DNA from: Icerya purchasi
Taxonomy: Eukaryota; Arthropoda; Insecta; Hemiptera; Monophlebidae
Assembly: GCA_039619475.1 (NCBI GenBank)
Contig: CM077116.1
Location: forward strand, 18,783,443 to 18,847,442
Reading direction: 5' to 3'
DNA length: 64,000 nt
This document shows positions 1-64,000 of the stretch, piece by piece (within the stretch, counting starts at the first letter, position 1; the number at the start of each line of letters is the position of its first letter). The notes below the pieces were generated by a model, which was not told the origin of the DNA, did not search any database, and saw nothing but the letters and a program-made list of their open reading frames with translations. A program made the position numbers and the translations under genes.

Positions 1-929
1 GCGACCCGGAGCGTTTAGGAGCGCGTCCACAGGCGATGAATGGTGGACAATGGCCTTCAGATATGGAGGTTAGTTGCGAATAAGTCATCGATGAATAGGC
101 AAGAACCACGAGCGACAATGTGTCAGGGTGCGATGGAAAAGATTTAGGAAAGCTTTCCTCATAAAATGCAGCATACCCCCTCCTATTCCCGTTAAAGGCA
201 TCGTGTCAAAAGCGAATATAGTCGCTACAAGCCAAAACCGTATTCAAAATTCATAAACGTCGGCTCCTCATGTTAGGGGCGGCTGTTATATTATTGACGG
301 AAGGCAACGGAAAACCGAATTATATCCTTCTATTGATCAACTATGACAGCTATAAGAAGTAGCTTAATAAATGCTGCATCGAAGGGGTATTCCCGAAAAG
401 GTATATCAGGCATTGCGGACGATTATTGACAAATACGTCATCGACTCGAGCTCTCCCGTACCTTCATGGGTAACTCTAAAGGCGAACGAAAAAAAGATTT
501 CCCAGAAAAAGTAGCTGAAAACCACAGGAAAAGTTAAAAAGAATAACAAGATTAATGAACGTGGAACTCTTTTAAAAACTGGAAAACTATAAGAACTGAA
601 GATAGAAATGAATTAAAACTGAATACAATAGGAAACACGTGAAGATGGAAAATAAGACGGAGATTTTTGGAGCGGAGATCACGGAATAATATAAAGCGGC
701 AAAAATAAAGGAAGTAAAGGAATAGGCTTCATACTAGACAAGCAACAAGCAAAGTGGGCAAAGTGTCAGAAACCATAAACGACGGGGGTAATAATTGATA
801 ACTCTACAAACAAAACCTATAACAACAGCATTAATCCAAGTATATATGACGACAGAGTAATGCAAAGGATGAAAAATTATAAGAAATATACTAGTAGATA
901 GTCTCTTACAAACAATCGATAATAAGGAA

Positions 930-1200
930 TTTGTAGTAATCACGGGAGATTTCAATAGTGGTAGGAGAAATGAAATACGAAAAATTAGTTGGTAAATACA
1001 GACTTGGTCAAATAAATGAAAGAGGAAAGCGCGACTAATTAAACGGTGCCCCCCCCCCAACAGCACAGTTTAGCTGGGTGTAACACCTTTTTCAAAAACC
1101 ATAAGAGAAGAAGATGCACATGGATTGCGGCTGAGAATACTAACAGATATCAAATTGATTATGTATATTAGTCAGGCGAAGATACCGAAATCAAATTAAA
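930..1200 (+). pseudogene. LINE endonuclease (APE-type) C-terminal remnant
   Basis: The translation contains FVVITGDFNSG, the conserved Gly-Asp-Phe-Asn motif of apurinic-like LINE endonucleases, followed further on, after frame changes, by a stretch resembling the family's final 'YQIDYI' block. A C-run near 1050 and several stops break the frame. In family members this domain nicks the target DNA to prime reverse transcription. Clear as a motif, but no intact domain remains. Confidence 0.65.
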
Positions 1201-1497
1201 ATGTATAAACTCGTGATACCGTCATTTAGTTTAATTATCGAAAAGAAAATTGAAGTCGGTAAAGAAATATACATAGCCCCTTTAGAGATATAAAAAATGC
1301 ATTTCATCGTGTAACTTGGGAAATATTATTCTGGAAATTAGAAGAAATAAGATTAGACTATATAGGAAAATAATATGGGCGTTGTTATGTAAAGAACAAA
1401 TGAAATAAAAATTGTCGATTCAAAAGAAAAGGCGACCATTATCACCTACGGTTTTTAATTTGATAATAAAGAAGCCAATTAGGAAAATTAAATAAAA

Positions 1498-2925
1498 CAC
1501 TAAAGACGTAAAAATAAAAATGAAGAAGTACATTAAATGACATTCACAGACGATATATAATCTTAATAGCAAGAAAATGAACAACAAATACAACACCAAA
1601 TATCAATATTACAAAAACTCTGGAAACAAATAAATTTAAAAATAATTATAAGCAAAATAAAAATACTAGCATATAGCCGCAAATAATGAAAATACAGGCA
1701 TAAAATTTTAGAACAAGTAGAACAATTTTTTTTTTTTTAAATATAAAATAATAATATTATTTTATATATTATCGTTTGGGTGCGCCAACGGCTTTGACCC
1801 AGCAACTATAGAAATCATGGAAAGGGTTAAATAAAGAGTCGATTAGAAATAGAGCTTAGGAAAGATTGAAATACAGGGATTATATGTGGAGATGGAAAGG
1901 AAAGGACAAAGGAAGAACTATAAGGAGCAGGAAGACCCAATGTTAAGATTTTGGAGTACAAAACGGAGCGCTCAGAATCAAGGGCATTCAAAGAAGATGT
2001 GATTTGCATTACATATGGGAGGAGAGATGAAACTATGAAGGGGAAAATCGGGAGAGCAGAATGTAGAAGGGAGTGATTAAAATGCAGTCTGATTAAGGAA
2101 ACGATCACGGATCGTTGATAAGAAGAGGAATGAAACCACGGCTGAGAACAGGGAACCGGCTGAATTTGAAGATAATGAAAGGCGGGATTAGAAAAGAAAG
2201 AAGGATAGATGTCCGACCATAGTCCGGAATGATTAACTGAGAAAAGAAGGAGGATGTCCGAGGTAGGAAAATTACAGAGTTAAGGACCATCGTGGGTGGC
2301 CGAACGGGTTAAAAAATCCGCTAACTCGTTGCACTCGATGCCAGAATGGCTAGGAACCACAAAAGATCGATAGTAATGGAGCGGGGTTTATAAGAAAACG
2401 AATTAAGAGAATAATAGAATTGGATGCATGAGAAGGAAAGTAGAACAATTTAAATATTTAAGAAGAATAATAACACATAAAGGAACAAGCGATATTGAAG
2501 TGAAAACAAGAATAGTAATAGCCAAACAGGATTTTAATGAAAGAGAATTATTCAACAAAGAAGTTAAGACTAATGAAAACATATGTATGGGGTATCTTAT
2601 TATACCATTCGGGATAACAAAGAATCTTACGGATTAATTGGGGAGGACTTTGAAATACGGAGATGGCGCGACATGAACACCTCATAGACAAAAAAAAAAA
2701 TCAGAGATACCACAAATGGCTGATGAAGAGAAGAAGCTGATAAAAATAATGCAGCAAAAAAGAGACCGATTTTTGAGGCATATACTAAGACGCCACACTT
2801 TCATGTCTACAATAACTGAGAGAAAATTAGAACGGAAAAAGAAGCGACGAATGAATAGATCCAATAAAAATGAAAACACAAATGACATATAAACAAATTT
2901 GAAACATTGCGCAAGATAGGACAAA
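1498..2925 (+). pseudogene. LINE reverse transcriptase remnant, split by an insertion
   Basis: Near 1540 the translation reads TFTDDI, a variant of the RT catalytic F/YADD box. It continues as ILAYSRK...ILEQVEQF up to 1728. The continuation KYLRRIITHKG...EVKTRIVIAKQDF resumes at 2447. This is the normal LINE order (VxxFKYLG..IT..G..E...RI..AK..F), so the two halves were one domain before the 711-bp insertion. From 2640 to 2925 the usual arginine-rich C-terminal segment follows in broken frames. Non-functional. Confidence 0.75.
1729..2439 (-). mobile_element. Nested 5'-truncated LINE fragment with 12-bp target duplication
   Basis: The insert is flanked by a perfect 12-bp direct repeat, GTAGAACAATTT, at 1717-1728 and 2440-2451. 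A T-run at the left end is the poly(A) tail of a minus-strand element. The minus-strand open frame at 1827-2108 contains DSERSVLYSKILTLGLPAPY and a serine/proline-rich tail. These match the region after the final His/Cys motif of RNase H-bearing (I-like) LINE ORF2 proteins. The poly(A) end and target duplication are typical of LINE retrotransposition; the 5' end is truncated. Confidence 0.7.
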
Positions 2926-3475
2926 ATGGAAACGATAGTGGTTTCAGCTGCGACAAGAGCAAACTCTTAATATGGATGATAAATCAATGACTGTTTATCA
3001 TAATCGTGACATGGACGATAGTAAGCTTCCTTTTTTTTACTCTGGGGTCACAAGCAGAGGCATTGACCCAACGCCTTTCCCCCGGATAGGTATTCTCTTA
3101 TTTTAAGTTACGCTATGTAATATCTTTCTTTTTATTTCTTTTTCTTCTTTTGTCTAATCTTCCGTCGCATTTTTTTTATCTGTTCAGCCAAATTTACTAC
3201 CGTTTAACCGCAACCGTACTAGTATTTTAGTCATCATCTTCAGTTTGATCATCATCGCTTTTTTCTTTTCCATTTTAGAAGAAAGTAAAAGTGGAAAAAT
3301 ATAATTCAATATTCCTTTTTTTTAAAACGATCGCCACTAGTGAGTGTGTTCTAAAAAGCGTTTATTTATTTCAACGAATTCGTAGTATCTCTTTTTTTTT
3401 TCTTCTTCTTCTTTTCATTTTCTTCCTTCTACTCGGTTGTCAAGTTTTCGGTGTTGCAGGAGGTTAACATCGCAC

Positions 3476-5050
3476 ATGGACGTAGACGATGATCGCGAGA
3501 AAGGTCCCTCCATCAACTTAAGTGAAACAGGTAACAGTAAGCAGGGTACCGAGGTAAGTAATTTTACAACTGCTATTAACAACAAAGATAGCGAAAGCAA
3601 CATCTCACATACGGCTCAGTTAAATAAGTCTAAGCAACCCATATTTTTCGATAAAAATAATGATAGTAACAGCAATCTTGATAAGACAAACGATGAAGCC
3701 GGTTATAACAATTGTAGTGGTTATCATAATAATGTTTCTCATAATATTACATCGAACATCTCGGTATTTACAGAATCTTGTAATTATTTTTCTAATTTGT
3801 ATCCTACTGATACAAATTCAGTTTAAAATGATAAAGGTTTTAAAGTTTTTATTGAAAAGGACTATCAACCCGACTCAAATAGACTAGCTATTAGTGCGTT
3901 AAAAATCGCCGAAATATTAAATAGAAATAATTTATAGAAGGATATTATGAAAATTAAGACGGTAGGCAGGAACAGAATTATTATTCAATTGTCGTCACCT
4001 CATTCGACCAATGATTTAATTTCTTGTTCTTGCTTTCCTACGAGCGGGTATAGAGCTTTTATTCCAGCGCATCTGGTTTCACGATTTGCCTTCCTCAAGG
4101 GAGTGAATATCGAGTATTCCGATGAGCAAATTACGGAAATGATTGACTCTTACCCGTTTGTAGTTAGTGACGTTAGGCGATTAAATAGACGAGTTAATGT
4201 TGACGGCGAAGTTAAATATTTTCCATGTTCTTCTGTACTGTTCTCGTTTGAAGGCCAGTCCTTACCATCGCATGTTTTTTTATGGAACGTCAGGTTTCCT
4301 TGTGAACCGTTTGTCCGACATACGCGTCAGTGTTACAGATGTCTCCGATATGGCCACCTAGCCAGACAGTGTAAGGACAATTCCAGGTGTCTGCGCTGTG
4401 GAGGAATGGAACATTCGGAAAAAGCCTGTACTAGTGCATTACCAATCTGTGTGTTCTACAAAAACCAGCATAGAGCTACGGATATCTCGTGTCCGGAAAG
4501 GAAGAGCCAAACTCAAATAAACGAACTTATGGCGTCACATAACCTCAGCTTTCAAGAGGCCTCATTAGAAGTACCCCCTCTACATCGACAAGAAAATCTC
4601 TACTCCAATATTGTTAGAAGAAACCGTTTTTCTCTCCTATCTGAAGAAAATAATTTTTCGCCTATTTCGCAGAGTAATCAAGAAAACGAACCTCATATTA
4701 TCCCTTCGTTTAAACCTAACCCATAAGAAAACCTTGATATAATGATTCAAATCAATTAGTTCCTATCTCAGATTTTCAACTTGAACGTACCATATCGTTT
4801 GTGTCTTGTGACGAAGAAAAAAACAAATCGTTCTAGTCCAAAAAAGTTAGATAGACAACCCAGTTCGTCCAAACTAACAACCTTAACCAATAATGATCCG
4901 AAACCAATTCAATCAATATTGAAAAGTAGTACAAATAGCATAAGCCAAAAAGGTTTGGATTCCAAAATCTTCGATGTGGTGGATTCTAAAGGGTTTAAGT
5001 CTCTTCCTGATAATAGAAAAGCTGGTGAGTCTAATTCAGCCGACAATTAA
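3476..5050 (+). pseudogene. LINE ORF1 (Gag-like, CCHC zinc knuckles), stops in one frame
   Basis: A nucleic-acid-binding Gag-like protein of a LINE. The N-terminal third is rich in Asn/Ser. The central domain contains VGRNRI and DVRRLNRRV. It is followed by zinc knuckles CYRCLRYGHLARQC and CLRCGGMEHSEKAC and a third, CVFYKNQHRATDISC, in which the second Cys is now Tyr. The C-terminal tail is basic and Ser/Lys-rich. The frame from 3476 to 5050 never shifts but has stops near 3824, 3935, 4724 and 4757. Decay is therefore by point changes. The start at 3476 follows the first Met of the continuous frame; 3437 is an alternative. Confidence 0.75.
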
Positions 5051-5123
5051 TTTTCCTACTTTATTTTACATGTTTAATTATATTTTTCTTTTTAGTATTT
5101 ACTAACGTATTTCATACATTCAA

Positions 5124-5126
5124 TGG

Positions 5127-5193
<67 letters not shown>

Positions 5194-5212
5194 TGTATAT
5201 CAAGATAGATAT
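5124..5212. repeat. (AT)n microsatellite
   Basis: Almost pure alternating TA with a few TGTA interruptions, lying between the ORF1 and ORF2 remnants of the LINE. A translation through it gives only alternating Tyr/Ile and is meaningless. Confidence 0.95.
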
Positions 5213-5257
5213 ATAAACAGAGTAATTCGCGTTTATTCTAAAGTCACTCTTTTCGAT

Positions 5258-5557
5258 ATGATCAGGGTGTTCCAGTGGAATGCACGCATCATTCTGCCTA
5301 ATAAAGGTGACCTAGAAATCTTTCTGTCTCAGTGGGATATTGATATTATTCTACTCTCCGAAACTTGGCTATGCAACAATAGATATCTTTTAACATTTCC
5401 AATTGTCATTCAGATGACAGAGAAAATAGTTACAACGGCCATTTTAGTTAAATTTGGAATCAAGCATCAGGTGATTAATCACGATTTATCAACTAGTAAC
5501 AAATACTTTCTGACACAGGTAAAACTATCCACGTCCGATAAAGTTCACACCCGTTAA
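5258..5557 (+). pseudogene. LINE ORF2 N-terminus: endonuclease remnant
   Basis: It starts at ATG 5258 with MIRVFQWNAR, the standard opening of LINE endonucleases (Q-x-N-x-R). Next come DIDIILLSETWL, which carries the catalytic Glu block, and a degraded segment to a stop at 5557. About 100 residues remain of an endonuclease of normally ~220. The downstream half is deleted. Starting at this ATG puts the Q-W-N motif at its usual N-terminal position. Confidence 0.75.
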
Positions 5558-5699
5558 AAAACTTAATACCAGTAAAAGTCCGTTGGTAACGATAGCATTC
5601 CTAATATTTCCTTCGATACTGGAAACAGCGATTATTGAAATTAATAGTATAATTAATTGTACGCTAAAAATTGGCGGATACTCTCCATTTACACAGAAG

Positions 5700-6420
5700 C
5701 GAAGTAATTCCATGCATATGTGTATAAATTACTGAATTTCAAATTTCCCGCCTTTTTAATCGAAATACTTAGAAGCTATCTGAGGAAGAACAAATTCTTC
5801 TATATCACTATAAACACTTGCGAATTTACGTGGATAACTGCCCTTACTGTTATGTAGCAGGCTAGTGACCATCTTCTTCCCTTTTACACGCTATTTCTCA
5901 GCGGGTTTTCAGATACGCAGATCGTGGTTTTGATTTATAGGCCGACAACAGCGCGCTCTTCATTGCAATTCGTACAGACCTTCTACAGTAAATAATTACA
6001 AGTTGCTTCGGTACACATTCTTAATGAAACAGATGGCAAATCATGTAAATTCTTCTAAAACGCAAGCGACACTTCTTACACCCAGATGCCCTATCGAACA
6101 ATGTAGAAATTTCTGGTTCAACAACCATGTCAAATATTAGATACAACGTACTTACTTTCAAAAAATCGCAGCAAATGCCAAAAGTACAATCTATGCGATA
6201 TTTGCATTAAGATCTGAAATCTTAATTATAAATAACAAGCCGGTTTAAAAATCACATTCATCCGGTTATCACATACTGTGTACTCTTGGCCAACGGTTAG
6301 TAGTACGCATTATTTATTTTACTGGGAAATTTTTAACACGAATAGATCCGGCCCTGACTAATCGATTAAACTTCTTAAATTAAACTATGTATTAGAAAGT
6401 ACATTGGACTTCTGTAACGT
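5700..6420 (+). pseudogene. LINE ORF2: reverse transcriptase remnants
   Basis: Segments recognisable across frames are LLNFKFPAFLIEILRSYL (RT palm, before the GVPQG box), YTLFLSGF, and a following block in the position of the ADDT box (reads YRPTTARSS). Near 6110-6230 there is a thumb-like stretch. Jockey-type LINEs show this order. Many stops and frameshifts are present. Confidence 0.6.
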
Positions 6421-6499
6421 ATAATACAAGCGCATTAATTAATTCCACCGAAAGTTGCGCAGCCAAATAATAAATTAATTATACCAACTAAGTTTTTCT

Positions 6500-7640
6500 T
6501 TTTAATTTTTTTTTTAGTATTTAATAAATTATTTTTTTCATTATTTACTAATTTACAAAGTAAGGAGTTTTAAGGAGTTTTTCCCTTCAGCATCAGCTTT
6601 TATTCCTACTAATCGAAACATGCATATATCGTATACTTTTTTTTACTTTAACGACATTAGCCCAAGAAATAGGAAGGAGGAGGAATAAATTTATATTCTT
6701 ATGCGTTTAAAGACAGAGAATGAAAATACTTCAAGGATAGGAATAACCGAAACAGAAGGAAATGAGAGAATAAAAGCAGCACTCTTAAGGACAGTAGGGA
6801 TATCAAATTTTAACAGGGCGAGGAATAGAAGGGCGATTGCTCATCAGAGAAAGCCGCACATTCAAATAAAATGTGCTCAGTGTCATGAAAAACATATATG
6901 GAAAGGCAACGAAAAAGGGCAAAATGGAGTCGATGAAGGATAAAACTGAGAAAATGATGCGGGAAGGAGACTATGGTTAAAGCGAAGGCGACAAATAGCA
7001 GAGATTGCAGAGCGTTTAAGAGAGGGGAAGTATCAAGAAAACCATAGGTAAAGTGTTAAGGAGATGGCTGAATAGAAGTAAAAGGAGGCAGGATTAGAAA
7101 ATGAAGAAGAATAGATTTTGAGCTATAGTTTGGAATCAGCGACTAAAGAAAGAAAAGCAATATTATGGACTGAAAATGTAACCAAAAAAATGTGCCCTTG
7201 TAAACGGAAGAATGGGCTGATGAATATACACTAACTCATTGTCTAAATCGTGAATGAGAAAGCGTATGAGAAATATTACGTAATCCAAAGAGGGAACAGG
7301 AAGAGAAGATGAGATAGTTTGCAGAACACACTTTTAGAATTTGAGACAATGTGTATTTTATGGGAAATTAATTAATGAGGAAATAAAAAGAACAGCGCGT
7401 AGAATAGCGACAGATTCCGCATAGAAATTTGATCAAAAGGAGGGAAGATTAGAAGACCCAGAATGTAATTGAAGACGGAACAAAAAAAAAGGCAGAACCA
7501 ACTCCGCTTAGAGAACCGTCCGTATTGATAGTGATATGTAAAGGAGGGGGGGGGGGCAAAAGCATAGCCGAATTTAGCTTTGATGACTTGTTGGGGAACA
7601 GATTTAGAACAGATTGATTAATAAAAGACATTTAACAGGA
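6500..7640 (-). mobile_element. LINE 3' fragment with RNase H N-terminus
   Basis: The minus-strand frame at 7449-7631 contains HITINTDGSLSGVGSAFF, the start of the LINE-type RNase H domain with its first catalytic Asp. The rest of the domain and the C-terminus should lie toward 6660 but are broken. A T-rich run at 6484-6516 may be the poly(A) tail. The stretch 6720-6870 is clearly similar to 17370-17500, so this is one of at least two copies of the family. A G-run at 7546-7556 interrupts the coding frame. Confidence 0.6.
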
Positions 7641-7654
7641 TGATAGAGTTAATT

Positions 7655-8130
7655 TAATGTTACTTTTCACGCGAGTCTTTTCGTCTTCGTTATTTCGTCC
7701 GATATAACGAGCATATTGCTACTATTAAACATGGGCATATTAATAAATCATCTGTTGCGGAACATATTATTATTAACAAACATAGATTAAAATTAAACAT
7801 AAAAGACGACCTAGAAATAATAAAATATATCAATAATTATAACTTACTCTATAGCGCCGAAACATACTACATTAATAAATTTAAAGATAATTTAATTAAC
7901 AATAGTCTTATAATTAATAATAACCCACTATTTAAAATTAAGAATCAATCATAACATATCGATATATTGTATTTATAAGACGACAAATATGATATCGTTT
8001 TTTAACTTTTAACTTTATTTAGTAATGCCATGATTATGGAGTAAGTAACTCCGAAACATGTCGGCTCTTTTTAATATTTTTAAAGTATAATTTTCTGTAA
8101 CAAATGTTTTTATAAATTTTTAATAAACAT
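7655..8130 (+). mobile_element. Penelope-like element 3' fragment (GIY-YIG endonuclease end)
   Basis: The plus-strand translation of about 7705-7950 gives SSVAEHIIINKHRL, then a DDLEIIKYI block, YSAETYYINKF and NPLFKI before a stop. This is the order at the C-terminal end of the GIY-YIG endonuclease of Penelope-like retrotransposons: His-rich block, conserved Glu in an E-x-x-x-I segment, then N-x-L. A further fragment near 8030-8070 (SNSETCRLF) resembles the 3' region of these elements. No reverse transcriptase part is present, so this is a truncated relic. Confidence 0.6.
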
Positions 8131-8159
8131 TCATAACATATCACCAGATAATCCTGTAA

Positions 8160-8590
8160 AAGCGAAATTCAAAATATAAAACAAAACACAGAAGCCCTTT
8201 CATGAAATCCAAAAATTACGGTTAAAGAATTATTTGAACCATTTTTTAGGTCAAAAACAGTAAAATAAAACAATTTTTTTTCAAATTCCGTGTCTGCTAT
8301 TTGCTCAATTTTTTTTTTAAATTCCATATCTACTATTCGGGGCGGAGACAAATCCAACAAATCAAAGATCGTAAAAATCTGTTCAACCGTTCTTGAGTTA
8401 TAAAAGTAGACAGAAATGATTGGTGTAATTGGACGGGTTGGGAGGGGCTTACCTGGTGTAAATCTAAACCGTACATGAGGACTCTCAAATAGCCACAAAA
8501 AATTTCATCGAAATCGGTTAAGCCGTTTAGAAGGAGTTCAGTAGCATACACACGTATCCTAGAATTATATATATATAAAGATAATCTCTT
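8160..8590 (+). repeat. Dispersed repeat sharing the C segment of the giant palindrome
   Basis: 8163-8240 matches, with scattered changes, the segment at 47215-47300 inside the left arm of the giant palindrome. The rest carries a repeat tail (8500-8580, ending in (AT)n AAAGATAATC) of a type common in arthropod interspersed repeats. The open frames in it are incidental. Confidence 0.55.
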
Positions 8591-8607
8591 ATTGTTTTAT
8601 TAACTAG

Positions 8608-8838
8608 TTGACAAACGCAATGCAAGTGCGCATTCAATTATTAAGAATATTTAGAATTAAAATTATTCGTATTTGTGACTCAAATCATATCTTTTTCAAA
8701 TGTTTTGCACTCCTTAACGAACGCTCCTTTCTTTACGCCCAACTTTTAGCTTTGGGTCTTCCTACTCCCTTTAACACTACCCATATCGTTTGCGCGCCCA
8801 GGGTAGAAAAAAAAAAAAAAATATTCGTCGAATATTAA
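8608..8838 (+). pseudogene. LINE ORF2 C-terminal fragment
   Basis: The translation contains DSNHIFFKCFALLNERSFLY followed by AQLLALGLPTPF. This is the terminal His/Cys region and following helix of RNase H-bearing LINE ORF2 proteins. It is the same family type as the minus-strand fragment at 1827-2108 (compare ILTLGLPAPY). It is followed by an A-run (8808-8822), probably the remains of the 3' end. Confidence 0.6.
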
Positions 8839-8839
8839 T

Positions 8840-11800
8840 ACAGTGAAAATAAATAACTAAGGAAAAAAATTTATTTTCTGTAAAAGTTCTATTAAAAAAG
8901 TTGTATATTACTAGGAACTACAAAAAATTGTGTGACGCTCCCGGTTAATAGTTCAAGGAAAAAAAAGAAAGTAGTCAAAGGCGGTTCTTTTTTTGTATTT
9001 TTGGCAACATTTTTCTTATCGTGTTAAATTAAAAGTTCCAAACAAGGCGGTGTTTTTTTTTTACTTTTAATTTTTTCATTCGGCTACATATCTTTTACGG
9101 TTAGTTTTTTTCTCTTTTTTCAATAGATCCTTATTCGCCGTGCTTTTTTTCAAGAAATCTAAAGGATTCGACTAGTTTTCAAAATTCTTAATTCAAATTT
9201 TTTGAAAAAACTAACCGAAAGTCTGTTCTGGTGATACAACGCGCGGATGGATTAATTTTTCCGCGACCACATTGTGGGAAATATTTTCCACTTTGAAATG
9301 AAGAATTCCGACCCTACTAGGAATCAGAAAAAAGAACATATCCCGGTTGAAATGGTATCAAAAGCACATCGAAAGCACTATTCGACTTATTAGGTGAGCT
9401 TTCGTCAAACTCCACCGTCTCTGCCACAACGGGACATCAGCATCATCTTCTTAGTCCAACAAAATAGTGTAATAAATGAAATCCGCACCTAAACCGAAAA
9501 AGAAATTATAGTATTGAAAACTTCGTTTGATTTTTTCACTATAGAATTTGCATTTGTGTGTCGATTTCAATTTCGGATTGTGAACAATTTTTCTTCGTTA
9601 TTTTTGCACACATTTCTTTTGGATGCTTTTTCTTTGAATCTGAGGCCTCGTTTGTGTCGATTGCAAACTTTTTCTCCCACTCTTTATATTATTTTGCTCA
9701 CCTTTTCTTTTTTTTTTATTTTCCTACTTTTTCCTATTTTCTCCTTCTTTCTTTTTTTTTCTTTCCTCGATACGCTTGAAGCTTTTTTGAATTTTCACCC
9801 AAAATCTACTTTTTACATAGTAGGCCGTATTCACCTTTCGTGCTTGCGAAGCAACTTAAACTTATTTTTAACCCGAAAATTCTTTTCGGTTAATCGATTA
9901 TTGTGTAAGTTCATTCATTTAATAATATTACGCTCATAAAATACCGACTTTTGCTCTTCATTGTACCGACAATTTTTCCGTTCTCTTGTATAGCGTTCTT
10001 CATCAGACTTCTCTTTGTCTTTTTGTTTAAAAAATTAATTTTTCCTCTCTTCGATGTTTTTCTTTCTAGGGAAAATTTCTTTCTGTAGTACATTATTTAC
10101 CACTAAGCGTTCTACTACGTGTAAACATTTATCTTTAATAACCGCCAACGTCCCACTGGCATTTTATTCGTATCTGATGTATTCCATTTTTCGCAGTCTT
10201 AAGCGCTTCGCTATCTAAATTGTGTTCTCAAATAATTTTATCCGCTCTGTTTAACTACTTTCACTTGAATATTTTTATTCCTTTTTTTTCTAATAATCCT
10301 TTTCTTTATCTCTCCGAGAGTTGATCACAAATGTCCGGTCACCCGCGCAAGCTAAACAACCGTATTTTTATAAGTATTTTTACGAATTTTTAATTACTTA
10401 TTTATCTCGTCCATTTACAACCCCCCACTTCCTTGCGACCATAGAATTTCAAAAACAGCCTATCCTGTCGCACTTCAATTCTAATTTTTGAAGCAGATCT
10501 CAGCCTTTTTCCTTTTTAATAATTTTTTTTTTTTTCAATATATGTATATTTTAATTAAATTCGAACAACGAGTATAATTATGTGAACTAAGTATCGCTGC
10601 GAAAAATTCACTCTTTATGATCCCCTGTCTAGAGTTTTTATTAAAAATCTGTTCGGCTTTTGTTTTTCTAAAACTTTCTTGATATCCTTTGAGTTCGATT
10701 TCTATTTTCATTTTTTCTTACTAGTACCGCGCTTAGTAATAAAAAAAAAATCCACACAGCTTTCTCTGTAATTATTAGCAACTGTTTTAATAGCGAATGT
10801 ATTGACATACATTTCTTTCTTGTTTCTTTCCATTTCTTCGAGAATTTTTTTTCTTGCTTTTATTTTCACTAGTGTCTTTACTAGCGTAATGAAGTTTAGA
10901 AATAAATGGATTCTGCGATGTAAAAACTAACTGTGCGATGTTACGTGGATAACATCTTTTTCTTTTTGGTCCCGCGCGAGATCACAACACGGAGGAACCT
11001 GATCAAAAGTCTAATTTGTTACAAATTCAACACGTTCACAGAAGCAGAATACAGGCTTTTTATGTTTTTTCGATAAAGCATTTATTTCCTCTTTCGTTTG
11101 AAAGACTATTTTCAAGAATATCACGTCATTCTTTAAGTACGTTTAATGTAGCGTTTAATCCGAAGTACGGAAAAAAGTTTTTTAAAAAGTTTATTTAATT
11201 TTTCGAAAAAAAAACAAAAACGAAATAACTTGTTTGTTTTTCCGATGAAAGCGTGTTCGATTTTTAATTGTGTATGACCGATTTCTGCTCATTAGCCGCG
11301 AAAATATTATCAGGGTAAAGTTTTGCCGCACGAACCCATCAGCAGCGGCAAACTCGAGCCAAGTTGCTGACCGCTGGTTAGCAAATTAAAACTTTTTATC
11401 AGAAATCAACATCGCGCGGAAATTCTTCCCCGTTCTGTTCTGTGATTAAAAATGTTATTATTTTGACAAAGAATTTACGTATCCATTTATGACGATAATA
11501 ATAAAACGGACCGTGCGAGAAATGATCTGTTAAAATCATGGCCATAACGAAATCTCTCTGAAAATCCGAAAGCTTAATGGCTAATTAATAAAGACAAAAT
11601 TTAATTAAACAATAAATCAACAAATTGCCTCTTTCGATTCTTTAGTTCTCACGTTAAATTTTTCTATAAAGCAGATGCACAAAATCTCTCTATCCTTTAT
11701 TAGGTAAGTGCTTTTCTTGCAGTCATTAATCGTTTTATACCTGAATAAACAAACCTTTTTTACGCAGTATGCTCTCTTTAGTTAAAGTTAATTTTGAAAT

Positions 11801-13795
11801 GTCTTTTGCTCACAAATCGAACGGGTCGAACAATAAGATTTAGTAATAAGCTGACAGTTATTTTTTCGCAGCCAGTTGAACGGCTTGCACGCAACGGTAA
11901 ACTGAACAATTAAAAATCCGGGTTTCATAGAAGAATGAAAAAAAAAAAATAGCGATCGATGCGATGCCGACATTTAGCTCCCAAAAAGAGAAAACGAGTT
12001 TGACGAAATAGATTCCATAAAAATGAAAGGCCAAAAAAAAAAACAAAAAAAAAAAACAGCCACTTAACGCTATAAGGACGAATTTATTTATCACTTTTGT
12101 AGTACTGGAAAATATTATCAATGTTCAGCGCGTTTTGGAACCTCACGCATTATACGAACAATTTGGAACAAAAGACACGAAATCAGTATAATTACGTCCA
12201 GTCGTGATTTCATCCACGATACCAGCTAGTTCGGTTGTTTAATAACAGAGAAAAACGACGGCAAATTTTGACGGTTACGATATGCCAGACATTGATGACA
12301 GGCGAAGCAATTTAATCCGTATCAGAACTATGTGGAAATCGATTGTAAAACGTGTCAGGAGAACGCGCTAGTGTAAAAATTAGATCGGCTAGTTAGGAAA
12401 ATACAAACCACACAGGTCTAAAAAAAAGTCTAATAAAACGCCTTACGTTTAGAAACGCAAATAACGAAAAAACAAAACAAAAACAATATTTACCAAACCA
12501 CAGGTAGCGTAGGTTATCGAGATTTGTCTCGCTCCAGATGCAAGTCGCTGCTCGCAGCTATATACCTAATCTGCAATTGAATATTGGTTATATCAGAGAA
12601 TTATCTGGAAGAAAATAAAAACGAATGCCAAGTAGAAAGAAACCGATCTAAATATTCTTTTCAGATTCCCATTAGAAACCCTTAAGTACATTATAGAAAG
12701 CTTAATTACACAATCAACGTCGCTCTGTCAATAGTATGGGGCTAATTTTACCTAGTTTTACGATTGGAATTGTGTTTTAAGACAAACATCTTTATATCAA
12801 CTAACACAGAATGATTCCTCGTTATATTCTTCATCTGATTAGGGCAAATCAAATCAGATTCATATCAGCCAGAAACTGGAATTTCTCAAGGCTCAATTTC
12901 GAGCCCTACTTTCCACCACTGCCATCAAAAATATTGCCGACTAAGTTCAGGATCTGTTGCGCTCTTTTCATTGGCTGGCGGCCGTTTAGAAACGAACCTA
13001 GATCGAGAAATCTTATTGAGTTCCCGTTCAATGTCTTAAAGACACTTCCCAGGAAACCTGGCAGTAGGAACAAAATACATCACCCAGTTCGCCTAGCCAG
13101 TACGAGTGATTAGGCTGCCATTCCCGAACGTGACATCTACTCTGGTTACTCATATGCAAAGTATCTCACTAAAAACGTATGCATAAGAACAAAATAAAAC
13201 CTTAATAAAGGATAGTGCTGTAGTTATTTCGGTTTAGATGTATCTGAAATATCCCCACCAAAATCTAAAAGCTGAAACATTCCCCCTCACATACATTGAT
13301 ATCCCAGTTATTTTGGTTAGATATGTACATCAATGTATCTTTTAAATCACATAAATACATCAGATACTTCAAGCATATGTGAAATATACATTAAATATTA
13401 TATCTAAACGAGCAGTGGCAACGAAGCTGAATATGCAATCTAATTTGGATTAATCAACACGTCAAAACCATTCTCAGAAACAAATGTTTCGAGCAAACAC
13501 AAAGAGCATAACAATATTGAGTTAGTATGTTATGTTGGCATTGGCTAGTTATAGGTGTAAGAAAGCCGATCCCCAAAGCATGCACTCCTCGGTCTGTCTC
13601 ATTTCTTTTGGTTTCCTAGCTGAAGATGGACTGTACTCGAAAACGTTACTATAAAGATAATGAATAATGTTATTTATTTTTAATTGTTTGCTGTATAGAA
13701 TTAATATATTATCTTTCTAGAATTAACAACAACGATATTACATCGAATAATTATTACAACGATCATTTTTATTATAATTATTATTGTTATTATTA
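8840..13795. other. AT-rich DNA without a recognised gene
   Basis: Nearly 5 kb with long T- and A-runs. The longest open frames (9514-9939 and 12811-13113 on plus) have low-complexity Phe/Leu-rich or unremarkable composition with no motif. I see no exon pair with matching splice phases, no RNA gene and no transposon protein. Part may be regulatory or intronic DNA of a gene not visible here. Confidence 0.5.
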
Positions 13796-13799
13796 TTAT

Positions 13800-15355
13800 A
13801 CTCCTGCATAAATTATACAGATATGGATTTAGAGGTAATGTTCATGAATGGTTTGAGTCTTATTTACTAAATAGACAATTTTCTATGAAAGTAAACGGTT
13901 TCTGCAGTAGTTTTAGATCATTACGCTCTGGAGTACCTCAGGATATCATTCTGGGCCCGTATTTATTTCTAATTTATGTTAATGATTTCTGTGACCTTTA
14001 CATGGGAGAATGTTTTGCTATGCAGACGATACGGTAGTTCTAGCAAGCTCTCGTTACCCACATTTATTGGAGAACCTTATACAAACCGATATTAACAGAA
14101 TTTCAGATTGGTTAGATAGGAATAATTTAATATTGAACATTAAGAAAATCAAATATTTGTTATATAGTTTCCAACACCAAAACCTATACTCCAACCTTAA
14201 TATCCACTGGAAAGGAATACATCATTGTCAAGAGAATATGAACCAAAATATCTTGGGACAGTTCTGGATACTAAGTTAACTTGGAATGTACATACACAAT
14301 ATTTAGCCAGAAAAATTAGAAAATTTAATTATTTATTATTTTATCTTTCACGGTACTTCTCATCGGAGCATATGCAAGGAATATATTTGGCTTTATACTA
14401 ATCAGATGTTGCTTATGGAATAATACATGGGGAGGAGGGGGGGGGGGGGGCTCTGCAAGAACCATATAAAACCAATAAAAACTTTACATAATTCAGCTCT
14501 CAGATCAATTGGCTACTATAGCACAAGTAAACCAAACTCCAATATATTGTCCATTAGTCGATTATACCAAGTTCAAATATTAAATTTTGTTTACAACAAT
14601 AGACACAAGTTCCTGACTTTAGTGTCACAACGAAGTACCAGAAGCGCTCAGGCAGAAACAATCCAAATGCCAGAATTCTTTAAATACCATACCCAAATAC
14701 AGGCATCTTTCATGGGATGTAAATTATATAATAAGCTACCAGAGTTTTTAAAAGAAAAACTGAAAAACTATTAAAAAAGGCGGAAAAAAATTACAAAATA
14801 TATATATCTAACAACCTTAATGAAATGTAATATATTCTAAAGAATAAAAATTTAATTACATCTGTTCTTTTTTTTTCAAAAACATGTATATCCATATTGT
14901 ACTAAACAATACCAAACTATGTTCACATGTTCACGGGTGTGAATGATTGTGCATGTGTATGAGTATATCGATGCATATGCGTATATGTATTTTGTGAATG
15001 TGTCTATATAATAGTGTGTTTATACGTGCTTATATGTGTATGTTAAACACCAAAATCACACTATTTGTGTATAAGTATAAATACTGCTCCAATCAGCTTA
15101 ATATGTTAGTCTAGAATAATTGAGATATTAGACTATTCTTCAGTAACCACAATCTCGCGCAAGATATGTGCATTTATGGTTTACTGACCTAACAGTTTTT
15201 ACATAACTCTAGCATTATCAAATATTATATAAGTTACAAAAGATCTTTTTCAATTTGTTTCAATTTTCATTTGTCCATACAAGTTTGTAATGCTTAATGT
15301 AAATTGTATATAAAGATTTGTAATTTAATTTCATTTGCAATAAAATTTGATTTGA
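13800..15355 (+). mobile_element. 5'-truncated LINE: RT domain plus 3' region
   Basis: A LINE fragment that starts inside the RT palm directly after an (ATT)n run and ends in a similar run near 15360. The coding part is 13801-14774, followed by an AT-rich 3' region with GT-rich simple stretches. A poly-G run at 14436-14450 and at least three frameshifts break the frame. Both ends abut ATT repeats, consistent with a microsatellite-like tail and an AT-rich target. Confidence 0.7.
13801..14774 (+). pseudogene. LINE reverse transcriptase remnant with YADD box
   Basis: Order seen: [42 protein letters not shown], then after a frameshift [12 protein letters not shown], where Tyr-Ala-Asp-Asp (14019-14030) is the intact catalytic box. 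Next come SDWLDRNNLILNIKK, a thumb segment WNVHTQYLARKIRKFNY, and a C-terminal part (14427-14774) ending KLPEFLKEKLKNY, typical of LINE ORF2 C-termini in the Jockey/CR1 group. Frame changes near 14005, 14275 and 14430 make it non-functional. Confidence 0.8.
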
Positions 15356-15419
15356 TCGATTATTACTATTATTATTATCAAATCTGTAATTTACACAAAC
15401 AACAAATATTGATTGTTCA

Positions 15420-15475
15420 TAAAGTCCGGATAAAATAAGAAAGTCCGGATAAAATAAGAAAGTCCGGATAAAGCA
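15420..15475. repeat. Short tandem repeat, three ~20-bp units
   Basis: Three consecutive copies of AAAGTCCGGATAAAATAAG, the third diverging after GGATAAA. No function is evident; it lies just beyond the end of the LINE fragment. Confidence 0.85.
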
Positions 15476-15479
15476 GCTT

Positions 15480-17340
15480 TTGGTAATAAAAAAAAAAAGT
15501 ACATAGCCAACAACAGAAATGCTTATTTCAAGTGAATACAGTATGAAGTAGCACCGAAGAAATACCGGATTAAATTCTACTAATTTGACATTAATCTATT
15601 TTTAATTAAGTCTATTTTTCATTAATTTCTCTATATTTATGAGTCCATCGGTGTGCTTTTGCACGTACACGATGGAGCGAATATGGATTTCCTGTTACTT
15701 TCTGCGTGACTAATGATTTAAACATTAATCCTGTTTGGATAGAGTTTTGAACCTGAACAAAACACTTTCTACAGCTTATTGCGCTGGTGTAACATAAACT
15801 GAAATTTCGCTTACTTCCTCTTTAGACGGATGCTACAGAGAGGAGTCTAAAAACCGAAATAATCGCGATGATATCCAGCTATGCTTTTTTCCGTACAGTC
15901 GACCTGTAGCGCGGAAAATGACGTAATATTTCGTACGGGCGTAGTTGTGACAAGATTATAACGGGTCGAATTTATAAAGTCGAACGCACGTGCGCCAATT
16001 CAGAAAGAACGGAAAAAATGACCTGAAATTGGAACAGGAATTTGGCCGATGTCTATACACACTTTTTGCAATGCTCATTTTGCAAATTTGTAAACTGACA
16101 TTTCCCAGACGTGCTCGGCTGCTGGCGCGACGAATAGAGTAACGACAAAACGGTATATGAAACAAACAGTAATTTAGCAGAAGACGTAAATAGAGGATTA
16201 TTTGGAAGGCGGTGTTCCGGTGGTCAAATAAAGAACAGCTTTATATAGCGACAAAGAAAGACGGCTTTCATGCTCCACCGAAATACCATTTCTCTCTTTG
16301 TCCATCTGCTAGGTAATATACTTTATAAACCGCACAACACCGCTACGGCAACCGCAACCAGAAAACATGTTCACTAATCAAGATGTTATATTCACAGCGC
16401 ATATTTTCCTCTCATAAATTTCGCGCACTTGCAAGAACTTGCAAATCCCTGATGGCATATTCAAATTTTAACACGCACAGTGAAACTCGGTCCTGTTCAA
16501 AAATATACAAGTAGAATCCCTAACAGTTCAAATTTAACGAGCGATATCTGCACCAATCAAATAAAAGTAAGTAAACCTTTCCGAGGAGCCGGTCCGTAAA
16601 AGCAGGTTGCTTTCTCCTAGTTAGTAAATGCTACAAAAAGGAATGTCCTTCCGGGAAAAAGTAAATTTAATTTTTCCTCCGTGTTTTTTTCACAAAAAAC
16701 TATGCGATAAATATCTTTTACATAGATAACTAGGACAGCAGGAACACTGATAAATTACTAAAAATCAGTGACAATCAGCCGAAATGAGTTAATTACAAAG
16801 AGTAAACAGTCATACATACTAGTGAACCTATTCGGAATCAAAAAAAATAGTTCAACTTTGGAAAACATGGTTTGGACCCTAAACGATTCCACATACGAGT
16901 CCTTCTAGAGCTAAACAAATGTTTTCATGATGTATAATATCACGTTGTCCGCTAAAATGCGAAACTATGGAACTCAATTCGGTGGCAACGAAAGAAGACT
17001 ACGCATGAATCGAATGTGTAACGAAATGCGCGCACTAAGATTTAGAGCATCATACTACTTTCACTCCCACATTCCAGCAACATCGCACGAGTAATAATTG
17101 ATCAGTTTGAACATAAAACTTGCCTTTTAAGGCAAATAAAAACTCGAATTTCAACAACGGTTTTTCAAATTATTAATAATAAAGAAACGACCTTGAAGAA
17201 AACATTCTTCTTGCGGTCTGTTCGGAATTAAAATCGATCACATTGGAAACATTAAAGAAAAAAAATATTACTAATTGGGTTCACCATGTAGCCCAACACA
17301 ATCGACAAGGAGCAGAAAAAGAAATGTTGCATTTTTAATT
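15480..17340. other. AT-rich DNA without a recognised feature
   Basis: I see no protein motif, RNA gene or clear repeat structure here; the open frames are short and unremarkable. Confidence 0.5.
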
Positions 17341-17349
17341 GTTTAAAGA

Positions 17350-17530
17350 TGAAAGAAATGAAAGTAATTCGAAAACCGGAATAACAAAGGCAAAAGAAAA
17401 TGGGAATACAAGGAGAACCGATAATGGGAATACCAAATTTTAATAGAGTAGAATAAAGGCGAACGACTGTTCATTCGAGAGGCTGAACATTCAAATATGC
17501 AGTCGATGTCGCAAAAGAAAATGTGCGAAA
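17350..17530 (-). mobile_element. Short LINE 3' relic, same family as 6720-6870
   Basis: The plus-strand sequence GGAATAACAAAGGCAAAAG, then CCAAATTTTAATAGAG and CATTCAAATATGCAG, tracks 6738-6880 in order and spacing with point changes. The likely coding direction is minus, as in the copy at 6.5-7.6 kb. Only the 3' portion survives. Confidence 0.55.
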
Positions 17531-17539
17531 GAGCACGAC

Positions 17540-18760
17540 GAAAAGAGGGCGGAATAGATGATTTTAATTCGTTTCGTTTTGTCTTGCTTCCTTTTATTCG
17601 CTTTTATACTGTCTTATTTTGCGCTGATATTTGTAATTATTTACGGGAGCTATTTTATTTATTTCGAATTTATAATAATTTATTTAGGTGATGATAGCTC
17701 AAAACATTGTGACTGCTGTAGTAATAATAATAATAAAGCAATTTGAATTCGAATTGTCGGTAACCGCTCAAAAAATTTGGCTTATTGCTTAACAAAAAAT
17801 AAAAATAAAAACACTGCTAAACAGAAACTGATGATAATTTAGCACGTCTCGGGCAGTTTAATTTTTGCAATTTCGGTTAATGATTGTCAATTCTATTCAG
17901 ACTAAAATAGCCTAAAGAGAACATGATTATCATTAAAAGAGCCTAAAATAACGTAGATGTTATTCAAAAGTGACAAAAAGAAAGTATTTTTAAATATGGC
18001 AGAGAGAATAAACCGGGAATTAGATGCGAAATATTAAGTCAGCAGAAAAAGGGAAAAAATCGCCACTGATTTCGAAAAATTACGCTGATATTTTCGAAAC
18101 TGACATGAATTTTATCCTAATTTCGCATGCAAAAATATTCAGCGATGACAATCGAATGCGATTCGAATTATTCACGTTGAATATGGAACTTGGCGATCAT
18201 CGCATAATCTGTATTCTAGTGCATCACTTGCGGAATGTCGCACAAAGCGCGAATCATAAAATCGAAGTACAGAAAATTAAATTATAATCGTTGAACCAAT
18301 AATTTTCGTTAAAACAATAACGGGGAATACTCAGATTACGTGATATAAATCGTAGATGTTACGTAACTTTCAAATGTCGCGTCTTATTTAAAATTCTGCT
18401 TTATCGTGTACAGATTGCCATTTAGAAACGACTCGTTTGCGTTTTTCAGTTGGAAATTTGATCAAAAAAATTATACATATTTACGAACTTGAACTATCGT
18501 TTAACGTAATTTTTAAATGGCATTCGCCGTAAATTATCGCGATTAATTGAAAGGATTCAAAACGTTAATAAAAAAAACACGTTCCCCTGTCTCTGATCTC
18601 CCGAGTAATTCGTACGTTCTGTATATTACGAGTACATTGTACAAGAACTAAATAATAAAATAAAAATAAATAAACAAAATTGAAAAATTTTCGGAAAATA
18701 GGGCAGTTATAAAAAAACAGTTGAACTTAAAACTACCGTGAATTGTAGGCCTCAACTTAG
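17540..18760. other. AT-rich DNA without a recognised feature
   Basis: Short open frames only, including one of 87 codons at 18024 with no recognisable motif. I see no RNA gene or transposon protein. Confidence 0.45.
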
Positions 18761-18874
18761 ATTCGTTAAAGAAAATTTCCGTTTAGACCCCAACTTGAAC
18801 ATTCTCGTCGTACGACCGTCACAACGCTAATTATCGAAAAGCCGCCGGGTGCAGACAGCATACTACGCAATGTT

Positions 18875-19153
18875 TCAGAATCTTTTATAAAGAATAAATT
18901 CAAAAATTTCAGCGGCTTGCGGGAGAAAGGATATGGGTCTAAAATTTGTAATATCATTGGAAAGGTTATTTTTCGGAATGGGCGTGATCTTAGATACCTT
19001 CCAAACCTGCTGGAAAATGCTAGTGTTAATTACACAGTTAAAGATATGTGAAAGAGGTTTGGCGAATAAATCTCGAAAAGCCTTAAAAATATATGGCGAT
19101 ACGTTGTCGGGGTCTAAAGTACATTTATGCTTAAGCCTTCTGCTACACCTCAC
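18875..19153 (-). pseudogene. LINE RT N-terminal fragment
   Basis: Contains DPDNVSPYIFKAF, then LSHIFNCVINTSIFQQVWK and SKITPIPK, then NFRPISFLP and FEFILYKR. This is the hallmark order at the start of LINE reverse transcriptase domains (DxIP...K....P L..I.N.S...G.FP..WK...V.PI.K......NYRPIS.L......E.I...R). The motif is unmistakable, but the domain ends here. Confidence 0.85.
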
Positions 19154-19559
19154 TTACATTTAGTTCCATAATATTTCCCACAGAAATGTGGTTGGTACTA
19201 ATGGAAACATTGAAAAGGTTTTTAATTGGACTCCTGTGGAATAGAATAAATTGATAAGAAGTGAGCAGCAAAAGCAGAAGCAAAGTGCTGAGAACTACGT
19301 AGAATTTGCCCTTCGTATACGAAAAATTCTCTACGTGTGAATTTCCCAGTTCGCTCATTGTAATGTAACCAAAATTGTTTTGGGTCTGCCGGCATTTTGC
19401 TTTCTTTAGCACATACATCATTTACTCTTGCAAGTGTTATTTTCGATTTCAGTTTCCTACGTAGGTTGTTAAAAATAATTTTGAAAGGTTGATGTTCTGT
19501 TTTTTAAACATTAATCGGTACATATCCTTTTCTTTTATTAAATTTATTATCTCTTTAGT

Positions 19560-20470
19560 GAACCAACAGGGTATTTAATTTTGTTTATTATTTGAAACAG
19601 TCTGAATTGTTTTATCCAAGTAAGATACTACACAATTGCTGTTAATGGATTCATACAACAGCTGCCAATCAATTGCTCTTAATATATTATACATCGGTAA
19701 GAAGTTCGCTTTCTTATAATTTCTCACGAATAAATCTTTTTGCTTCATTTCCTTCGACTCGAAATAGCCAAATGAAGATTTACACATAAAGAAGGATGGT
19801 ACCGGTCATTTGGTTGAAACAACAACTCTTCCTTCTCAACCTTAATATTTCTTTTCGTTCTAATTACTAAATCTACAGTTCTATCAGAGATATTACATAC
19901 TTTATAGTAAGACTTTAAGTTACAAATTTCCATCATTTCCATTAAGCTATTAGCGGTACTACTGAAAGTCTTTGACACTAAATAGTCATTTAACGGGAAA
20001 GCAGGAATATTAAAATCGCCAAAAAACCATTAACCTACAATGTAATCACAAATTTTATCATAAATATTTGAATGCACTGTTCTATTAAAGTTAGGTGAAA
20101 AATGAAGTATTCCAATTAACAAAAGTGGTACGTATGCTTCGGTATGTACTTTAACCCACACTTGATCACACGACGTATTTATCGCTGCATCATTCACACG
20201 TTCCGATCCTAAAGATTTTTTAACAGCAATTAATACGCCTCCACCACGTTTAATTATAATTAAATCGTAATCCCTATCTTGTCTATAAATAAATGCCTAT
20301 CACCCAGCAAGTCGGAAACATTAAAATCTGCATTCAACCATGTCTCTCAGTTAACCCGATAACGTCGTAATTATTACTGAAGCTGATAGTAGTCAGTTCA
20401 TTAATTCTAGTTTTAAATCCATGTACATTTTGGTAAAAACAGACTGAGTATGAATTTTTCAAAAATTTAC
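19560..20470 (-). pseudogene. LINE endonuclease remnant
   Basis: On the minus strand: NVHGFKTRINELTT and DVIGLTETWLNADF (the N-x-R...TETWL blocks with the catalytic Glu) near 20420-20330. Then, after frame breaks, NLKSYYKVCNISDRTVDLVI and DRYHPSLCVNL near 19930-19780, which is the C-terminal DLV/S-D-H-x-P block of LINE endonucleases. Broken by many stops. Confidence 0.75.
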
Positions 20471-20489
20471 TCATTACTTATTAAAAATC

Positions 20490-21065
20490 GAATAAAAGGA
20501 CACCATGAAATAGAAATCGAGTAATATGATCGGAGTAAAGTGAAAGAGATGAAGGAAATTGACGTAATTAGCGGAGTTGCCGTAAGAGATGATAACATAC
20601 GTGCACACTCGCATACTTAAATATAACTTTGTATATAGAAAAATAGATAAACATATAAACGAATTGTGTATTTTCAGTGGCCGATCGATTAAAAAATATT
20701 TCTGTAGGTAACGGTAAAATATAAAATATCAAACCAAAAATTTTCTTAAATTTTTAAATTCTTAACAATAACAATCGAATCAAATCAAATCTTCGTTAAT
20801 ATGTATTATTATTGTTATAAAACCTACAAATGCGCTACGCAGCGCGAATAATTGAAGGGAAAATAAAAAAAATCAATAAATCAAAATATCGTAAAAATAT
20901 AAAAAGAGAATAGAGAAAAGAGGGAAAAAATAGAAAGCAAAATATCAAACAAAATAAAAATAAAAAATAATAAAAAGTGAAAATGATGTAGATAATAAAT
21001 TGAAACAAAGCAGGTAAAAAAAGTAGTTCGTATAAATATGCGGAAAACGAGAGAAAAAAATAAAA
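20490..21065. other. A-rich DNA without a recognised feature
   Basis: Very A-rich, with many AAAATA-type runs. It could be the 5' side of the adjacent minus-strand LINE, but no coding motif supports that. Confidence 0.4.
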
Positions 21066-21076
21066 TAATATAACTC

Positions 21077-21363
21077 TATCGGTGTGCGACTACCAGATAC
21101 GCATCTTAACATTAAAATCTGAAACTACAATATATTCTGAAAAATAAAAGCGGGGGCCGCAGTTACAAAAATATTCGGTGTGTGGGTATTGTGATGCACA
21201 ACAATGGAACAACATTAAATAGTGATTGTAGTTTTGGGTTAGGATGTGTTATAATATTAATATTTAATTATTAATCTGCGGCCCCCGCTTTTATTTTTCA
21301 GAATATTTTGTAGTTTCAGATTTTAATGTTAAGATACATACCCGGTAGTCGCACACTAATAAA
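21077..21363. repeat. Foldback repeat with ~85-bp inverted arms
   Basis: Left arm 21077-21161 and right arm 21277-21363 are inverted copies with few mismatches. Shared blocks include GTGTGCGACTACC, CTTAACATTAAAATCTGAAA and AAAAGCGGGGGCCGCA. The spacer is ~115 bp. The transcript or single strand would form a long hairpin. The structure suits a foldback MITE. No clear target duplication could be read at the ends. Confidence 0.85.
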
Positions 21364-21364
21364 G

Positions 21365-21443
21365 TAATTTTGTACTTCCTTTTAGTGCATAAATAAAAGG
21401 CTATTTTTTAACCGACTTCAGAAAAGGAGGTATTCAATTCGAC

Positions 21444-21474
<31 letters not shown>

Positions 21475-21660
21475 AATGTGTGTTACCACAGAACTTTCTT
21501 TTAGGTGAACCGATTTTGATGATTCTTCTTTTATTTAAAAGGCGGTGTTTTTCATGTGGTCCCATTTAAATTTGATCAAGATCTGACCGATAGTTTTCGA
21601 GTTATCCTTAATAATGCGGGAGATTGAAGCTTTTTTTATGCTTTTCATTCATGATTGTTT
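21365..21660 (+). repeat. Interspersed repeat with poly(T)
   Basis: Contains ACCGACTTCAGAAAAGGAGG, a T-run (about 21451-21474) and GAACCGATTTTGATGATTC, a combination I recognise from interspersed repeats of many arthropod genomes. The class is uncertain. Similar AGTCGGTAC ends occur near 29752. Confidence 0.45.
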
Positions 21661-21783
21661 TCACCGTCGAATTAGATTTATTGACTTAAAATACTATAAA
21701 TTTTTCCAAATTACCATGGAAATGTAGCTTTTGATGTTTCTACCGTGGAAATATCTGTTCTTATTAAAATGTTTTAATTTAAC

Positions 21784-22107
21784 TGAATAAAAATGCACTA
21801 AAAAGTAAAAAATAATTACACCCGATAAGAAAATATATATCAGAGTGATATAACTTAACGTGATATTGTAATTCTTATACAACATTAATACTTATTAGAG
21901 TTGACATCAAATTCATATTAAAAGAATAATTAAAAACTGCATTAAATGTTCATTAAATTGTTCCTAGATATAGTAACGTGAATTTAATGCCAACTCTAAT
22001 AGGTATTAATGATGTATAAGAATTACGATATCACCTTAAGTTATATCAGTCTGATATATATTTTCTTATCGGGAGTAATTATTTTATACTTTTTAGTGCA
22101 TTTTTAA
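21784..22107. repeat. Foldback repeat with ~130-bp inverted arms
   Basis: Left arm about 21784-21917 and right arm about 21979-22107 are inverted copies. Shared blocks include CAACTCTAATA, TATTAATG, TGTATAAGAATTAC, TATATATTTTCTTATCGGG and TTTTTAGTGCATTTTT. The spacer is ~60 bp. Arms sharing these blocks recur at 29405-29747, so this is a family and not a chance palindrome. Confidence 0.85.
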
Positions 22108-22329
22108 ATTTTTTAAAATAAATCTTCAAGTATCGGTATTTATTTTTTGTAAAAATGCATTTTTGTTTAAAAAAATTTAATTTTTTTAATTTTTTAGTCT
22201 GGACTTTTTACTATGTATTTCAATAAAAAACAATAAATTTAGAATTGTATTTTATTTTGCTTTATTTTATTCAATATCTTGTTTATAGAACATTTACAGA
22301 AATTTGTGTTACATTTTATTATTAAATAA

Positions 22330-23215
22330 TGGATCGCATTCTTTCAATTATATTGTCTTTTGTTTTTCATACAATACATACGGAATCCTCAGCACATAAA
22401 ACACAATGTTTGACTACTAGCGATCTTTCCATTAATATATCACATGACCGAAAAAAAGAAAAAAATTTTTTTGAAACGTTCGAGCTTTTGACACCCCAAG
22501 GGTCAGATTTTAAAACTGGAAACCCAAATGTTCCAAAGTAAATAAATACACAGGGATGCGCATTTTTTTAACCTTGTTCAAAGTTTTTAAGCTATAAAGC
22601 TGATTCATTTCTTGTGCTTTTTTAAACTTTTAGTAAACTTCCAATGTTTCGTTAGGAAAATGAAATACGAGTTTGCTCTCGACAAATAGCGCTCTTTCCA
22701 ATAGTATATCATATGCCCAGAAAAAAAAAATATTTTTTTCTTAAAGTTCGAGCTTTCGAAGCTCCGCTAATTTTAAAGTCGGAAACCTAGATGTTCCAAA
22801 CCAAAAAAATATACGTGCATGTGCATATTTCCTACCTTGTTCAAAATTTTTAGCTATAGGTCTCGCGCCGTAAAGAGGGAGCTACATATTAAATCTCGCG
22901 CTTTTTTGAACTTTTCGTAAACTTCGAAAGTTTCATTAAAGAAATAAAATATGGTTTTGTTCTCGACAAATAACGATCTTTCCAACGATATATCACACGC
23001 CCGAAGAAAAAAATATTAAATCTTCCAAAATTTCGAGCTTTCGGCGCTCCGAGGAATTTTTATTTTGAAGTTGGAAGCCCAGATGTTTAACAAACATTTC
23101 TGGAAAAGGACACTTTTTTAATTCATCGGGAAGTAGGTGAAAAATCGTTCGCAAGATTCTCCCCCCCCCCCCCCCCCCGACAGACAGAATGACAGGCAGA
23201 ATGACAAACCGAGTT
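22330..23215 (-). repeat. Decayed copy of the satellite-bearing foldback family
   Basis: Begins with CATACGGAATCCTCAGC near 22376-22395, the same end motif found at 53868-53884 and, inverted, at 46190-46215. About three diverged ~285-bp monomers follow in the same orientation as the right palindrome arm: TTCGAGCTTT...ACTGGAAACCC...GTTCCAAA...CTTGTTCAAA...AATGAAATACG...CGACAAATAGCG. It ends with a C18 run (23161-23178) and GACAGACAGAATGACAGGC. This shows that the 46-56 kb structure belongs to a dispersed family. Confidence 0.75.
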
Positions 23216-26145
23216 AAATAAAAAGCTATAATAATAAAATACCGATGATCGCTGTAACGGAAATAGCAATACTCAGTTAACTCTAAGAAATATTGCCGTA
23301 AAGAATAATCGATAAATTAATTTAACATTTTGTTTTTGAAAAATTGCTTTTTGTGTTCATGAATTCATCTTAGGATTCGTGACGTTTTGTAAAGGCTCGG
23401 CATTCCCTTTTTTTTTAAAATTAGCAACTATTTTAACGTTAATTTATAGCCGGCTTTTAATATAACAAACGAAGAAAAAGTTGGTTAACTATTTATCTTA
23501 ATTTTTCTAATGTGACTAGTGATGTAATTAATTAATAAATATTAATTAACGAATAAGACGAATTGTATTTTTTTTAAATTTGGAAATCGTTGCTTGATGA
23601 AGTCCATAGAGTATCGAACATTAATTATTGAATAGTTAGCGATTGCTATACGAATGACAAAATAGCATCTTTTACTTACATTTTAATGAATCCCAAAAGT
23701 ATCGTGTTTCTATGAAATAATGTTCATTAGAACCAATATTGTTCGCCTCGCTTTTATCATAACACACTGTGAATAATAAAACCTTCCGTTGGAAATAACC
23801 CTAAGTAACTATGAAAACTGCCTCAAAATTCGCATAGTCTTCAAAATAACACAAACAAACAAAAGACAAATTTTTAGATTTTCGCGCATATATAGATAGA
23901 TTGATATATATATATATATATAAATGAATAAATAAATATAAATATAGAAATTCTGAATAAAGAAGAATTCGATAGTCAACATTTACTTCCGAGCAAAAGT
24001 GTTATTATCTTTTTCTTTTCAACTAACACTGACGAGAAACTATTTGAGAAAAGTAAATCGTCGTATTTTGTCAACCGTCACTTTCATTTCCTTACCGCGT
24101 GACACATTTACGACGTATCTAAATGAACCTCAATTATGCTGCAGATGAAATAAATCCGTTTTTATGCGCAAAATAGTTTAAATTTTGAATAAAAAAATTT
24201 AACAATTTTTTTCAGTAAATTTAGCATAAAAATATAGCAATTTGTAAAACTGGCCATGTGTCTAGCAGTGGGATTTTAAAAGACGGCTTGCAGAAAGTCT
24301 GGCGAAATGTTAATGAGCGAAAAAGCGAGAAATGTAACAAGTGAAAAATTCGTTATGACGAAAATGAATGAGTAATCACGTATATTAAGGAAAATTACGA
24401 TCATTACACACACGCACACATTAATCAAACACAAGAAAAAAATGTTTCCGTACGAAACGGTCTAACGGTATGACGAAAATGTCTTCAACAAACACACGGT
24501 TTCTGTATAAAAGACATTACTGTGGGACCGTACGACAAAACGGTTTGGAAGAATGCTACAAATTTCGTCTAAACGAATATGTCTGATACTGCCAACTTTG
24601 AGACATTCCCTTTGAATGTGCGTTCTCATTTATGCAATTACATTATAAATATACACATCGAACAGCGTGTTTAACACAAAAACATTTTTTGCCGGATAAA
24701 CGTATGCTGCAACATCGAGTAAACATGTTCTTTATGAGAGAAGGTATTTTACGAAGTAAGTTTTGTTTGATGTTCAGCCGCCCGGTTTAAACCATGAAAC
24801 TGTGCAACTATTTAGGAAATGAAAAAAACAAAAGTTTTTCCAATAACAGCTCTGCAACATCGAAAAATAAGAAACAAATTTACCGAAACTGCATATAACT
24901 GAGCGGAAAAGAAATTGTGTTCACGTTTCTCTGTTCCACGCTTTCGGTAACATCGCAACAAAGTAAATTTCATTTTGAAATTGCTAATCGCATTAAAAAG
25001 TTTAAATTCGACGTATCGAAACAAGTTCTGAACTTCATCGAATGTCGTATACTTTTCGAAGAACAGCTATCATTAACTTAGAGTAGTGGAAGGAAAAGTT
25101 TTATTTGGTAGTGCGACGTTCTAAATTAGTCCATCTCTGCTACCGCAAAAAAATGCATTCATTTCACACCCGAGAAAAAGTAAAAATGACAAAAATAAAT
25201 TACATTCGAACATAGTGCAGCCGATCAATAAAAACATTTAGTTTAAATGCTTTTTTCACTTATTTAAGGTCACAAGAGTCAACGTGCGCCACACGACTAA
25301 AATTAACTTGGTGTTCGAAGTAGACATACTCCGAACCACGACCAAGTGCTTCACATACCGTTTTATCAGACCGGTATGCTGATGTTTCTTGTTTGTATTT
25401 AAGTAACATATCAGAATTTATATTATTTTTATCATTTAGCGTAGATTTAACATGTACGTATTATTCCAGTTTTTGTATAAGATTTCGATTTATGACAAAA
25501 ATTCTATTTTACATAACAGGGAACCGATTAAAATTGCTCAATTTAATATAAACCAGCAAATTTGTTCATCTTCTGAAGTGCTTAATGAGTACACTTCTTA
25601 TATTCATAAATCTTGTTATACAGATATATTCAGTAAACATAATGGCAATATTCTCGATACATAATACCACAATGTACATGAAAGACTTAAAACTGATTGT
25701 AAATGTTTGATTTCTTACACAGTGCAGTCCAAGTATATACTACGTATAAGCCTCTGGTATCATCGTATATGTGATGATGTACTTGACAGTTTGCCATTAA
25801 TTTTCACTGAGGACTAAAACGCAAAATTATAGACGCCGATTGGAAATAATCGAAAATATTTTTCAATCAATCAAAATATACGTCACACGTTCGTGAGCAA
25901 AGTCATTAAAACTCCGGATGTTTAATTTTGTTTTTTCTCTTAATTCGAGACGATTATATTTGATTCTCGTGCTGAATGGTACGAAATGGTTTAAAATTTG
26001 ACGCCATTATAAAGACAAGCGGCACAAAGGAAACATGCAATGCTTAACAAATTTTCTTGACGACATAGCTTTAACAAAAGCCATCAATGATGGCAAGATC
26101 AGTCGGTACTGAAGTAATAGATATAAAGGAGTCGGACATGAGTAA
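23216..26145. other. AT-rich DNA, mostly featureless, one microsatellite
   Basis: A TA-rich microsatellite lies at about 23898-23945. The remainder shows no protein motif, RNA gene or long repeat. The plus-strand open frame at 25452-25664 has no recognisable domain and is not called. Confidence 0.45.
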
Positions 26146-26149
26146 ATTT

Positions 26150-27010
26150 ATTTTATTTTATTTTTTTTCAACAAAGAATCTTCGCCCAGCAGCAACAAGA
26201 AAGAAGAGGATCAGTTACATAATTGATTTGGTCAGAAATATCCATAATGAAGAAACTGAGCACTAGCATAATGAACTGGAAGGGAAGAGATAGGATGTAA
26301 GAGGCGCAATAGAAGGACATTCGAAGAAGATACGGTTGTTGGGATCACAGACAGCTTCATGATTCGGATGAAGATGACAGTTAGGAGAGGAAATTAAACG
26401 AAAACAAAACGCGAGGAAAGTAATCGAGTATGATTAAGGTGCAAACGAATAATAAAGATTACAACGGAATTTCGTGAATAGAAAAATTAAAAACCAAAGT
26501 AGGTAGGATGATTTGGCTAGATGGACAGATAGAATTAATTGTTAGAGAAGGAAAAAGCGTAAATATTTGACCAGAATCTGGTATGAAATTTTAACTATAG
26601 GGCTAGAAAGTTAGAAGCGGGAATTTTATTGAAATAGAAGTAGAAGCATGAAACAATTCTAGCCGAAGAATTCGACATCTCACTAAGAACCCAGAGCAAA
26701 TCAACGTGGATGGAATGGAGAAAATGAAAATTGTAAATAAGGGATCGAATACGAAAAGCGACAAAATCGCAGGAGTGAATGGAAAAAGGAAAGGAAACAC
26801 CGCTTGAAGGGCACTTACAGAGTCAGAGATAATCAAATAGGTGGAAAAGTAGAGAAGATATATAGACAATGGACGATGGCGATAAGTTCAGCAAGGAGGA
26901 AGACGAAAAGACTCAGAGTGATTAATGTCAGGAATAATAATAAATGAGGCTCCAATTTCACCAGAACCCCTCGAACCATCCGTAAATATGGTTTTGCGGA
27001 TCAGTATAGA
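26150..27010 (-). mobile_element. LINE RNase H and 3' fragment, minus strand
   Basis: On the minus strand the sequence opens near 27000 with IFTDGSRGSGEIGASF, the first catalytic Asp block of LINE RNase H. It continues, after stops, with SDSVSALQAVF near 26840 (the second-strand DS-x-SALQA block). A T-run at 26150-26168 corresponds to the poly(A) end. The region between should hold the C-terminal His/Cys motif but is too decayed to read. Same type as the fragments at 1.8, 7.5 and 8.6 kb. Confidence 0.65.
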
Positions 27011-27679
27011 TGTATCGATATTGTTTTACGTTGATACATTTATCGCGAAACATCAAACCAGTTCTTATTGGTTACCTTGGTGAAACTCAAAACTAATCAC
27101 ACGGCGTTGCAGTTAATATTTACATTCCAGTATTTCCGTTAATTACATCATACGATCTCGCAGATAGTAACTGACCGATGTATAGGACATTGTTTGGCAA
27201 CCAGACGATGACAATGATGTTTCATGTAAATAGATAAATCAGTTCACTTATTCTGTTCAGCTTACTATTCCGAATGAACATATACAACTCGTGTTATCTG
27301 ATTTTACCGAAATCAAGAGGATTAAATACAGATCAGATAAGGTAACCTTTAAAATTAACAGTCGAACATTTTGTTCTTTTTCCTTCGCGCATCGTATCGA
27401 TTGAACTTGTTTACCTATAATTGCTGCTTTCATCTCGCGGAGTTATTAGACTAAGCACAAGGCTTTTTTTCAGCCAACTCGTTTGCAACTATAAACGTTC
27501 GGTACGTGTCGGGTTTCACTTTATTATGTCTGGAAGGAAACGCTTAATTTAAAATTTTAATTTTCATTCCCCTTCTTTTTCACTGATAGTATAAAGTCGG
27601 AAAACTTTATATCAACAGTTAGTTTAGCCTTAACTAACGATTCTTTCTGAAAGTGACGAAACAAGAAAACAATACGCCT

Positions 27680-28915
27680 TCAAAATGAAAACAGATTACC
27701 CATTCAACAAATATGCTAAACAAATTTACAACTCACACTTTGGCAAAAAAATGTTAGAAAAGAAAGACATTAACAACTCCTCATTAGGAAATACGCCCTC
27801 CCTATGCAGGCAACTAAATGAAAAAAAAAAGAAAAAAAGGTAAAACAGCTATAGCACGGCCATCCATGAACTTACTCTCTGATAGCGAAAACATGGAAAA
27901 GATTTTGTCGAAATATGATCTATCACCTCCTTTCAGGGTAGACCCTCCACCCCCAATTCGAAGAAAAATTTCTCTCTATTATCTCAAATAATTAGATTGA
28001 AAAGGATTCCTTAATTACGCTCTTACCAGAAACCAAAATCAACAAATCCCTGACAATAACCGGATTCCGCAAGGCAGTACACATCTTCCAGCAACACAAG
28101 CTGAAATATTACACGTGTAAACTCCAACGAGAAAAACTGCTCCACATTATATTACAAGGTATGCTCAAAACCACTAAACCGCATATTATAAGAGAAAGCT
28201 TCATTAATAAAAGGGATTCCACCCCAATACCATTACATGAATGTACAAAATTTCGCAGGGAAAACGTATATCCTTGGTCTAAGTCGGAAAGAACCTTTTC
28301 CAGATGAACGATAATTCAGGGGTTTCGCATAACGGTTGAACCTCAGCGAAAAAATATTGCCCTCATGCAGTGCTGAATGTAAACACCACCCAAGCTAAAT
28401 TCTGCAAAAAAATTTTTAGATATATTTCGACCATAGTCGCCCTTTCTCGAGTCTGCACCATTTGGTCTCTAAGGAGCCTTGAAATATTAGAGGCCATTTT
28501 AATAGACAAAAAAACTCTCAATTACGGGGCAGGCCTCAGCACTGACTACAATCACATTTACATCATTCTATGCTTTCCACTCTTTTCACAACGCAACAAA
28601 TAAACCAACATGAGTTCATGCGTTAACTAATATTACTTGACAGCTGTAATCGGCCAGCAAACACTGTTCCAGGCCTTCCCTTCAACCTTCTTCTAAGTAT
28701 TCACCAACTCCTTAAAACCTGCTATAAAACTGACTCAGTACCCGCAACCAAAGCCCACAGCATTTTTAACCTTGATGATTGCAACAGAAACTAAGAGAAC
28801 ATTCTAATAAATAATAGAACAGCTTTCGAGCCTCATATGTAAACTACGATAACCTTTAGAAAATTCCCAAAGCATTATGCAATCGTCTACTCATATTCTT
28901 CTGCCCCACAACAAT
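27680..28915 (+). pseudogene. Jockey-type LINE ORF1 (Gag) remnant
   Basis: Plus-strand reading frames give PSMNLLSDSENMEKILSKYD, then PPFRVDPPPPIRRK, then LPETKINKSLTITGFRKAVH. The segment IFQQHKLKYYTCKLQREKLL follows, then IILQGMLKTT and a region near 28370. This is the layout of the RNA-binding ORF1 of Jockey-like elements: Pro-rich linker, then a ~70-residue domain with 'L..... YTY....K....V.KGL'. A short A-run (27819-27840) and several frameshifts break it. Zinc knuckles could not be confirmed. No ORF2 follows. Confidence 0.6.
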
Positions 28916-29404
28916 TAGCACCAGTCTGGTAACCAGTTTATTTATTATTTATTGTCAGGAGATCAATTTCCTCAGCAATCTAATTCAGTTTTCACTCGCA
29001 CTACCAGCATCGCACCAACAACAAAGCAATTATCGCGCTTTTGATTATGCAACATATTTCTGTTTCAAGTTTATCAGTCAGTTATTTGACGCGGTCCTCC
29101 GGAATTGCTTTTTCAAATACCATCGAGCATTAGTTAACAATTACAAAGTTCTGCCTTATATTCTTATTTGCTGAAGCTTGCACTTCCTACTCCTTATTGT
29201 GCTCCCTATATCCTGTCCTTTCCATCCCCACTAATTATTCCTGCTATTTGTTCCTTTTTAGATAAAATTTCTGATCGGATCAAAATATAACCGATTTTTT
29301 TCCTTACCTGTTGTATCTGGGTGAAGTTTCTTGATTGACAAGCACAAAAAAAGAAAAAAAGTTTTTTTTAAATTTTTTAAAATAAATACCGCCTTTACGA
29401 TTTA

Positions 29405-29747
29405 CTATGAAAATGTAATAAAAACACTGTAAAAAGTAAAAAATAATATATTGCAGAGTAATAATTATAATAATTCATAAACAAGATAAACTTTTTGAAG
29501 TTAACGCGAAATACAAGTTACAGAAACGATTTTAAAAAATTTTGAAGAATATAACAATGTTTAAGGATTAGAAATATCAAGTGCGGTTTGTAATTATTAT
29601 TGCAATTTAATTTTGATGCTAACTCTAATAAGTATTAATGTTGTTTAAGAATATAATAATAATATCGTTATGTACATTAACTTGAAATATATATTTTTAT
29701 CAATTTTTATTTTTTAGTGCATTTTTATTCAATTTTTAGAGTAAGCT
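29405..29747. repeat. Diverged foldback copy related to 21784-22107
   Basis: Left arm near 29405-29447 (ACACTGTAAAAAGTAAAAAA) and right arm near 29700-29747 (TTTTTTAGTGCATTTTTATT) are inverted. The right half also has CTAACTCTAATAAGTATTAA as in the 22-kb copy. It is followed by AAAGTCGGTAC and a T-run, again echoing the 21.4-kb context. Confidence 0.6.
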
Positions 29748-29799
29748 TTAAAGTCGGTACTTTTTTTTTTAAATTATTTTATTTCAAGATTTTCGATCA

Positions 29800-30700
29800 A
29801 CCTAAAATGATGCTACTTTTGGTATTCTGTGTAAAGGCGGGGAGTATTGGTTGAGAATTAATGTTCAAATTCTGTCAGTAATGAGCTGTAAATTGTGCTT
29901 TGAAAGTTTCAAATTATCTTTATTCAAATCTACATTTCAAACTGAAACTGACGTTGGTAATAATTTAAATCAATCCCACTTGTCGCCCATTTAATTTTAA
30001 AATTGTAGATGTTCATATTTTTCTTTTATTTTAATGAAAACATTTCGGCCAATTATTATCTGGCTACATCAAGCAAAGAAAGCATATTTGTAAGGATTTT
30101 TTTTTTTAATGTTGTTTGATGACTACAGTCGGTACTACCGACACTCGTCGGTATTCAAACAGGACCACCTTTACTGATTCAATTTCTAGTGAATAAAGAA
30201 TTATTCGAATTACTGGACATGACCTAAAATTATACACACTAATGTAAAGGCGTAATATTTCAGTCAATATTGAGCTTGTAGACAGTACTATGGCGACTTA
30301 AATTCGTTTTCTTTATTCGTATCTAATTTAACCGTGGATAATATTTTAATGTTTTATCTTATTACAATTCTTTTTTTTTCAGCTAAAAATTGATAAAAAA
30401 ATATTTTAAGTCAATCACCTTTGTCATATTACTAAAAACTTCCCTAAAGGAACCCGCAATTTTTGCACGTTATTTGATGATTACTGTATTTACCAATATT
30501 CATCAGTACTAACAGGGGTCCATCACTGACTGGTATACTCTTAAACAAGGAATCACCGAAATCGATCAAAATGGTCAAAAATTTCGCGTAAACAAACATA
30601 AAAAAATTACGCCATATAATCTCATTTTTTTTAAAGTCAGTAAAAAATATTTTTCTATGAAAAAACTTTACCGAAATTGTTTTTATTTTGAAGGTCATTA
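29800..30700 (+). repeat. Imperfect ~400-bp direct repeat, two units
   Basis: Two diverged units in tandem. CCTAAAATGATGC...GTGTAAAGGCG (29802-29839) matches CCTAAAATTATAC...ATGTAAAGGCG (30223-30252). GTTGTTTGATGACTACAGT (30111-30129) matches GTTATTTGATGATTACTGT (30469-30487). No coding signal is seen, and the class is unknown. Confidence 0.5.
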
Positions 30701-31859
30701 AAAAGGGTTAAAAATTTATTGGATACGTGTGAAATATATTATCATTTGCTTATTTCATTAGTTAACATTAAATTTTCTAACTGGTAAGTATAATTGCATA
30801 TATCCACATATATCCACTTATTCACTTTAGATTTATAATTAACCGTTTACCATTTTAATTTATTTTTTGTCGAGAGGAACGTTAGCTATAACAGTGGACA
30901 ACAATAATAAGCTGTACAACCGAGGTAATTAAATAAGCGGAAATCGGTTGTTGCCACACAATCGCATGCGACATTTTTATTCAACCATTCCTATTGGTTT
31001 TTGCTTTTAATGAATTATATTTCGGCGCAATTGGTTAGCTGCTGGGGTAAAAGTTTTTTTTCAATTCGTAGAAAATTATAATCGTGGGGAATTTATAAGA
31101 TTTCGTAGAAATCAGAAGTAAACAAAAGCGTTGATGTTGCAAGTTTCGCAGTCACATATTGAAAAATTACAGTAACACCTGCCCAATTTTATGTTCTCCA
31201 CTTTAACAAGTCCATCGAAGGAAAAATGTTACCAATCATTGCATTCATGTACCCTACAGGAATTTTCTCAGCAACAACGTCAGATTATATATCAGCACAA
31301 TAAGGTCCATCATGGTCGACAAAGCATCTTTCAGATTTTTTACTCTTCCGGAGCACCACAGATTCTGTTCACTCCCGTCTTACAAATAATTTTCTCGTGT
31401 CTAAATACATAAATCTTTTTTTTTCCTATTTATTCTTTAAAATATTTTGATGAAGTTTAGGAAGGTTTTTGATATCTCTTCCCTTAGCAACAGCCCTGGA
31501 CCTATACTACACCGCAAAATATGAAAAAAAATCGTTTCTGTTACAAGCTGTGGACACTAAAATCGCACACAAGAGATGCATAGGACCTGTGTATACATGC
31601 TAACAAAATAAAACGTCGTCAATTACCACACCAAATAATTTCTAAATAATATGTACTGTTTTTATTTTTGCTTCTTTTAAAATCTGTTTCACGTTATAAT
31701 AAACCGTGTGTAACTGTAGATTCCAGTTTTGTTGCGTATAGTAGTATCTTTTTGTGCATATGTATATAACAAGTTCAATGAAGTTCTCTTCTTCCTTCGC
31801 TTTACGCATTGTATCACGGCGCGCATTTACATATAACGCTTATTTTATATATAGTAGCC

Positions 31860-33165
31860 ATAATAGAGTTGTTAAACGTAGATGGGGTTGGGGGAAGCAC
31901 CTCGCAACCATTCTCTAATAGATATAGACTTCAATGTTAACATCGGTAATACAATCGAGATGCCTAATAATTTTAAAAAAAATCGAAAAAGTTAATAATT
32001 GATCCAGCCGATTGCATTAATAATAATAGCGCGGTTTTAAATTATATTAGCCTTACCTCAGAACGAAATAATAATAATGAAAATAATATTAGTAGTAATT
32101 CATTGAATTGTAATAATATCAACAAGGATAGTAACGTAAACAGATATTCACGTCTTCTACATGACACGGGTAAATTTTTTGTCCAGTAAATTACCCCTTC
32201 GATCAATTAGGCTGAACATTAATAAGTGCGGTTAAGATCGCAGAACTATTAAGAAAAAAGTAATTCATCAAAAAATGTAGTCAAAATAAAAAAAAAAAAA
32301 AGTCCCAATCGAATTATCGTTCAATATTTCTCTTTATCTTTCGTTAATGAACGGGTCGAAAACTCTTCTTTGCCCTCTTTCGGCTATAACGTTTACATTA
32401 CAACTTATTTAATTTCTCGAAGGAGCGTTATAAAAAACCTAGATACATAATACACGAAAGATAATGTAATTGATACGACAGAGTGTAGTACAGTAAACCA
32501 CACTAAAAGGTTAAATAGAAAACGGTCCATGAAACCAACTTATGTATTTCTGTAAAATGTACGTTTTAATTGTGAACTGTCTTTTAAGCACACTCGTCAA
32601 TGTTTTTACCGTCTAATATATGTATGGGTATTCTCCGGTCAGTGTAAAGGACAAGGCCGTTTCCACGGGGGGGGGGGGGGGGGGGGGGGGGTAACCCCCC
32701 CATGAGAACTGGAATAGTTATTATGAATACACAAAAATCTGAAAAAAATCACAAATTTAAAATAAATATTGATGATTTTTTAGGATGTTCTTACCTAACT
32801 TTAAAAGAAAAAAGAAAAAATATGCTCCATATTTTTAGGTACTTCATTATTATCTTATGCAAAATTTTTTATTACGTGTGTAATTAATAACATATATGTA
32901 ATTTTTATTAATGTTCGTATACGGGGTAATTCATTTATGTAAATCAAAATGATGGAAATTATTAATAGTACGAATATTAGTGAAAAATGTATTGTTATTC
33001 ATAAAATAAATATGCGAAGAAAATTTTCAACCCCCCCCCCCCTTTCCAAAATTCTGGGCACGGGCCTAGTAAAGGAAATGCTAAATATGCGAGATGCGGA
33101 TTACTTTTTGAAACCTTTTCAATACAAATTTAAAGTTTTTATACAAAAATTACAATTATTTTAAA
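31860..33165 (+). mobile_element. LINE ORF1 (CCHC Gag) remnant interrupted by a hAT MITE
   Basis: Decayed second copy of the Gag type seen at 3476-4726. It has an Asn-rich N-terminal part (32000-32140), RYSRLLHD...GKFFV, and then the central domain in broken frames. The zinc knuckle region near 32590-32650 resembles HTRQC...GQC. Reading across the MITE at 32652-33069, the frame resumes as KGNAKYARCG, the expected continuation into the second knuckle. The element stops near 33165, about 300 bp before the start codon of the cis-prenyltransferase-like gene. Confidence 0.6.
32652..33069. mobile_element. hAT-type MITE with 7-8 bp target duplication and poly-G
   Basis: Flanked by TAAAGGA at 32645-32651 and 33070-33076. 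Terminal inverted repeats are imperfect: left CAAGGCCGTTTCCACGG, right (inverted) CTAGGCCCGTGCCCAG. Internally it has a G25 run (32667-32691) and a C-run near 33030. These are typical of non-autonomous hAT elements with 'CAGGGCCG' ends. It interrupts the Gag zinc-knuckle remnant precisely, which supports the ends. The 61-codon open frame inside is not regarded as a gene. Confidence 0.75.
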
Positions 33166-33470
33166 TGATCCAAAACTTAAAATGATACAACTAATTTCAT
33201 TATTGGAATCATATTTTCAGCTGTAAAATTTAATCCATTTCCATTTTTGTTAACGAAGATTTCAGTTACATAGAAACACTTGTTTACATCGTCTACTTCG
33301 GAACCACAAACTTCGCTAATCAAAAATTTGTTTAAAAAAATGTAATTATAGAACAAAATCACAAAGAAAAAACACTTAATTAACATTCTAATAACTATTA
33401 TGCAAATAAGAATGTACAAAAATTATAATTTCACGGTAAACCGTTTAATTATTTACCTCAGCTTAATGCA

Positions 33471-33525
33471 ATGCATCGTTTTCGACGTGATATCGTTATC
33501 AACAACATTTCCGCTTATTTATCAA
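33471..33525 (+). CDS. cis-prenyltransferase-like gene, exon 1
   Basis: ATG at 33471 gives 18 codons (MHRFRRDIVINNISAYLS) plus one base, then donor GTAAGT. The phase fits exon 2. The helix-like N-terminus matches the short segment before 'IPxHIAFIMD' in the family. An acceptor-like TTATTTACCTCAG ends at 33461 and the frame stays open upstream (L-N-A-M), so a further 5' exon is possible. An overlapping ATG at 33466 is in the wrong phase. Confidence 0.65.
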
Positions 33526-36500
33526 GTAAGTTTTAAAACTGCACTTGTCAGAATATTTTTGTAAACTGTTACAATTTGTAAACCAATATACTTTATTATT
33601 CAAAATACTTATTTCATACTAAAATATTCGAATTAGTCGCAAGTAAAATGTAAGAATTTCGCTAGATAGCAGTATGCAAGATTTAAAAACATTTATCTAT
33701 CAAAAATCATTTCGTTGATTAACTAACGATCTAACTGATTTTTATGCACATCAGCAAATCAACAGACATATTAACAAAACATTTTAATAAATAATTTTAA
33801 TTAGTATAGATTTATATTACAATTTTAATTTACTCTTTGAAATTAAAAAAAATTATCACAAATGTAAATTTGTTTTGTAAATAATTCTTAAGAGACTTAT
33901 TCGCAAAATATGATAGTACAGTGAAAATATAAAATAATCTCCGTTATATTTTAAACCGTGCCGTTTAATTATTGTGCTCGCAATACGAACAAAATCATAC
34001 ATTTTCGCGATACATTATACGTAAATTGACAATATGTAAATCAAAAAATTAATTTAATTTACTTAATATATTAGTTTTAAATTAAATATCGAAATTAACC
34101 CTTTTTCAGCGTAACTTTTTTTATATATCATGTTATTTAGATCTACTAAGGCGGACACTATGCTTACCAGATTACATAACATATTTGATTAACGAAGTTC
34201 CTGCTTATTATAGAAATACAAAAACGTCCTATTTTGATAGAGAATTATATTTTTTAGGGTAAGTGTTTTTTTTTTCAAATTTGTTTATCTCAAACAAAAT
34301 TTCAAAAAATCCGATATATGTTCTTTGCATTACAAGTAAACATACATATGTATTATTGTTGTATTTCACTTCAGTTTATACAGTTATTTAACCCTCAATT
34401 ATAATCGCTCGTTTAGAGTTGTGTAAATACTATTACTAATTGTAAGTCATTTTTGACCTGAAAAATTTTAACTTTTAAAATACTTCTGTAATTCGTATAA
34501 TTTACAAAATAATGCATATTTCGAATACACATATGTTTGTTGATTTAAAGGCATCTATTTTTACATCCATAGTAATCGAGTAAATTTTACATTGAACTAA
34601 ATATCTATAGATGTATGTATATTTTTGCAGCTTACAGTATAAAATCCGAAAATGAACTTGGAAAAAGTTTTACTAATATTTATCAAAAATATGGGTAATT
34701 TTAAATGAATAACAATCAAACTATTACAATAACAAAAAAGTGTACATATGTATATTTTTAAAAACATCTAAAACAACAGTATACTTTTAACGCTACAAAA
34801 TAGATCACTTACATTGTACAAATATGACACTTTTTTATTAATAATTCAAATAAAGGGTATAAAATAATGTTTATGTTTGCTCACACTTAAAGTGTAATAT
34901 ATGCCTCAAAAATAGTGTCGAAGCATACTAAACACTTGACATTGCTTATTATTATAAATAGGACATGAACTACAACTTCTTGTTTTGTTTGTCTGTGTAG
35001 ATGTAGACGAAATTTCCATTATTTCATTACCAGAAAATTCAAAAACTGTACATAATAGTAGCGACGGATTCAGACAATCATGGGGGAGGGGATATAGTTA
35101 TGTAAAATCCTATGTACAGATGACAGTAGATTTGAGAAATACCTTGTTTCATACAAAGATATGTAGTTTATAATTTTTTTAAAGTAATATACTCGTATTT
35201 GCTAAATGTTAGTCAGGATTGAAAACGAAAAAGCGATTAATAAGATAGGTAATTGAAATAGAAACATGTAAAAGTTTTAACAGAGAAGGAAGTGATTTTA
35301 AAATCGATTGCAGCTGGAGAATTGTAATTAGCCGTGTGTTAATGACGAATGATGGGAAAACCCAGTCAGATGCTCGAAATTAGTGATCTTTTATATTTCG
35401 ATATAGTTATAATGCCGTTTTTTTCGATGCTGCCGTAGTGTATGTTTTGGCTTTGATGATGAATAGAATATTACTATTCGAAATGTTAGCTGATAATATT
35501 TGTGACGTGGCTTGTACCGGAAAAAGTAATAATATTTTAGAAGTCACGAAAATTTGAAGTTATTTTTAACATTATTCTTGTTCTCCATTTTTGAAAATCT
35601 GGCTACCATTTCTTTTGGTTTCAAGTCGAGATTATTATGAATGTATAGCAGTGTAGCAATGCTAATCCTGTTCATTGTCTTTCTTACGTTGTTGTTCTTA
35701 AGCAAGATTTAATCGACATAATGATGAAAATGATCGTTCAGCAAAAGCATTTGTTATAGAAATGTAGCTAGAATTTCGGAAGGTCATAAATGATTAGATA
35801 TATTACTTCATGATTTTTGTTACTTCGATAATAGTGTCCAGTAAGTTTCCTTCTTTTAAAATAGTCAGTTTTGTTTCTAGTGAATCAGTTCAGCTTTAAT
35901 TTTATATTCTGTGTGTGAAGCAAATTTTCGGATCTTTTCATTAATGAATTTAAAAAATCTATAAATTCAGGGGAAAAGGTATCAAGCATGTTTTCTAAAA
36001 AACCTGTTTTTAAGTCCACCACTGCTAGATCTAAAATCGGAATGTAAGTTTTTACTCAATAGAAAAGTCCTGTACTTCATGGATTCTCGTTTTGATTATT
36101 GCATACATGGATTTTTAATTTCAACTTCTACTTTATCAGCCATTTCTTTCGCTGTTTTAAATATTTCCTGAAATTGTAAATCGCCTTCTTCCCATTGACT
36201 GTTTAATGTTGTATATACATATATGCATCCTATAAAGTCTTCTTGTATAATGGAACTTTGTTGGAGTATAAATCAGTATATCAAAGTATCATATTAACTT
36301 CAGCTTTACCTGATAGATCTCGTGATTCTTCAAAAACAAAAGAATAGTACTTGGTAGAAGTAATTCGTTTTAAAATTTTGTCCAAAATTCTCAATCGACA
36401 GCGGTCTATCAACCCGTTTTGGATCGTTTTACTTATGTACATTGGTCTTTATATTGAATTTTTTAAGCGATTTTCTAATATGTTTTTTGCATTAACCCGA

Positions 36501-39500
36501 AATCGGGCATTTCTCTAAAAATCACCTTCATTTCTTATATGAAGACAATTTTTAAAGAGGGATCCATCATCTCTATGACCATGTAACTGTATATTTTGCC
36601 TTCCTAAGAAAATTGTAATTTTTACAATCGGAATAAGCCGTTTTATATTTTCCTGTATTTGAAATAAATTTGCTGCATTAAGACGATTTACTATTTCTAA
36701 CTGTGGTTTATAATTTTTCAAAAAATCCTTTCGTGCGTTAAGTGTATCCTCATGAAAGCGGTTCTGTAGTGTAATTAAAGTTTACCCATTTCTCTAGTCA
36801 ATTTTTTGAAATAAGTTAAAAGAAACCTTCCTAAAACTCTTAATGAAACCTTTTTTCCGAGACAATTCACGAACGATGGATAATATTCACAAAATAGACC
36901 TTTCTTCACCTAAAAAAGTACTAACCGCTCTTTATGTATTTCTAAATGCATTTTACTAACGTTGTTTTTAATTTCTTTTCCTGATATTATTTTTACAGAA
37001 AACTGAAAATGATAATCATTTGGAGAAATCCGTATAGATTTTCTAATAACAATTTTTTTGTATAGTCGTCAATTTGTTGACAAAATATAAATGCCTATGC
37101 CACTGAAAACCATGGACATCCGTAGATTTATCGTTTACATGAATACTACTGTGAATAATGAAATATCAGTTTCATCGGTGACTTATACTAACTACAAATC
37201 GAGCATATACTAAAAATCTTCATTTATAAATTTCTTCTTTAATGATGGTCTAAACAAAGCATATAAGTTTTAGGTTGTGATGACCAGATTGATACATGTA
37301 CACCAAAACAATATATTTCAAGGGCGTCGCCAGCCGATGAGCCAGGGAGGGGCAAGATAAGTTACCAGTCACCAGAGGGGGGGGGGCGCAAGATGATAGA
37401 AAGAGGATATAAGTTATTGGAAAAATAAAATTTATAAGTTGTAAAGGCTTAATATTTTATTAAACAAGAATAAAATCTTAATTAAAACATAAGTTTTCCA
37501 AATTGCCCATGATTACACGTCTATGAGTACTCATCAATGTCAGTTAATTAAAAAGTTTCAAGGCTCCAGGGGGGCAGCTGCCTTTCCCTGCTCCCCGCTG
37601 GCGACGCCCATGATATATTTCCTTTAAGTTACTTCATTATGTTCAATGTATAAGTACAATAGATTAATAAATTTAACAAATATAAATCACAGAAACAATG
37701 CGTTAAAACTGTAATGAAAATACATTTCTCTAAAAAGGAAATAGTTGTCTATAATAAAATTGTATGATAGGAAATCTTTAAAATTCGTGACAGATTCAAA
37801 AAAAAAAAGTTTTTCCACTTATTGCTAAATAAGTGTACTACTTCCTAATTCTGCTCATTTAATATACTATGAATAGTTCAAAAAGAAATTTTATTACTAC
37901 CTAGGGCGTCGTTGAGGGGGGGGCAGAGGGAGCAGCGGCCATTCCCTAGAAACTAATAGTGCTCTCACATATTAAGAATGAAGAAGGAGCCACATGTGAA
38001 GTAAAGGCTTGTTATTTAATTGCCGCACCTCGTATTATTTCTAAAAAAGCGTCATTTGTATCCTTATTCTGTGATATAACTAATTTATAACAATTCTTAG
38101 TTCAATTTCAATATTAGATTACCCTCTATTCTTTCAATTTTCTCAATTCCTTCTTTAGCTTGTAAATATTATATATGTTTGTACATTTGGATTTTAGTGA
38201 AGTCAAAGAGAAAGAATGATGACTAATCAATCAGAGATAGCGATGAGAAAGAAAGAGCAAAAAGAAAAAAATTTGAGCATGTGCCCCAAGCTACCGCCTA
38301 AACGTAAAATTAAAACGATTGTATCGGTAACTGGCGAGACTGACATCAACCAAACATTTTAACGAGGATCATAATTCAACAACGGATGACTGTAACAGAA
38401 ATGACATTGGCCACTTCGTTAATCAAATGTCGATGTTATCGACCAAAACGAAGAAAGAATTACTTGAGAAATGTTGAACGCCTCTCAAGACATATGACTT
38501 TGCCCAGGACGCAAAGCATGTAAAGAGAAAATTTAATTATTCATGGTTAGAGACGTATTCATTGTAACTGGTATACTCCGAACTCCAAAAAGGCGCCTTT
38601 TGCAAATATGGTACCTTATTTCCTCCAAATTCAAGTTCCGTTAAAGGGGTATTGGGATTTTTCATAAAGAATCCATTTTGCAGATTTAAGGATGTACACG
38701 AGCAATGCAAACGTATGTAGAAACACAATTTCATAAGGTGACACCGGAAGCTGCCAGTTTATTTCTTGAAAGTTTGCCCGTGGATGTGCAACTCAATAAA
38801 TACTCGCAGAGGGTTATTGAGGAAAGCAGAAAAGTTATTAAGTCGATTATACCTTACATTATATTTTTCGGTTCCCATGACTTACTTAGCGCTGCGAGGC
38901 AAAATCTTTTTCGAATGAATTCTCGAAATCTTATATAAGCTATGAGTTGACGCGGGTGATGTAGTCTTGAAGAAATATTTTGGACGTGAGAAAAAGAATT
39001 CAAGCTTTCGACCTGTTGATATACAAAATGAAATTATCAGCAATTGTGGTGATCTGTTTAAGGCAGATATTGCGACGAAAGTTAAAACGCAGCCATGGCT
39101 AACGAAACAGCTAACATTTCCAGAAAAGAGCAATTATCAATTGGAATACAAGAGTGAAGTCCAAGAAGTAATTATAGGATTTGTTAAGCTAAAAGATTTG
39201 AATGCAAACTCTATTGCAAAAGTCATTAATGATTTTTTAGCAGCAGAATAACTTAATCCGGAAGAATGCGTTGGATTGGGATTCAACAGCTGTTCGACAA
39301 TGTCCGAAATAAGGGATGGCGCACAAGCAATCTTGCGTAAAAAATGTAACTAAGCTTAGTAATAAATTATCTCAATGTTCTACCTGAAATTAGAAACACA
39401 ATAGGAACAACCAAAGAAATAATACAATTTTCTGCGGACTTAGTTTTGAGAAGAAAGTTAATGCCAAACATTTCCAATCTCTGGGAAACAAGATGGAGCG

Positions 39501-42500
39501 AAAAACACAAAATCATCAGAATTTTTATGGATAATTTTTGCACTATAATGGAGGCCTTAGAAACCTTAACGGATGAGGGAAACAGCATGACCCGGAATAA
39601 AGCAGTTCCATGCCGCTACTTCCAGAGCTTCATTTATTTTGTGCCTTGTATTAATAAGCAAGTATTCCGCTATGACAGAACCTGTGGTAAATGTTCTCTA
39701 ATCTATAACATTAGATACTGTCAAGGTAGCACAATATTTTAAACACATTTTAGATTTTCCAAAAAAGCCACTATAAAAATATCGTTAACGTCACGGATGA
39801 AATTTTCCGAGATGCCACTACTATTGCAAAAGAGCTCGGGCTCAAAATTATTGGAAGAAAATCGTAGGCAAACAATCAGCCAGCAGGAAACCCTCAGGAG
39901 TTCTGGAAGAGGTCTTTTATTATATCATACTCAGACTGAATTATTACTTCTTTTCAGAAGCGGTTTGTTGAGGAAAACACATCACTCATGTTGTCTAAAT
40001 TATAACCGGTGCAAATGATGTCTATGGAAAATCTTAAGAAAGTTTGCACTATCTTCTCAAATCTTTACAATTTGTCGAACATGAAAAACGAAATCGAACT
40101 TTACAATAATTGTGGCAGAACAAGACAAACCAAACTAATTTCAGTATTGTCGAAGTCATAAAAGAGACAAAATACATTCACGCACATAATATCATCCTGC
40201 CCCTCCCTGGCTAACCGGTTGGCGACGTCCTTGATTACCATCCGAAATTAAAAAAGAATGTAAATAAAAATTCATTATAAACTTTTAGCAGCATTTAACA
40301 CCCTTTTTTTGATTAGTAAAAATTATCTGATTCATAATAAATGAAGGACATAACTTTTTGAATTCGACGAAAAAACAGAATTTACCAATTTTCAAATTTA
40401 GTTAAAACAATAATGCACGATTTCTTCAAAATTATTCGAATTTATGGTCACTTTTTTGTTGAATTTCCAAAATGTTCATTAGCGTGAATACTCGAAGACG
40501 TATTTAATACATAGCTGCTTAAAATCGAAAAATATTTCGTTGAAATCGATGTAATCTATTAGTTTGTATAACTTGCTTCTTTTATATTAGGATTTTTAAA
40601 GTTTCTATTTATTTATCATGAAATGATATGTCTAATTGAATTTTTTAATGTATTTATTTTTTGTTTTTTTTTTCCACTCTGAAAATAAGTTTTAATACAC
40701 AGAAAATTAATACTTAATGTAAATTCATCCACCGTTTCGCTACAAATTTCGATCAATAAAATTTGAACCAAAATAATACTCTAAGAATAAATACACTTTA
40801 AAAGAAACCGAGAAACCCACGTTAAGCACCTGTCCATTTATGATAAACCAGACGCTGATTAATCGGATTTGAATGATTTGGAAATGTACGAATTTGCGTT
40901 TTATAAGCATTTTGTTAACGCCACTCTATTGTGTTTCTCGCGGTATATCTGATGGACGCACGTGCTGCGCTAAGCCATATTTTCTGTAAGTTAAATGGCG
41001 ACAGAAAAATTTCAAACATAAAAAAACGTATAATAATAATTGTTCGGGTCAGTGTATCGCAAATTGTATTCTATGCTAAATTGGAGAATGTTTCGCGGAA
41101 CTGCTTAAAAGCAAAATAACATTCTGTTCAATTTTACAGTTAATATGCAGATAAAAAATATTTTACAAAACGGGCATACAAAAAATAAAACGAAGTTATA
41201 AAATTGTAGTTAAAATGGAGTTTAGAGTTCGAATAGTAAATTATTGGAAACATAAAAACCCGCCTAAATCAAACCAACATATAATAACAATAGCCACGGA
41301 CTCACTGACAGCCGTATAGAACATTCAACAAAAATAAAACCATCCGATACCTGACTCCATAAATATAATCCTTCAGAATTCATCACCGAGGGTAATCTTC
41401 TTGTCGGTTCCTGATCACGCAAAGATACCAGGAAACCTCATGGCTGATCATGCTGCAAAAGAGCCATCTAAAAACGCTTCCGATTCTACGTATTCAAACT
41501 CTACTTGGTTATATCGCGGAAGCTAGTAAAAACTTTTTTTGGAAATTATGGCAGAAAAAATGGGCGGAGCAACAAAATCCATCACACCTATAATCTGTCA
41601 AGCGAAACAAATCCGTTCGAGTTTCGTTGCCAAGTATGATGCTCAAAGTACTGTACCAGCAAGAGGGTGCGTATTGATACTTGACACGTACTTTAATATT
41701 ACTAACAAAAATCATATTGCCACCCTTTCCTGTCATTCCTCCCTTTCTCGGAAGTAGTAACCTAGTTTTTGTTTCATCTCTATACGATCATCCGTTCTTT
41801 TTTTCTGACTTGTTTTGATCCAGACGGACCAGGTGTTGTTAACAGAATGACTGCTATATCTGATACGTGATCGACTGAAGGTTAATCTGAGGCCCCTTGA
41901 TTTTGTGACCTCCGTGAGTTTCGGTTGTTTTACGAACAGACTTCTTTCACTTGTCAAACTGTACATGCAGTCAAACTATCAGTTCGCGAATGGAAATTTC
42001 AACCAGAAGGTCGAAAGGATCACGTGGTATTGTGCCACCTATGTATATACCATCCTCACACTGACAGTTGGAAGTCCCTATCACCGCCTCACCTTCTAAC
42101 TGGATGTCCAAAGATGCTTAACCTATGCTCTAGCTTTTATATTCCCCTTCGTCACTTCTGTCCCACGATTCGCCGTCCGTCACATCTCTCAATCTTCTCA
42201 AATCAGTAAACTTATTTAATAAAATGTAATAAACTTACTTGCCGCACTCCTAGCCTAGCTGCTGTACATAGCGCAGAGAAAGAAAAAAACAAGAAACAAT
42301 AGCATCTATATTAAACTAAACTTTTTTTTTTCAGTTATCCAATTTGGATTCTTTATTCGAGAGCATGTAAAAAAAGAAACAAAAGTATTTCTTATTAAAC
42401 TATTTTTATTTACGTTGCCAAATAATAAAAAAGACAAATAATTGACCATAGTTGCATTTAAAACAAAATAAAAACGTAATAGTTCTACTAAAAAACAACG

Positions 42501-45500
42501 TTAAATATTAGTTATAATTAAATTCATAACATTTATATAAACCCTTTATAGATAAATTAAGTGTTTTTGTTGTTACGAATTTTTTTCAGACAGTAGTTAT
42601 GGGTTAATACTGAATTATTCTGTGTTTCTAATAAAAAATATTAAACAGTGTAATAAAATTCATTTAAAACGTAACACTATAATTAATTATTTCCGAAAAA
42701 AATAGGTTCAACAAAATAAATAACTGCATAAAGTGGTGTTTATGGTTAGGTGTAAAAGAGGTCAATTTTTATACATTCAGTTGTTTTGCTTACAAATGGC
42801 CAAAGGAAGAAACAGAAATTGTTGTCAGTGCATTCAAGCTATGTTTAGTATCTTGGATTAAAAATAGGTAATTAATAGCATTTTCTTAAATCTCTGTATT
42901 ATTAAAGAGGTATTTATTATTAAATTTTCATGCATTTTTGAAAGGAAATAATGTTTATAATATTAAAAGTGATTTTTTTCTTTTTTATTTTCTCACTATG
43001 TTAGATGCTCAGCAAATAAATTTTGTTTTATCGTGTTCGGTAATTATTTCAATGTAAAATCGTACGTGGGAAGTATGCATGATTTTGAAAGTTCAAAAAT
43101 AACACTATAAACAAAATTAATCTTTATTATTTGCGGAGACATTATTAAGGAATCTATGATGGAAAAAGTCAATCGCTCCTTGGTTTTTCCAGTTCTCGTT
43201 GGTGAAACCAGCGACTTATCCAGAACTGAACAAATGTCATTTTGCCTTAGATACATTGACCCTGACAACAAGGCTTTGCGAGAGGACTTCTTAAAATTTG
43301 TTCCTCTTCGTGATCTCGCTGGAGAAAACATTTGCATCATCTATTATCGACCAGCTGCAACTAAACGAAATAAATACTAAAGGGTTTGTCGGACAAGGAT
43401 ATGATGGTGCATTGTCAATGAGTGGACGCACTGAAGCTGCTCAAGCCATAATAAAAAGAAAGTGTCCATCAGCATTATACGTGCATTGCAGTGCCCATTC
43501 GTTGAATCTGGCCATCGCAGGTACTTGCAAAGTACGGAGTTTGGTCAATTGTTTAAGCACTATAAAGTCTGTTGAAAGTTTTTTTTCGCACATCGGCATT
43601 ATGTTCGTCAATATTAAAAGGAGTAATTAAAAAGCAACTGGCTGATTGTAGGAAAACGACATTAATACCAATGTGCGAAACTCGATCGATCCAAAAACAC
43701 GACAGTGTAATGCGGTGTAATGAAATCATCTTGCCTATTACGCTTACTTTGGGAAAAATGAAGACTTCAGGAAGTAATGAGACTACACAAGTGGCTAATC
43801 AGTTGCTAGTTGCGATTCAATGCGAAAAATTTCTCATTAATCTGAACATTATCAGCAAGCTCTTCTCTGTAACAATTAATCTGTGTAAATTTTTACAAAG
43901 CTCTAACTGCGATCTCGTGTGTCATCCAGTCGACGAAATAATAAGCGCTCTCGATACAATAAGGGCGCAAGCAGAGACTCAGTTCTCAGTAATATATAGA
44001 CAAGCTGGGAATCAAGAAATACAACTGAATGGCGATGACTTCACAATAGTTATGCCACGACGAGTAGGCTGCCAAAAACATCGAAGCAGAAACTGCAGAG
44101 GAATACTATAGACGCGCTTTATTTATTCCGATTATTGACCATATTATTAGTCATCTAGAGGAACGGTTCGTTAACCACAAGTCAGTTATAAGGTGCCTAT
44201 CGTTCCTAATGCCCACAAGCTTCCCATCCACACCAGCGAACTTCAGAGCGCAGTACAATTTTATGGTCCATTTCTCTGCGATGCAACCAGTTTTGAAGGA
44301 GAGATCGCGGTTTGGAAATCAAAATGGTAAAAAATAGAGATTGCGAAATTGCCCGTCACACCGATAGAAGTGCTGGATAATTGCAGCCCAGATATGTTTC
44401 CGATGATTGACAAGCTACTTTCAATACTTGTGACTCTACCTGTGTCGACGACGACACCAGAGCGAACTTTTTCTTCATTGAGAAGGCTGAAAACATTTCT
44501 TAGAAGCAGCATGGAACAGGAGCGGCTCAATAGATTGGCGCTGATGAGCATTCATCGTGATATCGATATGATCCAGAGGTAGGTTTTACTTCTGAAGGGC
44601 ATTATCGTCAAATGGAGTTTTAATAAAATTTATATTTATAAAAATAATTAAATAAAAAATATAAAAAAATGTAATATTATGTTATTTAATGTTACGTATT
44701 GCGTATTGTTAGGAATGCCCCCTCCTCAAACGATTCCTTTCAGAGGCCGTGGTCCAGATGCAACCCCCCTCCCGGCGAAATGAATTCCTGGCTACGGCCC
44801 TGATTATGTAATTTATTGGTTATCGTCAGATTTATTCGAAAGCATCAAACAATTTAAATGATGTAAAAAATGAATATTATTGAAATTTGAGATGACGGAA
44901 AAGGAAGGGAGTTTATTACAATTTATCAATCCAGATTTCGTTTGTTAATAAATAATTTGTTTATAATTTGTGATAATATATGTAAAGTTAACTAATCGTT
45001 CCATGTTAAAAATCTGATTTTATTTTTTTTCGTTATCACTTACTTTTTCATTTGTTACAATATTTCTCATTTGTTAGAACTGTGGTGGACATTTTTTATT
45101 TTCTTACGATGTACACATGAAAATTATAAAAAATTATGTCATATTTCCTAAAATTGTTTTTAAAATAATTAATAAAAATATAAATAAAAATAAGGCTTAA
45201 ATTTTTTTAGTAATTGTAATTAGAAATTATATAAGTGTTCCTAGAAATGTTATTGAAAATACTGTATTTTGTAAATTAGAATCATTTATTTGACTTGAAT
45301 TAATATATATCTGTAAATGGAAATAAATTAAAACATATTTTACTTTCACTATAGGTAAAGGGAAACGCAAGATAAATTTTACAAATCGTTAATGAACGTA
45401 ACAAAATTAATATACAATTTATTCCTATTAAAAAGAATTTTGATTTTCATTTGGTCCAAATGGTATTTCCTGCAAAAAGTAAAAGCACCCGATCCATTCG

Positions 45501-48500
45501 AACAGAATTTTAATGAAAAGTTAATTTTGAATTATTTTCATTAATTTATAAATCAACGAAAAACTTTATAATGTTTATCGTGAGTTAAATTTTCGAGTAA
45601 TATTTTTATCACTTAAATAATTGGCCTTGTTCACGGAAATAGTGACCTAAATTGTTAACATTTGGAAAAATTTATATATGTATCATATTTCTATCTCAAA
45701 AATGGCCAATCGTACACTATGACCGTTCAAGTTTTTTAGTAATTTGTGGAGTTTTCTTTGTTTTTCTATTAAAAATGTAGTCTTATTTTTAATGAAATTT
45801 AAGTTGGTGTATTGAGAAAAATCTTAATTTCTTCTTCTTTTCTATTTTAGTTTTGTAGCGCCTGCATCTCTGAAACAATGTTTTATATACCTATACTTTT
45901 GAACAACGCTATCATATTTGAATAATTTACTTGTCGTTTATTTTCAAAAAGATAAAAATTAATATTTCGCATTAATAAAGAATTAATTATATATCTGAAC
46001 TAGTGATGGGTAAAGTTTCAAATATTTTGGAATGTCACGTTACAAGTTCTAATGATCAGGAAGTAATAGGAACTTAGTTACAAAGTTACAGACTGTTTAC
46101 GAAAAGAGTAACTTATGTAATCAACATGGAAATAAATTTAAATGTATTATAAAACGTAATTATAAAAAGTTCAGTCAAGCATGAGGTTTCATGCGCTGAG
46201 GATTCCGTATGAAAGTTAACAGTAACTATAATTATTTAGTATGTAAGAAAATTTGTTTGAATAAACTTCTATTTTTATTTTACTATTTTAATTTAATGTC
46301 TTAATAAATTTCAGAAATCTTTTCTAATTATAATTTAAAACAGTAAAGCAAAATACAAATTTGAATCGAAGACTTAGACTAATTTGAAGTGCAATGTAGC
46401 GGTTATGAAAAAAAATTAATTAAATCCTTTTTTTATTTATTTCATTTTTATTTATTTTTTTAAATTATTGGTTTAGATTTAATAATACTAATATTAAGGT
46501 TTTATGATTTTTTAAAATGTGTAATTTTGTTAATCCCTACACCTATCTTTCTTGGATAGAACGATCGTTAAAGACATTTAATAAATACATAAACGAAAAC
46601 ACGCAAAAAATATTAATTAGAAATAATATTGATGCTACGTATCACTCTGCTGCGGCTGCTAGAATGTTGGTGCTCCCTGCTGGCAGGTTGGTGTACGTTG
46701 GTGATTGCATCCTGGTTTCTCGGCGAATGGGAGGGAGAGACACGGTAATCGAAAATTATAGTTTACGAATTTTGTAAATGTCACTAATTTGAAAACCGAA
46801 TTTCGAGGCGATTTGGTTACTTTGTTATCAAACTTCTTTCGGTTGCAAGACGAACTGGTTACTTTACCAAAAAAGGTCGATATAGTTCCGCGATGTGACA
46901 AAGACTGTCGTTCTACTGAGATGATTTTTAGGATTCCGTATACATATAATGTACGGAATCCTTATAAGATGGTACACAAATGACAAAAATATCAAATAAA
47001 AATCAATAATTCACGAACGGCTTGACTTATAAACTTCAAATTTGGAACATAAATTACAATTAAAATTATCTTTAAAACGATCTATAACTTGAAGATGACC
47101 GATTACCCTGGGCGGCAAAAAACCCAAAAAACCGTCAAGAATATATAATATGGTACATAAAACGACCTCAAAAATCACTTAAAAAATCATAACTCGTCAC
47201 TAGATAAACTTATAACGCTGAAATTCAAAATATAAACTACAATGCAGGAGTACTTTCATAAAATCAAAAAATTACGTTACAAAAGTTATGCAAAGTTGCC
47301 CAAAAGTTCAAAAAACAGCAAAAAATGACGTGTCCCCCCCCCTTAGCGCCGCGAGTATTGTAGTTAAAAATTTTGAATGGGGCTAAAAATACGCACATAC
47401 CCGTATATTTCTCTAGTTTGGAACATCCGGATTTCCAACTTTAAAACTGGACCCTCGGGGCGACGAAAGCTCAAAATTTTGTAAAAAAATATTTTTTTTT
47501 ATAGGCATGCGATATATCGATGGAAAGATCGCTATTTGTCGGGAACGAAACCGAATTTCATTTCCTTAACGAAACTTTCAAAGTTGCCGTAAAGTTCAAA
47601 AAAGCGCGAAAAATGAGGTGTCCCCCCCCCTAGCGCCGCGAATATTACCGATAAAAATTTTGAACACGGTTAAAAATATGCGCTTCCACGTATATTTCTC
47701 TAGTTTGGAACATCCGAGTTTCCAGCGTCAAAATTGGACCCTCGGGGCACCGAAAGCTCGAGATTTTGGAAAAAAATATTTTTTTACTTGGGCTTGTGAT
47801 ATATTATTAGAAAGATGTCTAGTAGTCGGGAACGAAACCGAATTTCATTTTCTTAACCAAACTTTCAAAGATGAGATAAAGCTCAAAAAAGCTCAAAAAA
47901 TTGCGCGTCCCCTAGCGCTGCGAATATTATAGCTAAAAATTTAAAACATGGTTAAAAATATGTACTTCCACGTATATTTCTGTAATTTGGTGCGTCCGGG
48001 TCTCAAGCTTTAAAAATAAAACTCCGGGGTGTCGAAAGCTCAAAATTTTGAAAAAAAATATTTTTTTTCCCGGTAATGTAATATATCGTTTGAAAGATCG
48101 CTATTTATCAGGAACAAAACCTTATATCATTTTCTTTACCAAAAAATTCAAAGTTGCCGTAAAGTTCAAAAAAGCGCGAAAAATGACGTGTCCCCCCCCC
48201 CTAGCGCCGCGAATATTACCGATAAAAATTTTGAACACGGTTAAAAATATGCGCTTCCACGTATATTTCTCTAGTTTGGAACATCCGAGTTTCCAGCGTC
48301 AAAATTGGACCCTCGGGGCACCGAAAGCTCGAGATTTTGGAAAAAAATATTTTTTTACTTGGGCTTGTGATATATCATTAGAAAGATGTCTAGTAGTCGG
48401 GAACGAAACCGAATTTCATTTTCTTAACCAAACTTTCAAAGATGAGATAAAGCTCAAAAAAGCTCAAAAAATTGCGCGTCCCCTAGCGCTGCGAATATTA

Positions 48501-51500
48501 TAGCTAAAAATTTAAAACATGGTTAAAAATATGTACTTCCACGTATATTTCTGTAATTTGGTGCGTCCGGGTCTCAAGCTTTAAAAATAAAACTCCGGGG
48601 TGTCGAAAGCTCAAAATTTTGAAAAAAAATATTTTTTTTCCCGGTAATGTAATATATCGTTTGAAAGATCGCTATTTATCAGGAACAAAACCTTATATCA
48701 TTTTCTTTACCAAAAAATTCAAAGTTGCCGTAAAGTTCAAAAAAGCGCGAAAAATGACGTGTCCCCCCCCCCCCTAGCGCCGCGAATATTACCGATAAAA
48801 ATTTTGAACACGGTTAAAAATATGCGCTTCCACGTATATTTCTCTAGTTTGGAACATCCGAGTTTCCAGCGTCAAAATTGGACCCTCGGGGCACCGAAAG
48901 CTCGAGATTTTGGAAAAAAATATTTTTTTACTTGGGCTCGTGATATATCATTAGAAAGATGTCTAGTAGTCGGGAACGAAACCGAATTTCATTTTCTTAA
49001 CCAAACTTTCAAAGATGAGATAAAGCTCAAAAAAGCTCAAAAAATTGCGCGTCCCCTAGCGCTGCGAATATTATAGCTAAAAATTTAAAACATGGTTAAA
49101 AATATGTACTTCCACGTATATTTCTGTAATTTGGTGCGTCCGGGTCTCAAGCTTTAAAAATAAAACTCCGGGGTGTCGAAAGCTCAAAATTTTGAAAAAA
49201 AATATTTTTTTTCCCGGTAATGTAATATATCGTTTGAAAGATCGCTATTTATCAGGAACAAAACCTTATATCATTTTCTTTACCAAAAAATTCAAAGTTG
49301 CCGTAAAGTTCAAAAAAGCGCGAAAAATGACGTGTCCCCCCCCCCCTAGCGCCGCGAATATTACCGATAAAAATTTTGAACACGGTTAAAAATATGCGCT
49401 TCCACGTATATTTCTCTAGTTTGGAACATCCGAGTTTCCAGCGTCAAAATTGGACCCTCGGGGCACCGAAAGCTCGAGATTTTGGAAAAAAATATTTTTT
49501 TACTTGGGCTTGTGATATATCATTAGAAAGATGTCTAGTAGTCGGGAACGAAACCGAATTTCATTTTCTTAACCAAACTTTCAAAGATGAGATAAAGCTC
49601 AAAAAAGCTCAAAAAATTGCGCGTCCCCTAGCGCTGCGAATATTATAGCTAAAAATTTAAAACATGGTTAAAAATATGTACTTCCACGTATATTTCTGTA
49701 ATTTGGTGCGTCCGGGTCTCAAGCTTTAAAAATAAAACTCCGGGGTGTCGAAAGCTCAAAATTTTGAAAAAAAATATTTTTTTTCCCGGTAATGTAATAT
49801 ATCGTTTGAAAGATCGCTATTTATCAGGAACAAAACCTTATATCATTTTCTTTACCAAAAAATTCAAAGTTGCCGTAAAGTTCAAAAAAGCGCGAAAAAT
49901 GACGTGTCCCCCCCCCCTAGCGCCGCGAATATTACCGATAAAAATTTTGAACACGGTTAAAAATATGCGCTTCCACGTATATTTCTCTAGTTTGGAACAT
50001 CCGAGTTTCCAGCGTCAAAATTGGACCCTCGGGGCACCGAAAGCTCGAGATTTTGGAAAAAAATATTTTTTTACTTGGGCTTGTGATATATCATTAGAAA
50101 GATGTCTAGTAGTCGGGAACGAAACCGAATTTCATTTTCTTAACCAAACTTTCAAAGATGAGATAAAGCTCAAAAAAGCTCAAAAAATTGCGCGTCCCCT
50201 AGCGCTGCGAATATTATAGCTAAAAATTTAAAACATGGTTAAAAATATGTACTTCCACGTATATTTCTGTAATTTGGTGCGTCCGGGTCTCAAGCTTTAA
50301 AAATAAAACTCCGGGGTGTCGAAAGCTCAAAATTTTGAAAAAAAATATTTTTTTTCCCGGTAATGTAATATATCGTTTGAAAGATCGCTATTTATCAGGA
50401 ACAAAACCTTATATCATTTTCTTTACCAAAAAATTCAAAGTTGCCGTAAAGTTCAAAAAAGCGCGAAAAATGACGTGTCCCCCCCCCCTAGCGCCGCGAA
50501 TATTACCGATAAAAATTTTGAACACGGTTAAAAATATGCGCTTCCACGTATATTTCTCTAGTTTGGAACATCCGAGTTTCCAGCGTCAAAATTGGACCCT
50601 CGGGGCACCGAAAGCTCGAGATTTTGGAAAAAAATATTTTTTTACTTGGGCTTGTGATATATCATTAGAAAGATGTCTAGTAGTCGGGAACGAAACCGAA
50701 TTTCATTTTCTTAACCAAACTTTCAAAGATGAGATAAAGCTCAAAAAAGCTCAAAAAATTGCGCGTCCCCTAGCGCTGCGAATATTATAGCTAAAAATTT
50801 AAAACATGGTTAAAAATATGTACTTCCACGTATATTTCTGTAATTTGGTGCGTCCGGGTCTCAAGCTTTAAAAATAAAACTCCGGGGTGTCGAAAGCTCA
50901 AAATTTTGAAAAAAAATATTTTTTTTCCCGGTAATGTAATATATCGTTTGAAAGATCGCTATTTATCAGGAACAAAACCTTATATCATTTTCTTTACCAA
51001 AAAATTCAAAGTTGCCGTAAAGTTCAAAAAAGCGCGAAAAATGACGTGTCCCCCCCCCCTAGCACCGCGAATATTACCGATAAAAATTTTGAACACGGTT
51101 AAAAATATGCGCTTCCACGTATATTTCTCTAGTTTGGAACATCCGAGTTTCCAGCGTCAAAATTGGACCCTCGGGGCACCGAAAGCTCGAGATTTTGGAA
51201 AAAAATATTTTTTTTCTTGGGCTTGTGATATATCATTAGAAAGATCTCTAGTAGTCGGGAACGAAACCGAATTTCATTTTCTTAACCAAACTTTCAAAGT
51301 TGACGTAAAGTTCAAAAAAGCGTCAGCTCCAATTAGCGGCCCCCTTCTTGCGACGCGAGTATTACAGCTATAAATTTGGAACATGGTAGAAAAAACGCGA
51401 CTCTACGTATATTTCTCTGATTTAAGACAATCGGACCCCAACTTTAGACTGAGACCTGTGGGGCACCGAAAATTCAAAATTTTGAAAAAAAATTTTTTTT

Positions 51501-54500
51501 GTTTAGGTTTGTGATATATCATTAGAAATATCGCTATTCGTCGGGAACGAAACCGTATTTCATTTTTTTAAAGAAATTTTCAAAGTTCTGAAAAGTTGAA
51601 AAAAAAAAAATAATTATGTGTCTCTCCACTAGCTCCACGAATATTACAGCTGAAAATTTTGAACGCAGCTAAAAACGTGCTGATCCCCTTATATTTCTCG
51701 AGTTTATAACATTTGGATTTTCAGTTTTAAAATTAGACCCTTAAGGCGCCGAAAGTTCGAAATTTTGAAGAAAATTTTTTATTTTTCTGACGCATGTTAT
51801 ATACCGTTTGAAGGATCGCTATCTGTCGGGAAAGAAACCGTATTTCATTTTCTTAATTGAACTTTCAAAGTTTGCTGAAAAGTTCAAAAAATCGAGAGAA
51901 TTGATTTGTGACGCGAGTATTATAGCTAAAAATTTTGAGGAAAGTAGTAAATATGGGCATCCATGTATATTTCTCTGGTTTGGAACATCTAAGTTTCCAA
52001 TTTTAAAATTAGTGACTTGGGGCTCTGAAAGCTCGAAATTTTGTAAAAAAAAAATTTTTTCAAGTGTATTATTATTGGAAAAAGCGCTATTTTTTGGGAA
52101 CGGACCCGTATTTCGTTTTCTTAACAAAACTGTTTGAAATTTACTAAAAGTTCATAAAATTCTGAAAAATGATGTGTAGCCCCGCTTGTAATTTATGTAT
52201 TGGTTCAAGATTTTGAACAAGGTTAAAAAAATGTGAGTCCCTGTTTATTTATTTACTTTGGAACATCTAGGTTTCCATCTTAAAATTCAGAACCTTAAGC
52301 GCCGAAAGCTCGAAAGTTTCAAAAATAATATTTTTTTTCCGGTCATGATCGATGGAAAGATCGTTATTTGTCGAGAACGAAACCATAAGTTATTTCCTTA
52401 ACGAAACTTTCAAACCTTGATGTTCCAAACTTGAGAAATATATGTCGAAGCGCATATGTTTAACCCTGTTCAAAATTTTTAGCCGTAATACTCGCGGCGC
52501 TAGAGGGGATGAACTGTTTGAAGTTTTTGGCAACTTTAAAAGTTTCTAAATACGGTTCGGAATTATGTTTAGAGACTCCCGTGCAACTGGCTTACGAATT
52601 TCGACTGTTACTGGTTGAATGTCGGATGGTAACATTATCTGTTGAAAGTTAATATCCGCACGAACGGATAATATTATTCCACCACGCGCACAACTAGCAA
52701 GCACCGGATTTGATTCGAGAACTTTATAGTTTTTTAGTTTTAAATGTTGGTTTTGTTTTAAGTGGGTTTTTTGAATGCACGAAATAAACAGGTTTGTTAA
52801 TCGGTGTTATTTTTCTTTTGGCTTTATCGGAATACGAGATTGCAGCGGTTTTTAGAATTTGGTTCGGATTGAAATAATTTTCGTTAGTAGTGTTAGTACG
52901 AGGGATAAGAAACGAAATAGGATCGCAGGTTTTGGTTTGGTTATTTTCATTACGAGGTGTGTTAGTGTTGTTATGAACTGTAATGAAAGGAACGGACTCA
53001 CCGCATCATTGTTTAGGTGGTACGTCCGCCTGATGAAAAACAGATGCGAATAGTATTTCGATTTGTTAAACAATTTAACGACCTATGTTAGTAAATAAAT
53101 AAAAAAAAAATATTTAATAATGGTCTAACATATGGAGAGAGTCGAAAGAAAATACCGAATTGTTAAAAAATCATCTTAGTAGAACGACAGTCTTTTTCAC
53201 ATCGCGGAACTATATCGACCTTTTTTGGTAAAGTAACCAGTTCGTCTTGCAACCGAAAAAAGTTTAATAACAAAGTAACCAAATTGGCTCGAAATTCGGT
53301 TTTCCAATTAGTGACATTTACAAAATTCGTAAACTATAATTTCGATTACCGTGTCTCTCCCTCCCATTCGCCGAGAATCCAGGATGCAATCACCAACGTA
53401 CACCAACCTGCCAGCAGGGAACACCAACATTCTAGCAGCCGCAGCAGAGTGATACGTAGCATCAATATTATTTCTAATTAATATTTTTTGCGTGTTTTCG
53501 TTTATATATTTATTAAATATCTTTGACGGTCGGCTATTCAAGAAAGATAGGTGTAGGAATTAACAAAATTACACATTTAAAAAAATCATAAAACCTTAAT
53601 ATTAGTATTATTAAATCTAAACCAATAATTTAAAAAAATAAATAAAAAAAGGATTTAATTAATTTTTCTTCATAACCGTTACATTGCACTTCAAATTAAT
53701 CTAAGTCTTCGATTCAAATTAGTATTTTGCTTTACTGTTTTAAATTATTATTAGAAAAGATCTTTGAAAATTATTAAGATATTAAATTAAAATAGTAAAA
53801 TAAAAATAGAAATTTATTCAAACAAATTTTCTTACATACTAAATAATTATAGTTATTGTTAACTTTCATACGGAATCCTCAGCGCATGAAACCTCATGCT
53901 TGACTGAACTTGTTTAACAATTCGGTTTTTTCTTTCGACTATCTTAATACGTTAGACCATTATTAAATTTTTTTTTTTTATTTATTTACTAGCATAGTGC
54001 ATTAAATTGTTTAACTAATGGAAATACTATTCGCATCTGTTTTTCATCAGGTGGACGTACCACCTAAACAATGATGCGGTGAGTCCGTTCCTTTCATTAC
54101 AGTTCATAACAACGCTAACACAAGCCGTAATGAAAATAACCAAACCGAAACCTGCGATCCCGTTCCGTATCTTAGCCCTCGTACTAACACTACTAACGCA
54201 AATTATAATAATCCGAACCAAATTCTAAAAACCACTGCAGTCTCGTATTTCGATAAAGCCAAAAGAAAAATAACACCGATTAACAAACCTGTTTATTTCG
54301 TGCATTCAAGAAACCCACTTAAAACAAAACCAACATTTAAAACTAAAAAACTATAAAGTTCTCGAATCAAATCCGGTGCTTGCTAGTCGTACGCATGGGG
54401 AAATAATATTAGCCGTTCGTGCGGATATTAACTTTCAACAGATAATGTTACCATCCGATATTCAACCAGTAACAGTCAAAATTGGTACGCCAGTTCCACG

Positions 54501-57500
54501 GGAGTCTCTAAACATAATTCCGAACCGTATTTAGAAACTTTTAAAGTTTCCAAAAAATTCAAACAGTTCCTCCCCTCTAGCGGCGCGAGTATTACAGTTA
54601 AAAATTTTGAACAGGGTTAAACATATGCGCTTCGACATATATTTCCCAAGTTTGGAACATCAAGGTTTGAAAGTTTCGTTAAGGAAATAATTTATGGTTT
54701 CGTTCTCGACAAATAACGATCTTTCCATCGATCATGACTGGGAAAAAAATATTATTTTTGAAACTTTCGAGCTTTCGGCGCTTAAGGTTCCGAATTTTAA
54801 GATGGAAACCTAGATGTTCCAAAGTAAATAAATAAACAGGGACGCACATTTTTTTAACCTTGTTCAAAATCTTGAACTACAATACATAAATTACAAGCAG
54901 GACTACACGTCACTTTTCAGAATTTTATGAACTTTTAGTAAATTTCAAACAGTTTCGTAAAGAAAATGAAACACGGGTCCGTTCCCAAAAAATAGCGCTC
55001 TTTACAATAATAATACACTTGAAAAAAACATTTTTTTTACAAAATTTTGAGCTTTCAGAGCCCCAAGCCACAAATTTTAAAGTTGGAAACTTAGATGTTC
55101 CGAAACCAGAGAAATATACATGGATGCCCATATTTTCTACTTTCCTCAAAATTTTTAGCTATAATACTCGCGTCACAAATCAATTCTCGCGTTTTTTCGA
55201 ACTTTTCGGCAAACTTTGAAAGTTCCATTAAGAAAATGAAATACGGTTTCTTTCCCGACAGATAGCGATCCTTCCAACGGTATATAACATGCCTTAGAAA
55301 AAAAAAAAATTTTCTTCAAAATTTCGAACATTCGGCGCCTTAAGGGTCCAATTTTAAAACTAGAAATCCAGATGTTATAAACTAGAGAAATAAAAGGGGA
55401 TGCGCATGTTTTTAACCGCGTTCAAAATTTCCAGCTGTAATATTCGTGGGGCTAGGGGAAAGACACGTAATTTTTTTTGTTTTTTTGAACTTTTCGGCAA
55501 CTTTCAAAGTTTCGTTAAGAAAATGAAATACGTTTTCGTTCCCGACAAATAGCGATATTTCTAATGATATATCACAAATTCAAGAAAAAAAATATTTTTT
55601 TTCAAAATTTCGGTGCCCCGCAGGTCTCATTTTAAAGTTGGGGAGCCGGTTGTTTTAAATCAGAGAAATATACGTAGAGTCGCGTATTTTCTACCATGTT
55701 CCAAATTGATAGCTATAATACTCGCGTCGCAAGGAGGGGGCTGCAAATTAGAGCTTACGCTTTTTTGAACTTTACGTCAACTTTGAAACTTCAGTTAAGA
55801 AAATGAAATTCGGTTTCGTTCCCGACTAATAGAGATCTTTCCATCGATATATCGCATGCCTGTAAAAAAAAATATTTTTTTGCAAAATTTCGAGCTTTCG
55901 TCGCCCCGAGGGTCCAGTTTTAAAGTTGGAAATCCGGATGTTCCGAACTAGAGAAATATATGTGGAAGCGCATATTTCTAACCGCGTTGAAAATTTTTAA
56001 CTGCAATACTCGCGCGCTAGGGGGGAGACACTTCATTTTTTGCGGTTTTTTGAACTTTTGGGCAACTTTACATAACTTTTGTGTCCGTAATTTTTTGATT
56101 TTATGAAAGTACTCCTGCATTGTAGTTTATATTTTGAATTTCAGCGTTATAGGTTTATCTAGTGACGAGTTATGATTTTTTAAGTGATTTTTGAGGTCGT
56201 TTTATGTACCATATTATATATTCTTGACGGTTTTTTGGGTTTTTTGCCGCCCAGGGTAATCGGTCATCTTCAAGTTATAGATCGTTTTAAAAATAATTTT
56301 AATTGTAATTTATGTTCCTTCGTGAATTATTAATTTTTATTTGATATTTTTGTCATTTGTGTACCATCTTATAAGCATTCCGTACATTATGTGTATACGG
56401 AATCCTAAAAAAACAGAGGTTAATAAAATAATAATGTTTAAAAGCTAAAAAAACTTGAAGCTAATAAATGACAGTTTCATCTTAATACCTTGAAAAACAG
56501 CGAAATGTGACAGACACCCAAATATAATCTCCCATTAAAAAAAAATAAACAAATTACTATGATTTTGATAAAAATCGCTGTTAAAATTTTTGATGATAGT
56601 GTAAAATTTGAGTTGCTAATTTCCATGGCGCCAGTCGTCATCATAGTATATTATGTGCGATCAGCATCATCACGCTACATGGTACAAAAAACGTAATGTG
56701 CTTTGCTTTTTAAAATACGCAGACTTAACTGGATTCCGTGAATAATGTTGCATCCAGCTGATAATAACGCACACAAACAACGACAGTTTGACCGGCATGA
56801 ATAGAAACATATACGTTATTTAGTAATTGTAACTAAATTTATAACTGAAGAACTTCGTACCCAGCCAGTTACAACAGAATAATATTATTTTATTGCTAGA
56901 TCTGAAACGCAATGCTAAAAGGAACCACTTGCAACGCGATACGATCATATTTTGCTTCTTTCCATATCCGCACCAGTAGATTGCGCCAGCAGATGTTAGC
57001 TGTACGCCGGTGTCCTAAAACTGTGAACAATTAACAATTAGCCGATTTTGCTGTAACTGTGGAAGTCTGAATTTCAGTGTTCTCTGATACATTATAAAGT
57101 GTATGATGTACCATACTTGTATTACATAATCATATTAATTGCATCCGAAAGCACAACTATGAATATTGTACCTTATATTCTACTACATTACTTATTGCAT
57201 GGAATCAATATAAAAATAAAGTTTTACAGTTCAACTTTAATTTGAAGACTTTATCCCAGCTCGGATATTACACAATATTATGCCATTGAGCGAAAGATTA
57301 TATTTACAAAATAGAGTTATAAAAGCGACTAACAATGAACATTTGAGAAATTATCTTCTATATGCAGTATGAACGGTTTTCAAATCATGGTTCCAACATC
57401 ATAGGGGTTTGAATATTAAAAAAGAAGTTCTCGGTAAACAAATGCATGGTTAAAACATTGCAGTTATTATTTAAATATACCTATATGGTTAGGAATTTTT

Positions 57501-60500
57501 TTAAGAGGCATTTTGTAATAACAGTGATGAATGAAAATAATGGTAATAAATGAAATAAAGAATAAAAGGGAAATAAAGTTTAGAAAAAATCTTACGGCAA
57601 TATAACCAATTATTCAACTAACAACAATCTCAGAAACCATAATTACGCTCTCGAACGTAGAAAAAATTTTGTCTATTATTTGTACACTTATTTTGTATAG
57701 TATATCAAAAAATGCAATATGAACTGAGAAATAGGATTTTTGAAGTAATTAAGGTGCTTTAAAAATTTTTTTATGGTAAACGATCTTTACACAAGTTTTA
57801 CAATTAAACTCATTTAAAAGTTGTGTATTTAACCATTCTCATTAAATACATATTTAAATATGCAAATATGAGAACAGAGTGATGCAAACGTAAGTTGATG
57901 TACAATTATGATAAGGAAGACATGTTTTTTTATAAAAGGACTATACAAGTAAATAAAAACTCACAAAGCATTGACGATTTTAATAAAATGTGAGTTCCGA
58001 CGGCTAATCTCTGCGGAAATTGTTCACGTAAATAATTTTTTTTAAATCGTTTTCTTCCGAAAATGATTATTAAATTTATGTTCACTTCAGTTGAAATTAT
58101 AGCTTTGCTTTTTCCTCCACTTCACATCTCTTTTGTAACCTTCGCTATTTTCCTATAATTATAATAAACTAGTTTTATTTTTACAATTTTTATTCTGCAC
58201 GTATTTATTTTAAATGATTTTGAGTTAACGTTAGTAGTATACAAAATATTTCACATCGTTTAAAAAAAAATAAAACAACTACGAATACTGTCTATATATA
58301 ATTTATTATAAAATAAGGGAAATTTTTCTTATATAAAATATGTAATATTTGTTTAACTATTTTAAAATAAAAAGTTGGTTTCAATGCTAGTTTCGAATTA
58401 CACTTCATATACGCTGATAGATGTTATAAGCAATAACTCACACATTGCCTCTAGACCACTATTTCACTCCTTCAATTGATTCCAAAATATTATAATATAG
58501 TATTTAATATAGAAATAATGCGATCGTGTCGCGTTGTAAATGATCCCTTTTAGCATTGCTAATCAGATTTAGCTATTTTATTCATCATCTAGTCGTAGCA
58601 CGTACATATCGCCGTGTAATGAGCTAGTGAGTTATGACCAATAACAGAGCAAGCAATGTGAGAAATACATACGACACTGTACGAGTGATTAAAAGGTATC
58701 ATCTGTACTTCAATTCCTCCTGATCACTGTCTGATATTATTTCGTAGTTAATCGTTTCGTTCGTTCATTCTGTTTTCGAAGACAAGTTACATAGTTACAA
58801 TATCTACCTTTAGTTACAATGGTTACTTCTCATTTCTGGGACATAAAAGTGACAGGAGTAACGAAGTAATGTAAATACGTTATCGATTGGAATGGAACGA
58901 ACTATTTCAGAGCTCTGGAACTAGTTTCTAGTTACGTTGCTTATTACCTTACATATCACTAATCTGAACACTAAAAAATTGTAAAGCGTAGTTTTCAATT
59001 ACATATTATTGACACGAGAATCAACAGGGTGCATGTTAATAAATTGTTTAATGCTTACCGAAGGTGAAAGTTAACATCGTATAAGTTAAAAATTTTGTTT
59101 ATGCGTCTCATTGAGCAAGCAATAAAAAAAAAATACGTTAAATAAATTTTATTTGTTTTATTATGTATACATCGTTGAATAAAAGACGACTTATTTTTCA
59201 CTTGTGACTTATACCTACATTTAATGAATTCGAATTAGAACATTTGCCCTAGATTATTTGTATTATCTACTTGCGTAATATTTTAAGATTTATAATTTAT
59301 TGATTTCAGTGAGTATTTTATAAAAAATGGAATTCAAATACAGATAGTGAATCCCGTGGTTTATTTTCCCGATGATGTTGTCGAGTTGATAAAACGATTG
59401 GAAGAAATAACCCAAAATGGACATAATTTAACTGTTACACTAGCAGTATCATTCACGGGTAAAATTTTATAAACCGCTAAATAAATCACGATGTAAAATC
59501 TTTCTCACAAACGATCTCAAGTGCATTTTACATTAATGTGTAAAATACGAGTAAACAGCTTTCGATTTATTCTTTTTTAAAAAATTTTTTTTCGGCAAAT
59601 GTATTTTTATAAACTTTTAGTTATATAAAATTCGTTGTAGTTTAACAACGCCATTTTAAGTGAGTTGTTATATAAAATATTATTATAACATTGCTTGATA
59701 TATTTTGTTATGTCGCAAATTTCCCTTTCACATCTATTGCCACCTACGATCATGATGATTCTTTAGTAAGTACATTCTCGCGAGTATTTCGTTCATTTAA
59801 CAAATAATTAAATTTTAATTGATACAGTTCTAAATATTTTATGCAAAAAAGACCAAAAAGTAAATATGTTTATACGATGTGCATACATAAGTGGAGTGAT
59901 AACTCTGATGAAATTCTGTTTGGGTTATGTTTAACCATCTGTTGATTTGTAACAGATCTAGGGGTATTTTAAATTTTGTAAAATAATCCGAACTTACGAA
60001 TTTTCTATAAGAGCAATATCGACGACACACAAGTTTTACCAGGAATATCTTAATTATACAAATCATTGATGTAGATTAAAAATTAATTTAAAATGAGAGA
60101 AACGCTTCAAAAAATGAAAGAGTTATTTTTAAATTTAACGTACATTTTTAATAAATTTAAAATTTTAATATACAAATAAAAATTCTGTTTCGTTCAATTT
60201 TTTTCGTTTTGATTGAGTTCTGTATTGATGTTTTTTTTTTGTTTAAAGATTGTTAAAATGCTAATAATCTTTAATGATGTTTTGGTTTAAATACTTATAT
60301 AATTTTTAATAAAGTTATATATGTATTAAGCGCAGCATTTATATGAATACTGCACACGAGCATTGTTTTTTGTCCTCTATTTTTTTTTTTTAGTGATTTA
60401 GTTATATCACACGATTTATTAAAATTATTTCAATATGAAAATTTCAATACATTTCGCGACAGTCCCTAGGGTAAAGTTAGTAATATAAATGTTGCATTTT

Positions 60501-60742
60501 GAATATCCCATTTCTTCGATAAAATTAATTTATTATTTAAGATACAAAATTTTAAAACTGATTTAATATTTTACATAGGATCGATCGAAGTGGAAAAACT
60601 GTATTTTACAAATGTCAGAAATGGTAATAATTCAACTAGAGACAATTACGAACAACGTCTAGGATTTTATAAACACAATAAACCAGAATTGGTTATTTCA
60701 AACTGTCGTTTTAAACGCTTGATCGACTATTTAATATGGAAG
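33471..60742 (+). CDS. Divergent cis-prenyltransferase-like protein (five exons)
   Basis: Exons 33471-33525, 34141-34258, 42706-42867, 59310-59458 and 60579-60742 join in phase into 216 codons without a stop, each intron GT..AG. The product aligns end to end with the cis-prenyltransferase fold (dehydrodolichyl/undecaprenyl diphosphate synthase): LPDYITYLIN (family IPxHIAFIMD), GFNKINNCIKWCLWLGVKEV, FYTFSCFAYKWPKEE, GIQIQIV..., ITQNGHNLTVTLAVSFTG, and KRLIDYLIWK (family RLSDFLLWQ). Catalytic members extend C5 chains for dolichol. Here the Asp of the Asp-Gly-Asn motif is Asn36, the Asn of SxEN is Ala, and RxSG reads SNCR, so ordinary activity is doubtful. The last 50 or so family residues were not found. 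Introns 2 and 3 are transposon-filled. A non-catalytic subunit, a neofunctionalised enzyme or an early pseudogene remain possible. Confidence 0.82.
34141..34258 (+). CDS. cis-prenyltransferase-like gene, exon 2 (altered DGN motif)
   Basis: Acceptor ...GTTATTTAG, donor GTAAGTG. Encodes residues 19-58. LPDYITYLINEVPAYYR aligns without gaps to the IPxHIAFxMDGNRRYAK motif. The catalytic Asp becomes Asn36 and the following Gly-Asn-Arg-Arg becomes Glu-Val-Pro-Ala. Ends in the Gly of the 'G-F-x-K/N' motif, whose codon is split with exon 3. Confidence 0.8.
34970..37210 (-). mobile_element. Degenerate hAT transposon, minus strand (intron 2)
   Basis: On the minus strand, 36721-36515 encodes ENIKRLIPIVKITIFLGRQN then IQLHGHRDDGSLF and IRNEGDF. 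This matches the block 'EN...L..II..I.FCGRQ.I.LRGHRDD......NEGNF' of zinc-finger MYM-type hAT transposases. Further fragments in order toward 36300 (RILDKILKRITSTKYYSF, then FEESRDLSGKAEV) match 'RIL..I..SKYF.I..DET.D.S..EQ'. Toward 35600, KPKEMVARFSKME could be a further piece. Riddled with stops; terminal repeats not located. Confidence 0.65.
37319..37612. mobile_element. hAT-type MITE with perfect 8-bp target duplication
   Basis: Bounded by ATATATTT at 37311-37318 and 37613-37620. Terminal inverted repeats are CAAGGGCGTCGCCAGC (left) and, inverted, CATGGGCGTCGCCAGC (right), 15 of 16 matching. 294 bp with G-runs next to the ends and no coding capacity. The ends resemble those of the larger hAT just downstream (37901-40233), which may have been its source of transposase. 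Confidence 0.9.
37901..40233 (+). mobile_element. Degenerate hAT transposon, plus strand (intron 2)
   Basis: The left end CTAGGGCGTCGTTGAGG and inverted right end CAAGGACGTCGCC share 9 of their first 11 bases. The flanks ATTACTAC (37893-37900) and ATTACCAT (40234-40241) match at 6 of 8 positions, so they are probably a decayed target duplication. Inside is a broken transposase reading frame (38210-40160). Its ends are related to the neighbouring MITE. Confidence 0.75.
38210..40160 (+). pseudogene. hAT (zinc-finger MYM-like) transposase remnant
   Basis: Pieces in family order, in changing frames: MQTYVETQFHKVTPEAASLF, then IEESRKVIKSIIPYIIFFG (38705-38938); a 'DET.DISGKEQLS'-like part near 39090-39140; VQEVIIGFVKLKDLNANSIA (39150-39250); then ECVGLGFNSCSTM (39265). 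LWETRWSEKHKIIRIFMDNF follows at 39476, then EALETLTDEGNSMTRNKA. LCETRWSEKH-type and GYDG-type blocks are diagnostic of this hAT subfamily. The C-terminal dimerisation region is unreadable. Non-functional. Confidence 0.75.
40245..41215. other. Intron 2 AT-rich DNA without a recognised feature
   Basis: No motif, repeat structure or splice-compatible coding stretch seen between the hAT and the LINE fragment. Confidence 0.45.
41220..42230 (+). pseudogene. LINE RNase H and C-terminal fragment (intron 2)
   Basis: The plus-strand translation at 41278-41465 reads ITIATDSLTAV, a stop, then ILQNSSPRVIFLSVPDHAKI and PGNLMADHAAKE. This is the LINE RNase H second half ('TDS..A....' then 'W.P.H..I.GNE.AD..AK'). 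After a broken stretch, 41955-42125 gives LCHLCIYHPHTDSWKS and HLLTGCPKM, the terminal C..C...H...C motif of such ORF2 proteins. The usual WVPSHVGI reads LSVPDHAKI. Decayed and 5'-truncated. Confidence 0.75.
42706..42867 (+). CDS. cis-prenyltransferase-like gene, exon 3
   Basis: Acceptor ...AAAAATAG, donor GTAATT. Encodes residues 58-112: GFNKINNCIKWCLWLGVKEV, then NFYTFSCFAYKWPKEETEIV. It matches the family stretch GFxKLxEILxWCxxLGIxEVTVYAFSxENFKRxxEEV very closely. The conserved Asn of S-x-E-N is Ala. This is the most diagnostic exon of the gene. A hAT remnant starts about 180 bp downstream. Confidence 0.88.
43050..44802 (+). mobile_element. 5'-truncated hAT transposon (intron 3)
   Basis: The right end GGCTACGGCCCTG at 44790-44802 is the inverted form of CAGGGCCGTAGCC, the typical terminus of this hAT group. 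The matching left terminus is absent between exon 3 and 43050, so the left end is deleted. Contains the transposase remnant 43155-44582. Confidence 0.75.
43155..44582 (+). pseudogene. hAT transposase remnant with C-terminal dimerisation domain
   Basis: Blocks in order: FPVLVGETSDLSRTEQMSF, then LREDFLKFVPLRDLAGENI (43190-43330). After a frameshift near 43370 follow GFVGQGYDGALSMSGRTEAA, then CPSALYVHCSAHSLNLAIAG. After another near 43620, IPMCETRSIQKHDSVMRC. At 44349-44582 the hAT dimerisation domain LSILVTLPVSTTTPERTFSS, LRRLKTFLRSSMEQERLNRL is intact. Close to proteins annotated as 52-kDa repressor of the inhibitor of protein kinase-like. The frameshifts make it inactive. Confidence 0.85.
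44810..45990. other. Intron 3 AT-rich DNA without a recognised feature
   Basis: Strongly AT-rich and no motif or repeat arms seen before the 46-kb element. Confidence 0.45.
46169..46935 (+). repeat. Segment A, inverted copy of the palindrome loop
   Basis: Starts GTTCAGTCAAGCATGAGG and ends ...TGAGATGATTTTTAGGATTCC. Its reverse complement is present at 53165-53909 with few changes; shared blocks include GCTGCTAGAATGTTGGTG and CCCTGCTGGCAGGTTGGTG. It contains ATGCGCTGAGGATTCCGTATG near its left end, the motif that also opens the decayed copy at 22.37 kb. Open frames across it differ between the two copies and are not treated as genes. Confidence 0.85.
46936..47330 (+). repeat. Palindrome segment C, left arm
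   Basis: Opens with a small palindrome GGATTCCGTATAC...GTACGGAATCC. Contains AAGATGGTACACAAATGAC and ACCCTGGGCGGCAAAAAACC. The inverted counterpart is 56045-56410. Part of it (47215-47300) is also found at 8163-8240. No coding potential. Confidence 0.85.
47330..52480 (+). repeat. Left-arm satellite array, ~285-bp monomers
   Basis: Tandem monomers share TTTGGAACATCCG, CGAAAGCTC, AAAATATTTTTTT, GGAACGAAACCGAATTTCAT and a C-run followed by TAGCGCCGCGA. The outer monomers (47330-47560 and 51310-52480) are diverged. The middle is a homogeneous two-monomer higher-order repeat. The long open frames within it are by-products of the repeat. Confidence 0.9.
47560..51300 (+). repeat. 571-bp higher-order repeat, about 6.5 copies
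   Basis: Two monomer types alternate: one with GAGTTTCCAGCGTCAAAATT, the other with GTGCGTCCGGGTCTCAAGC. The pair repeats every 571-572 bp (equivalent points at about 48048, 48619, 49192, 49764, 50335 and 50906). Copies are almost identical. The clearest difference is the length of the C-run before TAGCGCCGCGA (9 to 12). The last copy changes from GAAAGATGTCTAG to GAAAGATCTCTAG at 51240 and then passes into diverged monomers. Homogeneity indicates recent amplification. Confidence 0.92.
52480..53164 (-). repeat. Palindrome segment B, left arm, with LINE endonuclease fragment
   Basis: Inverted counterpart of 53910-54560. On the minus strand from 52779 to about 52545 it reads CIQKTHLKQNQHLKLKNYKV then LPSDIQPVTV, a LINE endonuclease piece (ICIQETHL...LKNYKVLR...). 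A 64-codon frame on plus at 52859-53053 is conserved in the other arm but with amino-acid changes, so it is unlikely to be under protein selection. Confidence 0.75.
53165..53909 (-). repeat. Segment A', loop of the palindrome
   Basis: Reverse complement of 46169-46935 with small indels. It ends CATACGGAATCCTCAGC...CTTGACTGAAC at 53909. It separates the two palindrome arms. Confidence 0.88.
53910..54560 (+). repeat. Palindrome segment B', right arm, with LINE endonuclease fragment
   Basis: Plus-strand 54301-54534 is open for 77 codons: CIQETHLKQNQHLKLKNYKV, SRTHGEIILAVRADINFQQI and LPSDIQPVTVKIGTPV. This is a recognisable middle part of a LINE endonuclease (catalytic Glu in IQETH). It ends at a stop near 54532. 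The upstream portion (54100-54290) may be ORF1-like but is not identifiable. The fragment was captured before the arms duplicated, since both arms carry it. Confidence 0.75.
54560..56045 (-). repeat. Right-arm satellite array, about six diverged monomers
   Basis: Inverted relative to the left array, with GTTCC...AGAGAAATATA blocks near 54655, 54820, 55100, 55375, 55655 and 55940. The monomers pair individually with the diverged monomers flanking the higher-order repeat in the left arm. No 571-bp repeat is present. The sequence passes straight from the first monomer to the one with AGATCTTTCCATC, the equivalent of left-arm 51240. Confidence 0.88.
56045..56410 (-). repeat. Palindrome segment C', right arm
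   Basis: Mirror of 46927-47330: GGTTTTTTGGGTTTTTTGCC, GTCATTTGTGTACCATCTTA, and the terminal GTATACGGAATCCTAAAAA at about 56395-56411. It defines the right edge of the palindrome. Confidence 0.87.
56411..58961. repeat. Right flank of the giant element with an internal inverted repeat
   Basis: No protein motif. A diverged inverted repeat pairs 56885-56955 (GCAATGCTAAAAGGAACC, CAACGCGATACGATCAT) with 58518-58588 (inverted GCAATGCTAAAAGGGATC, CAACGCGACACGATCG). The last ~250 bp have repeated GTTAC motifs like the left end of the giant element at 46040-46125, and GATCAGGA occurs near both ends. Confidence 0.6.
59310..59458 (+). CDS. cis-prenyltransferase-like gene, exon 4
   Basis: Acceptor TTGATTTCAG, donor GTAAAA. 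Encodes residues 112-162: EYFIKNGIQIQIV, FPDDVVELIKRLEEITQNGH and NLTVTLAVSFTG. This corresponds to family 'L..H.v.irvlGdl..lP..v...i..a...T..n....l..a.sYtsR'. The G-D dipeptide usually found after the 'irvi' strand reads N-P here. It lies 348 bp beyond the right end of the giant hAT-like element. Confidence 0.85.
60579..60742 (+). CDS. cis-prenyltransferase-like gene, exon 5
   Basis: Acceptor TTTTACATAG, donor GTAATA. Encodes residues 162-216, including NNSTRDNYEQRLGFYKHN and KPELVISNCRFKRLIDYLIWK read in two overlapping parts. It corresponds to 'PDPDLLIRTSGExRLSxFLLWQ'. The arginine before Leu is kept, while R-x-S-G is replaced by S-N-C-R. The exon ends in phase 0. A good acceptor at 60888-60895 (CATTTATTCAG) would add only Leu before a stop, which would truncate the usual C-terminus. 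Confidence 0.82.
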
Positions 60743-60749
60743 GTAATAT

Positions 60750-61565
60750 TTTCTAATTATTAATACATGACAATTTAATTGTTTAAAAAGAAAGAGAGAA
60801 AATATATATCAATGTCAACAAAAAATAATAAGTTTTATCAACCAAAAAAAGAACCTCATATTTTAGTGTTTTAAAATATCTTTTACATTTATTCAGCTTT
60901 AAAGCAAAAAACTTAATGATGTTTTCATGTCATTATTCGAAACGGTTAGTATTGTAAATTTATTTTATACAAAATCGGTTGTACAATTAATTTTTTTTTC
61001 TTAAAATTATTTACGTACTTTCTTTATAATCAATGTTGGTTTATCTATTGGGACATTTCTAATTAGACCATTAGATACCACAATAACAATATATGAAAAG
61101 GCCCGAAACACAATTTACAACAAAAGCGATAACGGGATTAAATAGAATATATTTAAATATGAATTAAACTTGAAAAATAGTAAAATCAATATAAATGTAG
61201 ACGAAACATAATAGAAACGAAAAAACTAATAATGCGCCACCCGAATCAATTTTTATCAATAATAGTTCAACTTCATCGCTGTAACAGCGCTACGGTCGCT
61301 GATCGATATTTCAATATCTAAAAGGTTTTTATTAATTATTTATTTATGCTGTTCCCTCTAACTTCGAATCGGAATGTGACGTAAATTAAGCGAAAATATT
61401 AATTATAAATCGCCATAGGGTCTCGAATACCATCCCTTACATTAAAAAACACTGCTGGATCTAGTCGTTTAATTGCTCGCCAAAAATTAACGTAAATGCG
61501 TAAAATTTAATTTATCGTAGTGATCGCTATCTATCGTTATACCGTGGCAGCTTAGAAATGTATTC
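60750..61565. other. Downstream of exon 5: possible terminal exon, otherwise featureless
   Basis: CTTTTACATTTATTCAG at 60879-60895 is a plausible acceptor in the right phase but gives Leu then TAA. No sequence resembling the usual cis-prenyltransferase C-terminus ('AYAELxFTxxLWPDF') was seen in any frame here. The rest is AT-rich without features. Confidence 0.4.
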
Positions 61566-61570
61566 ACATG

Positions 61571-61593
61571 AAAAAAAAAAAAAAAAAAAAAAA
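61571..61593. repeat. A23 homopolymer
   Basis: An uninterrupted run of A just before the gypsy remnant. It may be a retroposed poly(A) tail, but no adjacent retroposon was recognised. Confidence 0.9.
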
Positions 61594-61749
61594 GTACTAT
61601 AATTATTTAGTAATAAAAATTTACAGAATTTAAAAAAAAATGAAAAAAGTATATCTCTCCCGGATTCTCATTTTTTGAAAAAAGAATTAAAAGAAAGTCT
61701 TATCGAATTTGCAAAGTCATTTCTACGGATGAATACCTTGATTCAGTTG

Positions 61750-62410
61750 ATGTAGAGTTCTTTAGCCCATCATCACTATTGGCAAGTTGTGTAACCAGAA
61801 TTCCTTGTGGCTCCTAAGCGGTTCTTTGCGATTTTGCCGTCGCTTTTCGGGTATAGGCGGTAGTGGTTATGCGGTTAAAATTCGCTATTTTCGCCTGCTC
61901 CCCAAATATTTCAGACGTAAACTGTGTCACGCGGTCTATTGTTAAGATTTTAGGAATGTCACATTTAGAAATCTATACTTCTATTATCGTTCATGCCCAC
62001 TGTTCCTGCTTAAATGTTTTCGGTAGTGAACGTTTCAGACCGAATCGCAGCTCGGTCGATAAATGTTAATATATAGTGTTTATCACATACCGGCGGTAGT
62101 GGTCTAACTATATCGCAGTGGACGTGAACGTTCCGCAATGAGAGACCTGCTGAAAGATGCAAGTGTATACCTTGTAATCTTAAATTTCTAACACCGGACA
62201 CACTCTTTGGCCCATCTCCGAACATCTTTTCCCATGAACTGTTGTTTAGTGTACTCGCACTTGTCCATTGTTAACCGTCGTGGCTTTGCATACACCGACA
62301 ATCCGTTCGTTTTGAACATGACGCTTAATATCGATTTTCGAGCGGATTCGTGTTGCCGATGGTTAAAATTTATCACGATACGAGGATAATAATTATTGAA
62401 AATTTTCAAT
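61750..62410 (-). pseudogene. gypsy integrase remnant
   Basis: On the minus strand: MGKDVRRWAKECVRC is the end of the HHCC zinc domain. HCDIVRPLPPVCDKHYILTF and IDRAAIRSETF correspond to 'D.VGPLPPS.G..Y.LT..DRFTRW'. Near 61900-61830, FTSEIFGE and ITTTAYTRKATAKSQRTA correspond to 'QF.S..F........R..T.AYHPQ.NG..ER..R'. The first catalytic Asp is retained in HCDIV. Stops and frameshifts are present. Confidence 0.78.
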
Positions 62411-62559
62411 TTCGATTAGACTGTATACTTCCAACACGTATGAATCATTTATCGGATGAATTGTGGTTTGGTTGAATTAAACGATGATTCCTCATATCCA
62501 CTATGACGTGATAATATTTTAAAAAATAAACTTCTAAAATTTGGGAAGAGGGTAAATCT

Positions 62560-62870
62560 GCTACTGTAAACCGCTATTTCAGTTTTGTCTCTTAACCTTA
62601 ATCGAGAGTTAATTCTTTTTTCCCGAAAGTGCGTATGTAAGAACCGTTAGCGGTTACGAGTCGGTCCATCTCCGATTGTTGCGTGTCATCTATTGATACA
62701 GGTGTATCGATACCTCTACACTCGTATCAATAAGATATCGGCGCGGCGGTAAACGATTCTTTACGAATAATAATCGATTAGCCGTGTAACTATCGAAAAA
62801 TGCTTCGGCGGCAGAAATTTGTTTCCATAATTACAGAAGGGTGACATCGGTTCGCGCTGTTTCAAAATGT
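62560..62870 (-). pseudogene. gypsy aspartic protease remnant
   Basis: On the minus strand: NRLLFVKNRLPPRRYLIDTS and VEVSIH. The family pattern is RLFV.D..T..RFLIDTGAEVSV. The active-site Asp-Thr-Gly reads Asp-Thr-Ser at 62720-62728. Downstream LVTANGSYIRTFGKKELTLD and RFTVADLP fit the flap and C-terminal part. Inactive because of the altered active site and stops. Confidence 0.7.
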
Positions 62871-63218
62871 TTGCTAATACCAACGAGAATACCTTTGATC
62901 GGTACCGGACTGCGGAAAACATGTACACTCTGGGTGTTCAGGGGTTTCTATACTATTCGTCCTGACGACTAGGTCTCATATCTTGGCTCTTGGTGTATTA
63001 TCGTTTCGCCTTATCTGCCAATAAGTCGTTCATATTTTTACATATGCCTCCAGTTTCCGTTCTATTCCTAACATGATCAATTCCGTTTTGTATTCTATAT
63101 ATGATCGGCATTTTATTTATCGCGGTTACCATCAGTCGAGCTACGGAATTAATTAAGGATACCTGTTGTCGTGATTCACCAGAATACCTTGCTTGCTAGT
63201 CGAAAGCCGCTGCAACCA

Positions 63219-63530
63219 TCAAGTACGTAATAGTTTATCGATATAATGAGAAGCTAGATCTCGCAACCGAGCAAGCAAATGTGACGGTTTTTGTCCTCCT
63301 AAACTTATTTCATGTAATAAACGATGTAATTTAATTGGTTCTGATTTCGTGAAATGTCTTGTGAGTTTCTCCTTCGGAACTTTGTATTTTCGCCGTTGGT
63401 TTTGTAACAATGCGTTGTACGATTCACAAACCCTCTTCTCGTCGAGACTTCAAACGATATGCCGAAATTTCGCGTCATCTTCTGTGATATGGGCGGTCAT
63501 AAAAGAACGTGTTAGTTTTCGGGCGAACCA
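63219..63530 (-). pseudogene. gypsy Gag remnant
   Basis: On the minus strand: DDAKFRHIV-stop-SLDEKRV, then KYKVPKEKLTRHFTKSEPIK and LHRLLHEISLGGQKPSHLLA, then RLRDLA...IDKLLRT. This matches the retrotransposon Gag block with 'L..RF..SE...L..LL....LGD.KPS.LL..MR.LA.....D.LLR..W'. Broken by stops. Confidence 0.75.
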
Positions 63531-64000
63531 TTAATCATGTCGCCAAAATGACGGCATATTCGACATAAAAATTAGAGTTGGTGTGCTGCTCGAGTTAATT
63601 GGAATATTATGAGCGTTAGATTCGATCGCGGAATTTTTCAAGTCGTACATGTCTTACTGATACGGACTGTGGAAAAATTAGGATAAGATATACATTAACT
63701 TTAAATAAAAAAATCTTATCAAACTTCGCGTCACCATCGGAAACGAGCGTACCTGATAACGAGTTGTGTAAATGATATCATGTTCTCCGGAGCTTACGTT
63801 GTGAACTTTCGGTGCAATACGGATGAAATTACTTATACACCATAACGTTAAAATGCATTTCCTTCTTTAATTACATTTTTTCAAACACACATAATTAGAT
63901 CATGTCGGGGTCACCAATTTATCCGGGCGTTTCTAATCACGACCATTATAATAATATATCGAAAGTGTCGATGTACACAATTTATAACCAACACGAAACG

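Follow-up and report, generated by a model that had tools for sequence, protein, structure and literature searches.

DHDDS, dehydrodolichyl diphosphate synthase, is the catalytic subunit of the dolichol cis-prenyltransferase and belongs to PF01255, and NUS1/NgBR is the non-catalytic subunit of the eukaryotic cis-prenyltransferase. The active-site residues of human DHDDS, as given in PMC7573591, are D34, R37, R38, R85, R205, R211 and S213, and single changes at D34, R37, R38 or R211 are described there as cutting the activity of the human enzyme about 5-20-fold. In scale insects, PMC10960109 describes divergent cis-IDS genes in the mealybug Planococcus citri, reports such mealybug DHDDS-like genes without known function, and states that the irregular backbone seen in the pheromones of mealybugs and scale insects has not been traced to particular enzymes. 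Among open-licence PubMed Central papers, the searches found one on scale-insect cis-prenyltransferases, PMC10960109, and no match listed names the Icerya gene described below.

The window, i.e., the whole 64,000-nucleotide stretch of Icerya purchasi DNA that was analysed (contig CM077116.1, positions 18,783,443 to 18,847,442), carries on its plus strand a multi-exon DHDDS paralog, recognised by profile search and by comparison with the exons of its paralogs. The gene has at least four secure exons (B-E) and a probable exon A, and spans at least 42 kb when exon E is included. Its parts, together with the repeats that lie in the intron between exons B and C, are as follows.

33471-33525, plus strand: candidate exon 1, 55 bp, with ATG, open, strong donor GTAAGTT; unproven
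34141-34258, plus strand: probable exon A, 118 bp, donor GTAAGTG, phase 2; alternative acceptor at 34110
42706-42867, plus strand: exon B, 162 bp, reading FNKINNCIKWCLWLGVKEVNFYTFSCFAYKWPKEE; 29.9 bits alone against the DHDDS profile
43111-44582, plus strand: hAT transposase remains, with a PF05699 hAT dimerisation match (E 2.4e-11) at 44331-44579
47291-51891, no strand assigned: tandem array found by TRF, 282-bp unit, 16.1 copies
59310-59458, plus strand: exon C, 149 bp; 17.1 bits alone against the DHDDS profile
60579-60742, plus strand: exon D, 164 bp, in which ELVISNCRFKRLIDYLIWK replaces DILIRTSGEVRLSDFLLWQ; 8.6 bits alone against the DHDDS profile
60743-64000, plus strand: first part of the last intron, which runs on beyond the window to exon E
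76126-76347 in window-equivalent numbering (G000:C2:18859568-18859789), plus strand: exon E, phase 0, starting GVHIFHLHKLWVEFSFFDFLLCLLCYI

The first-pass annotation had described a five-exon cis-prenyltransferase-like gene spanning 27 kb of transposon debris. Its five blocks of 55, 118, 162, 149 and 164 bp do have AG/GT borders, the first opening at an ATG, and their join gives 648 bp and 216 open codons; the alignment that it drew with the cis-prenyltransferase family is borne out by a PF01255 paralog whose exons are laid out as in DHDDS. Exons B-D stand within the proposed span, but 60742 is not the end of the gene: when the joined protein was searched against the genome, it matched exon E at C2:18859553-18859654, and this exon, the sixth if the five blocks are counted, is located 12 kb past the window end. 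Read beyond LLCYI, exon E has no family similarity. The debris is real in part, being represented by the hAT remains at 43.1-44.6 kb, to which a weak DUF4371 match at 43111-43377 (under its cut-off) can be added, and by the 282-bp array, which gives rise to the recurring open frames of 188 aa.

Profile evidence is carried mainly by exons B-E. Jointly, exons B-D match PF01255 with an E of 3.4e-19 (69.7 bits), the 216 codons as joined with 4.8e-20 (72.5 bits), exons B-E with 6.4e-24, and exons A-E with 88.5 bits; the curated cut-off of 27 bits is exceeded by B-D, by the noted join and by A-E. The join thus gives the significant PF01255 match that the first-pass annotation had named as its check, and inclusion of exon E brings the score to 85-88 bits. 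In a scan of 5486 open frames from the window and eight loci, exons B, C and D taken alone gave E-values of 3.8e-8, 1.2e-4 and 0.08, respectively. The best solved relative of the window protein is human DHDDS (E 1.8e-15; 6w2l, 6z1n), and there is no NgBR chain among the 26 solved-structure matches at E<=0.01, on which grounds an identity as NUS1 was rejected. A protein search with the 216-aa query yielded 77 candidates, none of them a relative at E<=0.001; the intronless paralog's best match in the same database is only 69% identical, so the transcripts of this species are probably absent from it and the miss says little. Composition also gives little sign of coding, since GC at the three codon positions (0.37/0.29/0.29) is near that of the introns (0.32).

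The inner block coordinates were absent from the first-pass annotation, and the blocks were chosen by alignment to DHDDS (open candidates of the given lengths: seven of 118 bp, three of 162 bp and four of 149 bp). As a control, 8000 GT-AG assemblies with compatible phases and with lengths within 15 bp were drawn at random from this region, 4000 on each strand. The real set scores 72.0 bits, against at most 10.9 bits in the 2711 scored plus-strand assemblies that lack a true exon acceptor and 2.1 bits in the best minus-strand assembly; the three 3′ blocks, B, C and D, are thus far beyond chance.

Six loci of the DHDDS-like family were found in this genome. The intron phases of the window gene, 2/2/1/0 for A-B, B-C, C-D and D-E, agree with those of the paralogs T2a, T2b, C1g and C2b where their exons were found, the paralog splice sites having been picked from among all AG/GT dinucleotides close to the ends of the homologous segments. 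The phases of exons B, C and D are those of all four paralogs; exon B equals that of T2a in length, and exon C equals those of T2a and C1g. The earlier argument was that matching phases across the introns make chance assembly very unlikely; three of the four joins (A-B, B-C and C-D) have the phases of the paralogs, and the 55-bp and 118-bp blocks are without separate support. The own-genome search returned ten rows, comprising the gene's own five exons, two known paralogs, of which one reached no better than E 1.25, and three rows at E 0.36-4.8 that are read as chance. No second copy of the window gene was found among the candidates scored in its own genome; the candidate at C2:6470405 (E 0.36) was re-examined and read as chance, even though 50 of its residues form a stretch that is 34% identical.

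The window gene departs from DHDDS in its active site, a point absent from the first-pass annotation. The alignments show that in exon B R85 is replaced by W, N82 by A and E81 by F, and that in exon D R205 is replaced by S and S213 by I, while R211 is kept; four of the seven listed positions thus fall in exons B and D, three of them replaced. Probable exon A, which corresponds to the MDGNRR-bearing segment of DHDDS and reads LPDYITYLINEVPAYY here, has LINEVPA and lacks D34, R37 and R38. Exon A is not significant alone, and the loss of these three residues stands or falls with its assignment. Counted by eye on the alignments with exon A included, the window gene retains one residue of the seven, R211. 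By the same count, T2a, C1g and the intronless copy keep all seven and T2b six, and C2b has all four of the listed residues covered by its found exons. Judged from these residues, the window protein is not an ordinary prenyltransferase; because most of the Mg2+-, allylic diphosphate- and IPP-binding residues are lost, synthesis of a prenyl chain by the normal mechanism is very probably absent.

In a tree built from 18 of the 26 alignment rows, the window gene may group either with C1g and the Planococcus citri protein P0121 (support 77/27) or with T2b and C2b (p-AU 0.48); all five group together at 99/99, with long branches in play. C1g and P0121 are 52% identical over 74% and join at 95/96, and C1g is likely the ortholog of P0121. 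The window gene has the longest branch in the tree, an extreme 6-8 changes per column. Over exons B-E, identity between the window gene and C1g at the three codon positions is 0.47/0.57/0.33, against shuffled means of 0.27/0.29/0.27; with 57% of second positions identical and third positions near random, this shows that the gene evolved for a long time under selection on its protein.

The 5′ end is less secure. In the DHDDS alignment, exon A extends the longer match, and its donor is in phase 2, as in the three paralogs whose exon A was found. When an unrelated block takes the place of the 118-bp one, the score falls by 3-4 bits; the 118-bp block ranks 123rd of 843 scored candidates with the exon-A profile and 321st of 904 with the divergent-paralog profile. 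Several searches of the 64-kb window yielded no better exon A. The 55-bp exon 1 has no homology; it would put the methionine 28 residues upstream of the conserved proline (about 22-30 in the three paralogs with exon A), those three show no intron at the exon 1/A site, and open ATG..GTRAG blocks of up to 200 bp occur in the window at 0.16-0.27 per kb per phase. Exons A-D and the family-like part of E contain no methionine; translation would have to begin in an exon further upstream and, with the 55-bp and 118-bp blocks both weak, the start codon is unproven.

Taken as sequence evidence, these results argue, with better than even confidence, that the window gene is a fast-evolving pseudoenzyme in a divergent group of scale-insect cis-prenyltransferases related to DHDDS. 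The gene retains the domain's sequence pattern and has its introns where DHDDS has them, but most of its catalytic residues are lost. Its product would most likely act as a non-catalytic partner, in a role much like that of NUS1/NgBR beside DHDDS, and would dimerise with an intact paralog (T2a, C1g or the intronless copy); it may alternatively be a prenyl-lipid binding protein. The fold, dimerisation, expression, exon A and the start codon are the parts of this explanation that we infer.

The strongest rival, which is unlikely but carries appreciable weight, is a recently dead pseudogene, i.e., a long-functional gene from which the start or the first exon has gone and whose later exons are still intact while drifting. 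The lack of methionine in A-D, the failure of any scored candidate in the 64-kb window to reach significance as exon A, the unrelated C-terminal read-through, the loss of most catalytic residues and the longest branch would all fit. However, frame and splice sites are intact throughout exons B-E, and in a simple neutral simulation with assumed rates (600 runs per step), a sequence that has diverged by 0.03 substitutions per site still has both its open frame and its splice sites with a probability of 0.045; neutrality gives under 5% beyond about that distance, and drift could therefore be only very recent. It also leaves unexplained why active-site residues were replaced while second codon positions were conserved. 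A more specific proposal, which we consider doubtful, is that scale insects evolved a second, lineage-specific heteromeric cis-prenyltransferase, in which a divergent DHDDS-like catalytic subunit of the C1g type would be paired with the dead window paralog, reinventing the NUS1/NgBR role for a specialised terpenoid (wax, pheromone or special dolichol); the C1g type may have been kept since before the Icerya-Planococcus split. It is more improbable still that the gene encodes an active cis-prenyltransferase with altered chemistry and other residues, e.g., for short-chain or irregular coupling in pheromone or wax terpenoids: the irregular-pheromone enzymes awaiting identification and the divergent cis-IDS of Planococcus citri in PMC10960109 leave room for it, but exons B and D carry other residues in place of R85, R205 and S213, and the single-residue changes described in PMC7573591 lower human activity severalfold. 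Chance assembly of unrelated open blocks, for which the abundance of GT-AG open blocks within 15 bp of these lengths might speak (59, 22, 45 and 46 plus-strand candidates), is scarcely credible given the score of the real set, the equal phases of the paralogs and the further exon in order downstream, being refuted for B-E together and remaining for the 55-bp and partly the 118-bp block.

A divergent DHDDS-like family of the mealybug kind is thus present in Icerya purchasi too, and one of its loci has been stripped of most active-site residues while selection on its protein sequence continued, which raises the question whether a cis-prenyltransferase pseudoenzyme took a regulatory-subunit role. 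A gene of this kind, whose short exons lie scattered across more than 40 kb of repeats, is easily missed. Compared with NUS1/NgBR, the window protein appears similarly cis-prenyltransferase-like without a working active site, yet the gene is closer to DHDDS in sequence and intron phases, and by eye exon E read to its stop (a predicted C-terminus) has no C-terminal RxG motif of the NUS1/NgBR kind. The likeness to DHDDS lies in the profile match over most of the domain, in the exon phases of DHDDS-type paralogs and in the best solved relative, whereas the window protein is only about 25% identical and keeps one of seven active-site residues. Closer relatives are reported within Coccoidea, where the DHPPS-like cisIDS2, cisIDS3 and cisIDS5 of Planococcus citri, as presented in PMC10960109, are likewise divergent DHDDS-like paralogs. 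P0121, annotated as 'isoprenyl transferase-like' and not equated here with a named cisIDS, is also such a paralog from that mealybug; unlike the window gene, both P0121 and C1g retain the catalytic residues.

The first-pass annotation had joined five blocks of 55, 118, 162, 149 and 164 bp into a five-exon cis-prenyltransferase-like gene spanning 27 kb. The joining is open as proposed (648 bp, zero stops), and the blocks as given match the cis-prenyltransferase domain PF01255 (E 4.8e-20, 72.5 bits) and human DHDDS, the catalytic dolichol cis-prenyltransferase (3e-12). As a chance control, phase-compatible assemblies were drawn at random from this 27-kb span, 8000 in all and 4000 on each strand, and compared with a profile built from DHDDS proteins retrieved by database search. 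The 2711 scored plus-strand assemblies lacking a true exon acceptor reached at most 10.9 bits, and the best on the other strand reached 2.1 bits, versus 72.0 for the real set. The proposed gene thus holds as a PF01255 relative, but not at its 3′ end, which lies further downstream in exon E, and its 5′ end is unproven. Its exons, all on the plus strand, are as follows.

34141-34258: probable exon A, 118 bp
42706-42867: exon B, 162 bp
59310-59458: exon C, 149 bp
60579-60742: exon D, 164 bp
76126-76347 (window-equivalent, outside the window): exon E, which is the last in this family and carries the LW-EF motif; phase 0, acceptor TTTCAG

The gene therefore extends past its previously annotated end. 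With exon E added, the PF01255 match is 88.5 bits over profile positions 20-211 of 219; by itself, this exon is weak (E 0.015, open-frame scan). Searched against the whole genome, the joined protein recovered exons A-E in place, as expected of self-matches, and no clear second copy among 13 scored candidates.

At the 5′ end, three features keep the 118-bp block as the probable exon A: a GTAAGT donor in phase 2, its place in the exon order, and LPDYITYLINEVPAYY, which aligns with MPKHIAFIMDGNRRYA of DHDDS. When another block takes its place, the score falls by 3-4 bits. Of 843 candidates scored with an exon-A profile it comes 123rd, and of 904 scored with a divergent-paralog profile 321st; among the stretches scored with these two profiles, no significant exon A was found elsewhere in the window. 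The 55-bp first block (33471-33525) shows no homology. It implies an N-terminus of 28 residues to the conserved Pro, a length that fits the approximately 22-30 of the paralogs, and in the three paralogs whose exon A was located, the start apparently lies inside it. Since Met is absent from exons A-D and from the stretch of E that resembles the family, some upstream exon would be required if the gene is live.

Two other open-frame regions were observed. A 282-bp unit repeated 16 times in the B-C intron (47291-51891) produces several 188-aa open frames that are nearly identical; the one that was scanned has no Pfam match. At 3938-4726 (+), an open frame encodes a zinc knuckle of CCHC type (PF00098, 21.5 bits) and probably represents ORF1 of a LINE-type element.

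PF01255 and profile searches of the genome (1,103,370,081 bases, 41 contigs) met five further loci, on two contigs of 601.7 and 497.3 Mb. In the same coordinates, the window is C2:18783443-18847442.

C2:357107792-357115871: T2a, conventional DHDDS paralog
C2:357123296-357139943: T2b, in tandem downstream of T2a, divergent (CDGNRT, RTSVHKR); last exon not found in the 9.6 kb fetched downstream
C1:195323085-195335160, minus: C1g, DHDDS-like paralog
C2:212792769-212811219: C2b, exons B-E open and in phase, C-terminus shortly past the core; exon A not found within 10.7 kb upstream
C2:337220003-337221103, minus: intronless DHDDS copy, full-length, motifs intact

The exons identified in T2a, T2b, C1g, C2b and the window gene are compatible with a single set of phases at donors and acceptors. 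Their splice sites were selected from AG/GT lists near each homologous end, and in both T2b and C2b exon C had at least two acceptors in the correct phase. The intronless copy looks like an old, conserved retrogene. The scale insects Planococcus citri and Parthenolecanium corni supply its nearest named relatives, and an unnamed assembled protein (P0001, 332 aa) matches it at 69% identity, the two sharing FLTVQC (FLTWQ in others).

Of the six proteins matched by the divergent-paralog profile, the top one, the 'isoprenyl transferase-like' P0121 of P. citri, is 52% identical to C1g, which is therefore probably an old scale-insect gene; the other five resemble, by eye, prokaryotic undecaprenyl synthases. 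The window gene clusters with C1g, P0121, T2b and C2b (support 99/99), a position that is unsafe because its branch carries 6-8 changes per column. Passages of PMC10960109 describe P. citri cisIDS2, 3 and 5 as DHPPS-like genes whose closer relatives are in Coccoidea and which stand very far from other DHPPS sequences, so the divergent family was already known in kind. As far as searches of open-licence literature show, what is new is the presence of the family in Icerya, the exon structure common to its members there, and a member that lacks most of its active site.

In an alignment of 186 codons from exons B-E, the window gene and C1g agree at fractions of 0.47/0.57/0.33 for codon positions 1/2/3, versus means of 0.27/0.29/0.27 and maxima of 0.37/0.39/0.37 in 1000 shuffles; with the other four paralogs, the values are 0.51-0.57 at second and 0.25-0.36 at third positions. 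Third positions are thus near saturation and second positions are not, a pattern left by long evolution as a protein-coding gene. Base composition at the three codon positions says little for or against coding. As a pseudogene, the gene would have to be very young, since in a simple neutral simulation (600 runs per step, indel and composition settings assumed) the chance of an intact frame and splice sites is 0.127, 0.045 and 0.007 at 0.02, 0.03 and 0.05 substitutions per site.

In human DHDDS, according to passages of PMC7573591, D34 binds Mg2+, R37, R38 and R85 the allylic diphosphate, and R205, R211 and S213 form the IPP site; changes at D34, R37, R38 or R211 lower activity about 5-20-fold. 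Alignments, with the residues counted by eye, place W, S and I at R85, R205 and S213 in exons B and D of the window gene, with R211 kept, and N, P and A at D34, R37 and R38 in the probable exon A. All seven residues are present in T2a, C1g and the intronless copy, six in T2b, and the four covered in C2b. On the simplest reading, with fold, dimerisation and expression presumed, the product would be a DHDDS-derived non-catalytic partner or lipid-binding protein. The partner role is suggested by NUS1/NgBR, the non-catalytic subunit that stands beside DHDDS and is likewise cis-prenyltransferase-like without the catalytic set, a state that the window gene shares.
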